Assembly (NCBI GenBank): GCA_022072025.1
Contig: JAJVIP010000005.1
Location: forward strand, 73,189 to 137,188
Reading direction: 5' to 3'
From: Elusimicrobiota bacterium
Lineage (GTDB): Bacteria > Elusimicrobiota > Elusimicrobia > F11
Length of the DNA: 64,000 bases
In this document: piece after piece, positions 1 through 64,000 of the stretch
Layout of the letters: every line of letters starts with the position of its first letter
Numbering within the stretch: position 1 is the first letter of the stretch
Notes under the pieces: generated by a model
Seen by the model: the letters and a program-made list of their open reading frames with translations, nothing else
The model's database searches: none
Told to the model about the DNA's origin: nothing
Program-made: the position numbers and the translations under genes

Positions 1-12
1 GCCGGGGCGACG
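1..12. repeat. Right end of a REP-type palindrome, cut by window edge
   Basis: The first twelve bases, GCCGGGGCGACG, match the right terminus of the REP-like elements found at 26142-26254 and 61137-61255. The remainder of the copy would lie outside the window. Confidence 0.6.
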
Positions 13-244
13 GCGGGCCGTCATTATTCCGCAATACATTACTGACCATATGCACCGGAGTTCAATGTCCCTTTCTGCGGGTTTTGATTGTAAATAGTTG
101 ATTACCAGTTATTTTTATCTATTCTCTGGTCTTATTTTCCCTGGTAAGCGGGGAGTCCCTCCCGTCATACTTCATCAACACGCGTCTCGGTGGCGTGGAT
201 GAGGGGTCGCTCGGGACTTTAAGTTTACTTCGTCGTTCCGCATC
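13..244. other. Intergenic region upstream of the giant gene
   Basis: No open frame of coding character was seen. Short hairpins are present, such as GGGAG/CTCCC near 150-162 and CACGC/GCGTG near 179-197. I could not match them to a known riboswitch or RNA family. The regulon-type promoter of the downstream gene begins at about 245. Confidence 0.4.
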
Positions 245-289
245 TTTTAACCCGACCTTAAGGATTCCTTAATCCCGTCCTGTTACGAT
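245..289 (+). promoter_or_regulatory. Tandem 11-bp TTAA box and -10 for the giant gene
   Basis: Three TTAA-bearing units repeat every 11 bases (TTAA at 247-250, 258-261 and 269-272), including the direct repeat CTTAAGGATTCCTTAA. Two TGTTACGA units with the same period follow (281-299). A -10-like TACGAT lies at 284-289, exactly 11 bases after the last TTAA. The ATG is only 12 bases further on, so the mRNA leader would be about five bases or none. The period and TTAA core resemble PhoB-type sites, especially the cyanobacterial SphR box; the assignment is inferred from four further copies in this window. Confidence 0.6.
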
Positions 290-301
290 TTTGTTACGAC
301 C

Positions 302-3300
302 ATGAAAGAAATCATTTTGTTAACCGACAGGTTAGGTGAGAATCGTCATCCCCTTAAGAGCGGGTGGGTTCGCGCTATCGCAGGACCGGTTTTTATGATG
401 TTTTTGATGATCTCTCCTTCCCTTTTCGCGACACCCTCTGTGAGCAATCTTTTTGCTGTTTCTGAATCTCAAATTGCCGTGAAGTGGAACTCACCTGAAA
501 GTGGACAGCTTACTTTCGAAATTCGCGTGTCATCGGCCGGGCCCATCGATTCGGTTAGTTTTGCCACCTGTCCCATCAATAAAGTGATTTCTTCAAACAC
601 GATTAGCGGGAGACAATTCTCTCTTTCACTGAACGGATTGAGCCTCAACAGCAATTATTATCTATCCGTGCGGGCCATGGGTTCGGACGGCCAATGGAGC
701 GCTTTGTCCACAGTTGGGCCCATCAAATCTGGATTTTTCCTGAAAAGGGAAAATGTCACCCTTCCCTTGGACATGGGAAATCCTGTCATCAAGCTCGCTG
801 ATTTCAACAAAGATGGCGATGCCGCCACCCCCGCTGGACATTATGTGGATGTAGCGGTGGCGGGACGTGTGGGCAATAACACCGAACTTCGCGTGTATCG
901 ATGGGACAACGCACTTGGGACCTATGTCAACGTTCTCAATGATTCTCTTTTGGGCCAGAATCCTCTCCTCGAATGGATTGATGTTGAATTGGACAATGAT
1001 TTGGATCTCATGGTGACCGATAATGTGTCGAAAAAAATCTGGCTGAACCGGGGTCCAGGAGTTTTAACGCCGGCCTTTGTTTCCGATGGTGAGCGTTATC
1101 CATCAAATCTTCCCTCTTTTTCGGAGGGGGCCATGGCCGCCGGAGATGCCAATAACGATGGCCGTGTGGATTTGGCCTTGGTGGGAAAACGAAATTCCGC
1201 GGACGTTCCAACGGTTCGCCTGGCGTTGAACAATGGCGCGGGATTTGATTACAGCGCGACTTCCATTGATCCCTCCAATACGCGACTCGACAATGCCTCC
1301 TTGGCCTGGGGAGACGCGAACCGAGATGGTCGCTTGGATTTGTTGGCTTCGGGAGGAACGTTGTCCGCTCCGGCCCTCATGTTGCTCCAAAATAAAGGGG
1401 ACCGGTTTGAACGAGTTTGGAATATCACGAATGGCGTTTCAGCGGGAGCGGTGGCTTGGGGAGATTATGACCAAGACGGGAAACTGGATTTCGCTGTTCT
1501 TGGAAAATTAAATAACAATTCAGTCACGCTTCGTCTCTATAAAAATATCACGCCTGATTCCGCCAATAGCCCTCCCAATTTTTCATTGGCCACAACGCTC
1601 ACCCCCGGTCTTTTTTCAGGAGATATGACTTCCGGCTCTCTGGCTTGGGGGGATGTCGACAACAATGGAACATTGGATTTGCTCGTGATGGGTCACGATA
1701 CACTTCAACCCCGCCTTTTGGTTTTCCTCAACACAGATAGAGGAGCCAATCCGAACAACTGGACGAAAGTGGAACCGCTTGGGGCCATGGGCGGCTTGTC
1801 CAAGGGATCTTTGGCTTTTGGAAATTTTGACGGCGACCAGGATCTTGATTTTATCACCGCTGGCTTTGATGGCGCGTCACTACGGTTTGTGGTCTTTGAA
1901 AATCTAACCCATTCCGCCGTTCATCCTCACAACAATGGCCTCCCGGGCCCTCCCAGCAATCTGGCCGCTCAAACCAGCGAGGGCCATTTGCTGCTCACCT
2001 GGACCTCTCCTTCCAATGATGAAACCGAACCCGCGGGTCTCATGTTTGAAGTGCAAGTCTCGTCTATCAATTTTGCCTTAAACCCCACCACCTTCAGTGT
2101 GACCGGCGTTCACGGCTCGCCCCTCATGGGAAACTATCTCGCCAGTTTTGTCTCTCCCACTCTTCGGGGGGTGAAATTGAGTTTGTTGGATGGCGCCACT
2201 TATTATTGGCGGGTTCGAGCCATTGACGCGGGGCTTCAAAAGGGGGGCTGGGCCACGCAAGGCCCCGTTTATTTTCCGCCGGTTCCTCCCAACAACATCA
2301 CCGATTTGGTGGCGGTGACGGGGGCGCAAGTCTCCCTCACCTGGACAGCCCCGAGCGCGCGCGGCGACGGAAAAGCTCCGGTGAACGGATATGAGCTTTA
2401 CCAATCAAACGCCCTTTCCCCCGATCCCAATAATTTGACGTCCACTGATTGGACGAAATTGAATATCCCAATTCCAGTTGAAAACCCAGGACGGACACAA
2501 TCGCTGACGGTGACGGGGTTGATTCCGTTTGCGAATTACTGGTTCGCGATACGGGCCACCAATGGAAAATCCTTCGCGGTTGTGCCTGGAAGCGCCACGG
2601 CCAGGGCGGGGCGGTTCCGATTGGCCAATGAGATCGTTCCACTGTCCTCGGCCACCCAGCGCGGCTCATTGGCGTGGGGAGACCTCAACAATGACAATTA
2701 TTTGGATTATGTGATTTCCGGCCAAAGCCAAGAAGTGAACACGAAAGTTTTCCTCTACAACGCCACCTCCAAACAATTTGTGCTGGGCCAGAAATTGCCG
2801 GAGATCATGTCCGAGTCCTCGCTCGCTTTGGCCGACTATGACAATGACGGTTTTCTTGATTTGGCCCTCAAAGGACGTTTGAGTCCGGCCAATCAAACTT
2901 CAAACCGCCTTCTGATTTATCGTAATCGCGGAACAAACCAATCCATCAACAATATCTTTGAAGAGGCGATTGATTCGCGGTTGATTGACGCCGCGTTGGA
3001 CACAGGTGCTTGGGGACAAGTTCAATGGGCTGATTACAACATGGATGGCAGCCAAGATGTCATTTTTACCGGGTCGAATGCCGGACTTGTGGCTTTGCGA
3101 AATGACCCTTTCACTCATGATTTCTCGACAGTAGTCCTTTCAACTGAGACCCAAAACACCACAAGTGGTTCGATGGCGTGGGCCGACGTGGATACCGACG
3201 GAGATGTGGATGTGGCGTTGGCCACGAGCAAACATACCCTTATCTTAACCAATGACGGTACCGGAAATTTTGTGAAGGCCTCGCAAATGGAGGCTCTGAT

Positions 3301-6300
3301 CAACAGCGCGTTGGCATGGGGTGATTACAACAACGATGGTTACTGGGATTTGGGTGTGTCGGGCCGCACCAGCGGATCGTCCGCTCAAACGCGGCTTCGC
3401 ATTTATCCTGGTGTGGGAACCGGTCAGTATGGCGACAATTTCATCGCGCTCTCAACTCCGGTTCATTCGGGAAGTCAATTGAATGGCATGCTCGCGTGGG
3501 CGGATGTTGACAATGATGGTTACCCTGAATTGACGGCATCGGGCTATCTCAACGATGTGACGGGTCCCAAACGTTTTCTCATTTATTCGAATTTGCACGC
3601 GACGCGGCCTGACACCTTTGAAGCCATCGATTTTCCCCTGGGCAAGGAAGACGGAATGCACAGCGGAGCTTTGGCGGCGGGGGATTATGATAATGATGGC
3701 GACGCCGATCTTCTATTGATGGGAGCGGCCTCTTCCGGCGGTTTTGACGCTCCCCAAACCTTTCTTCTTGAAAATCTTCAAACTCAATATGGCGCCGGTC
3801 GGATTCCCTGGGACCAACCCACTTCCGCGAGTTCCGCGTTTAATGCCGCCACGGGACTTGTGACCTTGGAATGGAATCCTCCCTCTTCTCCGCTGGGACC
3901 AAACAAAATACTTTCGTATGCCCTTTCGGTGGTTGAACAAGGGACGTCCAAGAAGATTATCTCTCCGGCCTATGGGTCGCCTCTCATGGGAAATTATTTG
4001 GTGCATGGCCCCGGGCCCATTCGTTGGAAAGGCCATTTGCCCGATTCCAAAACCTACCAATGGCAAGTGCAGGTGGTGGACGCGGCTCTTCAACGGGCGG
4101 GCACCCTGCCGGTTCAAACCATTTCTATTCCGGCCATTCCACCCTCCAAAATTACCGATTTGTCCGGTGTTCCAGGGGCCCAAGTTCGTTTGACCTGGAC
4201 AGCGCCCGGGGATGATGGCCGAACCGGGACCGTAGCCAAGTATCGAATTTATTATTCACCGAACAGTTTCAACGCACCGAACGAACCGGGTGTGTCCCAA
4301 ATGATTTTGGATGCGGCGTTGGCCAACCCTCCTTTGGTTCGCGGCGGCCTAACCGAAGTCCGTGAGGTGAGCGGGCTTAAACCCGGGCAACTTTATTTTT
4401 TCCGAGTGGTCGCTGAAGATAAAAATGGAATGGCGGCCTCCGAACTCAGTGACACGGTGCAGATCACGCCCACGCATTTTTCTATGGAGACTTTCGCCAA
4501 CAACCTGGGTTTGGCCAGTGGCGCCTTGGGTTTGGCGCAATTGAATCCAACAGACAACCGCATGGATATTGTGGCGTTGGGCGCTGATACATTAACTCAA
4601 GAACTCTTAGCGTTTATGGGCCAGACGGATGGTGGATATATTCCTGTCCCCCTTGCGGGATCCAACAATGGATTAAAAGACGCCGCTTTGGCCTTGGCCG
4701 ATTTGGACCGAAACGGATACGTGGACGCGCTTGTTTCAGGCACGTTTCCAGGAACCCCTCCCACCTCCGTGACCCGACTCTATATGAATTCGGCCCAAGG
4801 TTGGACGCTTTCAGGCCAAACTTTTCCACCCATGAGTCGGGGTTCGTTCGCGGTGGGAGATGTGGACAACGATGGCGATTCGGATATTGTGGCGGTGGGC
4901 GCCGGCGTTTCAGGGGTTCGATGGTTTGAACAAAAAATCGTGAACGGTGTCACTCAGTGGGATCTCAGCAAAACCCTTTGGAATGTTTCTTTCTCAACCG
5001 GCGCATCTCTGGCCTTGGCCGATATCGACAATGATGGCGATTTGGACATGGCTGTGGCGGGTTTTGACGGGGCGCGGGCTCAGTTGATGGTTCTCAAACA
5101 AGAGGGAGGGGTGTTCTCTTTGTTTCAAGAACCCTTTGGATCCAACGATGGTATCACCAATTCATCTCTTGCCTGGGCCGATGTCAATTTGGATGGAAAA
5201 TGGGATTTGGTGGCCCTGGGGCAACGGCAAGGGAACAGTTCGCAAATTGGTATTTTCGAACAAACCTCAAATCCCAACACGCCCTTTGTATTTCATGCTT
5301 TTAACACGCCTGGGGCCTCTCAACCGTTGCACACGGGTGGTTCAGGCTCAGGGGCGCTGGCGGTGGGAGATCTGAACCATGATGGATATCCGGACTTGGT
5401 GGCGGCCGGTTTGGATTCACAAGCCAACAAAGGACGATTGTTGGTGTATTTGAATGACAAGGCCGGTTTCGCTGCGGGCGCTCTCACATGGTCCGTTCAA
5501 GAACCGTTGGGCCCACAACAAGGGCTCACGAAACCGTCGGTGGTCTTGGGTCACATGGATGAAGATGATGATTTGGATGTAGTGGTGATGGGGCTTGAGG
5601 GAACCAAACCCGTTCTTCGTCTTCTTAGAAATTTACAATCCGATCACGGCCAAACCGCAAATGCTCCTCCGCCTGTGCCCAGTCTGTCGGTTTCCCAAAA
5701 TGGCGCGTTGGCCACCTTAAAATGGGGGGTGGGGGCGGCAGCGGACCTTGACAAGAAAGCCATCACGGCCGATTTCAGTATTCGTTACCGCCAAAATGGC
5801 GTTATGAGAAACCTTCTCACCGAACAACAGTCCTCGCCTCTTTACGCCAATGCACCCACCATCGGCCACGGCAATGTAGCAGAGTTGAGCCGCCAGTTAA
5901 CACTCATGGACAACACCACCTATTACGTGAAGGTTCGTTCGGTGGACACAGGTTTTCGTTCCAGTGATTGGTCACCAGAAGTGATGATTGATATTTCGAA
6001 TGTGCCTCCTGCCGATATCAATGATTTTGTGGCTCGTTCTGCCTCCAAAATCGAACTTACTTGGACTGCTCCCGGAGGCGATGGCCCCGTGGGACAACTG
6101 GCCAGTTATGACATTCGTCAGTCGAACACTCCCATTGATCCCAACAACTTCGCGGCATTTTTAGCGCTTCCTTCTGTTTCCAATATTCCTCTGCCACAAC
6201 CGGTGGGGAAAAAAGAATCCATGATGTTGACAGGCTTGAGCGCGGGGGGGGTCTATTATTTTGGGATTCGGGGTCTCGACAGCGCGGGTCTCCCAACCAA

Positions 6301-9300
6301 AATTTCGACGGCGAGCGCCGTGGCGGGCGTGTTTCGTTTGGCTCAGATTTATACAGGCGTGGGGAATACGGTTCCGGCCCTTTTTGATTACAACAACGAC
6401 AACCAAGCCGACCTGCTTCTGGCGGGAGAAGACAATCTTCAAGCCTGGAGAGGGGACGGCGTTCAGTTCACGCCTGACACTGCTGTGAATTTAACAGGAA
6501 TCAAGGCGCCCGCGCTCGCAGCCTTGGATTGGAACAGAGATGGGAAGGGCGATTTTGTGGTGGCGGGCGATCAAAATGGAAAAAAGACATGGGTGTATAG
6601 AAACAACAAACCCGCCACTCCGGCTTTTGTGTTGGTTTCCAGTACCACCCTTCCTGGATTTACCGAAGGTTCTTGGGGAGCGGCCGATGTGGATCACGAT
6701 GGGGATGTGGACCTGGCCGCAGTGGGAAATGGGCTGGACGGCATTTATCTTTTTAGAAATGTCGCGAACCTCACCCCTCTCTCCCCTTTTGTTCCGGAGA
6801 AAATTTCGAATGTGACTTTGACTGGGGGCGCTTCGTTGGTCTGGTTGGACGTGAACAACGATGGCCACTTGGATCTCGCTGTGGCCGGCGCTGACAATTC
6901 CCTCACGCCGCGGCTCATGGTTTTGTTGGGGCAATCCGCCGGTTTTTCATTGCCCATCGATGTGTTTAATGCCGATGGGTTCCGTGAGGCCGCCTTGGCC
7001 GCCGCTGATTTCAATGCCGATGGTTTAAGCGATCTTGTCATCACAGGCCGGCGACGAGGGGACGGCATTACCTATAAATTTACGCAGGTCCTCATCAATC
7101 AAACTTCGCCATCCAACCCCGGCCAAATTCAGTTCACCGTCGGCACTCTTCCGGGAGATGGAATCTCATCCGGCATCAATGAAACGAGCGGACTGGCCGT
7201 TGGAGACATCAACAACGACGGAAAAATAGATGTGGTGGTGTCGGGTGAAGATCAATCGAGCGATAAACGGCTCCTGCTCTATCTCAATCAACTTTCCGCG
7301 CCGTGGATCTTGACGGAGCCGCTGGGACGGAAAAAAGGACTCGGCCAATCACGCGTGGCTTTTGTTGATCAGGACGTTGATGGCGATCTGGAATTGGTGG
7401 TGACAGGCTTTGATGACCAGAACAACAAAAAAGTGTTGGTGTTTAAAAATGAATCGCGTGAGGACCGATTGGCGGCGGGAACGAATATCCCCCCCAATCC
7501 TCCTGCGAATATTTCGGTTTCGCTGAGCGGGAGCCAAATAACACTCAGTTGGGACAAAAGTGTGGATGCGGGGTCCAATGGAACGCTCACGCCCTCGAAC
7601 GCCATGAATTATGAAATCGAGGCGATCAAAGCGCCAGCGTCCAATCCCCTCCAGACATCGGTGGCCCTCAGCACGGCCATGGCGTCGCCCCTTCTGGGCA
7701 ATATTATTCCCAAACGGGACGCGCGGATTTCCACCACCTTGTTCGGTTCCGATGCGCACACCTATTCTTTCCGTGTTCGCGCGGTGGACGCGGGGTTATC
7801 GCCAGGTCCTTGGTCCGAGCCGCCGGTGACGCAATTTATTCCTCAGATTCGGCCGGGAACCATCAGCAACTTGGAAGCCACGTCGGGAACCCAAGTCAAT
7901 TTAACGTGGACCGCTAGCGGAGCCGATGGAAATGTGGGAACCGCTTCGTCCTATGACTTGCGCTATTGGACGGGCGCGGGGGGATACGCCTCCGGAACCT
8001 CTGTGCCCCTTCCGGCACCCAAATCGAGTGGGTCGTTGGAACGTGCCGTGGTCACAGGTTTAAATCCGGGTCAAACCTACAGTTTCGCCATTGAGGCGTT
8101 GGATGAAAATGGGGTTCGTTCTCTGACCAGCAACGCGGTGACGGCCATCGCCGGACTTTTTGAATTGTCCCAGGAACTGCCTGGACTCAAAGGCGGTTCG
8201 GTGGCCCTGGGGCGAGCCTTTGGAAACAACATGGCTTTTGCCGTCTTGGGGTCAAGCGCAGGTGGAACCGGCAGCGCTCTTGTGTATGAACGGAACGGGA
8301 ACACCTTCACCCTCAAACAAGATCTGAGTAAAAAATTCCGTTCTGGCGCGGCGGCTTGGGCCGACTACAACAACGACGGAAAACTGGACTTGGTGATGGG
8401 GGGCGTGGAATCTTTCTTCACTTCCACTCAAGGAAAAATTTATTTTTTTAGAAACAATGGAGCCCAACTCATTGAAGACACTGGATTGGCGATTTCCGCT
8501 CAGGCGAACAGTTTGGCCTGGGCCGACTTCGACAACGATGGCGATATGGATTTGTTGGTGGGAGGTCAAAACTCCGCCAGCTCGTTTTTCACGCGGGTGT
8601 ACGAAAATCGCGGCGGCGCCTTCGTCCAAGTTTGGGATAAACCATGGGGAGGGACAGCCACTTGGATTGATGAGGACCACGATGGATCCATCGATATTGT
8701 GGCTTCAGGAAAATCGTTTTCCGCCTCCTCCTCCAAAACCGTTCTTTATCACAACGTGCTCTTGAGCGACCCGACCACCTATTTCTCCGATCCCACCCCC
8801 GCCGAAACCTTGACCTCGACCGATCAAGGCGTTGTGGCGGTGGGTGATTTGAACAGGGACGGCTGGAGTGACGTCGCATTGGCTGGACGGGATACTCTGG
8901 CGCCTCTGCGGGTGTTTCTCAACACGGGTAATCGTACTTTCAATACTTCCTCACCGATCAATTTGGGCCTTCAGTTGAGTTCCGCCTCCTTGGTGTGGGG
9001 CGACTTGGATTACAACGGCTGGAGTGATTTGGTCGCGTCGGGATATGACGGAACCCGAAACCGTTTCTTGATTTATTTGAATCAGAATGGAACCTTAAGC
9101 GCTCCGCAAGAACCCTTGGGATCGGAAGCGATTATGGGAAGCTTGACTCTTGGCGACGGCGACGCAAACGGCGGGGATGGAGATGTGGACGTTTTGGTCT
9201 CGGGTGAAAATGGCGCGGGTGTTCCCAAACTTCAATATTTAAAAAATGTGAAAGATATGGACGGTTCCTCCAACGCCGCGCCTGCAAAGGTCGATCCAGT

Positions 9301-12300
9301 GACAGTGACCGCGGTTGGGGCTGAGTTGACCTTGAGTTGGACCGCTCCAAGCGATGACCATGCGCCGGGGTCCGCCCTTTTCTACGGGATTCGCGTGGCC
9401 ACTGTTCCCTTGGCGAGCGCCAACACCTTCGTGAAAAGTTACGGGGCTGCCGCTCCCTTCCAAGGAGTTCATGGCACAAACACCTTGAGATTGCGGGTGA
9501 GAGATGGCCATACCTATTACTGGTCGGTTCGGGCGATTGACCCCTCTTTCCGCGAAGGGCCTGAAAGTGAGGTCGGGTCTCTCCCCATCAATGGGATCGC
9601 GCCGGCGACCGTAGTGGATTTGAGAGCGTCCCTGGGGCTTCAAGTCAAACTTCAATGGACGGCGCCGGGTGAAGATGGGACCCAAGGCCAAGCCGCGGAA
9701 TATGACATTCGTTACCGCGAAACAAATGATCCGAATTCTTATCCACCTTTCCCCTCGGATCCGTCATGGCGATCGATTAATAATTTGGTTTCACTGCCCA
9801 CGCCGCAAGTGGCCGGAAGCGCGGAAGAATTGTTGGTGAGCGGTCTTCGTGCCGGCCAGCTGTATCAATTCGGAATCCGCGCCAAGGACGCTTCGGGGAA
9901 TTGGTCGGGAGCCTCCAACATCAGCAGCGCCATCGCCTCCGGATTTTCATTACAAAAAACTTTTTTTGGAAAATCAGTTGGTCTTGAAAATGGGGCTTTG
10001 GCCGCGGGTGATTTCGATAATGATGGAAACCTGGATTTTGTGGTGGCCGGCGCTTCGGGTTCGGTGCGCCTCACTCAGCTCTATAAAAACAACGGATCCG
10101 CCAATTTCACAACCATCGATCGGGATTTAAACAACAATCCGTTCCTGGGTTTGGAGCGCGCCGCCATCGCGGTGGGCGACATCGACAACGACCCGCAGGG
10201 TCTTCTTGATTTTGCCGTGGCCGGCCGGGACGCGACGCAAGCGCGCCTCACCCTGTACAAACAGCAAAACCCCGGACAGTTCAGTCAGGTCAGTTTGGAC
10301 TCTTACGGAGCGGTGGATGGCTCATTGGCGTTTGGCGACATTGATGGGGACGGCGATCCCGATTTGGCCATCATGGGTCAAGATCTTTCAGGCGCGGCTT
10401 ATCGGTTGCTGGTTTTGGAAAACACCAACAATGGATTTGTGTATAAAAACAACTGGGACTTAAGCGCCAGTTCCGGCGTGTCCCAAGGTCAGCTGATGTT
10501 GGCCGATATGAACGCGGATGGGCGGTTGGATTTGGTGGTCTTGGGCCGTCGCAGCGCCAATCCGTTTATATCCAACCTGCGCGTGTTCCTTCACAGCGGA
10601 GACAACAATCTTCCCTACGCGTCGGGGCTCATCGTGGAAGCCCTGAGTTTTTCGAATGCCAGCATGGCTCTTTCAGATATCGACAACGATGGCGATCTGG
10701 ACATTTTTGCCAACCTCTCCAGTCAACCGCGTTTCTATAAAAACAATTTGGTTGAAACCGGAACCTTCGGGTTCACGATTCAGCGACTGGGGCTTCCCTC
10801 CCTTCGCGCCGGCCAGGCGGCCTTTGCGGATGTCAATGTCGACGGTTTTGTGGATGTGGCTCTCTCAGGAATATCGGGGAGCAAACGAAAGTTGATGATC
10901 GTCCCTCAAAACAATGTGGGCGGGGTCTCCTTGGGTTTTGATTTGTCCCAGGCCAAAGAAATTTATGGCGTGGATCAGGGCCTCGAAAATTCCGCGCTGG
11001 CTTTCGGCGATTTCGATAAAGACGGCGATCCGGATTTGCTGGTGTTGGGCAAAGACAACAGTTTTCCGGTGTCCCGTCAGTTTGCGTTGTTAAAGAATTT
11101 GGAAATCGATCCCTTGAATCCCGGCCGTTCCAATCCGGCCCCGGCGGCCCCGAGTGCGGCGGGTGTCAGCTATCGGTTCGATGGGACGACTCTTAAAATA
11201 CGTTGGACCCCCGCCACCGATTCACAGGCCAATGGCCCGGCATCCGAACATTCATTGTCTTATGCGGTTCAGGTGAGGTCTGGCGATGGATCCATTTCTT
11301 ATTTATCAGGGTCCTATGGAAGTCCGCTGCTCGGGTCTTTCGTGCGGCCTTCCAAAGTGGACGGAAAATTGGAATTGCCCATTCGTATTTTATCCGGCGG
11401 CGGCAGCGCGGAGGATCGATCGGTTCGAATTCGCGCCATTGACGCCAGTTTGCAACCGGGGCCCTGGTCGGGTTGGTCCACCCAAAACTTGGACAAGGTG
11501 AGCGCTCCTCAAAACCCTGTTGGAACGGTGAACGCTTTCGACAAAATTACATGGTCGTGGAGTGAGCCCGTCACAAAACAGGGGCTTTTGGGGTACCGTG
11601 TGACCAAGTTGGATGGCACTCCGGTGTCACCCCAGCTGGGCGTGAGCGTCACCTCGTGGCAGGAGACGGGGCTTCTTTCAAACACGGCCGTTTCACGCCG
11701 CATCGAATCTTTTAATTCCATTATGAGTTCCGCCACACAGGGGGTGTCAGCTCTGACCAGTGTTCGCAGTTTCACGGGTGTTCCTGATGCGCCGAACAAT
11801 CTCACCGTTTCGCTTCCACCCTCCTCCGATGTCTATGATCAAATGCTGTTGGTGTGGTCGGACGGCACCCCGCTCCCCAATGGCGGCGTGGACCGGCAAG
11901 CGGAAGGTTATCGGGTGGAACGTGCAAGCCATCCCACCGGCGTGTTTGTTCAGGTGGCCGAAATTGTGCCAGCGGCTCTTCAATATGTGGACACCGGTCT
12001 CGCTCCCAACACCTCTTATTATTACCGGGTGAAAGGTTTCAATGGTTTCGGCGGAGCGGGACAAGGGGTGAGTGGAGCTTCTCCCATTGAAGGCCGCTTG
12101 ACCCGTTCTCAGAAACCGCTCACTCCCATTTTTTCGAATGTCTATCCAAGCTCCATAACCCTTCGATGGTTGAGCGATCACCCCATTGGCTCTCGGTTTG
12201 AAATTCAAATGTCCACGGTGGCCAACTATTCGGCCGCGATCTATTCAACGGTGACCACGCGTTTAAGCATGGCTTCGCCGCTTTTTGGGAGCGTGGACGG

Positions 12301-15300
12301 GCTTCCTTCGCTCACCACTTTCTACGCGCGCATTCGCTCCTTAAGTTCAGCGGTTGATTTGCCGCCTCTCCTGACTGATTTTGTTTTGGTTCCGGGATAT
12401 GCGGAAACTTTGGCGCCTTTGGTCATTTTGGCCAAGCCCACGTTTGTTTCTGTTTCTCACCGGCCTCGGCCAGCGGATTTCGATCAATTGGAAGTGACGT
12501 GGAACGCGGTTACGAATGCCGATCGGTATATTTTGGAGCGAAGCGTCACCTCCTCCTTGGGTTTCTCGCAAGTGGCCGATATCAGCGCGCCCGTTGGAGC
12601 GGTGGTCGTCTCGACGGTGGACGCGGGTCCGCTCCTGGCCGACAAAATTTATTACTACCGGCTCAAAGCGCTCAAAGGGACAAATGTGTCTCTTTATTCA
12701 AATGCCATCAGCTCCAGAACCAAGTCCGCGCCGGTGGCAGCGTGGGAACCGTTTGAGGTGTCTGTTTCGAGCCTTGTGGCCAAATGGTCGTCCTCCAACA
12801 ACCCGACCTCGGTTTTGTATCAACTCATTCGCTCCACGCAAGGGTTTGTTGAGCCCAACCCGGTGTTAACTCCCCGCACCACAACCTCTTCGCTCCAAAC
12901 GGGTTTGAGAGCCAACACCACCCATCAATTTCGAATACGATCTTTGAATACGAATTCGGTTCCTTCCACCGTTGATTTTAGTGACTTGCCCACGCTCACC
13001 GTTGTGACATTGGCGACGTCGCCGATTAAAAAAGATTATTCATCGGTGGGGGCCAACTTTATCACGGCTGATTGGTCGAGTTTAAATCCCACAGGAACGA
13101 GATTCCAAGTGGAGTTATCGGTGAATCCAAACATTGAGTCAGACCAAAACCGAATATCGGTTTTTTCCACGGCTCCTCAATTCACCTTCAACAATTTGGC
13201 CTTCGATACACTTTTTTATGGGCGTGTCCGCGCGGTCAATCACGGAGGGATTCCCACCGAATGGGTGTCTCTGGGCAGCACACGGACCCTTTCTCAGGCC
13301 TTCCAAATCAATGGCCCCACGAACCTCTCGGTCACGGTCCTTTCGGCTCATTCCATTCAACTGACTTGGGCGGACAACTCCGCCGATGAAACCGGTTTCG
13401 CCATCGAGCGAAGTTTGAATGGAGACAGTTGGATTTCGCTTCCCACTTTGATTGGGCCCAGCAATCAAACCACCGCGACCACTGTTGATGTTGATGGTCT
13501 CTCATCGAACACCACCTATTATTACCGGGTTCGAGCGCTCAAAGGGGCGGTGGTTTCATCCCCCACGAACGAAGTTTTGGACGTGACGTGGGCTGAAGCG
13601 CCAGTTAAAACGATCAACACCTTCTCCGCTGTATCCAGCCATACCATTTCATTGGTTTGGGGCCGGGGTGACAATCATTTGCTCACTGAATATGAGGTCC
13701 GGTGGGCCAGCGCTCCTTTCGCCGACTTTTCAACGAGCGGGAAAATAACAGGCGCGCTTTACAAAATTTCCCAACTGCAAGTGAATACCACCTATCAAGT
13801 GGATGTGCGCGCTTTTAATGGAGATGCGCCTCCGGTCGCCACCTCGTTTGTGAACATGGGGCTCGTGTCCACGTTGGCGGTTCCGCCTCAAGCGGGAACC
13901 CTTGCTCCCGTTTTTGTGTCGAGCGTGGGCGTGAATTTTGGCGTTCAAGACAATCCCGCTGGAACCCGATATGAAATCGTGGCCTCTCGTTTGGCGAACT
14001 TCTCCACGCTGGACGCCTTCTTGAGCACCACCACCGCGCCCGCTGTGTTTATGCGTTCTTTGGCGGGCGGAACCAATTATTATTTCCGTATGCGCGCTGT
14101 GAACCATGGCGGTGTTCCAACAGCATGGTCGAATTTTGGAGCGCCGGACGCGGTTCGAACAAATGATTCCACGCTGCCTTCCAATGCGCCCGCCAATCAT
14201 CGGTTTACGGATGTTCAAATCAATCAACTGACCCAAGTGTGGGACGCGGTTCCAAATGCCTCTGAATATCGTCTGCTCAAACGGGTGACCTATGGGAGCC
14301 CCGCGGAAATATCGGTGGGCTCTTCCTTGACCCACACCGACAATGCTCTAACGCCCAACACCACCTACAGTTATCAAGTCAGGGGCGTGCAAGGAGAGTT
14401 CAGCACATTGCCTTCAGTCGAGATCACCACGGTCACCTTGGCGGCGATTCCGGGGGCGGGAAGTTTCGTGAATGTGTCCAGCAACAATGTGAACTTGACG
14501 TGGGGGGAGAATGGAAATCCTCCGACCAGCCGCTACACGGTTCGAACCGATCAAATTTTCGGAACGACTCCCTCAAGCACATTTCAAGAAGGGGTGGGAG
14601 CCCAAGCCCTTATCAACAATTTGACGCCCAACACCTCGGTTCAATTCCATGTTCAAGCGGTCAATTGGGCGGGCACAAAAACAAATTATGTGTTGGTGGC
14701 CTCCACCGTCACAAAGGCGGCGTTGCCAACGGCGGTCACTGTGAATGTGGCCAGCACTTCTTTAACCGTCCAATGGCAACACAACAACAATCCCCTCGAC
14801 ACGGGGTATGTTTTGGACATTCGCGCCGGTTCCTCGATGGCCGGCTCTTCCGTCTTTTTCACCTCCACTTCCACCCCTCGAATTCAAGCCGCCGGTCTTA
14901 CCCCGAACACCAGCTATACCTATCAATTGACGGCGTTGAACAGAATGGGCCACCCGTCGCCAATGCCGCCCGTGACCCTCGCCACCAAACCGGCGCCCGT
15001 CACCCAGGCGGGTCTCAATGTGTTTGTTAACTCCGCCTCAGCCCAAGTTTTTGTGGCGGGGAACAATCCGCCCGACTCCTTGTACCGATTAACCGCGACC
15101 AATTTATTGACCGGCTCTGTTCACCAACAAGAAGGAGATGGCACAGCTCCCGTTGTTTTGACAGGACTCACCCCCAACACGACTTACGCGTTTCGAATCA
15201 ATGCCAAAGGCCGCGATGGGCTTTTGACCACGCCGTACAATTTCTCGAACACGCCGACGCAAGTCTTCCCGCCCCAAGCTGGAGCCATCATCCGAGTGGG

Positions 15301-18300
15301 AGCCAATTTCATCGAAGCGAATTGGACCGAAAATGGAAACCCGTTGACTTCCACACTGTATGAATTGGAGGCCGTAAAGGGGGGGACCCCTGTCGGAATT
15401 TCCACACGAACAAAAAGTTTAGCGGTCCAAATCAAACCCTTGGAACAAGACATGGAGTATTCTCTGCGGGTGCGCGCGATCAATCATGCAGGCGTGCCAT
15501 CGACCTGGGTCGCGTTGGGAACCGCCAGAACTTCCGAAGCCCAAGCGGCGGTGGGAAAACCACGCAACCTCGAGGTTCGTCCTCCGCTTGATGGCGTCAC
15601 CACACCCCAACTGGAGTTGTTGTGGTCGCCGCCTCTTTCCGGGACCGTTCCTGATCCGGTGGGCTACAATATTTTCCGTGAAATCAATGGAATCTATGTT
15701 CAATTGGGTGTGACGGGGCCCGTTGGTAGCCCCTTTCCAGACAGCGGTTCTTTGGCCACGCCCCTTTTGCCCAATACGATATATTCCTATCAGGTGGCCG
15801 CTAGAAGCGCGGAGGGCGTATTGAATTATGCCGGGCCCGTCTTCGCAGCGACATTCGCGGTGAAACCCACCGCGCTCTTGAGCGCGCCTCAAGCCACGGT
15901 CAATAGCCTGCGCTTCAGTTGGGAGGACACCGTCAATCCCAACAACCCCACCTATCGAATAGAAATTTCCGAAAGTGATTTTGGACCGGTGGTGAGCGAA
16001 AAAACTGTGAGCGAAAAATTCGCTTTATTTGAATCGCTCAAAGCCAACACCACCTATTATGCGCGGGTTCGGGCCCTCAATCTTGCTTCGCGGGAGACGC
16101 CTTGGGTTTCTTTGCCGGCGGGGGCCACTCTCGCCTCTCCACCCGTGGCGGGGACGCCGCCCTTTGGAACCATCACGTCCAACTCAATTCAAGCGCAATG
16201 GACGAGTGTCAACTCGGCCGGAACACGCTTTCTTATTGAAACGGAATGGTCGGGCGGACCAGGGCCCTCGCTTCTCACCACCCATCCCACGATGGGTCTG
16301 TTGACCTTGCTTTCCGCCAACACCGAATACACGGTTTTCGTTTCCGCCTTGAACCATGCGGGATTGCCCACCGCGCGAACCAGTTTGGGCGTCGCCCGGA
16401 CTCAGCCCTCCGCGGGAGGAATCGTGCTGGTTTCTCCAACACAAGTCAGTGTGGAACGACCTGTGTTGACCAGTCAAACCGATCGATTGATTGTGAAATG
16501 GACCGACGCCTCTTTTGGCGCCGGAGAGGAGGACAGTTTTTCCATCTATCAATGGTCGGCGAGTGAGCCGGTTCGAGAGGTCGGAAGCGTGCCTGGCCAG
16601 GCGGGGGAGAACAACCCGATGCAATTTGTGGCGACTGGGCTTCAACCCAACACAAGCTATAGTTACTATGTTGTGGCGAGGAAAGGCACGGAAAGTTCAA
16701 TCCCATCCGCCTCCGCCCACCAAACCACGTGGGCGCAGGCGCCGGTGTGGAATGCGTCGACCGCGTTGTCCCGGTCGTCGAACACCATCACCGCGCTTTG
16801 GTCGGCTGGGCAAAACCCGACGGGAACCCGGTATCGAATGGAGGTTTCGACCGAATCCAATTTCGCAACCGGTTATTTGATTTCATCCAGCGAAACATCG
16901 CGTTTGACGGCCATTGTGTCGGGGCTCTTATCGAATCAACTTTATTGGGTGCGCGTTGGAGCTTTGGGGACCTCACAAATCGTGTTCGCGGACCCTGTTT
17001 TGAGCACCCATACATTGGCGGCTCAGCCAAGCCTTGTGTTTATCGGGTCGCGGTTCGATAATTTTGTAAGTTCCATTACCGCGCGTTGGCTGTCAAACCA
17101 AAATGTGCCGGGCACGTCTTATCGATTGGAAGCCTATTCAGATGAGGGCTTGAGCACGATTGTCGGCTCTTCGGTGACCAAAAATACCTTTGCCACCATC
17201 TCGGGTTTGTTGCCGAACAAGGCCTATTGGTTTTCGGTCAAGGCGGAGAACCTGGATGGTGGTTTTTCGCCCGTTGCTCTTTTGGGGCGCAGCAACACAC
17301 GGCCCACTCTTTTCACGGTGTCCGCCACCCCTCCGGCGGATAACGTGATTTGGAGAGGCCGCAACGTTCCGCGGGGGAGTTCCTTCACCCTCACCACCGA
17401 TGCCTTTCCAAGCAAGGCGGCGTATCTCCGTTATATATGGCTTTCTTCGCAGTCCACTTTTGAATGGCCCTCGGACTCCAACCAAGATTTGGTTCCTCAG
17501 GTGTGGCGAGAATCGGAGGGCCCCTTGGTGATAGTGGAACCTCAAACAGGAATCTACACGTTGCATCTCAAAGCTTACAACGACGATGAACAAGGGACCG
17601 TTGAATCGGAATTATCGGTGGGTCCTTTCAAAGTGGATTTGAGCACACCCACCCCTCAGCCCGCGCTCTTCACGAATATTATTCGCGGTCCACAATCCTT
17701 GATATGGGAAGGGGCGGTGGCCTCGGATCCGAACGAACCCAATGGCGCCGGACTTCATGTTGAACCCTATGGATGGATTTTTGGAACAGGAGCCGAAAAA
17801 TTCCAAAGCGAAAGCAGTTCGACCACCGCCAATCTCGAGGCCAACACCGCTTACACGATGACATTGCGCGTCCGGGACAATGCGCTCCCTTCCAATATGA
17901 CGACGCCGGTATCCATCACCACTATAACCCATCAAAACACACCCACCGGCCTCCAGGTAACCGAAGTGTTCAAAACGAGCGCGAACTTTACGGTGCAAGG
18001 ATCCTTCCCGAATTTGGCGATGGGTCAATCCGGCCTGCAAGTGAAAGTGGTCACGGTGGGTGGTGGCGCTGAAATCTTGTCGAATGTGGTTCAACATAAC
18101 GTGGTCGGAGTTTCAGGGTTGTCAGGCAACGTGACCTATAATATTTTTGCGCGCGCGTTTAATCAGGACGGAACGCCCACCGATTGGACCACCGCCCTCA
18201 TCAGCACCACCACGCTCGGCACCCGCCCTCAAATTTCCGCTGACAAACCGGTTTATCCGCCCGCTGTTTATCCGGGGAATACTTTGGTTCGCTTCAGCGA

Positions 18301-21300
18301 CACCGGCGCCGTCGAACGCCGCGAGGTGGCCTATTACAAATATGTGGTGACACCCTACGACTATGAGCCCGAAGCGGTGGCGTTCCAGGGAGCCCCCAAG
18401 ATTTTCTCCGGCAGTTGGAGCACCCTTTTCGCGCGGTCCCAAGCATCCTATGTGCATGTGCGCAGTTATGACGTGGCCGACCGGACGTTGCCCGGTGATT
18501 ATGTGCGATTGGGGCCTTGGGTGATTGATGCGGACGCGCCCCAAATATTGGGCACCTCTTCCGTTCAGGTTCATGGAACCTCCAGCATGACCTTCACTTT
18601 GGGGGAGGCTGAGGACATTGGATTGGCGGGTTTTCCCGCGGCGCCCTATTCATTTGATAATGGGCTCACGTGGGTTTCAAAAGACGTTTGGCTCAGAGAA
18701 AATTTAAACGCCAATACCTCCTATTTTGCCGACATGTTGGTTCGAGACAGCGTGGGCAATATATCCTCACCGGCCCTCCATTTGGCGGCTTACACCCATC
18801 AAAATGCTCCCACGGGAATTCGCGTTGTCCATCGAACGGGGCAACAGGTGAATGTGGAGGCGGAAGGGGTTTTCCCCCATTTGGATCAAGAACTATCGGG
18901 CCTTCAATTCGACACCGTTCCTTCGGGTGTGACCGCTCCTTGGGTGCAAGTTAATTCGGCCACGTTCTCATTCCTCAATTACAACAGTTCCTATACGGTC
19001 CTTGTGAAAGCTCGAAATGGAATGGGTGTGGAAACTGCCACCAGTCCGGAAAAAATTGTGTGGACCTTGGCCAAACCCCCGCGCCTCTTGCCGGTTCAGG
19101 GGGTGGTGGGGGAGTGGACCAAAGATCCTGTGTTTAAATTCCGCGTCGCCGAAATGCCTGGCGCAACCCTCTATGACCATTTCCGTTATGTTTGGACCAC
19201 CCACTCGGCCTATGGATTCGATAATTCTTTGGTGGAACGTGTTTGGACCCCGGCTTCCTTGACCGATGAATTGGTGGTGACGGCCACCCAATCTGATAAA
19301 TGGTATTTGCATTTTAGATCGGTCAACAAAGTGGGCGACTTAACAGCGCCCAATCCGGCGGATGTGCTTTCCTGGTTTGGTTATGACGTTTTACCTCCCG
19401 TGCCCAATCCCGCTCAATTTGACACGCCTCAACCGGGAATCAACTATATTACGTGGCGGGCGGCTTCCAATACCTCGGATTCCATGTCTGGGTTACACAG
19501 CACGCCGTACCTTTGGAATTCGGGAGGGGGAGACAGTTTCACCGCCGATCCGAGTTCCATCACCTTCCAATTAAAACCCAACACTCTTTATTCCATGTCG
19601 TTGAGAGTGCAAGATAAATTGCTCAACACCACAGGATCCACCCAGCAGTCCACGTATACATTGGCCGCGCTCCCCAGCGTGGGTTCGTTTAAGGCGTACA
19701 AAACCTCGGTAACGGTTCAGTGGCTCCCCAATCAAAATCCTTCGAACACCCTGTATCAAGCGGAGATTTCTCTGAATTCCAACTTCACACCCGTTTTTGA
19801 AACGATCAACACCTCTCTCGCCAATGCCGCTTTTGGGGTCGGAACTCCCCCGTCGGCCCCGCTTTCGCCGAACACCACTTATTACATTCACGTTCGCGCG
19901 AAAAACAATGTCGCCATTCCCACCGAATGGGTGAATTTGGGGGTGGTGACCACCACCCCTGAAGCGCCGTCGGTGGTGGTGTCGACCAATCCGGCCAATA
20001 CTTCAGACCCCGCTTTGGTCGGCGGGGCCTATTTGGCGGGAGCGAATGTATTCACGGCAAAATCTTTAATTCCCTTTGGCTCCGGGACAGTCGAATATTA
20101 CCGGTGGGTGTGGAACAACTCCGCCGCCTATTCCTTTTCTGGGCTGGAAGACCGCGTGGACGCGGCGACCCCCCTTATCAGCACGCGTCCCTATGGGCCG
20201 GGAGACTATTGGTTGCATGTGGGCGCCTATCACGGCGGGACTCTTCCCTTTGATGAGGTGATTCAAAGCATCCACGTGGGGCCTTTCCATGTCTTTGGCC
20301 AAACCACCAATGGATTGCCGAATGTTTTTGTGGTTCAAACTTCCTCTAACAGCATTCACTGGCGCCAGAACAAGACCACCGGCGCCAATATTGAAGATGC
20401 GAATTGTGTGGCCTCGGGCGGTTATTATGGTTTTCAGTTGGGGCGTGGCGCCACCACTTGGGTTTGTCCCGACATCAATAATCCTGCGCTCATCGATCAC
20501 ATCAGCCGGCCTCTCACGGCCAATACCAGTTATCAAATGAACGCCTATTTGCGAGACAGCTTGGGGTTGGGGACAGGTCCTCACAGCATCGACGCTTGGA
20601 CCGATCAGGTGACGCCGACTGGCGTGACGGCCTCGAATATTTGGGTGTCCAGCATGACTTTGACGGCCTCGGGAAATTTTGAAGGTCTTGGAAAAGGTCT
20701 AACCGCCTTCAAATTTTTGATTTCTCGGGGACTCTCCGTCATTGAGTCTCCTTGGGTCACGACGTTGTCGTGGGACGTTCCGCCCGCGCAACTGGCCGCG
20801 AACACGCGTTACAACTTGTCGGTCAAGGCGCGCAACGCTGTCGGAAAAGAAACCGATTTGGTTTCTTCTTCTCCCGTCACCACGTTGGCGGACATCCCCG
20901 ATGCCCAAAAAATCCGTCCCGCTCGCGACTCCAATGGGATCAATTTGTTCGCAGAGGGAAATTATTATCCGCTCGAAAAAGTGTTCACCTTTATCAATGA
21001 ATCGGGTTGGGCGGATCCCACCCACGAAGGAAAAGTTCAATATATCCAAGTGTTGGTGAACCAAGAACTTTCCATCAATAATCTCAGTCGATTTGACGGG
21101 TCTGAAGCAGAGCGGTGGGGCGCTCTCGAATTTTCCACGCGGCCCACCGCCGCGGGCGCTTTTTACATGCATTTCCGTTCTTACAACAGCGCGGGGGTGG
21201 GAGGGCCGGTTTATCGCTTCGGGCCTGTGTCCATTGACCAGACCCCGCCCACGCCGAACCCGGCTCAGCTTGAGAGCGTGACGGTGTATCAAACCAGCGT

Positions 21301-24300
21301 GACTTGGGTGGCGCGAACGGCCCAAGACGAAGGGGGCGGTTCAGGACTCGGAACGCCGCCTTACAATTTTGAATATCCGGAACAGAGATGGCGAGAGGCC
21401 ACCTTCACCAGCCGATTCAATGAGTTTGGGCAATCCCTCAGACCCAATTCCCCTGTGGCGATTCAATTGGTGGTGCGGGACCGCGCTGGAAATGAGACCA
21501 CCCCCGTCACTTTTTCAACCTATACCTATGCAAGGCCGCCCGTTTCCATTGGGTCGCCACAAATCTTCAATTCCTCCGCAGCTTTATCATGGGACCGTTT
21601 GGACAATTCAACGATGACTGTTTATCAGATGGCCGCCTCACGCCTTCCCGACATGTCGAACCCCTTGATCCAAACAATAGGGTTGCATCGTTCTTCGGGA
21701 ACGGTCACGGGTCTCCAAGTCGCCACGGTGTATTACATTGGAGTGCGGGCTGTGAATATCTATGGCCATCCGACCCCTTGGGTGGTGGCGGGTTCTGGAC
21801 CCACAGGCGACACGGTAGAAGGGCCGGTTCTCACTTCTGTTCTTCCTTCGACGGTTCATGTGGATGTGAATTGGTTGAGCTTGAACCCGACGGGTACCAC
21901 CTTTGATGTGTTGTGGAACACCGGAAATGAGTTGGATACGAGCGGCACCGCCCAAAATAGAGGGGAGGTTTTGGCGCATCGGTTTGGCTCCCTGACACCC
22001 AACACCACCTATAGTTTCGGCGTGCGCGCCAAAACCCCGAACAATTACTTGAGTCTCTACAGCGCCACATCAACCGTAACTTTGGCTGAACCTCCGTTCG
22101 AGGGCCGGTTGGCTGTATACCATTCCTCCGTCGCTGCTTCTTGGAGAGAAGGGGCCTCAATGCCCGCGGGGCGAACGAGTTATGAATTGAGAGCCTCCTT
22201 GGTTGAGACCTTGGATCAAGCCGAGGATAAACGGTTGGTCCTGAATGGAACGAGTGGGGAATTGACGGGTCTCACACCGGACACCTCTTATTATTATGCT
22301 GTTCGCGCCATCAATCATGGAGGCGTGGCCACGGAATGGTTGAGATTGGGATATCGACACACACTCGTTTCGCCGCCGGCGCCGCCGTTTGTCTATACCC
22401 AAGTGGAACCCGATCAAATGAAATTGGCATGGGAAGGGAATGGCAATCCCGCCGGAGTCTCCTATGTGATTGAGCGGTCAAAAGACAAATTCTTAACGCC
22501 GCCGGAAGCCAATTTCCAGACCACGAACCTGTTGTGGCCCCTGACGCAATTGGAATTCAACACCACCTATTATTTCAGAGGAAAATCCATCGGACAAAAT
22601 TCTAAATCCGAATTTGTTTTGATGGGCAGCGAAGTGACCAAGGCCACCGCGCCGGTGTTGGGGAGTGTGACACCCTTCATTGAAAGTGTGCAGGTGTCGT
22701 GGAACGGCAACGGAAACCCGGCGTGGACCGATTATTTCGCCGAAGCGGCCGCCTCTCCCAATTTCAATGAGCCCTTCCGAAGCGCCAATGTGAAAACCTC
22801 TCCTGTTTCCATCCCTGGTCTTACGCCGAACACAACCTACTGGGTGCGGGTGACGGCGGTCAATTCGCTGGGAGTTTTAACGCCCCCTCAGATGTTTTCC
22901 ATGCCGGTGGTGACCTTGGCGACCGCGCCGGTCCAACCCACACTGCTCGCCAAGTGGACGGCCGGGGTTCTAAAAAACAATGTCCAAGTCAACATCAGCG
23001 CGGGAGATTTGAACCCCATTCACACCCACTACGCGATTTACAATGTAAATAACAATGTCTACTTGTCGGGAGATGGTCAAGGCGGCGTCTCTCCAACACC
23101 GGTCTGGTTCTCACGAGATGAATGGAGTCGATCCGTGAGTGGAACCTCCATTGGGACCCTTCGTGCCACCCATGGAGATTTGTTGCCGTGGACTTCCTAT
23201 GGATATCAAGTGATCGCGCGCAATCACAGCGGCACTCTCACCGCCGCCTCCACTATCACCCATGTCCGGACCGTTCCGCAGAAACCAACCTTGTCTTCTC
23301 GTGTTTTGGGAAAAGATGAAGTTCAACTCTCCTGGTCATCCATGGGGGCCAATTCTTTTAGAGCCTATGTTTCCGGCGATGGCGTCAATTTCACCCGATA
23401 TTTTGACACGGTTCCGGCCGGAACAACCGTTCATTACATCGTATCCACCGGCAACAACGGGGAGGATCTCCCGAACACCCTTGTGGAAGCGCGTCATGAC
23501 CCCGATGGTGGAATACCCGCCGATGCGTCTCCCCTGACCATGGTCAGCGCGACCACTGGTACTGTAACTTTTAGATGGACAGAAGTGACAAATCCGGCGG
23601 CGGCTCCTCGTTTCCATTATTATCTGGTGGGGTTGGGGGCTTTCGATGAACAAGGAGAACCCTCCGACGTTGTCACGGAACAGGTGGTTCCTGACATTCG
23701 CGGTTATGACATTCATGGTCTCCGCGATAACCTTCCTGGTTACTCCTATTTGATTCCTGTCACGGGTTCCAATGGCGAAGTGAGAAATCTCACCCCCAAC
23801 ACCAAATTGAATGTGCGGGTGCGCGCCCAATCCACCGATGGAATTTATGGCGCGGCCTCCTCTGCCATTGAATCGTGGACCCTGGCTGAAATTCCTGGTC
23901 AACCGGTGGCGACGCCGGGGTTTGATAACTCCAGAGGGGCTTTCCTGACCATCGCATTTTCAACGAACGGGAATTCTCCTTCAACCCAATATGCCATTCA
24001 ATTGGTGAAGCGAGAGTGGGAGGTGTTTTCCTCCAGTTGGGTCACGGTTCAAGGGGACGCTTCGACTCCGCTTTGGCAAACAAAAGAAGAATGGGACCGC
24101 AGCCCCGCTCACATTATTCTTCGAACGGCCACCACTTATTCCTATCAGGTCCTCGCGCGCAATGGCGCGGGTGTGATAACAGAGCCCTCTCCGGTGGGTT
24201 CGGGTACGACCGTGTCCATTCAACCGCCCAGTAACTTGCGAGGGGTGGGGCAATCACCCACTTCAATCAACTGGATTTGGAAAGACAATTCCACCGATGA

Positions 24301-26092
24301 AGATGGTTTCCGTGTGATCGAAACGGTGGGCGGTGTTCCCACCATGAAAGCCGATCGGGGCTATAGCATTCCACAAAGCGAACAGGCCGAGGGAATCAAT
24401 GTGGTGGAGTCCGGTCTATTGGGAGCCAATCGGCCCTATACGCGAACCGTGGTGGCCTTTAACGCGCGCGGACAAAGTGCGCCTTCGAACTCGGCCACCG
24501 CCTTCACATTGGCGCGGGAAGCGGATGTGGAATCCACCAATCACCAAGTGAACGTGATGAGCCAGGAAATCAAATTCAAATTTAAAAATAACTTGCCGTT
24601 CGGCGTGGGAACAGTGGCCTATTACCGTGTTAAATTTTCCACCCAACCGACCTATGATTTTACGGGAACCGAAGAGCGATGGGACAATCCCTCCGACCTC
24701 AAGGAATTCACGCGCGATGTGATCGCGACCAACACGGTATGGTATTTGCATGTGATGAGTTACAACAATCAAGACACGCCGTCTTTGAACCGGGCTTTTG
24801 GACCGTATCCCCTTTTCCAAGATATTATTCCGCCGGAGGTGGTGTCGCTTTCTCAAGATGGCGCGGCCGCTCAAAGTGGGGCCCGGCCTCTGGGCCAATT
24901 GGGGCTCGGCGGAAGTGGAATAACACTGGCGTTACAGGATGTGTCTTTTGCCGCGAGGGTTCCCTGGGCGCCTGCGTCAAACGCGATTCGTCTGAATTTC
25001 TCGAAACGCTTGGAACCCGAAACCATCAACCCGTCCAATATTCTCGTGGTGGCTGTTGAAGACAATATGAGTCAACCGGTCACTTCTCAACCCGCGATCG
25101 ATTATTCCTTGGCCTATGTGGATCAAGGTCAGGAAGGACGTTTGACGGTTCTTTTCCCGCAACCAGGACTTAAAGCCGGCTATCTCTATAAATTGGTATT
25201 CACCGAACGGGTGAAAGATTTGGCCGGAAACTCTCTGGCCGAACCCTACGAATATCGGTTCCGAGTGTTCTTCGATCCGAAAATTGAAAATGCGTTCCGT
25301 GTGGAAGACCCAACGGGAGGGCCCGCCACGTTGATCCAGGTGCCAGCCGGATCCTTCAGTGAGCCGGGCGCTTTGGGCGCCGAGCCCGATCCGGCTTCTT
25401 TCCCTTGGGGTTTTGCGTTCGGCTCCGAGGCGGCGGCCACCCAAAAACAAGTGCATTCCGGGGGTGAATTCTCGCGGCCTTTGTCGCGTCGCTACCTCAG
25501 TCAGTTCAGTGCCAGCCATGCTCGCATGGACGAACCCTTAAGTGGAGGCGCCGTCATTTCCATCCCTTATGTGGATGAGGATGGAGATGGGTATATTGAT
25601 CAAACTTCTCTTTCCGCTGGATTGGACGCGCCTCAAGCCAGAGACGGTTTGGCCAGCGCTAAAACGCGGGCGTCCACCTTGGCGCTGTACCGGTTGGACG
25701 AGGAACACCAGTTGTGGGTGCGCGTGCCGAGTTCTGTGGTGGACCCTCGCACCAAAACAGTGCGGGCGACCGTGTATAAACTGGGGCTCTTCGCGCTCAT
25801 GGGGGCGCCTTCAAACGATGTGAGCCATTCCTACGCCTATCCGGTTCCTTTCGTGGCCTCAAAAAACACCACCATCAAATTCACGAACTTGCCCGACGAA
25901 GGCATGATTCGAATCTACACCGCGGTGTCGGGGGTGTTGGTCAAGGAAATCACCATCATTCCGGGCGGATCGGGCACGATTGAGTGGGACGTTAAAAACG
26001 ACAACGCTGAACCTCTTGGCGCCGATGTATACTTGTACGAAATCAAATCCGGCGGGAACCGCAAAACCGGAAAACTTGTGATCGTGAGGTAA
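302..26092 (+). CDS. Giant exported FG-GAP propeller / FN3 protein with sorting-type tail
   Basis: This 8,596-residue protein is probably exported and held at or released from the cell surface. A signal peptide covers about residues 1-43, ending in a hydrophobic run and SLFA. One FN3-like domain is followed by six propellers, at about nt 790-1910, 2640-3780, 4480-5640, 6340-7460, 8160-9250 and 9960-11110. Each has seven calcium-type motifs such as DANNDGRVDLAL, and pairs of FN3-like domains separate them. From about 11150 to 24800 there are roughly 45 FN3-like domains, interspersed with about six copies of another Ig-like module (near 17330, 18240, 19100, 20000, 20930, 24580). A Big_5-like domain (24830-25290), a region containing DEDGDGYID, and a final 85-residue domain ending GKLVIVR close the protein. 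That last domain resembles FlgD-Ig or type IX sorting domains. Adhesion is plausible but not shown. The frame is open throughout, and the ATG fits the promoter spacing. Confidence 0.9.
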   Translation: MKEIILLTDRLGENRHPLKSGWVRAIAGPVFMMFLMISPSLFATPSVSNLFAVSESQIAVKWNSPESGQLTFEIRVSSAGPIDSVSFATCPINKVISSNTISGRQFSLSLNGLSLNSNYYLSVRAMGSDGQWSALSTVGPIKSGFFLKRENVTLPLDMGNPVIKLADFNKDGDAATPAGHYVDVAVAGRVGNNTELRVYRWDNALGTYVNVLNDSLLGQNPLLEWIDVELDNDLDLMVTDNVSKKIWLNRGPGVLTPAFVSDGERYPSNLPSFSEGAMAAGDANNDGRVDLALVGKRNSADVPTVRLALNNGAGFDYSATSIDPSNTRLDNASLAWGDANRDGRLDLLASGGTLSAPALMLLQNKGDRFERVWNITNGVSAGAVAWGDYDQDGKLDFAVLGKLNNNSVTLRLYKNITPDSANSPPNFSLATTLTPGLFSGDMTSGSLAWGDVDNNGTLDLLVMGHDTLQPRLLVFLNTDRGANPNNWTKVEPLGAMGGLSKGSLAFGNFDGDQDLDFITAGFDGASLRFVVFENLTHSAVHPHNNGLPGPPSNLAAQTSEGHLLLTWTSPSNDETEPAGLMFEVQVSSINFALNPTTFSVTGVHGSPLMGNYLASFVSPTLRGVKLSLLDGATYYWRVRAIDAGLQKGGWATQGPVYFPPVPPNNITDLVAVTGAQVSLTWTAPSARGDGKAPVNGYELYQSNALSPDPNNLTSTDWTKLNIPIPVENPGRTQSLTVTGLIPFANYWFAIRATNGKSFAVVPGSATARAGRFRLANEIVPLSSATQRGSLAWGDLNNDNYLDYVISGQSQEVNTKVFLYNATSKQFVLGQKLPEIMSESSLALADYDNDGFLDLALKGRLSPANQTSNRLLIYRNRGTNQSINNIFEEAIDSRLIDAALDTGAWGQVQWADYNMDGSQDVIFTGSNAGLVALRNDPFTHDFSTVVLSTETQNTTSGSMAWADVDTDGDVDVALATSKHTLILTNDGTGNFVKASQMEALINSALAWGDYNNDGYWDLGVSGRTSGSSAQTRLRIYPGVGTGQYGDNFIALSTPVHSGSQLNGMLAWADVDNDGYPELTASGYLNDVTGPKRFLIYSNLHATRPDTFEAIDFPLGKEDGMHSGALAAGDYDNDGDADLLLMGAASSGGFDAPQTFLLENLQTQYGAGRIPWDQPTSASSAFNAATGLVTLEWNPPSSPLGPNKILSYALSVVEQGTSKKIISPAYGSPLMGNYLVHGPGPIRWKGHLPDSKTYQWQVQVVDAALQRAGTLPVQTISIPAIPPSKITDLSGVPGAQVRLTWTAPGDDGRTGTVAKYRIYYSPNSFNAPNEPGVSQMILDAALANPPLVRGGLTEVREVSGLKPGQLYFFRVVAEDKNGMAASELSDTVQITPTHFSMETFANNLGLASGALGLAQLNPTDNRMDIVALGADTLTQELLAFMGQTDGGYIPVPLAGSNNGLKDAALALADLDRNGYVDALVSGTFPGTPPTSVTRLYMNSAQGWTLSGQTFPPMSRGSFAVGDVDNDGDSDIVAVGAGVSGVRWFEQKIVNGVTQWDLSKTLWNVSFSTGASLALADIDNDGDLDMAVAGFDGARAQLMVLKQEGGVFSLFQEPFGSNDGITNSSLAWADVNLDGKWDLVALGQRQGNSSQIGIFEQTSNPNTPFVFHAFNTPGASQPLHTGGSGSGALAVGDLNHDGYPDLVAAGLDSQANKGRLLVYLNDKAGFAAGALTWSVQEPLGPQQGLTKPSVVLGHMDEDDDLDVVVMGLEGTKPVLRLLRNLQSDHGQTANAPPPVPSLSVSQNGALATLKWGVGAAADLDKKAITADFSIRYRQNGVMRNLLTEQQSSPLYANAPTIGHGNVAELSRQLTLMDNTTYYVKVRSVDTGFRSSDWSPEVMIDISNVPPADINDFVARSASKIELTWTAPGGDGPVGQLASYDIRQSNTPIDPNNFAAFLALPSVSNIPLPQPVGKKESMMLTGLSAGGVYYFGIRGLDSAGLPTKISTASAVAGVFRLAQIYTGVGNTVPALFDYNNDNQADLLLAGEDNLQAWRGDGVQFTPDTAVNLTGIKAPALAALDWNRDGKGDFVVAGDQNGKKTWVYRNNKPATPAFVLVSSTTLPGFTEGSWGAADVDHDGDVDLAAVGNGLDGIYLFRNVANLTPLSPFVPEKISNVTLTGGASLVWLDVNNDGHLDLAVAGADNSLTPRLMVLLGQSAGFSLPIDVFNADGFREAALAAADFNADGLSDLVITGRRRGDGITYKFTQVLINQTSPSNPGQIQFTVGTLPGDGISSGINETSGLAVGDINNDGKIDVVVSGEDQSSDKRLLLYLNQLSAPWILTEPLGRKKGLGQSRVAFVDQDVDGDLELVVTGFDDQNNKKVLVFKNESREDRLAAGTNIPPNPPANISVSLSGSQITLSWDKSVDAGSNGTLTPSNAMNYEIEAIKAPASNPLQTSVALSTAMASPLLGNIIPKRDARISTTLFGSDAHTYSFRVRAVDAGLSPGPWSEPPVTQFIPQIRPGTISNLEATSGTQVNLTWTASGADGNVGTASSYDLRYWTGAGGYASGTSVPLPAPKSSGSLERAVVTGLNPGQTYSFAIEALDENGVRSLTSNAVTAIAGLFELSQELPGLKGGSVALGRAFGNNMAFAVLGSSAGGTGSALVYERNGNTFTLKQDLSKKFRSGAAAWADYNNDGKLDLVMGGVESFFTSTQGKIYFFRNNGAQLIEDTGLAISAQANSLAWADFDNDGDMDLLVGGQNSASSFFTRVYENRGGAFVQVWDKPWGGTATWIDEDHDGSIDIVASGKSFSASSSKTVLYHNVLLSDPTTYFSDPTPAETLTSTDQGVVAVGDLNRDGWSDVALAGRDTLAPLRVFLNTGNRTFNTSSPINLGLQLSSASLVWGDLDYNGWSDLVASGYDGTRNRFLIYLNQNGTLSAPQEPLGSEAIMGSLTLGDGDANGGDGDVDVLVSGENGAGVPKLQYLKNVKDMDGSSNAAPAKVDPVTVTAVGAELTLSWTAPSDDHAPGSALFYGIRVATVPLASANTFVKSYGAAAPFQGVHGTNTLRLRVRDGHTYYWSVRAIDPSFREGPESEVGSLPINGIAPATVVDLRASLGLQVKLQWTAPGEDGTQGQAAEYDIRYRETNDPNSYPPFPSDPSWRSINNLVSLPTPQVAGSAEELLVSGLRAGQLYQFGIRAKDASGNWSGASNISSAIASGFSLQKTFFGKSVGLENGALAAGDFDNDGNLDFVVAGASGSVRLTQLYKNNGSANFTTIDRDLNNNPFLGLERAAIAVGDIDNDPQGLLDFAVAGRDATQARLTLYKQQNPGQFSQVSLDSYGAVDGSLAFGDIDGDGDPDLAIMGQDLSGAAYRLLVLENTNNGFVYKNNWDLSASSGVSQGQLMLADMNADGRLDLVVLGRRSANPFISNLRVFLHSGDNNLPYASGLIVEALSFSNASMALSDIDNDGDLDIFANLSSQPRFYKNNLVETGTFGFTIQRLGLPSLRAGQAAFADVNVDGFVDVALSGISGSKRKLMIVPQNNVGGVSLGFDLSQAKEIYGVDQGLENSALAFGDFDKDGDPDLLVLGKDNSFPVSRQFALLKNLEIDPLNPGRSNPAPAAPSAAGVSYRFDGTTLKIRWTPATDSQANGPASEHSLSYAVQVRSGDGSISYLSGSYGSPLLGSFVRPSKVDGKLELPIRILSGGGSAEDRSVRIRAIDASLQPGPWSGWSTQNLDKVSAPQNPVGTVNAFDKITWSWSEPVTKQGLLGYRVTKLDGTPVSPQLGVSVTSWQETGLLSNTAVSRRIESFNSIMSSATQGVSALTSVRSFTGVPDAPNNLTVSLPPSSDVYDQMLLVWSDGTPLPNGGVDRQAEGYRVERASHPTGVFVQVAEIVPAALQYVDTGLAPNTSYYYRVKGFNGFGGAGQGVSGASPIEGRLTRSQKPLTPIFSNVYPSSITLRWLSDHPIGSRFEIQMSTVANYSAAIYSTVTTRLSMASPLFGSVDGLPSLTTFYARIRSLSSAVDLPPLLTDFVLVPGYAETLAPLVILAKPTFVSVSHRPRPADFDQLEVTWNAVTNADRYILERSVTSSLGFSQVADISAPVGAVVVSTVDAGPLLADKIYYYRLKALKGTNVSLYSNAISSRTKSAPVAAWEPFEVSVSSLVAKWSSSNNPTSVLYQLIRSTQGFVEPNPVLTPRTTTSSLQTGLRANTTHQFRIRSLNTNSVPSTVDFSDLPTLTVVTLATSPIKKDYSSVGANFITADWSSLNPTGTRFQVELSVNPNIESDQNRISVFSTAPQFTFNNLAFDTLFYGRVRAVNHGGIPTEWVSLGSTRTLSQAFQINGPTNLSVTVLSAHSIQLTWADNSADETGFAIERSLNGDSWISLPTLIGPSNQTTATTVDVDGLSSNTTYYYRVRALKGAVVSSPTNEVLDVTWAEAPVKTINTFSAVSSHTISLVWGRGDNHLLTEYEVRWASAPFADFSTSGKITGALYKISQLQVNTTYQVDVRAFNGDAPPVATSFVNMGLVSTLAVPPQAGTLAPVFVSSVGVNFGVQDNPAGTRYEIVASRLANFSTLDAFLSTTTAPAVFMRSLAGGTNYYFRMRAVNHGGVPTAWSNFGAPDAVRTNDSTLPSNAPANHRFTDVQINQLTQVWDAVPNASEYRLLKRVTYGSPAEISVGSSLTHTDNALTPNTTYSYQVRGVQGEFSTLPSVEITTVTLAAIPGAGSFVNVSSNNVNLTWGENGNPPTSRYTVRTDQIFGTTPSSTFQEGVGAQALINNLTPNTSVQFHVQAVNWAGTKTNYVLVASTVTKAALPTAVTVNVASTSLTVQWQHNNNPLDTGYVLDIRAGSSMAGSSVFFTSTSTPRIQAAGLTPNTSYTYQLTALNRMGHPSPMPPVTLATKPAPVTQAGLNVFVNSASAQVFVAGNNPPDSLYRLTATNLLTGSVHQQEGDGTAPVVLTGLTPNTTYAFRINAKGRDGLLTTPYNFSNTPTQVFPPQAGAIIRVGANFIEANWTENGNPLTSTLYELEAVKGGTPVGISTRTKSLAVQIKPLEQDMEYSLRVRAINHAGVPSTWVALGTARTSEAQAAVGKPRNLEVRPPLDGVTTPQLELLWSPPLSGTVPDPVGYNIFREINGIYVQLGVTGPVGSPFPDSGSLATPLLPNTIYSYQVAARSAEGVLNYAGPVFAATFAVKPTALLSAPQATVNSLRFSWEDTVNPNNPTYRIEISESDFGPVVSEKTVSEKFALFESLKANTTYYARVRALNLASRETPWVSLPAGATLASPPVAGTPPFGTITSNSIQAQWTSVNSAGTRFLIETEWSGGPGPSLLTTHPTMGLLTLLSANTEYTVFVSALNHAGLPTARTSLGVARTQPSAGGIVLVSPTQVSVERPVLTSQTDRLIVKWTDASFGAGEEDSFSIYQWSASEPVREVGSVPGQAGENNPMQFVATGLQPNTSYSYYVVARKGTESSIPSASAHQTTWAQAPVWNASTALSRSSNTITALWSAGQNPTGTRYRMEVSTESNFATGYLISSSETSRLTAIVSGLLSNQLYWVRVGALGTSQIVFADPVLSTHTLAAQPSLVFIGSRFDNFVSSITARWLSNQNVPGTSYRLEAYSDEGLSTIVGSSVTKNTFATISGLLPNKAYWFSVKAENLDGGFSPVALLGRSNTRPTLFTVSATPPADNVIWRGRNVPRGSSFTLTTDAFPSKAAYLRYIWLSSQSTFEWPSDSNQDLVPQVWRESEGPLVIVEPQTGIYTLHLKAYNDDEQGTVESELSVGPFKVDLSTPTPQPALFTNIIRGPQSLIWEGAVASDPNEPNGAGLHVEPYGWIFGTGAEKFQSESSSTTANLEANTAYTMTLRVRDNALPSNMTTPVSITTITHQNTPTGLQVTEVFKTSANFTVQGSFPNLAMGQSGLQVKVVTVGGGAEILSNVVQHNVVGVSGLSGNVTYNIFARAFNQDGTPTDWTTALISTTTLGTRPQISADKPVYPPAVYPGNTLVRFSDTGAVERREVAYYKYVVTPYDYEPEAVAFQGAPKIFSGSWSTLFARSQASYVHVRSYDVADRTLPGDYVRLGPWVIDADAPQILGTSSVQVHGTSSMTFTLGEAEDIGLAGFPAAPYSFDNGLTWVSKDVWLRENLNANTSYFADMLVRDSVGNISSPALHLAAYTHQNAPTGIRVVHRTGQQVNVEAEGVFPHLDQELSGLQFDTVPSGVTAPWVQVNSATFSFLNYNSSYTVLVKARNGMGVETATSPEKIVWTLAKPPRLLPVQGVVGEWTKDPVFKFRVAEMPGATLYDHFRYVWTTHSAYGFDNSLVERVWTPASLTDELVVTATQSDKWYLHFRSVNKVGDLTAPNPADVLSWFGYDVLPPVPNPAQFDTPQPGINYITWRAASNTSDSMSGLHSTPYLWNSGGGDSFTADPSSITFQLKPNTLYSMSLRVQDKLLNTTGSTQQSTYTLAALPSVGSFKAYKTSVTVQWLPNQNPSNTLYQAEISLNSNFTPVFETINTSLANAAFGVGTPPSAPLSPNTTYYIHVRAKNNVAIPTEWVNLGVVTTTPEAPSVVVSTNPANTSDPALVGGAYLAGANVFTAKSLIPFGSGTVEYYRWVWNNSAAYSFSGLEDRVDAATPLISTRPYGPGDYWLHVGAYHGGTLPFDEVIQSIHVGPFHVFGQTTNGLPNVFVVQTSSNSIHWRQNKTTGANIEDANCVASGGYYGFQLGRGATTWVCPDINNPALIDHISRPLTANTSYQMNAYLRDSLGLGTGPHSIDAWTDQVTPTGVTASNIWVSSMTLTASGNFEGLGKGLTAFKFLISRGLSVIESPWVTTLSWDVPPAQLAANTRYNLSVKARNAVGKETDLVSSSPVTTLADIPDAQKIRPARDSNGINLFAEGNYYPLEKVFTFINESGWADPTHEGKVQYIQVLVNQELSINNLSRFDGSEAERWGALEFSTRPTAAGAFYMHFRSYNSAGVGGPVYRFGPVSIDQTPPTPNPAQLESVTVYQTSVTWVARTAQDEGGGSGLGTPPYNFEYPEQRWREATFTSRFNEFGQSLRPNSPVAIQLVVRDRAGNETTPVTFSTYTYARPPVSIGSPQIFNSSAALSWDRLDNSTMTVYQMAASRLPDMSNPLIQTIGLHRSSGTVTGLQVATVYYIGVRAVNIYGHPTPWVVAGSGPTGDTVEGPVLTSVLPSTVHVDVNWLSLNPTGTTFDVLWNTGNELDTSGTAQNRGEVLAHRFGSLTPNTTYSFGVRAKTPNNYLSLYSATSTVTLAEPPFEGRLAVYHSSVAASWREGASMPAGRTSYELRASLVETLDQAEDKRLVLNGTSGELTGLTPDTSYYYAVRAINHGGVATEWLRLGYRHTLVSPPAPPFVYTQVEPDQMKLAWEGNGNPAGVSYVIERSKDKFLTPPEANFQTTNLLWPLTQLEFNTTYYFRGKSIGQNSKSEFVLMGSEVTKATAPVLGSVTPFIESVQVSWNGNGNPAWTDYFAEAAASPNFNEPFRSANVKTSPVSIPGLTPNTTYWVRVTAVNSLGVLTPPQMFSMPVVTLATAPVQPTLLAKWTAGVLKNNVQVNISAGDLNPIHTHYAIYNVNNNVYLSGDGQGGVSPTPVWFSRDEWSRSVSGTSIGTLRATHGDLLPWTSYGYQVIARNHSGTLTAASTITHVRTVPQKPTLSSRVLGKDEVQLSWSSMGANSFRAYVSGDGVNFTRYFDTVPAGTTVHYIVSTGNNGEDLPNTLVEARHDPDGGIPADASPLTMVSATTGTVTFRWTEVTNPAAAPRFHYYLVGLGAFDEQGEPSDVVTEQVVPDIRGYDIHGLRDNLPGYSYLIPVTGSNGEVRNLTPNTKLNVRVRAQSTDGIYGAASSAIESWTLAEIPGQPVATPGFDNSRGAFLTIAFSTNGNSPSTQYAIQLVKREWEVFSSSWVTVQGDASTPLWQTKEEWDRSPAHIILRTATTYSYQVLARNGAGVITEPSPVGSGTTVSIQPPSNLRGVGQSPTSINWIWKDNSTDEDGFRVIETVGGVPTMKADRGYSIPQSEQAEGINVVESGLLGANRPYTRTVVAFNARGQSAPSNSATAFTLAREADVESTNHQVNVMSQEIKFKFKNNLPFGVGTVAYYRVKFSTQPTYDFTGTEERWDNPSDLKEFTRDVIATNTVWYLHVMSYNNQDTPSLNRAFGPYPLFQDIIPPEVVSLSQDGAAAQSGARPLGQLGLGGSGITLALQDVSFAARVPWAPASNAIRLNFSKRLEPETINPSNILVVAVEDNMSQPVTSQPAIDYSLAYVDQGQEGRLTVLFPQPGLKAGYLYKLVFTERVKDLAGNSLAEPYEYRFRVFFDPKIENAFRVEDPTGGPATLIQVPAGSFSEPGALGAEPDPASFPWGFAFGSEAAATQKQVHSGGEFSRPLSRRYLSQFSASHARMDEPLSGGAVISIPYVDEDGDGYIDQTSLSAGLDAPQARDGLASAKTRASTLALYRLDEEHQLWVRVPSSVVDPRTKTVRATVYKLGLFALMGAPSNDVSHSYAYPVPFVASKNTTIKFTNLPDEGMIRIYTAVSGVLVKEITIIPGGSGTIEWDVKNDNAEPLGADVYLYEIKSGGNRKTGKLVIVR
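790..11110 (+). repeat. Six-fold coding supermodule: 7-bladed propeller plus FN3 pair
   Basis: The coding sequence repeats a unit of about 1.8-1.86 kb (about 610 residues), with propeller starts near 790, 2640, 4480, 6340, 8160 and 9960. Each unit contains seven D-x-[DN]-x-[DN]-G-x-x-D type blades; one blade in propeller five is degenerate. The first FN3 domain of the linking pair often ends in a residue pattern like YYWRVRAIDAG, and the second contains LTWTAPG. The units are clearly diverged at the DNA level, so the amplification is not recent. Confidence 0.8.
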
Positions 26093-26141
26093 ACATGTGA
26101 GAAATTTTTTTCTTCAGTTAAACAGTGAGAACGTAACAATT

Positions 26142-26254
26142 CGTCGCCCCGGCAATCTTTTGGCCGGGGCCCAGGTGTTGCCTGATGTTCAGAATTTAAT
26201 ACAGGTTAAAAAGACAAAACCTGGGCCCCGGCCAGACGACTTGCCGGGGCGACG
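26142..26254. repeat. REP/BIME-like double palindrome
   Basis: The outer arms are CGTCGCCCCGGC (26142-26153) and GCCGGGGCGACG (26243-26254). Inner arms TGGCCGGGGCCCAGGT and ACCTGGGCCCCGGCCA face each other across an AT-rich middle. The whole 113 bp is therefore one imperfect inverted repeat of about 40-base arms. Other copies are at 52069, 55783 and 61137, with half or degenerate copies at 28220 and 50101. Confidence 0.9.
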
Positions 26255-26267
26255 GTTATTTCGGTTC

Positions 26268-26282
26268 CGGCGGAGCTGCACC
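26268..26282 (+). promoter_or_regulatory. Ribosome-binding site carried by the REP flank
   Basis: CGGCGGAGCTGC lies directly before the ATG at 26283, with GGAG seven bases from the start. The same twelve bases stand at the same distance from the REP end before the ATG at 61284. Near-identical GGTGGAG and GGCGGAG versions precede the starts at 61550 and 62711. This argues that the signal belongs to the repeat, and it favours 26283 as the start over the upstream in-frame ATG at 26097. Confidence 0.6.
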
Positions 26283-26606
26283 ATGACCGCATTTATATTC
26301 ATGCTATTGGTTTCATCTTGCACAACTTTATTCGCCGCCACACCCCACGCTTTTCCCGTTCCCTTCACCCCCAGCACCAATTCCTCTCACACCAAAATCA
26401 CCTTCACGAATTTACCCGCTTCGGGCACCATCAAGATCTACACCACCGACGGCCGATTGGTCGTGGAGTTGCCCATCCCCAACACCAGCCTGCTCGATTG
26501 GGCCGTGACCAATTCAAAAGGCGAAAAGCTCGCCACGGGGGTTTACATTTACCTCATCAAAGGCGACTCGACCCGATACGAAGGCAAACTCGTCATCATC
26601 CGTTAG
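26283..26606 (+). CDS. Small exported protein consisting of a sorting-type C-terminal domain
   Basis: The 107-residue product has a signal peptide (about residues 1-19, hydrophobic run ending in LFAA). A single domain of about 85 residues follows, running from FPVPFTPSTN to GKLVIIR. It is clearly homologous to the last 85 residues of the giant protein upstream (YPVPFVASKN to GKLVIVR, both with FTNLP, an IYT strand and a GVYIY or DVYLY strand). Such domains normally sit at the end of type IX secretion cargo or have a FlgD-Ig fold; here there is no cargo. It lies 190 bases after the giant gene with a REP element between, so it may derive from duplication of the giant's 3' end. Its function is unknown. 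An upstream in-frame ATG at 26097 would require translation through the REP and is less likely. Confidence 0.65.
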   Translation: MTAFIFMLLVSSCTTLFAATPHAFPVPFTPSTNSSHTKITFTNLPASGTIKIYTTDGRLVVELPIPNTSLLDWAVTNSKGEKLATGVYIYLIKGDSTRYEGKLVIIR

Positions 26607-26615
26607 TGAGTTGAA

Positions 26616-27938
26616 ATGATGAATTGGAAAACGGTTGGATTTTTTTGCGCGCTTATTTTTGCGATCCCGACGGTGAAGTTTTTTCTCGCTTCTCCTTCTC
26701 TTCCCAACTCTTATCTAGTGAGCCGTTCTTTGTTGGCTCTGGTGTGTTTGGTGTCGTTGCTAGTTTCAAAGAGGAATGATTCCGAATACGAAATTCTACC
26801 TGCTCTGATAAAAACCCGAACCATCAGGATTCTGTTTATTGTTTTGACTTTGATTCTGGGATCAGCGTTGAGCATTTCACCAGGGTTTGCCTATGATATG
26901 GGCTTGTTGATCTTTACTCTTCTTTGGGTGGTCCTGGCTTCCAGCTCATCGATGACAATTGTGAAAGATCGCCTAAAAATTTCGGGAGTTTTTCTTGTTT
27001 CTTTGGTTGGTTCCATGCTGTTGGCTGAAGGCGCTCTTCGGATTTTTGAACCCGATAAAAGTATTGTTTTGAAACAACCCGCGCATCCCAACTACGACAA
27101 AGAAAATTTTCGAATATGGGGGAAATTTAAATTTCGTTCCTTTCGTTGGATGGAACCACAGGGAAAAGGCCCTCGCATTTTGGTGTTGGGAGACTCGTTT
27201 TCTTGGGGGGACAAGATCCAAAATACAAAGGACATTTGGCCGTATTTTATGGAGTCACTATTGCGCGAGGATAAACCGGGAACGGAGGTTGTGAATTTAT
27301 CTTTGCGGGGAAACACCTTCCTCAATAATTTGGAATTCTTAAGACGATTGGGTTGGGGCATGAAACCCGATGTCGTTATCGTTCAGTATTTTCTCAATGA
27401 TCCGCTTCCCAGTGGCCCCAATTTTGAGCATGCGGGGGGAAGTTGGATGCAGGAGGAGGTTCCCTCACTGTATTTTTCTTCGGACACCCACGATAAACTT
27501 TTATCAACCAGCGTTTTCTACCACCTCGTGAACAAAAGATGGGAAAGAATGCTGCGGAAAATTTTGGGACTACGGGACCTCAGCATTGAGGATTTGCACA
27601 AGGAGGGATTTGCTCCGTGGGAGGAAACGAAGGTTGGTATCGCGGAAATGAAAAGGGAATGCGAAGAGAGGGAAAAACCTCTTTTGTTTGTTTTGTTTCC
27701 TTTTTTCCTTAAGGATGGACGTTTGGATCAATACCCCTTTTCTGATATCCACGAGAAAATCAGAACCGTTGTTCAATCCAACGACATAGAATTCATCGAT
27801 TTATATCCGGTTTTTAGAGAACTTGATCCCCACAGCAACACCTGGAGAGTTCTTCGGGATGACGGCCATCCCTCCATCGCTGCACACAGACAGGCAGGAA
27901 TCACTGTGGCCGCGAAGATTCGAAAGATTGTCGATTAG
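26616..27938 (+). CDS. Membrane-anchored SGNH/GDSL-family hydrolase
   Basis: The 440-residue protein starts with about five hydrophobic segments (near residues 7-25, 37-50, 68-88, 93-113, 121-142). A C-terminal hydrolase domain of the SGNH type follows. The nucleophile motif VLGDSFSWG places the catalytic serine at 194. QYFLNDP is a plausible block III, and DDGH (D415, H418) gives the DxxH pair. Family members remove or transfer acyl groups on polysaccharides, lipids or peptidoglycan; the substrate cannot be read here. The topology puts the catalytic domain beyond the last helix. The gene starts ten bases after the preceding stop, which suggests co-transcription with the small sorting-domain protein, although the ribosome-binding site is weak. 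Confidence 0.75.
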   Translation: MMNWKTVGFFCALIFAIPTVKFFLASPSLPNSYLVSRSLLALVCLVSLLVSKRNDSEYEILPALIKTRTIRILFIVLTLILGSALSISPGFAYDMGLLIFTLLWVVLASSSSMTIVKDRLKISGVFLVSLVGSMLLAEGALRIFEPDKSIVLKQPAHPNYDKENFRIWGKFKFRSFRWMEPQGKGPRILVLGDSFSWGDKIQNTKDIWPYFMESLLREDKPGTEVVNLSLRGNTFLNNLEFLRRLGWGMKPDVVIVQYFLNDPLPSGPNFEHAGGSWMQEEVPSLYFSSDTHDKLLSTSVFYHLVNKRWERMLRKILGLRDLSIEDLHKEGFAPWEETKVGIAEMKRECEEREKPLLFVLFPFFLKDGRLDQYPFSDIHEKIRTVVQSNDIEFIDLYPVFRELDPHSNTWRVLRDDGHPSIAAHRQAGITVAAKIRKIVD

Positions 27939-28020
27939 ACAGGGGTCCTTCCGGACCCAGGCCCCTTACAGATCCATACGTGTGGCTTCCCTGCATAAGG
28001 CTCCTCAACCGAACTCCGAT
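27939..28020 (-). other. Possible remnant of a group II intron
   Basis: Read on the minus strand, this stretch contains GAGGAGCCTTATGCAGGGAA, then CCACACGTATGGATCTGT, then a GGGTCC/GGACCC hairpin. This resembles the conserved GGAGCCG...GCACGT..GGATCTGT segment near the reverse-transcriptase gene in many bacterial group II introns. No intron-encoded protein is present, so it could only be a relic. The resemblance is from memory and was not searched. Confidence 0.3.
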
Positions 28021-28091
28021 ACAGCTCTATGGGAGAAACTGAAAAGTCCTGTATCACAGAAAGTGAGCCTCCTCTGAAAAGTCGCCTGAAA

Positions 28092-28150
28092 ATTTAACCT
28101 ATCCTTAAGGCAATCTTAAGACCCTGAACTGTAAGTTGATTGTAACCTAA
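28092..28150 (+). promoter_or_regulatory. Orphan tandem 11-bp TTAA promoter motif
   Basis: TTAA occurs at 28094, 28105 and 28116, exactly 11 bases apart, with CTTAAGGCAATCTTAA in the middle. TGTAAGTTGATTGTAAC follows, another 11-base repeat. The layout matches the boxes before the genes at 302 and 52413. No gene begins within the next 300 bases on this strand, and the -10-like sequence is poor (GTAAGT at 28131-28136). It may drive an untranslated RNA or be left over from a lost gene. Confidence 0.45.
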
Positions 28151-28405
28151 CCTCCAAATTAGCCCGAATAATTCAGTTAAACGGCCATTACCGTCTATCA
28201 ACCGTGAATATTTTTGTGCCGTTATCCCGGCATGCTTTCTGGCTGTACTGATACATTGATTTTCCTAATGCCGGTACGTACCGACCAAGATCATCATGGA
28301 ACGGTACGGGATCCAGGTTTTTACCAACGGCAAAACCTGGGCCCCGGCCAAAAGATCGCCGGGGCGACAGCGTCTTGTGCACGTTTCACGCCTTTAGGTA
28401 CGATT
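28151..28405. repeat. Degenerate REP-like element with long flanks
   Basis: The right half, 28332-28368, is well preserved and contains AACCTGGGCCCCGGCC and GCCGGGGCGAC. The left half near 28220-28245 is decayed (CGTTATCCCGGCATGC). The left flank at 28155-28178 (TTAGCCCGAATAATTCAGTT) recurs in reverse orientation at about 50138-50160 beside another REP half. The right flank, running from about 28368 to 28402 and ending in TTAGGTACGA, recurs beside the copy at 55783-55869. A perfect palindrome GATTCAATTGAATC lies near 28401-28414. No gene is present here. Confidence 0.6.
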
Positions 28406-28445
28406 CAATTGAATCATTCCGGATAGTGACCCCAATTATCAATTT

Positions 28446-31400
28446 TTAAGCAGCGCTCAGAACCCGGCGGATGGTACTCTTTACACCTAACGGCAACTTC
28501 TGATCTTTATGCCTGCTTTGAAATTCCGCGTTAAGGGCGTTCAAAACAAGGTCTTGAACTTTTCTTCCGTCCCATTCATGACCCGCGAAGCGTTGGGTGA
28601 GGGCTTTTTCGAGACGAGCAACAAATTCCAGGCCGGCAAGATCGTCCGGTTGATTGAGTCGCGCAAACGCCTGTTGAATATTTCTATCAGACCGCACGGC
28701 GTTCAACACTTCCGCCGCGGCTTGTGCAGCCTTTTGAGGATCTATCTCTGATTGACCGTGGGTTGAAACAACGTCGTAGAGCAATTGTGCGAACGCCTCC
28801 GCCGGCTCTGTTTGATCCTGATCAGAATATTCCTTAAACACCTCATCAACCAATTGGGCAGGGATCGGAGGGGACCGGAGCCGATGCTTGGATGGAAAGA
28901 AGAACCTTTGGATGCGTAAATACGAACCCCAAAAAAATGTGACCATAAAAACAACCAATCCCACCACCCCGGCCCAATAAATGGCGACAATCGTTCCAAT
29001 ATCCGAAGGGTCGTTTTTCGACTTCGTGGAGATGATGAGCAGGGTATCCATTGCCCTTTCTTGAACGGGAAGTACCACCACCTCAAAACTTCTTGTCCCT
29101 GGCACGAAATTGTTCTCTGAAGATCGTTGCGCTTTGGGGGCGCGAGGTAATTCCCTTTGGTTGGTACCAACAGAAGAATCAGAGGGCCATATTGGCGAAG
29201 GATCCATAGGCCTCTTCAATTTTTGGATGGCAGAACGGGGCGAAACAGAGGGCTCTGACGGGGCTGGTGACAGCGGTGTCTTCTTTTTTTCGGCTGGCTT
29301 CTGAGGAGAGAATGGAAAGTCACTTGGGCCGCTACCCTGGTTATTGGAGGGACTCGTATAGTCATGGTCTTGAGTGTAGCGCTGGGCAGGTCTTTGGGAG
29401 TCTTGTCCAAACAAGTTTGGGGGCTCATTGTTCTTATTCAGCCGGTTATTCTCTGATCCAAAGAGAGAGTTATTTTCTTTTTGATTCTGGTTTCCCCTTT
29501 GATCCTGGTCCCTCATGGAAGGAAATGGTTGAGAGGGCGAAGGGACCGGGTCCGCAACAACCGGGTTGTTAGCGGAAGGTTTCGTCGAAAAAGGGCTCGG
29601 CAGAGGGGAGTCCATCAGTGGGGGTTCAACGGAAGGACGGGGGGTAGCCGGTTGAACAGGAGAATTTAATGGCGGATAGTTTGGTTGAGGGGAGTGCACC
29701 AGTGGGGGATTCGAGACGGGAGGAACTACAGCCGGTGGTTTGGTTGCCCCCTCAATTTGAATGAGGGGTGGATTGATTGGAATGTCCCGAGTCCGGGTAC
29801 CAACGGGGCTGTCTGGCCCGCCGACGAGGGTTTGGTTTTTTAATAAAACGCCATCCACGCCTGGGATGATAACTCCTGGAACGAAGGGGAAAAACTTGAA
29901 AATTCGGTTGGGGCTCCTTTCCGCAATAATTTCCTCCGGTGTTATCCCCCCGGTCCTCTCTCCTAGTCCGCCAACCACGAACTCTCGGATGACATTCCCG
30001 GATTTAAGTCGAACCGTTAATTCATCATTATGTCCGGAAATAACCTTATCGGAACCGGGAAGACCAACGGAATAATTTCGCCGGATGGTGGTGACAGTGT
30101 CGCCGTTTTCAGTGGTTTGGATATCCATTGTTGTGTCTCCCCAGGCAGGTTGATCGGATGACCGGGGTTTCAAGTGAAGGCCAAGGGCGGCTCGAAGCTC
30201 TCCTTCCAATACGAATGAATCAGAGGAATTTTCAGAAACCCGATGAACCGTTTCAGAGTGCTCTATCCGAAGTCCAAATGCGCTTTCAATCATGTGCCTG
30301 GATATTTTCAATACGTTTCCATCGCCATCCAACTCCACAACAGTCGTTCGCTCATCTATTTTTTTAAGGCCTTCAACAAAATTAACGTCGAGAGGATTTT
30401 TTTCGACAATGACCATCGTCGTTCCGTTTTCATGGTCGGTGTAGGTCACGGTTGTGAAAGACTGCTGGTTGTTGGCGTCCTCAACCCGAACAACTCTGCC
30501 TTTGGTATCGAGTATCACGATTTGACTAACGGCTCCGTCGTTCGTCATGAGTTTCGCTTCATGTTTGTATGTGGTAATTCGCTGGCCCCATATTTCATTT
30601 CGATCTGAATTTAATTCGTTGGTGTGGCGTTCCACGACCAAGAAAAGGTCTATATAAGCTTCCTCAACCAAACGGGTGTCGGGCGAGGTCGCCCGCAATT
30701 TCTCTGGCGAAAGCAGGGCGGCATCGGTTCCATTGGTGGAGACCTCCCATGTGCTTAATTGTTGTTTGTCTTTAGATAACTGCGTTCTTTCAAACATGCG
30801 AAGCCGGGAAGCAATCGGGTGATCTCCTGATATTTTTTTTGCCAGATTCGGTAAATCCGTAAATTCCGGAGGCTGGGAAAGCTGCCACTCCACTAAAAAG
30901 GTGTCGAATTCAGTGACGGATTGCTGCGGACGGCCCAGGATATCCATGTCCGACGTTATTTTTTCAAAACCAATATCGATGAATTGCTGGGCCCCCTCGT
31001 CTCGAAAGGCCAAAATCTCAAACCCTGTTCCGTCTCCTGCCAATCTTTTTAATTCAATGATTAAGCGATGGCGTCGACCGTCGATAATTTCCACCCGCCT
31101 GAGGGATTCTTGGAGCAACTTTCCATTCATATCGAAATCACGTGTAACCACTTCTTCTGGGATGACGAGGGCCTGTTCATCGACTGATCGGCCATCGGGG
31201 AAATAAGAAGTGATAGTTAACCGATGGCCGGCTGACGTCTCCGTCCTTCTTACGACAATTTGGCGTTTTGGATCCGCCTCGTCTACCATCTCCGTGATCC
31301 GTCCGAAATCGTCCAACGAAAGATTAAGGATCCTTGTTTCTGTAAGGGTCTTTTCTCGGGCTTGATCGGCTTCCGCCATCATAAAATCAACGGCTTCTTG

Positions 31401-33485
31401 ATCCAGGCCTGGTTCCATTTCCCCTGAAACCGGTGCGGCCACCTGCGCAGCCGGTTCCTGGATGGAATCGAGTTGGCTTTCCACCAGGCCGTTGGCTGTG
31501 AACAAGGCCCGAAAAGCCAGCCTCTCGAAGACGGGTTTTCTTGAAAGGGTCTTCTTTTTCGGTATGTAAAGGTGGCGATGAAAGTTCAATGAAACCCACG
31601 TGATTACCCCTAAGATTGAACCGACAATAGGAACATCCCAGACAGTATTCTGCGCCAAGCCCCACGCGACGAAAAGGACCGCGCTGAGCGTGGCGGAATA
31701 AACGACTTTTCTAATCCCGCCGTCAGCGAAAAATGTGACGCTCATGATCACGGACCGGAGCCGATGGTGAACCGTGAGAATCACGGAATTGAGATGATGT
31801 CGGACATTGGAGATCGAACTGCCAAGAGGGAGCGTTTGAATGGCCTGCGAAGCGCCGCTCCCTGGATTATTACGCTCAGCTTGGGCAGCCACAAGGACCG
31901 GCAAAACCTCGGGTTCCTGAATCGGTTCGGGAGGTGTGAACAGTTTTCTTCCCGTGAAAAGCTTGTAGAGGGGAGATTTGTCTTGCGTGAACACGCTTAA
32001 GTACGATTCACCGTCCCCGGCTTTTTGGGTGTTTGGTGAAAAAACAAGCAATTGAACGCCTTCTTTTTCTAATCGGCGGCTTAACCCCGGGGTGTGAAAC
32101 CCACCAGCCACCAAAACCGCTGCTTGGGCGCCTCTTTCCTCCATACGGCGCATCAGATTTCTCGCCATGGCTTCGTCCCGTTTTTCCGCCATCAAATAAA
32201 ACCGTTCGTAGCGGGCGGTATTAAACGGCTGGGGACGTCGTTTTTTCAGGTCCCGATAATCGTCCCACTCTTCAGGAGTGAGAGAAAATTCCACAAGCTT
32301 TGAGACAAGATGGAGAAATCGGCTTTGTTCGAGCAATTCCCTTTCAAGCGAGGTCCGAGCCAAGTCGATTTGAATCTTTTTTTCAAGAAGAGGCACCAGC
32401 CGAAATATTTTATCGACATCCAATTTTTCAATCAGAGATACATAGACAAGGTATCCGCGGAAAACGGGATACGGCGACAAGCCGAGGCCATGACGCCGGC
32501 AAAGATCATTCAGACTCCGGTAAAATTGCTCCCCTGATAAGCCACCCAATTGATAGGAGGCGGTTTGTTTCATGAGATTTTCCACCTCTTTGTCAGAAAG
32601 CTTAATAATCAAATCTCGCAGCAACCGCGCCCGCTCTTGTTCCACCTGTTCAAAATTCAGAGTTGATTCCAGCCGAACGGCTTTCAGAAAATCATTGAGA
32701 TAAGTGTCGTCGGTTTTCGACCAATTTTTAAGTATCTGAAGATAATCCGCCAGCGGCAGCTTCCCTTGGCGGTACGATCGAGTTTTTTCATCAAAATCTG
32801 CCAGGTCTTCGTTGAAGGCCCGACGCATGGACTCCTCCAATTGTGTTGTTCGATTCAAAACCCATCGACGTTCCTGTTTCATAAAGGGCGTGTTGTTGAG
32901 ATAGGCCTTAACATTCGCATGGTAGAGGTGTGGGTCATCCACTCCTACCAGAGGAGGGAGAGAAATCTGGGATGTCAACGCCGCATGAATGGGGCCGGAA
33001 ATTTTTAATTTACTGAGAAGGTAATCTGCGACATTGACAACGGCAGGGCGGTCGGAGAAATCACGGTAGGCGCTCAGATCGAGCGGCTGGAAAGCTCCCT
33101 CCAGGAAGATAACGTCCGTCCTATTATTTTGACAAATGGGAAGAAGAGCTTTTCCGATGTTCTCCTGCGCTTCCAAATTCATGTGGATGTCCTGAACAAG
33201 AACAACGGTTTTGGTCTTCTTATCGTTCTTCGGTCGTGGTGAATTGGAGAGAGCCGTCAGACGTCCATATTTTGTCGAATCTGTGTTTGAATGATGGGGA
33301 ACAGAAAATCCGTGGGAGGAAAGCGATGACTTAAGAGGCGGAAAACTGGCGAGTTGCGCCGTGCGACTCTCCCGCCGTTCTTCCCAAAAACGCGTTTGGG
33401 AGCGATGCGCCCAAAGAACATTGCCGGCGAAATAGACGGTTAAAACGGCGACAACAAGCTTTTTCCGAACCACCCTTTTCTTCAT
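28446..33485 (-). CDS. ChaN/TraB-like giant protein 1 (unknown cargo, proline-rich linker)
   Basis: This 1,679-residue exported protein has a signal peptide or anchor at about residues 9-26, then the family motif FWEER. A ChaN/EreA/TraB-like module spans about 90-520. Its motifs are LVQDIHMNLEAQ (D99, H101, E106), FLEGA (E129), GVDD (181-184) and VAGGFHTPGL (H464); it ends with YLSVFT and KLF. Two hydrophobic segments follow at about 589-610 and 615-632. A beta-rich region runs to about 1200, then a Pro/Asn/Gln-rich linker (about 1235-1430), a further membrane segment near 1495-1520 and a helical C-terminus. The first module suggests a metal- or haem-dependent hydrolase-like fold outside the cytoplasm, which is an inference from motifs. 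The rest matches nothing I know. The gene is divergent from the 3,589-residue paralogue and shares its 131-base promoter region. Confidence 0.75.
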   Translation of the reverse strand: MKKRVVRKKLVVAVLTVYFAGNVLWAHRSQTRFWEERRESRTAQLASFPPLKSSLSSHGFSVPHHSNTDSTKYGRLTALSNSPRPKNDKKTKTVVLVQDIHMNLEAQENIGKALLPICQNNRTDVIFLEGAFQPLDLSAYRDFSDRPAVVNVADYLLSKLKISGPIHAALTSQISLPPLVGVDDPHLYHANVKAYLNNTPFMKQERRWVLNRTTQLEESMRRAFNEDLADFDEKTRSYRQGKLPLADYLQILKNWSKTDDTYLNDFLKAVRLESTLNFEQVEQERARLLRDLIIKLSDKEVENLMKQTASYQLGGLSGEQFYRSLNDLCRRHGLGLSPYPVFRGYLVYVSLIEKLDVDKIFRLVPLLEKKIQIDLARTSLERELLEQSRFLHLVSKLVEFSLTPEEWDDYRDLKKRRPQPFNTARYERFYLMAEKRDEAMARNLMRRMEERGAQAAVLVAGGFHTPGLSRRLEKEGVQLLVFSPNTQKAGDGESYLSVFTQDKSPLYKLFTGRKLFTPPEPIQEPEVLPVLVAAQAERNNPGSGASQAIQTLPLGSSISNVRHHLNSVILTVHHRLRSVIMSVTFFADGGIRKVVYSATLSAVLFVAWGLAQNTVWDVPIVGSILGVITWVSLNFHRHLYIPKKKTLSRKPVFERLAFRALFTANGLVESQLDSIQEPAAQVAAPVSGEMEPGLDQEAVDFMMAEADQAREKTLTETRILNLSLDDFGRITEMVDEADPKRQIVVRRTETSAGHRLTITSYFPDGRSVDEQALVIPEEVVTRDFDMNGKLLQESLRRVEIIDGRRHRLIIELKRLAGDGTGFEILAFRDEGAQQFIDIGFEKITSDMDILGRPQQSVTEFDTFLVEWQLSQPPEFTDLPNLAKKISGDHPIASRLRMFERTQLSKDKQQLSTWEVSTNGTDAALLSPEKLRATSPDTRLVEEAYIDLFLVVERHTNELNSDRNEIWGQRITTYKHEAKLMTNDGAVSQIVILDTKGRVVRVEDANNQQSFTTVTYTDHENGTTMVIVEKNPLDVNFVEGLKKIDERTTVVELDGDGNVLKISRHMIESAFGLRIEHSETVHRVSENSSDSFVLEGELRAALGLHLKPRSSDQPAWGDTTMDIQTTENGDTVTTIRRNYSVGLPGSDKVISGHNDELTVRLKSGNVIREFVVGGLGERTGGITPEEIIAERSPNRIFKFFPFVPGVIIPGVDGVLLKNQTLVGGPDSPVGTRTRDIPINPPLIQIEGATKPPAVVPPVSNPPLVHSPQPNYPPLNSPVQPATPRPSVEPPLMDSPLPSPFSTKPSANNPVVADPVPSPSQPFPSMRDQDQRGNQNQKENNSLFGSENNRLNKNNEPPNLFGQDSQRPAQRYTQDHDYTSPSNNQGSGPSDFPFSPQKPAEKKKTPLSPAPSEPSVSPRSAIQKLKRPMDPSPIWPSDSSVGTNQRELPRAPKAQRSSENNFVPGTRSFEVVVLPVQERAMDTLLIISTKSKNDPSDIGTIVAIYWAGVVGLVVFMVTFFWGSYLRIQRFFFPSKHRLRSPPIPAQLVDEVFKEYSDQDQTEPAEAFAQLLYDVVSTHGQSEIDPQKAAQAAAEVLNAVRSDRNIQQAFARLNQPDDLAGLEFVARLEKALTQRFAGHEWDGRKVQDLVLNALNAEFQSRHKDQKLPLGVKSTIRRVLSAA

Positions 33486-33491
33486 ACCTCA

Positions 33492-33523
33492 ATAGTTACT
33501 TTCCGAGATTAAGTTCGCCTTAA
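33492..33523 (-). promoter_or_regulatory. Tandem 11-bp TTAA box and -10 for giant 1
   Basis: On the minus strand CTTAAGGCGAACTTAA gives TTAA units 11 bases apart (33520-33523 and 33509-33512). Eleven bases later comes AACTAT (33497-33492) as a weak -10, and the ATG at 33485 follows after six bases. The architecture equals that of the genes at 302, 33617, 51918 and 52413, and it predicts an essentially leaderless transcript. Confidence 0.5.
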
Positions 33524-33576
33524 GATCTTGTAAAAATGTCGTAAAAAATAAAACTGTTACAAATAATTTACAGGCC

Positions 33577-33609
33577 CTTAAAGAGAACTTAATCTTATCC
33601 TGCTTAAAT
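33577..33609 (+). promoter_or_regulatory. Tandem 11-bp TTAA box and -10 for giant 2
   Basis: CTTAAAGAGAACTTAA (33577-33592) has TTAA at 33578 and 33589. TTAAAT at 33604-33609 sits 11 bases after the second TTAA, and the ATG at 33617 follows seven bases later. AGGGG at 33610-33614 is too close to the ATG for a standard Shine-Dalgarno. CTGTTACAAAT at 33554-33564 recurs upstream of the gene starting at 51918. Confidence 0.55.
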
Positions 33610-33616
33610 AGGGGAT

Positions 33617-36600
33617 ATGAACAGACGTCCCCTCCTCCAATCGTCAATAAAAAGGATTTCACTTTTACTTTCCGGGCTTGTGGTAACAAGCAGTTTCTTG
33701 CCTTCCTTGGCCGAGGCCAACTTCTGGAAAGAGAGGCAGAGCGCGCTTAAGGCCTTTGGCGCAACGCCCATCGTTCGTCCAGTCTTGAGGACGAGTGTTG
33801 TTTTGGGAAACAGCGTTGATTCAAAAATGACAACGTCTTCGCTTCTTCCCACCCATGGGGTCAGAATCAAAGAAGTTTTTCCCGCAGGATCACAATCGCT
33901 GCCTCGCGTTATTCTGCTCCAAGACGTCCATGCCAACCTGGAGGCGCAATCCAATCTCGCCAAAACAATCGAGGAATTGACCCGCCAACATTCCACGCCG
34001 GAACGTCCGCTCTTTGTGGGGGTGGAAGGGGTGTTTGGCGCGTTCGATTTTTCTCGTTTCCGCGCTTTCCCCGACAAGCGTTTAACCAAAGATGTGGCGG
34101 AGCATTTTCTAACGGAGAACAAAATCGCGGCCGCGAGTTATGTTGGGCTCACAACCGACGCGCCGCTCCCAGAGTTTTACGGCGTGGATGACCCGGAAAG
34201 TTATCGCTTGAATGTGGCCGCCTATCGCGTGTCAGCCCCTCACATCGACGCACTTAAGAAGGAATGGGAAAAACGCGGCCAACAGTTGGCCCATGAGAAA
34301 AGGGCGGTATACAACCCCCAACTCGCTGCTCTTGATGCGGCGCAAGCCGACTACCGCGCCGGCCGCAGCGCGTTGGCGGAATATCTGAATCGATTATGGA
34401 AGGAACCCCCCCCCAGCCCCCCCACTGTACGACGTGGGGGGGAAATTCATTCCTTCATCCAAGCAGCCCGCCTTGAATCTTCGATCGACTTCGACGTCGT
34501 CGAGCATGAGCGTCGGCGCGTGTTGGAGAAGCTGGCGCGGGTCATAAGCAAGCAAGAAGCCGACGAGTTGATGGCGCTCAGCAAAAGTTTCGGCGCCGGC
34601 AGCTTAAGTCACTCGGATTATTACGGCGCGCTGGAAGGTTTGCTCAAGCGCCATTCCTTTTTCCTTCGGGAAACCCCCGCCTTCGACGCCTATATCCGGT
34701 ACGTTCTTTTGGCCGACCGGATCAACGCCGATCAACTGTTGTCGGAGCTGGAGAGATTGGAGGAAGAAACGCTCGCGCGTCTCGCGGTTACGCCGGAGGA
34801 AAAGAAACTCGCCGAGGAATCAGAGAGGCACCATCTCACCGGAAAATTATTGGATTTCGCGCTCACGCCGAGAGAGTGGGAGAGATATCGGGAATTCACA
34901 AGCCGTCACCCCGGCGAAAGCCGGGGTCCAGGCCTTGAACATGTTTCTAAAGGCAGGTTAAAAGACTGGATTCCGGCTTTTGCCGGAATGACAACTCAAC
35001 CATTCGAAGACTTCTATCGTCTGGCCGACATCCGCAGCCGGAAAATGGTCGACAACTTATTGAGCCGAGTCCTTGGTAACAGCAAATCAGGCTCAAGTAC
35101 TAAGTACCAAGTACCAAGTACTGCCGTTCTGGTGGCCGGCGGTTTCCACACCGATCTCATCACCCAAGAACTCAAAACCCGCGGCATTTCCTACGCCGTT
35201 CTTACCCCCCAGCTGACCCGGGTGGACACGGTTCGCGGGTCGGAATATCTGTCCGTCTTCACCCGAGAAAAAACACCGCTTGAAAAACTGCTCCAAGGCG
35301 ATCGTCTCTTCCTTGCCAATGCCGAAACTTTGGCGGGCCACCCGGCCGCTCGGGTGGTCAACACGCAGATCTTGGCCTCGTTGAGTCTAAGGGATCCAAA
35401 GGCCGCTCTACAAATCGTATTTGGAGGGATCCTTGCGTCGTTTAAGATGAACGGTGGGGTTTCATCTGAAAAGAGGGTTGATTTCTCTTTGAGGTCGGCA
35501 GCGCAATGGATCATTGGAATGGGCGTCCTTGCCAGCTTCGGCGCGACCGGAACCCATCCTTGGGTCGAGAGCTACCCTTTTTTCCTGCCATATGGGCTGT
35601 TGTTTTTGGCCGGCGCGGCGGCCTATATTTTCTTTCAATGGGCCCGAATCGAGTTCGGGGGAACTCACACGGTTTCAACCGCTCAGAAATATTATGAAGA
35701 TGCGGTTCACCATTCAGATTATACTGAGGAGGAAAAAAGGCAACTTCTCTCCGAAGAGCCTCAGGTAACGCGCTATTTTTTCTTGGTCGGTTGGAAAATT
35801 TATTTGGGTTGGCGAGCGAAATATGTTTCCCTCCTCACCGGAAAAGGCGGAACGCGGTTTGCCGTTGATCTACGTCCTCAAACCATCAAAACTTTGGCTC
35901 GCGAAATGCTTTATAAGGTTTCGGTCATGAATTTGCCTTTCACCGGGGCGAAATCGGGAGCGAGGGTCAATTTTCAAAAACTTTCCGATGAAAAAAAAGC
36001 TCAGTTCGCGCGTCGATTGGGGGACGAAGCATTTTCCTCCGCCACATCCTCTCTTTACGATCCGCTCGGATACAGCGGAGCGCCCGATATCGGAACCGAT
36101 GCCACTGTAATGAACCGAATCACAGATCAATTTATTTTTAGGATGGCCTCCGTTCAGAACATTCATGACTTGAGGACAAATAAACTTCCCGAAGAATTCG
36201 CCAAATTGTTGAAAGAAAAACCTGACCCGACGAAAAATCCCACAGAAACCGCTTACCTGGACACCTATGTGTCGTTGTGGAATCGCGGGGAGGTGGACGG
36301 TTCCCTTTTGGGTCTTGTAACCGGGAAGGATGTGGTCCATGGCGGTATCCATGGTCGTGAAGCCGCCACGGGGAAGGGGGTTTGTTTTTCGGCCCAAGCC
36401 GTGGCGCGAAAGTATGGCGATCTCTGGGGATGGAAGGAGGGCCTCAAGGGCCGAAGGGTGGCGATTTTGGGTCTGGGGAATGTCGGTTATTTTACGGCCA
36501 AATCATTTGAGGAAGAAGGGGCTCAGGTCATTGCTGTCGGTGAATACAACAGTTTTGTCTACGACGAGACCGGTTTGGATATCTCGCGTCTTAAAGAACA

Positions 36601-39600
36601 TTTTAAAGAAAAAAAATCTTTTACGGGATATTCTCACAAGGGCGCTCAATCCGCCTCTGGTGAATCATCGGGAACAGAGGCGCTTTTCGTGTCGAATGCG
36701 GAAATCGTTATACCCGCCGCCAAAGAAGATCAGATTACAATGGGCAATGTTGAAAGGTTCTCAAAAGAACGCATGCCCCATCTGCGCATGATTGTCGAAG
36801 CCGCCAATGGCCCGATGACACCTGCGGCGGCGGCCTGGTTGGCGGAACATCGGCCCGATGTTGTGATTGTTCCTGATATCTTCGCAAACGCCGGCGGCGT
36901 GACCGTTTCAGCGTTCGAATGGATCAACAATAGGCAATCGAAATTACGGGAAGAATTGGCGAAAGGGAAGAGCTACGGAACCGCGGAAAGTTTTATTCGG
37001 GAGGTGTTGGATTGGCTTGAATCGACCTACACGCCGATGGTGAAGAGGCGGGAGCCATCGGAAAAAATTATCGTGGCCGTTCACGATTTTCTCAAATCCT
37101 ACATGGACCAACGCGCCGATAAGATGTTTGAGATGGCCGATCTACTCAAAACCACACGTGATTTCTCCCACGAACCTTTACGGGAAGCGGCTTACAAGAT
37201 GGCTGTGGACAGGCGCGTTCTGGAAATTCGCCGGGCGCAAGGCCTCAAAGCGGGGCCAGAAAAGAAGGAAGATCCGAAAGAAAAAAATTTGGGTCTCGCC
37301 ATGAGTTGGTGGGCCGGCCCCAAGAATTGGCCTTCGGTGCGACGGGTTTGGATGCCGGTTCTTGAGGAAGCGCTGCGTTTGGCGGCGTTTGGTCTTTTTG
37401 GGATCATCGGCGTGATCGTTTACACCTTTGTACATGCCGCCGGGCATTATCACGTCGATGTTCATGCCGCGCGCGGTGACCATCTAACGCCGTGGCAGTT
37501 TTGGCTGGGCCGCTTCTGGATTCGGCTATTTATTTCTTTTTTCGCGTTCACGACTCCTTATCTCTTAATCGACCAACCAACCGCCGCGCAAACCATTCTC
37601 ACCCTTCAAGCCTTCGGCCGGGCACTGTTCCTGCACATTTTGAACAACACGCTGATCTACGATTTTTTCACCAAGAAATTGAAGTGGAAGTGGTGGATGA
37701 TGTCGGCGGCGGATCCCCATCCCAAGTTGGATTTCATTGAGAAAAATGCGATTGAAGCCCTCCGAAGAGTTCCTGTGTTAAGGGAGGAATTTGGAATCCA
37801 ATTTTATTCCTTGATTCATTCCGTTCGAGAAGATCCTCACCACCAAAAATCAGATTTCAGACGCGCCCTTGAACCCTACATCGATACCGGTTATTTAACG
37901 CCCGATCAGGCTGATGCGCTTGTCGACCAGTTTGATTTTCCAGATCCGATCCATCCAGAAAGAGTTGAAAGGCATGATTCCCCAATTGCGAATTCAGGGT
38001 CGCCTACTTTGTTGCCATTTGAAAACTTCTCCATCCCATTGGCTCTAAAAAGAGCTGGTATTTGGACCATGGGGTATCTAGAGGGTTTCAAAGTTTTGAT
38101 GGACCAATTACATGGAAAACCTGGACTCGGGCAGGTTGCTTTCAGGGCGGTTCTCGCGACCCATGTCGAAAAAAATTTTATTACCAATGAACAAGCCGAC
38201 CTACTCGCTGATCAATTTGTTTTTGACTCCTCTGCTGAGGCCGATAAACCGTTGAGTCGTTGGGATGGCGTCTATTTCGTCTCCAATCTCTTTGATCAGA
38301 TGCCCTCGGTTGAAGGGCTGATCAAATATGACATGAAACGGGGAGGGGCGGAAGGGCTTATCACCTTTGCTCCAAGAATTATGACGGTCAAAAAATTTAT
38401 GGACGACATGAAGAATTTTAGAGAAGGGAACCTGGCCTGGCCATCCCAAATCACAAGGAGAGACAAACAAAAAATAATCGACCTGGCCAACCTCTTTGAC
38501 CCTGATCAGGAACAGAAATATTGGCTTGTGGAGCTTCTCCACCCGCGGAATCGTTTGGCCCTTTTAGCCTACGCCACTTATGTGAATTTAAGTGACAGTT
38601 CTGGACCCACCAAAGGGCAAGTCATAGTTCGAGGGTCACTGTCATCTGGAGAGGTCATGCATGGAGTGGTGTGCGATCTCTATAGCACCTTAGGGTTAAA
38701 GGCGTTTTCAAAAAAGAAAATCGATGATGCGAAGTTTTTCATGCAACAGGCCTATTATCATCTGGCCCAAACCGTCAGAATTCATGCAGAACACCAAGTC
38801 GTTCCCGCTCTTCACATGCTCAAACAGGAGCGGCCAAAACGAGCTGTTCTCGTGAAAGATGATTTGTTTTTTTCTTTTTCGGCGGAAGCGCTCCGAAATC
38901 AACATTTTCGCGTCATTTCGTTTGAGTTGCCGCAAAGCCTGCCTCCCTATATGGATGTTCTCAGTAAAAATTATCAGGATCCCTTCATTCAAGATTTGAA
39001 CATCATTGCCATGCAATTGTTCTTCAACCTAATCTTAGACGGGTATAAAAAGAGGTTTCCACAACAGGTCAATATCGATTTAAGGCGTTCCAAAATAACT
39101 CCTGAAACGGCCTGGGGGGTTCTAACGGATTTGGTTAAAAATGAGAATTTTGACCCCATCAATGATATTCAGACTTTTCTTAAAGAGACTGACACATTTT
39201 TTTCAAGCGAATCTCCCGCCCCTCAACCGATTATGGAGATTCTCATTGAGGGAACCAGTCGAGTTCATGGTTCACCGGATCCTGTGGTGTTAATTCAAGG
39301 GGTAATCTACGGTAGAAAATTCCTCCGTGATTTCTGGCCGGGGAAATTAAGGGAGTTTTCGGAAAGGATAGCCAGATTAAATAAAAATGGGGTCTTTTGT
39401 TCGGTTCGATCCTTGCGCATCGATGATTCACCTGAGGGCTTGGAAGCCGCTAATAAATTACTAGAGAATGATGATCTCTTCTATAACTATCTGAATATCC
39501 CTGAGATAAGGCTCGATTATACGCGGAACTCAGAAACACTCGCTGAATATAATGCTTCCGCTTTGCGGGACACAGGAATTGGTTTTGATTTTCACTCAAT

Positions 39601-42600
39601 GTCCTGGGAAGATCATATGGCTTTATATTGGGCCCGCCTTCAGGAAGAAAATTCCATCGACCTTTTTTGGCATGATATCCATTTTACCCCCGCCGATTTT
39701 TACGAGTTTATGGATGACTTTGTTCAGTTAAAAGCTTCAGTGGTGGCCAATGAGTTGGACATCGCATTGGCACAAGTGGGCAGGGCCGCTCAACCAGGAA
39801 CCATCGTCATTTCAGATATGGGATCGCATGAGACCTTATTCAAACGATTGAAGGACTTGGGTTTTTCGCCACGGCCAACCGATTGGACCGATGAATCAGA
39901 GGAACATGGGGACAGCCTCCATAAATTGTGGGGCGTCATGAAAATTGTGTTTTTAGAGGCTCTGGGAGAACCCATTGGCCGCGAAGAGAAGGAAAAAAGC
40001 TATCGCGAAGGATTCATTGGAAACTTGTATATGAATTTTATCCCTGGGCTTGAGACGGGCCCGGATTTGGTTCGAGTCATCCTGCGAGATATTATTGATC
40101 AATGGACAGTGGCGGATTTTGAAGAAATTTTTAGATTAAGGCATGCTTGGATTGAGAATCAATTTGACGAAGATGAAGAAAATTATGAGTATTTGGAAAA
40201 AGTTGCAGAATATTTGTTGGAAAGAGCCCGCCTTTATTCCAATCCCTCCGATTACAATACAATTCTGAACCTCTATGAGTCAGATGAGGATGATCCAGAT
40301 GCGGGAGAGGCGGAATGGGGGGGCCCTCAATCCTTAACCGGCACATTCGGCGGGCCGTGGGTTTACGGCGTGCTCATGCCGGTTCTTGAAGAGGCCGGGC
40401 GTTGGGCGGCGTATCATTACGCGGGGTCAACCGTTTCTGGAATTCTCTGCGCGGTTCTTTTGTATTCAATCGTCCACGCTTTGCTTCATGTGTTCGTTGA
40501 TGTCTATGAAAATGGATTTAAAGGGCACATCCGCCGTCTCCCCGGGCGATTTGTTCTCTCCATGGGGTTTGGAATTTCGTTTCTTGTCGGCGCGGGTGCG
40601 GCCCCGCTTCTGAACTTGCTGATCGGCTCCCAAATTGATCCCGAACTGCTCGGCCTCATCTTCGCCTCCGCCGCTCATATGTTCAACAACCTCTGGCTGC
40701 GGCACCACATGCCCGAATCCATGCGCTGGCTGGCGCAGTTGATGTCGGTTATTCCTGCTGACGATCATGATCAATCGTGGCAAGATTTTTTTGCTGAGAA
40801 TTGGGGATTGCCACTGGATGGAGATATTCGCAATGCACAGGAATTTGCGGCAAATGTCAAACGAACAGGAGTGATAGATGGACAAAAATTCGTATCTCAA
40901 ATCAAAACCGATGATCCGGATGAATACCCATCAAAAGTGCAGGAACAGGCAATGCTTATTCGAGCCCTGTTTTATATTGAGCCGGATCTTGCGGCTTCAC
41001 TTTTCTTTAGTTTTCACACAAACCATGGGGCATGGGCTACGATGATGAATCCGGAATGGCCTCGGACAATACACGGCGGGATTGAAGCTGATCTAATCGC
41101 CGCCATCATAAAATTGGGATTGGAAAGCAATTATTCAAGTTCGAACAATAGGGTGCGCGGTAACATGTCTGTTCAAATGACTTACTCCATTCAAGGGATA
41201 GGCAGGTTGCCTGCCTATCTCCCCGCCCATTATTTCCGTTCCATAATCGAAAACTTGCCGGGTAGAACCAGCGCTGCATATTTATCGATCGTTCGAGATT
41301 ATCTGTCGAGCGAAAACACGCAAGCTCTTCTTCAAGAAACCATCAGTATCGACCCGCCGTCGATCGCCGAGTTGACCCGTGCGGAACGGAGCATATATCG
41401 AGCTATGCAGGGATCAAACACGGGAGAAATAAGCGATGGCGTTGTTCTTGGATTAGACGAACTCGGAGAAACATTCGCGGAACGTGCCGGAACGGTGCGT
41501 GCAATGGCAATGGGCCCGGAACAAGAAGTTGCAGGAGCTCTTTTGGCTGGCGTTAGTCAAAATTACGTGAGAGCTTGGTACGATTTATTCTTTGATGGAA
41601 ATGAACTGCGAATCGAGAAACAAGTTCTTGCGGGGATGATCATTTGTGCCCTGGCGGTTCTGGATGGCTCACTGGAGCCCCATTGGCAAGGGAATATAGT
41701 TCGTGTCTCAAAAGATATCACCGGTTTGATTGAGTTGCTCAAATCATTGCCGGATCACATTTGTTCACAAATTTTGGCGGAGGTAAAAGATTCTCGCCTC
41801 AATCGTAGACTCATGGAAGTCAGCGGTCCCATAGGGCACATACGATATGGCGAGCGCATGGGTTACTTGAGAGTTATTGAAAGCGATATTCCGACTTTGG
41901 AAGATTTACAGGCCATCGACCGGGGCTCCATCGTGGCGATGACGACTTTGCCGACATCCGACGTCAACGTGGGTCCTTTTGAAGGGATCATTACTTTCTT
42001 CGGACTTGAAGGCGGAAACCATGCGATGGAGCGCGCCAATGAATGGGATGCGCCATGCGCTTCACTGCCTGCAGATATGGTCATGAAATTGAAAGACAAA
42101 TTTGTCGTTTTTGAGGTTGTTGACGAAGAAAGAGTGATTCTCAGAGAAGCCACGGAAGCCGACAAAAGGCGTTATCAACCTCCTACCACGGTTCCGGAAA
42201 CAATTACGCTTCCTGTTGTGGATTTATCACGCAACCTTAACTACATAAGAACCAATGAGCGAAAGATGCGGGAGATTTCGATGGTGGGACCGAAAATTGC
42301 GCATCTCAATTGGTTGGCCGCGAAGGTTAATTTCGCATGTTCAATCATGGGCCGGTTTGTCGGATGGTTGTTCCGTATGCCGAAATTTCCTTTCGGTTTG
42401 TTCCAGTCTGATGTTCGCCTGGCCGTTGCCGGTGGAAGCGCGTTGCCATTCGACGCTTTTTGGAGAGTGCTTGCGCTAAACGGAAAGAAGAATGAATTCG
42501 AAGCGCTCACCCAAAAACTAAACCAGTCCAATCGAAACGAAGCCATTGATATTTTGGATGAGATCAAAAAGCTTGTGTCTGAATTGCGGTTTTATTTCCC

Positions 42601-44386
42601 AAACGACCCGTTTTGGAATGAAAAAAATTTATCGAAGCATTTCGGCGAGCTTTGGGAAAACGGGGTGTTTATCAGGGACGCCACCAACGCGCAAAATCTT
42701 TTGGGATACCCGTGGTTTGGCGCCGGGCTGTATTTAACCGAGCAGCATGTGGTGGGCAAAAATGAATTTTGGGACTCTGTTCGGCGGGTGTGGATGGATG
42801 TCTGGGATCAACGGCCTTTTGCGCAACGACGACGTCATAAGGTGGATGAAACGACAATCCACCCCGCCATCTGGCTTTCCCCGTCTCGTCCGGTGGATTA
42901 TTCATTTGTCATGCACACATCGAACACGCTCATGCAAGATCGCGATCATCTGTCCCTTTTTGTTGCTCAAGGTTATGGAACGGCCATTGTTTCGGACGCA
43001 GTTGAGTTCCGAGGGAAGAGCACCTCTGTGATCGTAAATAAGTCAAGCGGCAAAATTTTAGAGGAAGAAACCCAGCCCAGCACAAAAAAGATGAAGGCCG
43101 CGTTGCGGCAAATGGGAGGGCTCGAAGTTGTAACTGCGCCGGAATACAATGATTTTGTTTACCATGATCGCTTTGAAGAATTGGTTGATTGGTTGACAAA
43201 AGTAGGGATATGGGCGGAAGAAATAACAGAGTTACCCCAAAAAATAGAAGGCACAATCTATTTTGATGCGCCCAAAAAGCAATGGGTGATTACGTTAGAC
43301 CAGTGCGATCCGTTTGTGCGCGCTACCGAAGTTAAGGGAACCGATGCGACATATCTCGTCAAAAGCCTCCCTTATTACCTCGCGCTTGTTTGGAATGCGC
43401 TCGTTGACGGCGATTATCTGCGCGGGCGATGGTTCGGCCGTATTGAAAAACCGGAGAAGTTGATAATTCCGGGAGCGCTGGCGGAGGCGGCGGGCGCGTT
43501 TGTACTCATTATCTCGATGGACCAAGGATTTTCCTGGGTGGTGGCCGGTTACGCGCTGTTGCACGCGCTCGCATGGATGACCGCGCAGCTTCTCGCCCGC
43601 GGCCAGCCGGGCGCCTATAATATGTCTGTCGCATCCGTCGCCGGCTCGGCGCTCGCCCGCTTTGCCGTCCATTTCGTTGTGTTTCTTCTCTATATTCCCG
43701 CTTATTACTACATCCATCAGCCGAACTCATTTGTCTACTTTCTCAACATGTTCTTCGTCGGAGCGACGCTTCATCTGTTGTTCGATGCCTTGTTCCCTTC
43801 ACTCATAAAAAGAAACGCAGCGCCTGCCGCCGTCGGGTATCAAGCTCAGAAATTTTCAGTTGATGAGCTTTTGGGTTCGATCCAAACCCAAGACCGACCT
43901 CTCGGTTTGGAAACATATTCATTCGAAAACGTGTTGAAGGAAGAAAAACCGACGCGCGTGGTGGTTGTGCCGGCCGGCAAGTCTGCAACGGAAATTATCG
44001 AAGAAATCAAAAGAGTGGTGGAATACGTAAATGATGAGAATTTGGAAACAGTGGCGGACATTTGTGTGCTCTTGACCGGAAAACGAGAAAACTTTTGGGA
44101 CGCGGATGCGCGCCGCATTCTTGGATTCGTGAGTGAATCGTCTTTGCAGTCAGAGTTCGATGTCGAAAGTCACCTCTTGGATGGTGGCACAGAAGGCCGC
44201 ACGCTGGTGATGCTGCCAGACGGCACAGACATTACCGAACAAACGCTGGAACACTTGAAATCTCTGTCGGAAAAACGCGATGTTCGAATTTGCTTGATCG
44301 ATAGAATTGCTGCCGGAATGCAGGCGGTTGTGGGAAGGGTGAAGGACATTCTTCAAAGGCTTCGAATCATAAGGGGTCAAGTCTGA
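33617..44386 (+). CDS. ChaN/TraB-like giant protein 2: GDH, CPBP-like and dikinase-like fusion
   Basis: The product has 3,589 residues. A signal peptide (about 1-34) and ANFWKER precede the ChaN/TraB-like module (about 95-560; D103, H105, E110, E137, H511). Hydrophobic stretches lie at 628-642 and 653-676. Residues about 740-1190 form a complete Glu/Leu/Phe/Val dehydrogenase: GKGGTRF (K743), K767, catalytic K779 in TGAKSG, PDIGTD (D824), GREAATGKGV, GLGNVG (952-957) and ANAGGV. CPBP-like membrane modules lie at about 1245-1360, 2250-2370 and, degenerate, 3280-3400; the first two have MPVLEEA..R, VHA..H and H..NN. Residues about 2765-3200 resemble the C-terminal half of glucan water dikinase: a swivelling part with GGNHAMERAN (H2802), then VGPKIAHL, ALPFDAFWRVL, GYPWFGAGLY and RRVWMDVWDQR. 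Other parts are unrecognised; EQADLLADQF-type segments repeat near 1410 and 1530. The frame stays open despite three in-frame repeat insertions in the first module. The stop lies in the left end of the transposase element, so the C-terminus may be truncated. Confidence 0.75.
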   Translation: MNRRPLLQSSIKRISLLLSGLVVTSSFLPSLAEANFWKERQSALKAFGATPIVRPVLRTSVVLGNSVDSKMTTSSLLPTHGVRIKEVFPAGSQSLPRVILLQDVHANLEAQSNLAKTIEELTRQHSTPERPLFVGVEGVFGAFDFSRFRAFPDKRLTKDVAEHFLTENKIAAASYVGLTTDAPLPEFYGVDDPESYRLNVAAYRVSAPHIDALKKEWEKRGQQLAHEKRAVYNPQLAALDAAQADYRAGRSALAEYLNRLWKEPPPSPPTVRRGGEIHSFIQAARLESSIDFDVVEHERRRVLEKLARVISKQEADELMALSKSFGAGSLSHSDYYGALEGLLKRHSFFLRETPAFDAYIRYVLLADRINADQLLSELERLEEETLARLAVTPEEKKLAEESERHHLTGKLLDFALTPREWERYREFTSRHPGESRGPGLEHVSKGRLKDWIPAFAGMTTQPFEDFYRLADIRSRKMVDNLLSRVLGNSKSGSSTKYQVPSTAVLVAGGFHTDLITQELKTRGISYAVLTPQLTRVDTVRGSEYLSVFTREKTPLEKLLQGDRLFLANAETLAGHPAARVVNTQILASLSLRDPKAALQIVFGGILASFKMNGGVSSEKRVDFSLRSAAQWIIGMGVLASFGATGTHPWVESYPFFLPYGLLFLAGAAAYIFFQWARIEFGGTHTVSTAQKYYEDAVHHSDYTEEEKRQLLSEEPQVTRYFFLVGWKIYLGWRAKYVSLLTGKGGTRFAVDLRPQTIKTLAREMLYKVSVMNLPFTGAKSGARVNFQKLSDEKKAQFARRLGDEAFSSATSSLYDPLGYSGAPDIGTDATVMNRITDQFIFRMASVQNIHDLRTNKLPEEFAKLLKEKPDPTKNPTETAYLDTYVSLWNRGEVDGSLLGLVTGKDVVHGGIHGREAATGKGVCFSAQAVARKYGDLWGWKEGLKGRRVAILGLGNVGYFTAKSFEEEGAQVIAVGEYNSFVYDETGLDISRLKEHFKEKKSFTGYSHKGAQSASGESSGTEALFVSNAEIVIPAAKEDQITMGNVERFSKERMPHLRMIVEAANGPMTPAAAAWLAEHRPDVVIVPDIFANAGGVTVSAFEWINNRQSKLREELAKGKSYGTAESFIREVLDWLESTYTPMVKRREPSEKIIVAVHDFLKSYMDQRADKMFEMADLLKTTRDFSHEPLREAAYKMAVDRRVLEIRRAQGLKAGPEKKEDPKEKNLGLAMSWWAGPKNWPSVRRVWMPVLEEALRLAAFGLFGIIGVIVYTFVHAAGHYHVDVHAARGDHLTPWQFWLGRFWIRLFISFFAFTTPYLLIDQPTAAQTILTLQAFGRALFLHILNNTLIYDFFTKKLKWKWWMMSAADPHPKLDFIEKNAIEALRRVPVLREEFGIQFYSLIHSVREDPHHQKSDFRRALEPYIDTGYLTPDQADALVDQFDFPDPIHPERVERHDSPIANSGSPTLLPFENFSIPLALKRAGIWTMGYLEGFKVLMDQLHGKPGLGQVAFRAVLATHVEKNFITNEQADLLADQFVFDSSAEADKPLSRWDGVYFVSNLFDQMPSVEGLIKYDMKRGGAEGLITFAPRIMTVKKFMDDMKNFREGNLAWPSQITRRDKQKIIDLANLFDPDQEQKYWLVELLHPRNRLALLAYATYVNLSDSSGPTKGQVIVRGSLSSGEVMHGVVCDLYSTLGLKAFSKKKIDDAKFFMQQAYYHLAQTVRIHAEHQVVPALHMLKQERPKRAVLVKDDLFFSFSAEALRNQHFRVISFELPQSLPPYMDVLSKNYQDPFIQDLNIIAMQLFFNLILDGYKKRFPQQVNIDLRRSKITPETAWGVLTDLVKNENFDPINDIQTFLKETDTFFSSESPAPQPIMEILIEGTSRVHGSPDPVVLIQGVIYGRKFLRDFWPGKLREFSERIARLNKNGVFCSVRSLRIDDSPEGLEAANKLLENDDLFYNYLNIPEIRLDYTRNSETLAEYNASALRDTGIGFDFHSMSWEDHMALYWARLQEENSIDLFWHDIHFTPADFYEFMDDFVQLKASVVANELDIALAQVGRAAQPGTIVISDMGSHETLFKRLKDLGFSPRPTDWTDESEEHGDSLHKLWGVMKIVFLEALGEPIGREEKEKSYREGFIGNLYMNFIPGLETGPDLVRVILRDIIDQWTVADFEEIFRLRHAWIENQFDEDEENYEYLEKVAEYLLERARLYSNPSDYNTILNLYESDEDDPDAGEAEWGGPQSLTGTFGGPWVYGVLMPVLEEAGRWAAYHYAGSTVSGILCAVLLYSIVHALLHVFVDVYENGFKGHIRRLPGRFVLSMGFGISFLVGAGAAPLLNLLIGSQIDPELLGLIFASAAHMFNNLWLRHHMPESMRWLAQLMSVIPADDHDQSWQDFFAENWGLPLDGDIRNAQEFAANVKRTGVIDGQKFVSQIKTDDPDEYPSKVQEQAMLIRALFYIEPDLAASLFFSFHTNHGAWATMMNPEWPRTIHGGIEADLIAAIIKLGLESNYSSSNNRVRGNMSVQMTYSIQGIGRLPAYLPAHYFRSIIENLPGRTSAAYLSIVRDYLSSENTQALLQETISIDPPSIAELTRAERSIYRAMQGSNTGEISDGVVLGLDELGETFAERAGTVRAMAMGPEQEVAGALLAGVSQNYVRAWYDLFFDGNELRIEKQVLAGMIICALAVLDGSLEPHWQGNIVRVSKDITGLIELLKSLPDHICSQILAEVKDSRLNRRLMEVSGPIGHIRYGERMGYLRVIESDIPTLEDLQAIDRGSIVAMTTLPTSDVNVGPFEGIITFFGLEGGNHAMERANEWDAPCASLPADMVMKLKDKFVVFEVVDEERVILREATEADKRRYQPPTTVPETITLPVVDLSRNLNYIRTNERKMREISMVGPKIAHLNWLAAKVNFACSIMGRFVGWLFRMPKFPFGLFQSDVRLAVAGGSALPFDAFWRVLALNGKKNEFEALTQKLNQSNRNEAIDILDEIKKLVSELRFYFPNDPFWNEKNLSKHFGELWENGVFIRDATNAQNLLGYPWFGAGLYLTEQHVVGKNEFWDSVRRVWMDVWDQRPFAQRRRHKVDETTIHPAIWLSPSRPVDYSFVMHTSNTLMQDRDHLSLFVAQGYGTAIVSDAVEFRGKSTSVIVNKSSGKILEEETQPSTKKMKAALRQMGGLEVVTAPEYNDFVYHDRFEELVDWLTKVGIWAEEITELPQKIEGTIYFDAPKKQWVITLDQCDPFVRATEVKGTDATYLVKSLPYYLALVWNALVDGDYLRGRWFGRIEKPEKLIIPGALAEAAGAFVLIISMDQGFSWVVAGYALLHALAWMTAQLLARGQPGAYNMSVASVAGSALARFAVHFVVFLLYIPAYYYIHQPNSFVYFLNMFFVGATLHLLFDALFPSLIKRNAAPAAVGYQAQKFSVDELLGSIQTQDRPLGLETYSFENVLKEEKPTRVVVVPAGKSATEIIEEIKRVVEYVNDENLETVADICVLLTGKRENFWDADARRILGFVSESSLQSEFDVESHLLDGGTEGRTLVMLPDGTDITEQTLEHLKSLSEKRDVRICLIDRIAAGMQAVVGRVKDILQRLRIIRGQV
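34417..34442. repeat. In-frame G/C-tract hairpin inside giant 2
   Basis: CCCCCCCAC and GTGGGGGGG form a perfect 9-bp stem with an 8-base loop. It encodes part of KEPPPSPPTVRRGGE (residues about 262-276). Neither paralogue has a matching insertion between the family motifs AEYL or ADYL and RLES, so this looks like an inserted palindrome tolerated in a loop. Confidence 0.65.
34904..34992. repeat. In-frame palindromic repeat inside giant 2
   Basis: The 89-bp element begins CGTCACCCCGGCGAAAGCCG and ends in TTCCGGCTTTTGCCGGAATG plus AC. Both ends are hairpins (CCCCGGC/GCCGGGG and TTCCGGC/GCCGGAA). It encodes about residues 430-459, RHPGESRGPGL to WIPAFAGMT, peptides typical of translated dispersed palindromes in many genomes. 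The paralogue at 28446 has only a short loop here, and the frame is kept. Confidence 0.85.
35095..35122 (+). repeat. Four tandem 7-bp units inside giant 2
   Basis: AAGTACT, AAGTACC, AAGTACC and AAGTACT follow without gaps, 28 bases in all. They encode part of SSTKYQVPST just before the conserved AVLVAGGFH motif. Because 28 is not a multiple of three, the surrounding sequence must compensate; the frame is open. Confidence 0.85.
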
Positions 44387-44400
44387 GTTTTAAGTCTTTG
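44372..44400 (+). repeat. Left inverted end of the RAYT element
   Basis: It starts AGGGGTCAAGTCTGAG. The TGA at 44384-44386 within it is the stop codon of the giant gene upstream. It pairs with 45506-45534 with one mismatch. Confidence 0.85.
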
Positions 44401-44551
44401 AAAGATTTCAATAAAAATCTCCTTCCAAAGTTTCAATCATTTTCTTATTGTCCGACCCGTTGTCTCGTTTTTTCCCTTCCTTAATTCTAAATTTCTGATT
44501 CTCAAATAAGTTTTTCCCTCCGCTTCCCTCCAAAGGAATGTACGTATATCA

Positions 44552-45529
44552 ATGGCTCGACCGCTTCGAATCCAATATCCGGGTGCCCTTTATCACGTGA
44601 TGAATCGCGGAACAAGCCGGCTTCCCACATTCTTTTCCAACGATCACAAACAAATGTTTTTGGGGGTGTTATCCGACGCCGTCAACACCTGGGATTTGCG
44701 GGTGCATGCTTTTTGTTTGATGACCAATCACTATCACTTGTTGCTCGAAACGCCTTTGGGAAATTTGAGCCGTGCAATGCGGCATATTGATGGGGTTTAT
44801 ACACAAAAGATCAATAAATTGACTGGAAGAGATGGATCCCTTTTTAGAGGGAGGTATAAATCCTTGTTGGTTCAGAAAGAAACCTATTTCTTGGCGTTGG
44901 TTCGATACATTCATATGAATGGAGTAAAGGCGAACATATATTCCCATGCCGGAGAGGACCTTTACTGCAGTCATATGTTTTACATGAACCCGGCTCTCCG
45001 TCCGGCTTGGTTAAACGTTGGAGATATTTTGAATAGGTTTGGGGGAGACAACGAGCTTGCGCGGCAACGACTCGATGCATTTGTGCACGCTGATGTGGGA
45101 GATAAATTGAATCGTCTCCTGGAGGGAAAGGTTTGGCCGGCGGTTATAGGCGGGAAAAAATTTATCGAAACGATCCGGGATACATATTCACCTGAGCAGA
45201 AACCACATCCAGAAAAGCCCCAGGAGAAAGAATTACGCCGAATAGTGGCGCCGGAGGAAATTCTAGAAGAGATTGAGGCAATCTATAAACTGCCTGAAGG
45301 CCGGCTATGGACGATGCGAGGGAAACACCATAACGAGCCCCGATTGGCAGCCATCCATCTCTTGAGGAAAGTTTGTTTGTTGAGTTATAGGCAGATTGGG
45401 GAGAGAATGGGGGGAGTCGGGGCGGGAACAATCGCTTCATTCTTAAAGAAAAAACCACTTCATTCCAGAAATTATGAGGCGCTTCAGAAAAGGTTTGGGA
45501 TGAACCAAAGACTCAAAACTCAGACTTGA
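44552..45529 (+). CDS. REP-associated tyrosine transposase (Y1_Tnp, RAYT type)
   Basis: The 325-residue protein has a single-strand nuclease domain in its first half. It starts with the family's typical MARPLRIQYPGALYHVMNRG. The HUH motif is H60-Y61-H62 in MTNHYHLLLE, and the likely nucleophile is Y83 in GVYTQKINK, followed by GSLFRGRYKS. The C-terminal third (about 225-320) resembles the DnaA-type helix-turn-helix tail of RAYTs (LSYRQIGERMGG). Such enzymes cut at structured palindromes and are thought to mobilise REP elements, which are plentiful in this window; that link is an inference. AAGGAATG lies about 15 bases upstream of the ATG. The gene appears intact. Confidence 0.9.
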   Translation: MARPLRIQYPGALYHVMNRGTSRLPTFFSNDHKQMFLGVLSDAVNTWDLRVHAFCLMTNHYHLLLETPLGNLSRAMRHIDGVYTQKINKLTGRDGSLFRGRYKSLLVQKETYFLALVRYIHMNGVKANIYSHAGEDLYCSHMFYMNPALRPAWLNVGDILNRFGGDNELARQRLDAFVHADVGDKLNRLLEGKVWPAVIGGKKFIETIRDTYSPEQKPHPEKPQEKELRRIVAPEEILEEIEAIYKLPEGRLWTMRGKHHNEPRLAAIHLLRKVCLLSYRQIGERMGGVGAGTIASFLKKKPLHSRNYEALQKRFGMNQRLKTQT

Positions 45530-45534
45530 CCCCT
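45506..45534 (-). repeat. Right inverted end of the RAYT element
   Basis: This is the reverse complement of the left end with one mismatch (G for A at the 21st position). It contains the last transposase codons and the TGA at 45527-45529. Confidence 0.85.
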
Positions 45535-45546
45535 ACGCGACTACGC

Positions 45547-48500
45547 CTACGCGGCAATGAGGGCACGGGTGAAGGCGTTGAAGCGCTCGATAACTAGGCG
45601 TGAAACCTGGGCGCCCACCCAACCGGAAATCATTTCATCCAACGCGATGAATTGAATGTTTCGTTCCTTGAGATATTTAAAGTCAACTGCAAATCGATCG
45701 GTCTGGAGACCCACGTATAAGAGCCCCTGGTCCTTAGGGAGGGCATCTAATGCCAAGTTCAAATTAAACGCCGTTGCATTTTGAATATAAAAACTGTGGT
45801 TGGCGTAAATGAATTCAATTTTTTTATTTTGATCCCGATCTTCAGGTGAAAGCGCGAAAGCTTTCCCGCATTCAGATGCGAGACTTCGTTTGATGGGCAG
45901 GTAAAGCGTAGAACCGGCGGGGAGTGAATTCAGCGCCTTCTGGATTTTGTTTTTTTCTTGATTTATGTGTGCCTGTGTCTCAATGCGAGTTTCCAAAAGA
46001 AATTGCATGGCCTTGTTTTCTGAAAGGGTCGCAAGCGGTGAAAAGGCATGTCTGTCGTTTTCTAAAGCGGCTCGGCGCCATTGCATGAAAGTGGGATTTA
46101 TGGCAAGTGCCTTCGAGAGATTCGCTTTAATTTGATCGATCAGGTCAACTTCTCGATTGAGAGGGAGGGTTGTAATGAAATCTGCGGAGATTTCGTTTGT
46201 TTGAAGCGGCCAAAAAGCGTTTTCCTGATCGGAGTCAGCTCCGTGATGGTTTCCAACAATCCTGAAAAGATGATCAATGTAATGTTGAGCCCATCCTTTG
46301 ATCGTGTCCAATCGCTTATGCAGGGAATTAAAAAGATTCATCGCAATTTGATCTTCTTTGATGGAAGGATGAGGTTTCCCGTCGACACTTAAGGTCGAAA
46401 GGGCTTGTTCCACTTGGCCGTTGTTTCGGTACAAACGCGCCAAGGTGGTGCGCAGGATGGGTTCTTGACGATCCAAGACCCGAGCCAGGTCATCGGTCAA
46501 TGGATATCGGCGGGAGTTTTCGATTATTTCGAGGGCCTTTGACAACACAACTATACCATCCTGATAATTTTTCTGTTCAAGATAAGTTACTGCCAATTGA
46601 TTGGCCGATGTAAACCATCTATCTTTTTCGGAAGATGTAGTTGAATCTTTAAATAGTTGAAGAATTGCCGTGTTATCCTTAATGGCATTTTCCGTTTGGC
46701 CCATTCCTTCTTTTATAGGAGCTTGATGTTGAAAGGCTTTTGTTCTTGTTGTACGTACAATCGGTTTTGGGGTGACTTTTCGCCCCTTCTCTTCTTGTTT
46801 GCGTTTCCAGGAAAAAATAAACAGCGGATTTTGTTCTTTGAGCCAGGTGGAAACATAGACGACTCCTCCCCACGCGAAAGAGGCCAGAACCAGGAAAAAC
46901 CCCGAAATGAGCCACAAGGGATCAATGTGGCCCAGCATCAACAAATCGCGGGAGGAGTGGGCATCGTCATTGGAATGAGCATGAGACCCACCGACCAGCG
47001 CGTATAAAAAAAGGGATAACACGCCGTAGAGAATCAAGCCGGGAAATAAATTATCTGAATCAAGAAAGGCCAACATCACCAACTCCACAGTGGGAAGAAG
47101 GGTGATCAGGCCATTTGAAATACCTGTGATCAGCATGTGGATGCGATTAAATGGCAGTTTGACTTTAAAAATAGAATCGCTTGGGACCCAGTACGGCAGA
47201 GCCCTTTCTTGTTTTTCTCCACCATAAACAACGGTGGGGTGATCAAGGGTGGCGAAATAAAAGGCGCCTGCAAGCCACAAAATCAATTTGACGACCAAAA
47301 AGAGTAAAGCCAACCTTTCTATTTGGACGGCGGTTAGAGCAGAAAGGGAAAGGCCCCAAGCCCATATAATTCCCATCATCACCAGCGCGGTGATGCCTTC
47401 TTGAAAGAGGGCGCGGCGGATGCCGTCTTCATAGAATCCTCCCAGCACCGCCACAGCGCGGGGAGACCAGGTGGTTCGGTCAAAAAACCGGAACTCCTGG
47501 TGAATACCATTTTGTTCCCGTTGAACCGCTTCGGTGTACCACCGCGCAAAGTTCACATCCACTCCAGGGAAAATATTACGCGATGAGAGTTGAAGGGGGT
47601 GAGAGGAGTCGTCTGGTGCATCTCTTTTCTGTTGGTCACTCAATATGATTTGAATATCCATAAAGACGAATAGGAGTTCCAAAAACGAAAACGACCAATT
47701 CTTGTCTGAGAGATCAGAGTTATAAACAAGGACAGATATGGATTGGTTTTGTCTTCCGAGCAATATATATGTGCCTACAATTAGGCCTGCTGCTTTCTCA
47801 ATCGTGGTTGGGTCTTTAATGATTTTCTTTTCTCTACATACACGAACGATATTTACCTGTGTGTTTAAGAAGAACGATATAAAGCCTGGAAATAAACGAA
47901 GGAAAAGAATTAAAGCAGCGACAGCCTGAATTTCGTCTTGTGATTTTTTTATGGATAATAGCTCTTGTATATTGAGTGTGAGTCGAGATAAACGTTCGAG
48001 CGATTTCGATATCAGATCAGGGGCATTTGGTAACGCGTCTGAAAAATCATGGGCCATGGTTTGGTAATACCTGTGTATTCTTTCTTTTTGCTCAGGATTT
48101 TTCTCATAGTAAGCATTTAGAGTGGGAATTAAATCCCTGTAACGTTGGATTATGTTCGATACCTTAGAAATATCATGACCTGAACCTTTGATAAGTACCA
48201 ATTTAACGAAAGCGAAGTATTGTGCCAATTCAACATCCTCTCTTTGATTGGGATTGGGATTAAAGTTTTCTCTCAACCAAAAAATTGAGCTCTCGACCAA
48301 ATCATCAATGGGTTGAGAGGGATTATGAGCCTTATAAGATGCGTTGATTTCCAACCTCAGCCGTCTCATTTTATGGGATTCCATGATTCCGTAGGGGCGA
48401 GGGATCTGCCTAAATCGAACCCCATGCTCCTGCTCCAAATAACTCACCAGAGCCGCACGGTCACTCCACCTAATATTTTTTTCGGGATTTAATTTGTCCC

Positions 48501-51500
48501 TGAGGCTGGCTTGCTCACGCTCATCCAGCGTAATCGCACCCTCCGCATCTAACGCTTGAAATTTGGTCAGGGCCCGGTCACAAATGGCGGGCCCAAAAAC
48601 GGGGTCTTTAATAAAGTCTTCAAGGAAAGAAATTCTGTCATGGTTGGATTGCCGCTGCTTACGAATGATTGAGTCGATGAAACTTTGTGGAGCGGATTCC
48701 ACTGGGGGACTTTTTGGTTTCTTTTTTGGTTCAGTGTGATTTGGTGGTGGTACAACAACTGAATTCGAGGCGTTAACCGATTTTTCTGCGGCCTTTCTTC
48801 TTTTCTCCCTCTCCTCTCTATTTGCCTTTCGGGTTGCCTCTATAGTGCTTCGTGCTTCGTTAAACATCATTGAAAATTCTGAATTCGTATTCTCATGTCC
48901 CGCAAACGTCTCGAGGGCTTTCTCCACTGTAGTATCGTCATCAATGGGAACTTGGGTGGCCCAGGCGGTCATACCTGAAATAATATGGGCGCCGACCTCG
49001 GGAAGATGGGGATGCGCGGTGCGGCCCAGGTTTCCAAGGGCCTGGAAATTCGGATTTTCAGTTTCGAAACTTTCTTTGCAAGCTTGTTTTACGCGGGATA
49101 TCAGTTCCGATTTAAATGATAACCATTCACGCGCGAGACGAGCTTGGATGGAATAATCCGTCGGATCGAATTGGGGGGCGGAAGGCATCGTTCTATTTCC
49201 AATTTCATCATTGAGGAGTTGAAGGATTTCCCTCAAATCTGTGAGTGTTGTGTTCGGAAGTAGTCCTTCTTTAAACCCTTTAATTTCACTGATCAAAGTT
49301 TCAATATATTGATCTTCTTCTCCAGCGGGGATATTGACGCTCATGAGAATGGCCATAAGGCCCAGAACCGAAGCTGAGGCGGGAGAGAAATAAAAAAGAA
49401 ACCCAGAGAGCAACAACCCCGAAACGATGAAAAAACGCCGGTGTTGCCCCAGCCGTTTTTTGAGGCCAATCCAAACGAGGGCCAGCCCGATATCAGCGGT
49501 CACTTCATCGATGGATTTTTCTGCGTTGATGGACCTGAAGCCGGGGTGGGAACGGTAGTAGTCGACGACAGGCAAGGTGACTTCCTCATAAACTTTGAGA
49601 CGATTACGAAAAACCTCCGAGTTGTCATCGGCCCTATTCTCTTTTTTTCTTCGTTCATCCACTCGTGCGAAGAGTTTTTCGAGATCCACATCAAAATAAA
49701 TCACCGCATCAATCGAAATGTTGTTTTCTGATAGGAATGACGTTAATACTCTAGCTTGGTCAACATTTCTAGGATAACCATCTAAAAAGAAGCTTTGATT
49801 GTTCAGTCGTGAAATGAAATGGAAAACGATTTCATTCACCAATCCATCATTCACCATCTCTCCCTTAAGCATGATGTCATTAATTTCTTTTCCAAGCTCA
49901 TTTCCGGACCCACGCATGTTTCGAAGCATATCGCCGGTTGAAAGTTGTTTGGACCCGAACGTGGATTCAATTATTTTGGCTTGGGTTCCCTTCCCGGCGG
50001 CGGGAGGGCCGATGAGGATGAGATTCATGGGAGGTAAAAGGGAGGCCATGGTTTTGATCCATAAAAGTTTTGCTTTTAGGACGGTTCCATTCCATATAGA
50101 ACCTAGGCCCCGGCCAAGAGGCGTGCCGGGGCGACGATTCAACTGAATTATTTGGGCTAAATTATTTTTGATGGAGCTTAAACTTGGAATCTGGGGGGCC
50201 CTGATGGGGTTAAAAAACCAGGCGAGGCTGCGGAAGGTGGGGCGGGTGGCCAGCAATTGTTGTGCCAATTCCAGCCGTTTCGCGGGGGAAAAGGGGTGCG
50301 GGGAGAGAAAAAGGGGCTGGCCTTCAAATAATTTGTCGAGCGGGGTTTTTTCTTGGGAGAAAACCGAAAGGTATCGAGTGGCTTCTTCCTTATTTATATG
50401 GGTGATTTTCGGGACATAGGTCAAGACCCGATGGCCGCCCTTGGTCAGTTCGCGGGCCAGTCCGGCCGAGTGGAACCCGCCTGTCACAAGCAGGATGGGT
50501 TTTTGAGCGGTTGAAGTTTTTTGGGCGGCTTCCGCGGCGTTGATGGCGCTCAAAAGGTGGCGGGCCATGGCTCCGTCGCGTTGTTCGGCTTCTTGATAGA
50601 AGTCTTCAAAGGCGGACAATGTCCCCTCCTGACTTTCCTCGGCGAGTCGCGTTTGGCGACCTCCCCCTTGTGAACCATGGGAAGGAAAAGTTTTGTATTC
50701 ATCCCACTCTTCTTTGGTGAGTGAAAAATTCACTAATTTTTCTCTAAGAGAAAGTTTTTTCAATTGGGCCAGCAAGGTTCGTTCCTCTGTGGTGATGATA
50801 GCCGTCCCCATCACGCGTTCCTCTAAATCATTCACCTCTTTGAACAGAGCCTCTCCATCAACGGACTCAGAGAGATTCAGGTAACGAATATACCGGCTTA
50901 AGTGAGGGGTGGAAGTGAGTATCACCCCTTGCCGACGAGAAAGAGACTCGATGAAGGCGTAGAACTCTGAGTCCAATAAATGTCCCTGTTTGTAAGCCTT
51001 TATTTTCTCCGCCAACTCGGAGGTTTCTCTCCCGGATATTTTGGGTAACAGTTGGCCCATGAGAAGATTGCGGTCTTTCTCTACGGAATTCAGATCAAGG
51101 GATTGTTCAATTTTGAGGGCCTCGGCGAAGCGTTTGACATTTTGACCCACGCCCGTTTGGTGGGGAGTTTGAGCGAGAAGCCATTCGATATATCCTGCCA
51201 AAGACAAGTCCCCCGCTTGATACATTTCCATCTTCCGCACCCTCATTTTTAAGGCCGGGTTCAGGCGGTTTTCTTCTTCGAGCCGGAGGTTTTCTCTTTC
51301 CTTTTTTATCTGAACTTTCATGGAACCCATGAGTTTTGACGCTCGCCGGTAAGCGTCGATATTGGCTTGATAATGGGTTTCGTCATCAATGCCGAGGATC
51401 GGCGCTTGAAAGGGCGAACGCAGCGCGGCATGGATGGGGCCTGAAATTTTATTTTCTTTTAAAAAGAGGTCGGCTTTTTCCTTCAGAGTTGCCGGAAAGG

Positions 51501-51918
51501 GGAATTGTTTAAACCGGCTGATCTCAATGGGGCCCGATGCGCCTTCCAAAGCCATCAGTTCCACTTGATTTTGCGCGAGCAGAGTTTCCACCAATTTCCC
51601 GATGTTTTTTTGCGCTTCGAGGTTCATGTGAATGTCTTGGATATGAAGGATGGTCCGCGCATGGGGTGGAAGGGTTTTCGGTTCCTGGATTTTTCGGAGG
51701 TTTCCATAGGGGAATGAAAATTGCGAAGTTGTGGTAGGAGTGCGCGCCAGAATTTCGGTGGAGCGTGGGGGCTCATTGCCTTTGATCGATTTTTGTCTTT
51801 CATTCCAGAAATTGATTTCGGGGGAATAGGCGAGCAGGCAATTGTTTCCGAAGAGGATCAGGGAGAGCGCAAACGTGAAGGAGCGAAAAAACGTGTCGAG
51901 GGTATTGTTGAGTTTCAT
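45547..51918 (-). CDS. ChaN/TraB-like giant protein 3: adenylate kinase and TPR fusion
   Basis: The 2,123-residue protein is counted from the ATG at 51918. The upstream in-frame ATG at 51936 lies between the predicted box and -10, so it is unlikely to be the start. A signal peptide (about 1-31) precedes INFWNER and the ChaN/TraB-like module (about 85-540; D95, H97, E102, E125, GIDD, TGGFHSAGL). A REP-encoded stretch, RRPGTPLGRGLGS (595-607), links it to a complete short-lid adenylate kinase (about 631-815) with GPPAAGKGT, LSTGDMLR, FLDGYPRN and RADDNSEVFRNRL. Hydrophobic segments follow near 829-862. There is then a long helical and charged region, several membrane segments (about 1510-1700), TPR-like repeats (about 1743-1840) and an unrecognised C-terminus. 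No membrane segment lies between signal peptide and kinase, so the kinase is predicted outside the cytoplasm, which is odd for an ATP enzyme. The gene converges on the transposase element. Confidence 0.75.
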   Translation of the reverse strand: MKLNNTLDTFFRSFTFALSLILFGNNCLLAYSPEINFWNERQKSIKGNEPPRSTEILARTPTTTSQFSFPYGNLRKIQEPKTLPPHARTILHIQDIHMNLEAQKNIGKLVETLLAQNQVELMALEGASGPIEISRFKQFPFPATLKEKADLFLKENKISGPIHAALRSPFQAPILGIDDETHYQANIDAYRRASKLMGSMKVQIKKERENLRLEEENRLNPALKMRVRKMEMYQAGDLSLAGYIEWLLAQTPHQTGVGQNVKRFAEALKIEQSLDLNSVEKDRNLLMGQLLPKISGRETSELAEKIKAYKQGHLLDSEFYAFIESLSRRQGVILTSTPHLSRYIRYLNLSESVDGEALFKEVNDLEERVMGTAIITTEERTLLAQLKKLSLREKLVNFSLTKEEWDEYKTFPSHGSQGGGRQTRLAEESQEGTLSAFEDFYQEAEQRDGAMARHLLSAINAAEAAQKTSTAQKPILLVTGGFHSAGLARELTKGGHRVLTYVPKITHINKEEATRYLSVFSQEKTPLDKLFEGQPLFLSPHPFSPAKRLELAQQLLATRPTFRSLAWFFNPIRAPQIPSLSSIKNNLAQIIQLNRRPGTPLGRGLGSIWNGTVLKAKLLWIKTMASLLPPMNLILIGPPAAGKGTQAKIIESTFGSKQLSTGDMLRNMRGSGNELGKEINDIMLKGEMVNDGLVNEIVFHFISRLNNQSFFLDGYPRNVDQARVLTSFLSENNISIDAVIYFDVDLEKLFARVDERRKKENRADDNSEVFRNRLKVYEEVTLPVVDYYRSHPGFRSINAEKSIDEVTADIGLALVWIGLKKRLGQHRRFFIVSGLLLSGFLFYFSPASASVLGLMAILMSVNIPAGEEDQYIETLISEIKGFKEGLLPNTTLTDLREILQLLNDEIGNRTMPSAPQFDPTDYSIQARLAREWLSFKSELISRVKQACKESFETENPNFQALGNLGRTAHPHLPEVGAHIISGMTAWATQVPIDDDTTVEKALETFAGHENTNSEFSMMFNEARSTIEATRKANREEREKRRKAAEKSVNASNSVVVPPPNHTEPKKKPKSPPVESAPQSFIDSIIRKQRQSNHDRISFLEDFIKDPVFGPAICDRALTKFQALDAEGAITLDEREQASLRDKLNPEKNIRWSDRAALVSYLEQEHGVRFRQIPRPYGIMESHKMRRLRLEINASYKAHNPSQPIDDLVESSIFWLRENFNPNPNQREDVELAQYFAFVKLVLIKGSGHDISKVSNIIQRYRDLIPTLNAYYEKNPEQKERIHRYYQTMAHDFSDALPNAPDLISKSLERLSRLTLNIQELLSIKKSQDEIQAVAALILFLRLFPGFISFFLNTQVNIVRVCREKKIIKDPTTIEKAAGLIVGTYILLGRQNQSISVLVYNSDLSDKNWSFSFLELLFVFMDIQIILSDQQKRDAPDDSSHPLQLSSRNIFPGVDVNFARWYTEAVQREQNGIHQEFRFFDRTTWSPRAVAVLGGFYEDGIRRALFQEGITALVMMGIIWAWGLSLSALTAVQIERLALLFLVVKLILWLAGAFYFATLDHPTVVYGGEKQERALPYWVPSDSIFKVKLPFNRIHMLITGISNGLITLLPTVELVMLAFLDSDNLFPGLILYGVLSLFLYALVGGSHAHSNDDAHSSRDLLMLGHIDPLWLISGFFLVLASFAWGGVVYVSTWLKEQNPLFIFSWKRKQEEKGRKVTPKPIVRTTRTKAFQHQAPIKEGMGQTENAIKDNTAILQLFKDSTTSSEKDRWFTSANQLAVTYLEQKNYQDGIVVLSKALEIIENSRRYPLTDDLARVLDRQEPILRTTLARLYRNNGQVEQALSTLSVDGKPHPSIKEDQIAMNLFNSLHKRLDTIKGWAQHYIDHLFRIVGNHHGADSDQENAFWPLQTNEISADFITTLPLNREVDLIDQIKANLSKALAINPTFMQWRRAALENDRHAFSPLATLSENKAMQFLLETRIETQAHINQEKNKIQKALNSLPAGSTLYLPIKRSLASECGKAFALSPEDRDQNKKIEFIYANHSFYIQNATAFNLNLALDALPKDQGLLYVGLQTDRFAVDFKYLKERNIQFIALDEMISGWVGAQVSRLVIERFNAFTRALIAA
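50101..50162 (-). repeat. Half REP element inside the coding region of giant 3
   Basis: On the plus strand GGCCCCGGCCAAGAG leads to GCCGGGGCGACG (50125-50136), the right half of the REP family. AACTGAATTATTTGGGCTAA follows, matching the flank at 28155-28178 in reverse orientation. It is translated on the minus strand as part of QIIQLNRRPGTPLGRGLGS between the first module and the adenylate kinase. The frame is intact. Confidence 0.8.
50622..50675 (-). repeat. Probable short repeat insertion inside giant 3
   Basis: It encodes SQGGGRQTRLAEESQEG at about residues 416-432. This is the same interdomain loop where giant 2 carries its 89-bp palindrome and giant 1 has only a few residues. A small stem, GTCGC/GCGAC (50646-50660), is visible. 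The repeat nature is inferred from position and composition. Confidence 0.4.
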
Positions 51919-51925
51919 GACGGAG

Positions 51926-51957
51926 ATAATAGCCATCGATCATTAAAATCTTCTTAA
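51926..51957 (-). promoter_or_regulatory. Tandem 11-bp TTAA box and -10 for giant 3
   Basis: On the minus strand CTTAAGAAGATTTTAA gives TTAA at 51957-51954 and 51946-51943, 11 bases apart. Eleven bases later TATTAT (51931-51926) is a good -10. The ATG at 51918 follows after seven bases. This places the transcription start at or next to the ATG and excludes the longer start at 51936. Confidence 0.6.
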
Positions 51958-52068
51958 GAACTTGTAAATCTTTCGCAACAAATTTGTAACAGGCGGTTTA
52001 CAAGCCCCAGGCCAGTGTCTCATTAGCCCCAATGCGGTTTAGTTAAAAAAAAATTATTAGACACCAAT

Positions 52069-52164
52069 CGTCGCCCCGGCACGTTTTTGGCCGGGGCCCA
52101 GGTTTTCAACCTGTTGTTTAACAACATGTTTAAGACCTGGGCTCCCGCTTTCGCGGGAGCGACG
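52069..52164. repeat. REP/BIME-like double palindrome
   Basis: The outer arm CGTCGCCCCGGC (52069-52080) and inner TTTGGCCGGGGCCCAGGTT are followed by a spacer. The right half is diverged (AGACCTGGGCTCCCGC and GCGGGAGCGACG). A further short palindrome-like string, GATCCCTCACTGCGTTCGGG, lies at about 52190. The stretch from 51958 to 52260 has no gene. Confidence 0.85.
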
Positions 52165-52268
52165 GACCGTACCTTTTTATTCGAATCAAGAGATCCCTCA
52201 CTGCGTTCGGGATAACACTCCGTCGGTAACACAGAACGTTAAAGAGATACCTTTCATAAAAATTTCAA

Positions 52269-52284
52269 TGTGATATCGGTCACA
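52269..52284. promoter_or_regulatory. CRP/FNR-type palindrome upstream of the PorV-like gene
   Basis: TGTGATATCGGTCACA is a perfect TGTGA-N6-TCACA site, about 113 bases before the -10 of the gene at 52413. It matches the consensus of CRP-family regulators. Only one copy was seen, so chance is possible. Confidence 0.4.
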
Positions 52285-52357
52285 AGCGGCATATTCGAAT
52301 GGATTTAAAAAACACCTCTAAAAAACAAGGGGTTTTCAAGCTTGGTATTTAATCCTA

Positions 52358-52402
52358 AATTAACCCGGCCTTAAGGCGCTCTTAATCTCACCTTGTTACA
52401 GT
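52358..52402 (+). promoter_or_regulatory. Tandem 11-bp TTAA box and -10 for the PorV-TPR gene
   Basis: TTAA occurs at 52360, 52371 and 52382, exactly 11 bases apart, with CTTAAGGCGCTCTTAA in the middle. TTGTTAC and TGGTTAC follow in the same period. The -10-like TACAGT (52397-52402) sits 11 bases after the last TTAA, and the ATG at 52413 follows ten bases later. The arrangement is almost base-for-base that of the giant gene at 302. Confidence 0.6.
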
Positions 52403-52412
52403 TTGGTTACAT

Positions 52413-54395
52413 ATGAAAAACATTCAACCTAACCCCCTCATCCAAAAATTTCTCATCCTCTTTCTCGCGATGGGTCTTCTGGCAGGCTCGGCGGAGGCCG
52501 GGGCTGGAAGCACCACCGCGGACTTCCTTAAAATTGGAACCGGCGCCCGAGGCGCCGCCATGGGAGAATCCCAATCCGCCGTGACCGATGACGTCAACGC
52601 TTTCTATTGGAACCCCGCGGGCCTTTCTCGACTTCGCTATCAAGAACTCTCCGTGATGCACTACGAATTGGCGGAAAACGTCCGTTACAACCAAGCCGCC
52701 TATGCCCGCCCCCTCCCCAACAAGGGAACCTTCGCCTTGGGTCTCAATATTCTCGACTATGGAGATATCAGCGGATATGACGACAATGGCTTGGCCACGA
52801 GCCAGGTGAAGGCGCAAAATATGCTTTTGACCGGGGCCTGGGGCAAACAATTGATGGAAAAGTCTCCGTTGTTGGGAGGCGTCAGCGTTAAATATTTGAG
52901 TTCGGAATTGGCGGGATACAAAGCGTCCGGCATGATGATTGACTTGGGGCTCCTTTATCCCTTTGAGATGGGACGGCTTCGAGGCTTGTCATTGGCGGCC
53001 AATCTGCGCAATGTGGGCCCTGATATCAAATATGACCAAAACGGCTCTGAGCTTCCTCAAACCTTGGTTTTGGGCGCGGGGCTGGTGAGTTTGGGCGGAA
53101 ATCTCGCCTTGAGCGCTGATTATGTTTCTCCGAAAAGTGATGACGCCTATTTCGCGACGGGCCTTGAGTACACCGTGTTTAAGCTGTTGAAATTGCGCGT
53201 GGGTTACAACGGTCTTTCGGAATTTGTGGGAACCGGGCTGACCTATGGAATGGGGCTGCACTTTACGAATTGGAATATCGACTATGCCATGGTTCCTTTT
53301 GGAGATTTGGGAAACAGCAACCGCCTGAGCGTGGGCGTCCGTTTTGGCCGGGCCATGCAGCTCAAACAGGCCGACGAGCAAGTGGAGAATTCTTTCCGTC
53401 GAGCGGAGCGTCAATTGGCTTTGGGACAAGGAATTCAGTCTTACAGCACCGTGAGCGATTTGCTTCTCATCGCCCCTTGGCACAAACCGTCGGTGGAGCT
53501 CAAAGCGAAAATTGAGAAACAGTTCGAGGAAATGTCCCTGTCCAAAAACAAGGCGAAAATGGAAGCTGACATCGCCGACGCTTTCACCAATGCCAAGGCG
53601 GCCTTTGACCGCGATGAATTGGTGGAAGCCAAGAAAGGGTTCGATACCATCCTTCGTTTACAACCCGATCACGTGGGTTCGAAGGTGTATTTGGACCGGA
53701 TCACCAACCGGTATGCCAGCTTGGCTCACGAGTCCTTTAAACAAGGGATGAACCTTTATGCGGCGGGCGACTATGCGAATGCCATCAAGGCCTTTGAGAA
53801 GACGCTGACCATCAACCCGGCGCATAGCGATGCGTCGGCCCAATTGGAAAAAACAAAACAGGTCATGGCGGACACGAACCGTCGTCAACAAGAGCTTGAA
53901 CTTTTGGCGGGCGCAGGTGAAGCTTACAAGGCTGGTTTGGCGGCCTATCAGAAGAACAATCTGGAAGATGCCTTGGTCAAATTCGAAGAAGTGAAAGCCA
54001 AAGTTCCCGAATATGAAGAAGTGGGCCGCTATCTTGATTTGACGAAGGGCACGTTGGCGGCCGTGCTGTTTGAAGAGGCTCAAGTGAATGCCGACAATGG
54101 CCAATTGGCTGAGGCGGTCGTGAAGCTCAAACGGGCGGTGGAATTGAATCCCGCCGACACGCGTATTTCGCCCGCGTTGCAGAGCGCGGAGCGGGATTTG
54201 TCGATCAAAAACGCTGAAGAATCAAAGAATCTTTATAAACAAGGCTTGGAAGCCTACTTGAGCGGCCAAACAGAGAAGGCTGAGAAGCTGTGGAAACGCG
54301 CGTTGGAGCTTGACTCTTCCAATGAAGAAGCCTTGCAGGCGCTGTCCAAAATTGAGGAACAAAAGAAATATGCAAACCCTGACGAGGGGAAATAA
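52413..54395 (+). CDS. PorV/PorQ-like outer-membrane barrel fused to TPR repeats
   Basis: The 660-residue protein has a signal peptide (residues 1-29, cleavage after AEA). A PorV/PorQ (UPF0164)-type barrel domain covers about 33-325. It opens with TADFLKIGTGARGAAMG and FYWNPAGL, the family hallmark, and alternating aromatic/glycine strands follow. The C-terminal half (about 375-655) has helical TPR units such as AAGDYANAIKAFEKTLTINP and AVVKLKRAVELNPAD. PorV shuttles type IX cargo bearing C-terminal sorting domains; the window contains two such domains, so a related role is plausible but unproven. TPRs would lie in the periplasm. It is the first gene of an operon-like run of six and shares its promoter type with the giants. 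Confidence 0.8.
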   Translation: MKNIQPNPLIQKFLILFLAMGLLAGSAEAGAGSTTADFLKIGTGARGAAMGESQSAVTDDVNAFYWNPAGLSRLRYQELSVMHYELAENVRYNQAAYARPLPNKGTFALGLNILDYGDISGYDDNGLATSQVKAQNMLLTGAWGKQLMEKSPLLGGVSVKYLSSELAGYKASGMMIDLGLLYPFEMGRLRGLSLAANLRNVGPDIKYDQNGSELPQTLVLGAGLVSLGGNLALSADYVSPKSDDAYFATGLEYTVFKLLKLRVGYNGLSEFVGTGLTYGMGLHFTNWNIDYAMVPFGDLGNSNRLSVGVRFGRAMQLKQADEQVENSFRRAERQLALGQGIQSYSTVSDLLLIAPWHKPSVELKAKIEKQFEEMSLSKNKAKMEADIADAFTNAKAAFDRDELVEAKKGFDTILRLQPDHVGSKVYLDRITNRYASLAHESFKQGMNLYAAGDYANAIKAFEKTLTINPAHSDASAQLEKTKQVMADTNRRQQELELLAGAGEAYKAGLAAYQKNNLEDALVKFEEVKAKVPEYEEVGRYLDLTKGTLAAVLFEEAQVNADNGQLAEAVVKLKRAVELNPADTRISPALQSAERDLSIKNAEESKNLYKQGLEAYLSGQTEKAEKLWKRALELDSSNEEALQALSKIEEQKKYANPDEGK

Positions 54396-55737
54396 AAATT
54401 CAACCGTCATCTCCCCCCGGAAAGTTTGGGGGGGGATGACGGTCCTTTTTGTTTTCAGCCAATTTGTTTTTGCCGGTCTCAACGTCCAAACCCCGGAAGA
54501 TAAAATTCTCGCCAAGGGGTTTGCCGCTTACATGGACGGCGCGAACAAGCAGGCCCTCTCTTATTTCGAAGAGGTCATTCGCATCAATCCAAAAAACAAA
54601 GCGGCGCATCAAGGCCTTGAAAAAGTGAAGATACGCCTAAAAAAAGCGGAAGATGAAAAGATCGCGCGGGCGCTTCAACTATCGAAATCCAAAGTGAGAG
54701 AAGGGCGCGAGTTTTTAAAATCCAATGATGTGGTCGGCGCCATCGATTCTTTTCACGCGGCGCTGGACGCCACTCCCTCTTACAAACCGGCCCGCGCCGA
54801 ATTAACCTCCATAAAAAATCGAATGCAGAAAATTTCTGATAGAAAAAAGCTGAACTTGACCACGTGGGCTTTCGCGCGGGGTGTGTTGGCTTATCTGGAC
54901 CGCGATTGGGCGAAGGCTTACCGGATTTGGTCCGAACGTTCCCGCATGGAGCCCGACAACGTTCCACTCTCCAATGCCACGGCGAGAGCGGAAAACAATT
55001 TCAAGAAAATGATGGTCGCCGAGCAGGAAGATTTCTTCCGACGGGGCGGCCGAGCCTTTTATGAGCAAGGGCTTTATAAAGAAGCCCAAGATTCTTGGGG
55101 TAAAGTGTTGGCGCTGAGGCCAGATGACATCGAAGCGTTGGAAGGCCAGGCGCGGGCTGAAGAAGCAATCTTGCGCATTCAAGGCAAAGGCCGGTCGAAC
55201 GAATTGCACGATTTATTGGAACAGGGGTTGCAAGCCTACGCGTCGCAAGATTGGAAACGTTCCCTTTCTCTGTTCCAACAATTGGTCGATCTGGACCCCG
55301 AATTTTCAACCGCCAAAGAATACATCGCGAAAATCAATGAGCGGATGACCAGAAGCGATTATGTTCCTTCCGTGGTGGCGGGAGAGACTCTCTTCAGGCG
55401 AGCCAGACCCTCAAATCAAGGAAATGAAACAGTTCAGGTTCCAGACAAACTTGAGAATTTTTCAGATCGAAAAAGAGAATTGGAGTCTCAACTCAAACGC
55501 GATCCCGGAAATATCAATATTCAACGTGAACTCGATCTTGTGACAAGAGCGCAGGATGATGAAAGTGAAAAAATTTATAAGGAAGGCTTGATCGCCTACT
55601 CGCAAGGCAACCGCGTGATGGCCATCCAGCAATGGAAACAGGTGCTCGTGATTAACCCCGAGCATAAAAAAGCCGCGGCTGCGCTCAAAAAAGCTCGGGC
55701 CGAAGAGGAACGCAGCGCCGAAGGAGGCGCCGAGTGA
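54370..55737 (+). CDS. Exported TPR-repeat protein
   Basis: From the ATG at 54370, which overlaps the previous gene by 26 bases and has GAGGA about ten bases upstream, the product has 455 residues. A charged N-terminus (with RKVW) precedes a hydrophobic stretch, MTVLFVFSQFVFAG. An alternative start at the ATG of that stretch (54436) would give 433 residues but no basic n-region. The rest is TPR-like helical hairpins, for example QALSYFEEVIRINPKNK, AQDSWGKVLALRPDD and AIQQWKQVLVINPEHKKA. It probably scaffolds envelope partners encoded beside it. Its last codons overlap the GTG start of the TolC-like gene by four bases (GTGA), which indicates translational coupling. A terminator-like hairpin spans its signal-peptide codons. 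Confidence 0.75.
   Translation: MQTLTRGNKNSTVISPRKVWGGMTVLFVFSQFVFAGLNVQTPEDKILAKGFAAYMDGANKQALSYFEEVIRINPKNKAAHQGLEKVKIRLKKAEDEKIARALQLSKSKVREGREFLKSNDVVGAIDSFHAALDATPSYKPARAELTSIKNRMQKISDRKKLNLTTWAFARGVLAYLDRDWAKAYRIWSERSRMEPDNVPLSNATARAENNFKKMMVAEQEDFFRRGGRAFYEQGLYKEAQDSWGKVLALRPDDIEALEGQARAEEAILRIQGKGRSNELHDLLEQGLQAYASQDWKRSLSLFQQLVDLDPEFSTAKEYIAKINERMTRSDYVPSVVAGETLFRRARPSNQGNETVQVPDKLENFSDRKRELESQLKRDPGNINIQRELDLVTRAQDDESEKIYKEGLIAYSQGNRVMAIQQWKQVLVINPEHKKAAAALKKARAEEERSAEGGAE
54404..54455 (+). terminator. Hairpin with T-tract at the 5' end of the TPR gene
   Basis: CCGTCATCTCCCCCC (54404-54418) pairs with GGGGGGGGATGACGG (54428-54442) with one mismatch (a G-U pair in RNA), around a 9-base loop. 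TCCTTTTTGTTTT follows. This has the form of an intrinsic terminator, yet it lies inside the operon and inside codons of the next gene; it may be an attenuator or a palindromic insertion. Confidence 0.6.
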
Positions 55738-57842
55738 AACCTCTGTTTTCTAATACGAACGAAGAAAAAAAAGTTACATGGTCGTCTTCCCGGCATGTCT
55801 TTTGGCCGGGATCCAGGTTCTCCCCTATAAGAAAACCTGGGCCCCGGCCAAAAGATTGCCGGGGCGACAGCGTTTTGTGCAGTCCCCTTAGGTACGAAGT
55901 TGGTGTATGTCACAGCAATTATGTCGTTTGTATTAGATTCTATTTTCGAATCGCGTTCCTTGTTTTTCTCTTGTCCTATCCTCTCTTCGCCGAAGAGCCT
56001 GTGGTGGATTCTTCCACTTCCACTCTTCCTTCGGTTCAGGTGTCAACAACCGTTTCGGAGCCCGTTGGGCCGGCGGTTCTTGAAAAAGTGTCCATTGATG
56101 ACGCCGGAAACCGTTTGTTGGTTTTGATACAGACTTCGAAACCGGTTCAATCCTTCGTGTTTGAACGAAAAGATCCCCCTTCGCTTTTCGTGCAGTTCAT
56201 TGGCACAGCGGTGTACGCTTCGGGCGATGCCATTCAAGTGGTGGGGAACGACCCTCTCATGGAAATTCGCTACGGATATTCCAGTTTTCACGATGCCACC
56301 TCCGCCTCTCGCAACAAAGAAGAAAAATTTCCGCTTGAATACTTGGAACTCAAACTGAATCGTTCCGTGTTTTATCACGTTCAGCAAGAAGGCTGGGTGA
56401 TCGTGGTGGGTTTGGACCGCACCACCACAAAAGTGGATGTGCCCGATCTCGATTTTCGTTTTCAAAAAGCCAAATATGAAGGCGCCGCCAATTTGCCGAA
56501 CAATCCGCGTATGGATGATTTTGTGGTCACGGCGCAATCAAACAGCCAATTATTGACGGTGGCACGGGGCGAGGCGGATTTGGCCAAGTTCCGGGTTTGG
56601 GAGGCGCGACGTTCGCTTTTCCCCGCTCTTACAGCGCGCGTGAGCGACACGCGGGGACGCGAAACGAATCCTTTCCCAAGCGATGTTTTCGAAGGATTTG
56701 AAGCGACGACCTATAAACGTGAGGAATATGGACTTCAGGGCACTCAGCCTTTGTGGGAATCGGGCCGTTTGTATGGGGCTTATCAACAATCGAAACTGAA
56801 CCGGTTGATGGCGATCGAAAATGTTCGAAAGCAAGCGCAAGACTTGACCTATGAAATGAAAAAGGCCTACATTTCTCTTTTGAAATATCAATCCATTCTT
56901 CGCATTCGCCGCGAACTGGTGGCCCAAGGAGAAGCCACCAAAGATATGGTCAGGAAAAAACACAAATTGGATTTGACCTCCAAATCCGAAGTGCTGAACG
57001 TCACCGCTCAAGCCGATCAGGCTTCCTATCAATTAACCTCTGACGAACAAGATGTGGCTTTGGCGCGTTTGGTGGTCATTTCTCTTCTCAATCAATCCGA
57101 TCCTGTCCCGGATCCAGTTCCAGGCGCTCTCTCATTCGCCCGGTTGAGTTTTAATGTGGAGTCCATTATTACATGGGCTCAAGAACACCGGCCTGACGTG
57201 CGGATTGCCACCCTCAATTCCGAATTGGCGAAATACAACATGAAGGCGGCGCGTGGAGATAAAAATTTAAAAGTTGATGCGTCCGGATTTATCGGACGAG
57301 CGGGAGCCGCATTTGAGGGAGACGATTTTGAAATGGACACTGCCTGGAACGTGGGTCTTAAGTTGTCGGCTCCTTTTTCTGGAAACACGCTTCGCGGATC
57401 ATTCAGCAAGGAACATACGGCTCCCGATTTGGGTCAATCTTTTGTTACCGATTCTCAGCAAAGAACGGTGGAGCTGGGCATATTGGACGCGGTCCCTCAG
57501 GTTTCCAACGCCCGTCAGGCCGAGTTGCAATATGACCGCGCGAAGGCGGAACTCGTGGAAGCCAGTCGAAAAGCGGAGTTCGAAGTTCGCCAGACCTATT
57601 ACAACTTGGAAAAATCTTCGAGACAACTGCAAGCGGTGCGGGAGGATTTGAAATATCGTCAGAAAGATTTGGAGATCACGCGGGAGAAAGTGAAATTGGG
57701 CCTCTCGGAACTCTCTCAACTCATGACGGCTGACGTGGCCTACGCCCAAGCCCAGATCAGCGAACAAGACGCTCTCGCCGCCTACAATATCGCCCTTGCC
57801 GATATGGACCGCGTCGCCGGCGCCGAGGTGGTGCGGGAGTGA
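55734..57842 (+). CDS. TolC-family outer-membrane efflux protein with N-terminal AMIN-like domain
   Basis: The 702-residue protein starts with GTG inside the stop of the previous gene. Residues about 17-55 are encoded by a REP element. The hydrophobic export segment comes only at about 67-86 (FRIAFLVFLLSYPLFA), so the n-region is unusually long. No ATG, GTG or TTG lies suitably between, which suggests the REP inserted in frame into the signal-peptide codons. An AMIN-like beta domain follows (about 115-225, with VSIDDAGNRLLVLIQT). A TolC/OEP domain of long coiled helices covers about 265-695, with paired segments such as YDRAKAELVEASRKAEFEVRQ and LGLSELSQLMTADVAY. It would form the outer-membrane channel for the RND pumps encoded next. 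Confidence 0.8.
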   Translation: MKPLFSNTNEEKKVTWSSSRHVFWPGSRFSPIRKPGPRPKDCRGDSVLCSPLRYEVGVCHSNYVVCIRFYFRIAFLVFLLSYPLFAEEPVVDSSTSTLPSVQVSTTVSEPVGPAVLEKVSIDDAGNRLLVLIQTSKPVQSFVFERKDPPSLFVQFIGTAVYASGDAIQVVGNDPLMEIRYGYSSFHDATSASRNKEEKFPLEYLELKLNRSVFYHVQQEGWVIVVGLDRTTTKVDVPDLDFRFQKAKYEGAANLPNNPRMDDFVVTAQSNSQLLTVARGEADLAKFRVWEARRSLFPALTARVSDTRGRETNPFPSDVFEGFEATTYKREEYGLQGTQPLWESGRLYGAYQQSKLNRLMAIENVRKQAQDLTYEMKKAYISLLKYQSILRIRRELVAQGEATKDMVRKKHKLDLTSKSEVLNVTAQADQASYQLTSDEQDVALARLVVISLLNQSDPVPDPVPGALSFARLSFNVESIITWAQEHRPDVRIATLNSELAKYNMKAARGDKNLKVDASGFIGRAGAAFEGDDFEMDTAWNVGLKLSAPFSGNTLRGSFSKEHTAPDLGQSFVTDSQQRTVELGILDAVPQVSNARQAELQYDRAKAELVEASRKAEFEVRQTYYNLEKSSRQLQAVREDLKYRQKDLEITREKVKLGLSELSQLMTADVAYAQAQISEQDALAAYNIALADMDRVAGAEVVRE
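55783..55869. repeat. REP element inside the start of the TolC-like gene
   Basis: CGTCTTCCCGGC, TTTTGGCCGGGATCCAGGTT, AACCTGGGCCCCGGCC and GCCGGGGCGAC are present in the family order. The right flank, including TTGTGCA and CTTAGGTACGA, matches the flank of the copy near 28332-28402. It is translated as RHVFWPGSRF and RKPGPRPKDCRGDS. Confidence 0.85.
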
Positions 57843-57873
57843 CGCCCCGACATGAAAATTCGAGGATGCTGAG

Positions 57874-60800
57874 TTGAAACTAGGAACCATTTTCGTTAAG
57901 CGGCCCGTGATGACCTCCATGGTTTTTTTGGGGGTTTTTATATTCGGGCTGCTTTCATGGACTCAGCTTCCCCGTGAGCTATTTCCGAATATCTCCGTGC
58001 CTCAACTGGTGATCATCACGAAATATCCGAACGCCGCTCCCGAAGAAATTGAAAACCTCATCACGAAGCCCATTGAAGAAGGGATCGGCACCGTTCCCAA
58101 TTTGAAACGAGTGCGCTCCATTTCGAAAGAGGGCATCTCCGCCGTGAAAATGGAATTCCGCTGGGGCACCGACATGGGCTTCGCGCATTTGGCGGCGCGA
58201 GAAAAATTGGACCGGATGAAAGACCGGTTGCCTCAGGAAGCAGAGGAGCCCATCATCAAGCGGGTGAACCCGTTTTCCCATCCGGTCATGATCGTGAGCG
58301 TCACGGGCAACCTGGAATTGTCGGTGATGACCAAACTCTGCGACGATATTGTTAAAAAGAAATTGGAAAAGTCCGAAGGCGTCGCGGCGGTCACCATTTC
58401 AGGAGGGCAAAAAAAAGAAATTTTGGTGGAAGTGGACCGCGGGCGTTTGGACGCGAGCCACATTTCTCTTCCCATGGTGGTCGAGGCCATAAAAAACGCG
58501 AATTATGACTACCCTGCCGGAACCACCCAAGGGAAAGTGGTGGAGTTTTTGGTTCGCACCCATGGCCGGTTCACAAAAATTTCTGAGATCGGAAAAACAG
58601 TGGTTCAAGTTGAAAACCCTGAAATCGATCCGGTCTACAAATGGAAACGAAGGGAAGGGCGCGAACGCGGGGGCTCTCCTTTGGATCAGCGTCTCATCTC
58701 TCTTGATGGTTTGGCGGAAATTAAAGAGTCTCTTCAGGACAAAACAAGTTTCTCGCGTTTCAACGGAAAGGAAAATATTTCCATCGCCATTCAAAAACAG
58801 GCCGAGGCCAACACCGTTAAAGTTTCGAAATCGGTTCGAGAGGCGTTGGCCGAGCTGAAAGGTTCACTGCCCCCAGAGTTTGAACTCGAAGTGATTTACG
58901 ACGAATCAATCTATATCAAAGAGGCTTTGTCCAACATGCGCAACAACATCATTGTGGGGGGCGTGTTGGCGTTTATTGTGTTGTTCATTTTTTTGGGGGA
59001 ACTGCGCGACGCCTTGTTCGCGGGGTTGGCCATTCCGGTGGCCATTCTCATCACCTTGATCATCATGTACCTGACCGGATTTTCCATGAACATGTTGACT
59101 TTGGCGGGTTTGGCTTTGTCAGTGGGAAGCATGTCGGACTGTTCCATTTGCATGACGGACAACATCACACGTCATCACAAAGAATTAAACAAACCGTTGA
59201 TTCAGGCTGCGGTGGATGGAACGAATGAACTGGTGGGGGCCATGTTTTCTTCCACGATGACCAATATTGCGGTTTTTTTGCCGCTTCTTTTTGTGAGTGG
59301 AATTGCTCAGCAGCTTTTCCAAGGATTATTTATGGTGACGATCTTCACCAACTTGGCTTCTTTGTTTGTATCAGTCACTTTCATTCCGCGAATGGCGGCC
59401 TATCCCTGGGATTTGTCTTTCGTTTACAAGAAAATGCCCTGGCTGAGTGAGATTATTTTGACGGAACAAAAACAAAAAACCATCAATTCTCGCTACCAAA
59501 AATATTTGGGATATGTTCTCACTCACCCGAAGGCTGTCGCAAAAATCGTGGCCGGGGTGGTCGGACTTTCAATTTTGATGCTCGTGTGGACCCCGCGGGT
59601 GTTTATGCCGAAAATGGATCAAGGCCAATTTATGGTTCAGCTCAACATGCCCATAGGCACGCGCTTGGAAGTGACCAACACGGTGGCCCAGAAATTGGAA
59701 GCTATTTTTGGGAATTTCGCGAATATCAAAATGGCGGCGACCGTGGGGTCCGCGCAAGAGGATGAGGACATTGAGGCGCTTCAATCGCACCAAGCGCGCG
59801 TGGCGGTGACGGTGGATTTGTCGAAAGGTTTAAGCACGAGTGAAGTGATTGAGAAGTTTAAAGCCCGAGTCAAACGGGAGAATTTGGAAGGGGGGCATTT
59901 GACCTATATTTTGCAAGACAGTCCGCTGCGTTCCGCTTTGGCGGGAGGCGCGCCCGTGGAAGTGGAAGTTAAAGGAAATGATTTGGATCGTCTTAAAATG
60001 GTGTCCGATGAACTTGTGAAAAAATTTGAAGAAGACCCATTTCTTTATGGCGTGCAAACATCCTTTTCGCTTCCCTCGAAAGAAACCAAAGTGATTGTGG
60101 ACAAAGACCGCGCGGCGGCCTATCAACTTTCCGTGGCCGATATCGCGAAAACCTCCTTAATTGCCATCAAAGGAATGGTGGCCACGGAATTCAAACAGGG
60201 CGGAGATGACATTGACATCCGGGTTCGGTTGCGAAAGGTGGATCGGGAAAACAATGAAAGCTTGAGGCAATTGGCGCTTCGTTCCCCGCAAAATGGCGTG
60301 ATGGTGCCGCTCAACGATGTGGCGCAAATCACCTCCGGCACCGGCGCGAGTGAAATTCGACATTTGGATCAACAACGCGCGTTCGTGGTGACGGCGGAAG
60401 TCTCGGGTGTGAGCAGCGCCAAGGCCATTAATCGGGTGCGCGAATTACTGAAAGCTCACCGGGGCACCCGAGAGATCACCATGGAGTTGGGCGGGGAAAG
60501 CAAAAACATCGCTGAATCCTTCTCAAGTTTGAAATACACCTTCTTGTTGGCGGTATTCTTGATATACATGATCATGGCCGCTCAGTTTGAATCGATCATG
60601 CAACCCCTCATCATTATGTCCACGGTGCCGTTGTCGGTGATTGGGGTCGCCGTCACTTTGTTCACAACCAACATGCCGCTTTCATCGGTAGCGGCCTTGG
60701 GCGTGGTGATCTTGGCTGGAATTGTGGTCAACAATGGAATCGTGCTCATTGACCACATCAATGGTTTGGTGGCGGAGGGCCTCGAATTAAATCAGGCCAT

Positions 60801-61065
60801 TATCAAAGGGAGCTTGGGACGGATTCGCCCTATTTTGATGACCATGTTCACGGCTGTTTTGGGATCCCTGCCTTTGGCGGTTGGCCTTGGACACGGTGAT
60901 GAATTGGCGCAGCCGCTCGCGGTGGTGACCTTTGGCGGTTTGTTTGTGTCGACGCTGCTGACACTTTTTGTGATTCCGCTTCTCTATAAACTCATGGCCG
61001 AGTGGCAAATGCGCCGCGCCTCCTTGCAGGAAATCCCTCCCCCTGCATTATCACAGGAAGGGTAG
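57874..61065 (+). CDS. RND-family efflux transporter (AcrB/HAE type) with altered proton relay
   Basis: The 1,063-residue inner-membrane pump starts with TTG, 12 bases after GAGG. It has the usual order: helix 1 with VKRPVMTSMVFLGVFIFG, a periplasmic porter half, six helices, a second half and six helices. It is of normal length for the family and intact. In helix 4 the motif is GSMSDCSICMTDN: the usual pair of aspartates is D422-C423. In helix 10 the motif is AGIVVNNGIVLIDHI, with asparagine in place of the AcrB lysine, which many relatives also show. Substrate is unknown. It follows the TolC-like gene by about 30 bases. A second RND gene three positions on suggests a two-pump or mixed-trimer system. 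Confidence 0.85.
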   Translation: MKLGTIFVKRPVMTSMVFLGVFIFGLLSWTQLPRELFPNISVPQLVIITKYPNAAPEEIENLITKPIEEGIGTVPNLKRVRSISKEGISAVKMEFRWGTDMGFAHLAAREKLDRMKDRLPQEAEEPIIKRVNPFSHPVMIVSVTGNLELSVMTKLCDDIVKKKLEKSEGVAAVTISGGQKKEILVEVDRGRLDASHISLPMVVEAIKNANYDYPAGTTQGKVVEFLVRTHGRFTKISEIGKTVVQVENPEIDPVYKWKRREGRERGGSPLDQRLISLDGLAEIKESLQDKTSFSRFNGKENISIAIQKQAEANTVKVSKSVREALAELKGSLPPEFELEVIYDESIYIKEALSNMRNNIIVGGVLAFIVLFIFLGELRDALFAGLAIPVAILITLIIMYLTGFSMNMLTLAGLALSVGSMSDCSICMTDNITRHHKELNKPLIQAAVDGTNELVGAMFSSTMTNIAVFLPLLFVSGIAQQLFQGLFMVTIFTNLASLFVSVTFIPRMAAYPWDLSFVYKKMPWLSEIILTEQKQKTINSRYQKYLGYVLTHPKAVAKIVAGVVGLSILMLVWTPRVFMPKMDQGQFMVQLNMPIGTRLEVTNTVAQKLEAIFGNFANIKMAATVGSAQEDEDIEALQSHQARVAVTVDLSKGLSTSEVIEKFKARVKRENLEGGHLTYILQDSPLRSALAGGAPVEVEVKGNDLDRLKMVSDELVKKFEEDPFLYGVQTSFSLPSKETKVIVDKDRAAAYQLSVADIAKTSLIAIKGMVATEFKQGGDDIDIRVRLRKVDRENNESLRQLALRSPQNGVMVPLNDVAQITSGTGASEIRHLDQQRAFVVTAEVSGVSSAKAINRVRELLKAHRGTREITMELGGESKNIAESFSSLKYTFLLAVFLIYMIMAAQFESIMQPLIIMSTVPLSVIGVAVTLFTTNMPLSSVAALGVVILAGIVVNNGIVLIDHINGLVAEGLELNQAIIKGSLGRIRPILMTMFTAVLGSLPLAVGLGHGDELAQPLAVVTFGGLFVSTLLTLFVIPLLYKLMAEWQMRRASLQEIPPPALSQEG

Positions 61066-61136
61066 AGAGAATATGCGATCACATATAGTATGAAATCTCA
61101 ATTTCATGTTAATTTTCAAAGAAAACAGGTGATTAT

Positions 61137-61255
61137 CGTCGCCCCGGCATGTTGTTTGGCCGGGGCCCAGGTGTTGTATTTTTCTCAGAATTTATTCCAA
61201 TACGATTTAAAGAAACAAAACCTGGGCCCCGGCCAAGAAGCGTGCCGGGGCGACG
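61137..61255. repeat. REP/BIME-like double palindrome in the RND operon
   Basis: CGTCGCCCCGGC (61137-61148) and GCCGGGGCGACG (61244-61255) are the outer arms. TTTGGCCGGGGCCCAGGT and ACCTGGGCCCCGGCC are the inner arms. It is followed after 28 bases by an ATG with CGGCGGAGCTGC before it, exactly as at 26142-26283. The stretch 61066-61283 contains no other gene. Confidence 0.9.
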
Positions 61256-61280
61256 TCCACTCTGGATGCGGCGGAGCTGC

Positions 61281-61552
61281 CCTATGAAATGGAATCGTGG
61301 AATCTTGTTTTTATACGAAGAAATGTTTGAGGGTCGCCGTCGCCCCGGCCCAGCATTTAAGTGGGGTGATTGTTGGCAAGTGTATAAGCCGGGGTCCAGT
61401 CGTTCCGGCAGAAGGTGCGATGCACACACCTCACCCTCCGGAGAGGCTGGGTCCCGGCTTATACTCTTCTTGGCGAACACATCCTTTAAAAAATGGGCCG
61501 GGACGACGGCCATGCTTGATCCCATGTTGGGTTGCGGTGGAGTTTCGCTATG
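61281..61552 (+). repeat. Copy A of a 266-bp repeat with an open frame and a terminal RBS
   Basis: It is about nine-tenths identical to 62442-62713 with no length difference. It starts CCTATGAAATGGAATCGTGG and ends at the ATG of the next gene. Internal inverted arms GCCGTCGCCCCGGCC (near 61336) and GGCCGGGACGACGGC (near 61496), plus a nested AAGCCGGGG/CCCGGCTT pair, copy the two-level architecture of the shorter REP family. An open frame of 89 codons (61284-61553; MKWNRGILFLYEEMFE start) overlaps the lipoprotein ATG as ATGA. Whether a peptide is made is unknown. Confidence 0.8.
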
Positions 61553-62431
61553 ATGACCTCACGATCTCTTCTTTTAGTTTTGACTTTTTCCTTCCTTTTG
61601 CCCGCCTGCAAACCCACCTATAAAAAAGACACCTTAAAAGAGAGCGTCAAGGAACTGGCCCGGAAGGAATACAAGTTGGACGTGGACGTTCAACAAACCG
61701 GCAAAACCTTGGGATTGCGGTTTTTGGTGAAAGATCTCATCACCGAACTCTATTCCGGAGATGCGGGTTTTTACAAGAAGATGAACGGTCTTTTTACCGT
61801 GTTGGCGCGCGTGGTGCTTTCTTCTGAAGAAGCGCCTGAGTTTATGGTCCTTGAAATCGTCGACGCGGACAACCCCCAATTCCGTTTGTCGTTTACGCGT
61901 TATGAAGAGGATTTGCGCAAGGCCATGGCGGAAGCGCTCTCCTTTACCCAATCCCAAGACCGGATGTTGGAAGAGTTCGTGGTTGGAGGCCGCCGAATCC
62001 CGTTTGATCCTCAGGAAATGGATTTGGTTCGGCTCATGATGATGGCCATCGATTCCAAAGAGGGCCCCAAAACCGATACGCGGTATGTGTTGGAGGAAGT
62101 TCGGTTTGAAGATTTTTTGATGCGGGTGGCTGAAAACACGCTGCGTCGAACTCTAAGAGAAAAGAAAGAAGTGGAAAAAAATGCAGTGGTCCGGGAAGTC
62201 AAGGCGTCTTTGGGCGATCACGAGGGAAAAAAAGGACAGCTCACCGTTCTTCTTGATTTGGTGGCCAAACCGAGCGCCACACTGACGCCGCTCTTTGTGC
62301 AGGACAGGGTCCTCCCCTTTGTGGAAAAAGAATTAACCGCCCTTTTTAAAAGTTATCGATTTAAAAATTTCTCCGGGATTCAGATTGTGGAAGAAAACAC
62401 CGGAATCATGCTGACGGTCCCGGTGAAGTAA
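61550..62431 (+). CDS. Lipoprotein of unknown function in the RND operon
   Basis: From the ATG at 61550 the product has 293 residues; the next codon but one, ATG at 61553 in the same frame, is an alternative. A lipoprotein signal ends with LLPAC, so C20 would be lipidated. The mature part is charged and has a mixed alpha/beta pattern with no motif I recognise; VQDRVLPFVEKELTALF is near the C-terminus. The start codon and GGTGGAG ribosome-binding site (about 61536-61542) belong to the repeat copy preceding it. It lies between two RND pump genes. No HlyD-type adaptor is visible, so a periplasmic accessory role is conceivable, but this is a guess from position only. Confidence 0.7.
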   Translation: MMTSRSLLLVLTFSFLLPACKPTYKKDTLKESVKELARKEYKLDVDVQQTGKTLGLRFLVKDLITELYSGDAGFYKKMNGLFTVLARVVLSSEEAPEFMVLEIVDADNPQFRLSFTRYEEDLRKAMAEALSFTQSQDRMLEEFVVGGRRIPFDPQEMDLVRLMMMAIDSKEGPKTDTRYVLEEVRFEDFLMRVAENTLRRTLREKKEVEKNAVVREVKASLGDHEGKKGQLTVLLDLVAKPSATLTPLFVQDRVLPFVEKELTALFKSYRFKNFSGIQIVEENTGIMLTVPVK

Positions 62432-62441
62432 CACCGCGTTT

Positions 62442-62713
62442 CCTATGAAATGGAATCGTGGAATCTTGATTTTATACGAAGAAATGTTTGAATTACGCCG
62501 TCGCCCCGGCCTTGCTTTTAAGTGGAGTGATGGTTGGCAAGTGAATAAGCCGGGGCCCAGTCGTTCCGGCAGAAGGTGTGATGGGATCACCTCATCCTCC
62601 GGAGAGGCTGGGTCCCGGCTTATGCTCTTCTCGGCGCACACATCCTTTAAAAAATGGGCCGGGACGACGGCCATGCTTGATCCCTTGTTGGGTTGCGGCG
62701 GAGTTGCGCTATG
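62442..62713 (+). repeat. Copy B of the 266-bp repeat
   Basis: It is the partner of 61281-61552, beginning ten bases after the lipoprotein stop and ending at the ATG of the second RND gene. The open frame is retained (62445-62720, 91 codons) and runs ten bases into the RND gene. GGCGGAG stands nine bases before the RND start. About 24 substitutions and no indels separate the copies. Confidence 0.8.
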
Positions 62714-64000
62714 TTTTTAACTCAGCTCTCCATCCGTCGACCCATTGGGACTCTGATGGTGGTTATCGGCGTTTGTTTGGGTGGACTGGTCGGCCTCTTC
62801 TACTTGCCCGTCGACATGATGCCGAACGCGGAATCGTCTCAAATCACCATCTATGTGGGGGTGCGGGGCGGCATGCCGTCCGAAGACATTGAACAGCTGG
62901 TCACAGTTCCCATTGAAGAGGCGGTGGCCACTCTTCCCGGTCTCAAGGAAATTCTTTCCACCTCCAAAAAAGACCGCAGCACCGTCACGCTTTTTTTTGA
63001 AGATTCCTCTCTCGTTAAGCGCGCCCAATTGGACGTTTCCGAACGATTGGCCCGCATCAAAGGAAAACTTCCCAAAGAAATTGAAAAACCCATTGTCGCT
63101 CGATACAACGAAAATGATCATCCCATTGTCATCTTTAGCGCCACCTCCAGCGTAAAAACGCCGGAGGTCATTCGAACCATTGTTGAAAAAGACTTAAAAC
63201 CCCTCCTCTCGCGGGTTCCCGGCGTGGGCAATGTGGAAATTTCGGGCGGCCGCCAGCGAAAAATATTGGTCGAATTTGAAAAAGCGAAATTGGAAGCCTA
63301 TACCTTGAACATTCTGGACGTGATTCGCGAATTGGGAACGGCGAACATCTCGCTCTCTTCTGGAAAGTTTGATCAGGGGCGCGACGCTTGGTCGGTGCAG
63401 GTAGCGGCGGATTTTCGCTCGCTTGATGAGATGAAAGAGTTGGGCGTCGCGATCACCAAAGAAGGGTCGCGCATTCGCCTCAAAGACATTGCCACGGTGA
63501 GAGATTATTACCTGGAGCCGGAATCCTACGCGCGCATCAACAATCAACCCGCGGTTTCCATTTATGTCCAAAAAGAAAGTGGCGCCAACACCATCACCGC
63601 CGCGCGCGGCGCCATAGAAGTCATTCGATCAGCCAAAGAAACATTGCCAAAAGACCTGGGCCTTGGTGTTTCGATAGACCAATCAATGGCCATCAAGCAA
63701 GCCATCTCAGACGTGCGCGGCGCGCTCACCGAAGGAGCCCTTCTCACGGCGCTCGTGTTGTGGTTTTTTTTGAGACGCTGCAAACAGATTGGGGTAATTA
63801 TTCTTTCGATTCCAGTGGCCGTGTTGGGAACATTTTTGGCCATGCTTCTTCACGGAGTGTTTATGCAGAAATTGGGAAACCCGCCTTCGTTCACCATCAA
63901 TGTGATGTCTTTGTTGGGGGTGGCGTTGGGCATTGGCCGCATGGTGGACGATTCCATCGTGATCTTTGAAAATATTTTGCACCGCACTCAAGAGAGGTTG
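62711..64000 (+). CDS. RND-family efflux transporter, second gene (3' end outside window)
   Basis: The first 430 codons are present and the frame is open at the window end. The start follows GGCGGAG of repeat copy B. Helix 1 contains IRRPIGTLMVVIGVCLGG. The first porter half has the usual SGGRQRKILVEF segment. Helix 4 reads GIGRMVDDSIVIFENI with the intact aspartate pair D413-D414, unlike the neighbouring pump (D-C). It is therefore probably the proton-translocating partner if the two pumps associate, as MdtB and MdtC do; that is inference. Confidence 0.85.
   Translation, partial: MFLTQLSIRRPIGTLMVVIGVCLGGLVGLFYLPVDMMPNAESSQITIYVGVRGGMPSEDIEQLVTVPIEEAVATLPGLKEILSTSKKDRSTVTLFFEDSSLVKRAQLDVSERLARIKGKLPKEIEKPIVARYNENDHPIVIFSATSSVKTPEVIRTIVEKDLKPLLSRVPGVGNVEISGGRQRKILVEFEKAKLEAYTLNILDVIRELGTANISLSSGKFDQGRDAWSVQVAADFRSLDEMKELGVAITKEGSRIRLKDIATVRDYYLEPESYARINNQPAVSIYVQKESGANTITAARGAIEVIRSAKETLPKDLGLGVSIDQSMAIKQAISDVRGALTEGALLTALVLWFFLRRCKQIGVIILSIPVAVLGTFLAMLLHGVFMQKLGNPPSFTINVMSLLGVALGIGRMVDDSIVIFENILHRTQERL

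Follow-up and report, generated by a model that had tools for sequence, protein, structure and literature searches.

Five genes in a 64,000-nt stretch of DNA from an uncultured Elusimicrobiota bacterium (GCA_022072025.1, contig JAJVIP010000005.1, positions 73,189-137,188 of the forward strand; genome size 3.64 Mb), here called the window, start shortly downstream of tandem TTAA boxes. This arrangement raises the question of which regulator reads the boxes and which functions it controls. A first-pass annotation had regarded them as PhoB/SphR-type direct repeats of a phosphate regulon that comprises giant proteins and a PorV-like protein and is transcribed into leaderless or nearly leaderless mRNAs.

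Repeat arrays and start codons in the window

The letters bear out the layout at all five promoters. Each contains two to four TTAA cores spaced by exactly 11 bp (247, 258 and 269; 33509 and 33520, minus strand; 33578 and 33589; 51943 and 51954, minus strand; 52349, 52360, 52371 and 52382). The last core is followed after 11 bases by a -10-like hexamer (TACGAT, AACTAT, TTAAAT, TATTAT and TACAGT), and the ATG follows after a further 12, 6, 7, 7 and 10 nt, respectively. For the minus-strand gene whose open frame opens at 51936, the ATG that matches the promoter is the annotated start at 51918. In total, TTAA-N7-TTAA occurs 10 times in the window where 0.81 occurrences are expected, a number reached by none of 100 shuffles. 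Most arrays reach further upstream than previously described, by one or two in-register boxes (TTTACAA or TTAAC), and a sixth array, which had been overlooked, has no long ORF downstream of it in the window and may be a remnant or belong to an unannotated small gene or RNA (Table 1). The window also encodes a Y1 (IS200-like), RAYT-like transposase with a DnaA_C-like helix-turn-helix (44552-45529), and GC-rich hairpin repeats resembling REP elements are found near it (52080-52170).

Table 1. Genes, operators and promoter elements of the window, in window positions, and the candidate regulator upstream of it
Feature	Position or sequence	Strand	Remarks
Response regulator, OmpR/PhoB family, candidate	G000:C5:69807-70496		PF00072 and PF00486; 2.7 kb upstream of the window
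Operator/promoter of the 8596-aa giant	236-289	+	TTAACC 247-252, CTTAAG 257-262, CTTAAT 268-273; E=2.4e-7; 38.6 bits
Extended -10 of this promoter	TGTTACGAT	+	TACGAT 284-289
8596-aa secreted giant	302-26092	+	FG-GAP, fn3 and Ig-like domains; weak T9SS-like sorting tail at the C-terminus
T9SS type-A-like sorting-domain protein	26097-26606	+	just 3' of the 8596-aa giant; TIGR04183, 26.9 bits (cut-off 23)
Sixth operator-like array	28085-28136	+	repeats 28094-28119; TTAA at 28094, 28105 and 28116; E=3.5e-6
1679-aa giant-family member	28446-33485	-	FWxER N-terminus; Tiki/ChaN-like DIHxNxEAQ domain
Operator/promoter of this gene	33492-33548	-	TTTAC, TTTAC, CTTAAG, CTTAAT, -10 AACTAT; E=2.3e-10; 52 bits
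Operator/promoter of the gene at 33617	33553-33609	+	GTTAC, TTTAC, CTTAAA, CTTAAT, -10 TTAAAT; E=5.8e-10; 50.9 bits
3589-aa giant-family member	33617-44386	+	Glu/Leu/Phe/Val dehydrogenase and PPDK_N domains
Giant-family member with adenylate kinase domain	45547-51918	-	ATG at 51918
Operator/promoter of this gene	51926-51982	-	TTTAC, CTTAAG, TTTAAT, -10 TATTAT; E=2.3e-4; 32.9 bits
Operator/promoter of the PorV/PorQ-family gene	52346-52402	+	TTTAAT, TTAACC, CTTAAG, CTTAAT; E=1.7e-8; 44.2 bits
Extended -10 of this promoter	TGTTACAGT	+	TACAGT 52397-52402
PorV/PorQ-family outer-membrane protein with TPRs	52413-54395	+	NF033709, 163 bits (cut-off 90)

If transcription is taken to start 6-7 nt after the -10, the predicted leaders of the window genes measure 0 to about 6 nt, and all five genes fit a leaderless geometry. 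Genome-wide, an in-frame ATG follows the -10 by 4-13 nt at 15 of the 28 promoters with an identifiable gene, compared with three that have an ATG or GTG in one of the two other frames; promoters other than the 15 have ordinary predicted leaders. Among relatives, the same geometry is found at 9 of 16 promoters in genome G032 and 7 of 24 in G069. Since only about half of the targets fit, predicted leaderless starts are common in the regulon and not part of its definition, so that a leaderless or nearly leaderless layout is supported for the window and was too general an expectation beyond it. The layout recalls the leaderless TANNNT promoters of Deinococcus-Thermus and Mycobacterium, where the -10 is reported to lie directly before the ORF (PMC12340547, PMC3160421); it differs in that one activator-type operator is involved here and that only about half of its targets are arranged in this way.

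The full operator and its targets

The motif was built stepwise from an alignment of 20 sites of the source genome and then of 27 sites from this genome and its relatives. In its full form, the operator has as many as four 11-bp repeats in phase, TTTACAA-N4-TTTACAA-N3-CTTAAGG-N4-CTTAAKN, followed after about 11 bp by a TANNNT -10. It occurs in two flavours, as giant-family promoters open with TTTACAA boxes, while those of the 8596-aa giant and the PorV-like gene have TTAAC/TTAAT boxes and an extended -10. The half-sites are arranged head-to-tail at 11-bp spacing and the last repeat lies about 10-11 bp 5' of the -10, in the place of a -35, which supports the proposed PhoB/SphR-type architecture and gives the motif the form of a direct-repeat operator of the OmpR/PhoB family.

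Specificity is high for the full motif, as a model built from sequence only gives 29 sites at E<0.01 in the 3.64-Mb genome. Within 691 kb examined, about 40 matches exceed 9 bits, one of which overlaps a predicted ORF and nearly all of which lie 5' of one, although the count inside genes is biased because these stretches were picked around sites and regulators; the genome-wide model search is therefore the fairer, unbiased count. Bare TTAA-N7-TTAA was rejected as a genome-wide probe, being too loose (117 places).

Genome-wide scanning, which had been proposed with the first description, recovered further giants when the full motif was used. Most targets belong to one family of giant proteins, defined by the protein-family model A1, which has 28 genes in the source genome and is present in 43 of 150 Elusimicrobiota genomes. 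The 28 genes, whose open frames range from about 900 to about 7500 aa, share a DIHxNxEAQ (Tiki/ChaN-like) domain and mostly have a signal-peptide-like start and an FWxER motif; some combine glutamate-dehydrogenase-type, PPDK_N or adenylate-kinase domains with a signal-peptide-like start in one protein. The operator precedes 22 of the 28 at E<0.05 and three more in a weaker variant, and three have no site (C26:78544, C30:69100 and C30:40079). Sites also precede the 8596-aa giant, two further giants (C19:46612 and C10:270472) and three PorV/PorQ-family genes (the PorV-TPR gene of the window, C5:9146 and C9:131885). The common full motif upstream thus supports the earlier grouping of the giants and the PorV-like gene in one regulon. 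The T9SS-like sorting domains of the giant at 302 and the protein at 26097 suggest a possible PorV-linked export route.

At least eight further Elusimicrobiota genomes have the motif 5' of genes of this family. It precedes 14 of 14 family genes in Ca. Obscuribacterium magneticum, 11 of 11 in RA.bin92, 9 of 10 in fen_1177 and 5 of 5 in PL23a_bin.39 (shuffled maximum 6.1 bits), 14 of these loci having contributed to the training of the model. The scan of 150 genomes gave three motif genomes, which is a lower bound because the filters were strict and the right family was represented by few genomes. The motif is absent 5' of distant relatives from Omnitrophota, Chlamydiae and Auribacterota.

A candidate regulator

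The source genome encodes eight regulators with a Trans_reg_C domain. One of them (the C5 regulator; Table 1) belongs to a cluster directly 5' of the giant at 302 that also encodes its histidine kinase, another sensor and an NtrC-like regulator. We consider it probable that the boxes serve as operator for a single regulon of this Elusimicrobiota lineage, and that the C5 regulator, and not PhoB, is their binder and activator. Its orthologues show 55-87% identity and more than 280 bits, with next-best homologues at 51% or lower. Among 18 distinct genomes, including the source genome, the regulator or an orthologue is present in 8 of the 9 that have at least eight sites and in 1 of the 9 that have at most one, a co-occurrence inflated by the relatedness of these genomes. 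The order kinase-regulator-NtrC-giant-PorV is syntenic in G069, with sites before its giant and its PorV, and in G032 a site (31.6 bits) lies 5' of the kinase-regulator operon itself; in the source genome, no motif site was found 5' of the regulator's own operon. Two genomes deviate: Ca. O. magneticum has 35 sites and yielded no clear orthologue (best 43%), and its MAG may be incomplete, while G125 has an orthologue (63%) and only degenerate boxes. In G032, a site also precedes a gene encoding a protein with a receiver domain (G032:C2:18959, L307), which may be a second regulator controlled in the same way.

The C5 regulator and its eight orthologues share the recognition helix GT(I/V)DVHI(R/Q)HLR. 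PhoB Arg201 makes contact with guanine (PMC3973317); by our alignment, numbered after E. coli PhoB, C5-type regulators have His at this position, whereas Arg is kept in the pst-linked PhoB of the source genome. His fits a box that lacks the G of TGTCA; this is an argument and not proof, since in SphR the PhoB contacts are conserved and the box read is nonetheless CTTAAC (PMC1906773). The C5 regulator scores 222 bits against the PhoB equivalog TIGR02154, below the cut-off of 296, which does not discriminate here because the pst-linked PhoB, at 227 bits, also falls below it; against the PmrA/BasR equivalog it reaches 161.4 bits, with a cut-off of 330.

Phosphorylated, the C5 regulator would bind the four in-phase half-sites head-to-tail, two of the TTTACAA type and two of the CTTAAG type. 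The last box would replace the -35, and RNA polymerase would be recruited, in a PhoB-like manner, to the TANNNT -10 about 11 bp downstream. The targets would be the giant secreted-protein family, other giants and PorV/PorQ-like outer-membrane proteins, and in about half of them transcription would start at, or a few bases from, the start codon. The motif, its specificity and conservation, its co-occurrence with the regulator and the synteny were established computationally; binding by this regulator, activation as opposed to repression, the transcription start and the signal are the parts that we infer.

Alternative readings and biological meaning

Control by PhoB, as first assumed, would explain the geometry, since Pho boxes of cyanobacteria and E. 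coli are likewise 11-bp direct repeats about 10 bp 5' of a TAN3T -10 (PMC1906773, PMC4415409), and the box resembles the SphR consensus CTTAACCT. SphR arrays have three or more repeats with CTTAAC/CTTTAC half-sites (PMC1906773). However, the PhoB of the source genome is encoded in a pstS-phoB-phoR-pst locus on contig C30 where no motif site was found (C30:60500-80000); the promoters of this locus carry TGTCAC-N5-TGTCAC, close to the E. coli Pho box, and its PhoB keeps the Arg201 that contacts G in Pho boxes. The expectation of phosphate-uptake genes among the matches was thus not borne out at pst, and a phosphate regulon is very improbable; unlike SphR and PhoB systems, this one has giant and PorV-like secreted targets and a candidate with His for Arg201. 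The TGTCAC pairs precede two pstS genes on C30 (L144, 8960-9000 and 13360-13385), and at the first of them TTTAC occupies the adjoining 11-bp register. Between kdpE and kdpA lies a TTAA-N7-TTAA pair (C2:241091), possibly a KdpE site.

The operator may be composite, with boxes 1-2 read by an older, class-wide second regulator and only boxes 3-4 by the C5-type one. In lineages without a C5-type regulator, a TTTACAA/GTTACAA pair (as in GTTACAA-N4-GTTACAA) and the -10 are kept before giants, their distance unchanged, but CTTAA is replaced by GTTTAGG or GTTGAAG; the high matrix scores of ND5_Bin_57 are due to boxes 1-2 and the -10, without CTTAA. As the pair persists where the regulator is absent, another protein may bind boxes 1-2, and TTTAC half-sites are also in line with the TGTCAC boxes at pst. 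Either the inner boxes changed along with the regulator, or a second factor reads boxes 1-2. Against the latter, all boxes share a single 11-bp register, the promoters of the 8596-aa giant and PorV are TTAAC-type throughout, and in cyanobacteria SphR alone serves arrays in which CTTTAC and CTTAAC boxes occur together (PMC1906773), so that we regard a composite operator as rather unlikely. The fixed spacing of the boxes to the -10 would also be expected of an alternative sigma-factor promoter without an operator, but a sigma factor does not read as much as four 11-bp-phased repeats (about 44 bp), and the TANNNT -10 is of the ordinary type, which makes this very improbable. Paralogues make up most targets, and their promoters might merely have been copied with the duplicating genes, without present regulation. 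Between promoters of the source genome, however, the boxes are 75% alike and the -10 52%, while the flanks (25-27%) are at chance and the spacer between boxes and -10 is near it, indicating that the sites are kept by selection and not copied along; as unrelated genes (the 8596-aa giant, the PorV-like gene and others) also have the operator, mere copying is hardly credible.

One regulon under the C5 regulator thus remains our preferred reading, and its operator is of a known kind, as the Pho, ArcA and PmrA architectures are alike. Boxes 3-4 match the PmrA (BasR) box CTTAAG-N5-XTTAAT (PMC3973317), which has two half-sites instead of four, and a single ArcA site of E. coli can comprise two to five direct repeats spaced by 11 bp (PMC3798270), a likeness in the number and spacing of repeats, with other targets. 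What is new is the regulon, on which no paper was found in the literature searched, which includes few subscription journals; searches on PmrA boxes with TTAA and on Ca. Obscuribacterium also returned nothing. In a bolder and more tentative interpretation, a dedicated two-component system might run the lineage's whole stock of giant surface proteins, together with PorV/sorting-domain export, via a four-repeat operator and leaderless mRNAs, with inner boxes that changed in sister lineages as the regulator was lost.

For giant genes of uncultured bacteria, lists usually give no hint of the conditions of use. In the present case, a single operator and a single candidate regulator link more than 20 giants with PorV-like export proteins, making their role testable via the signal of the kinase. 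Furthermore, these promoters form a large natural series in which operator and recognition helix change together.
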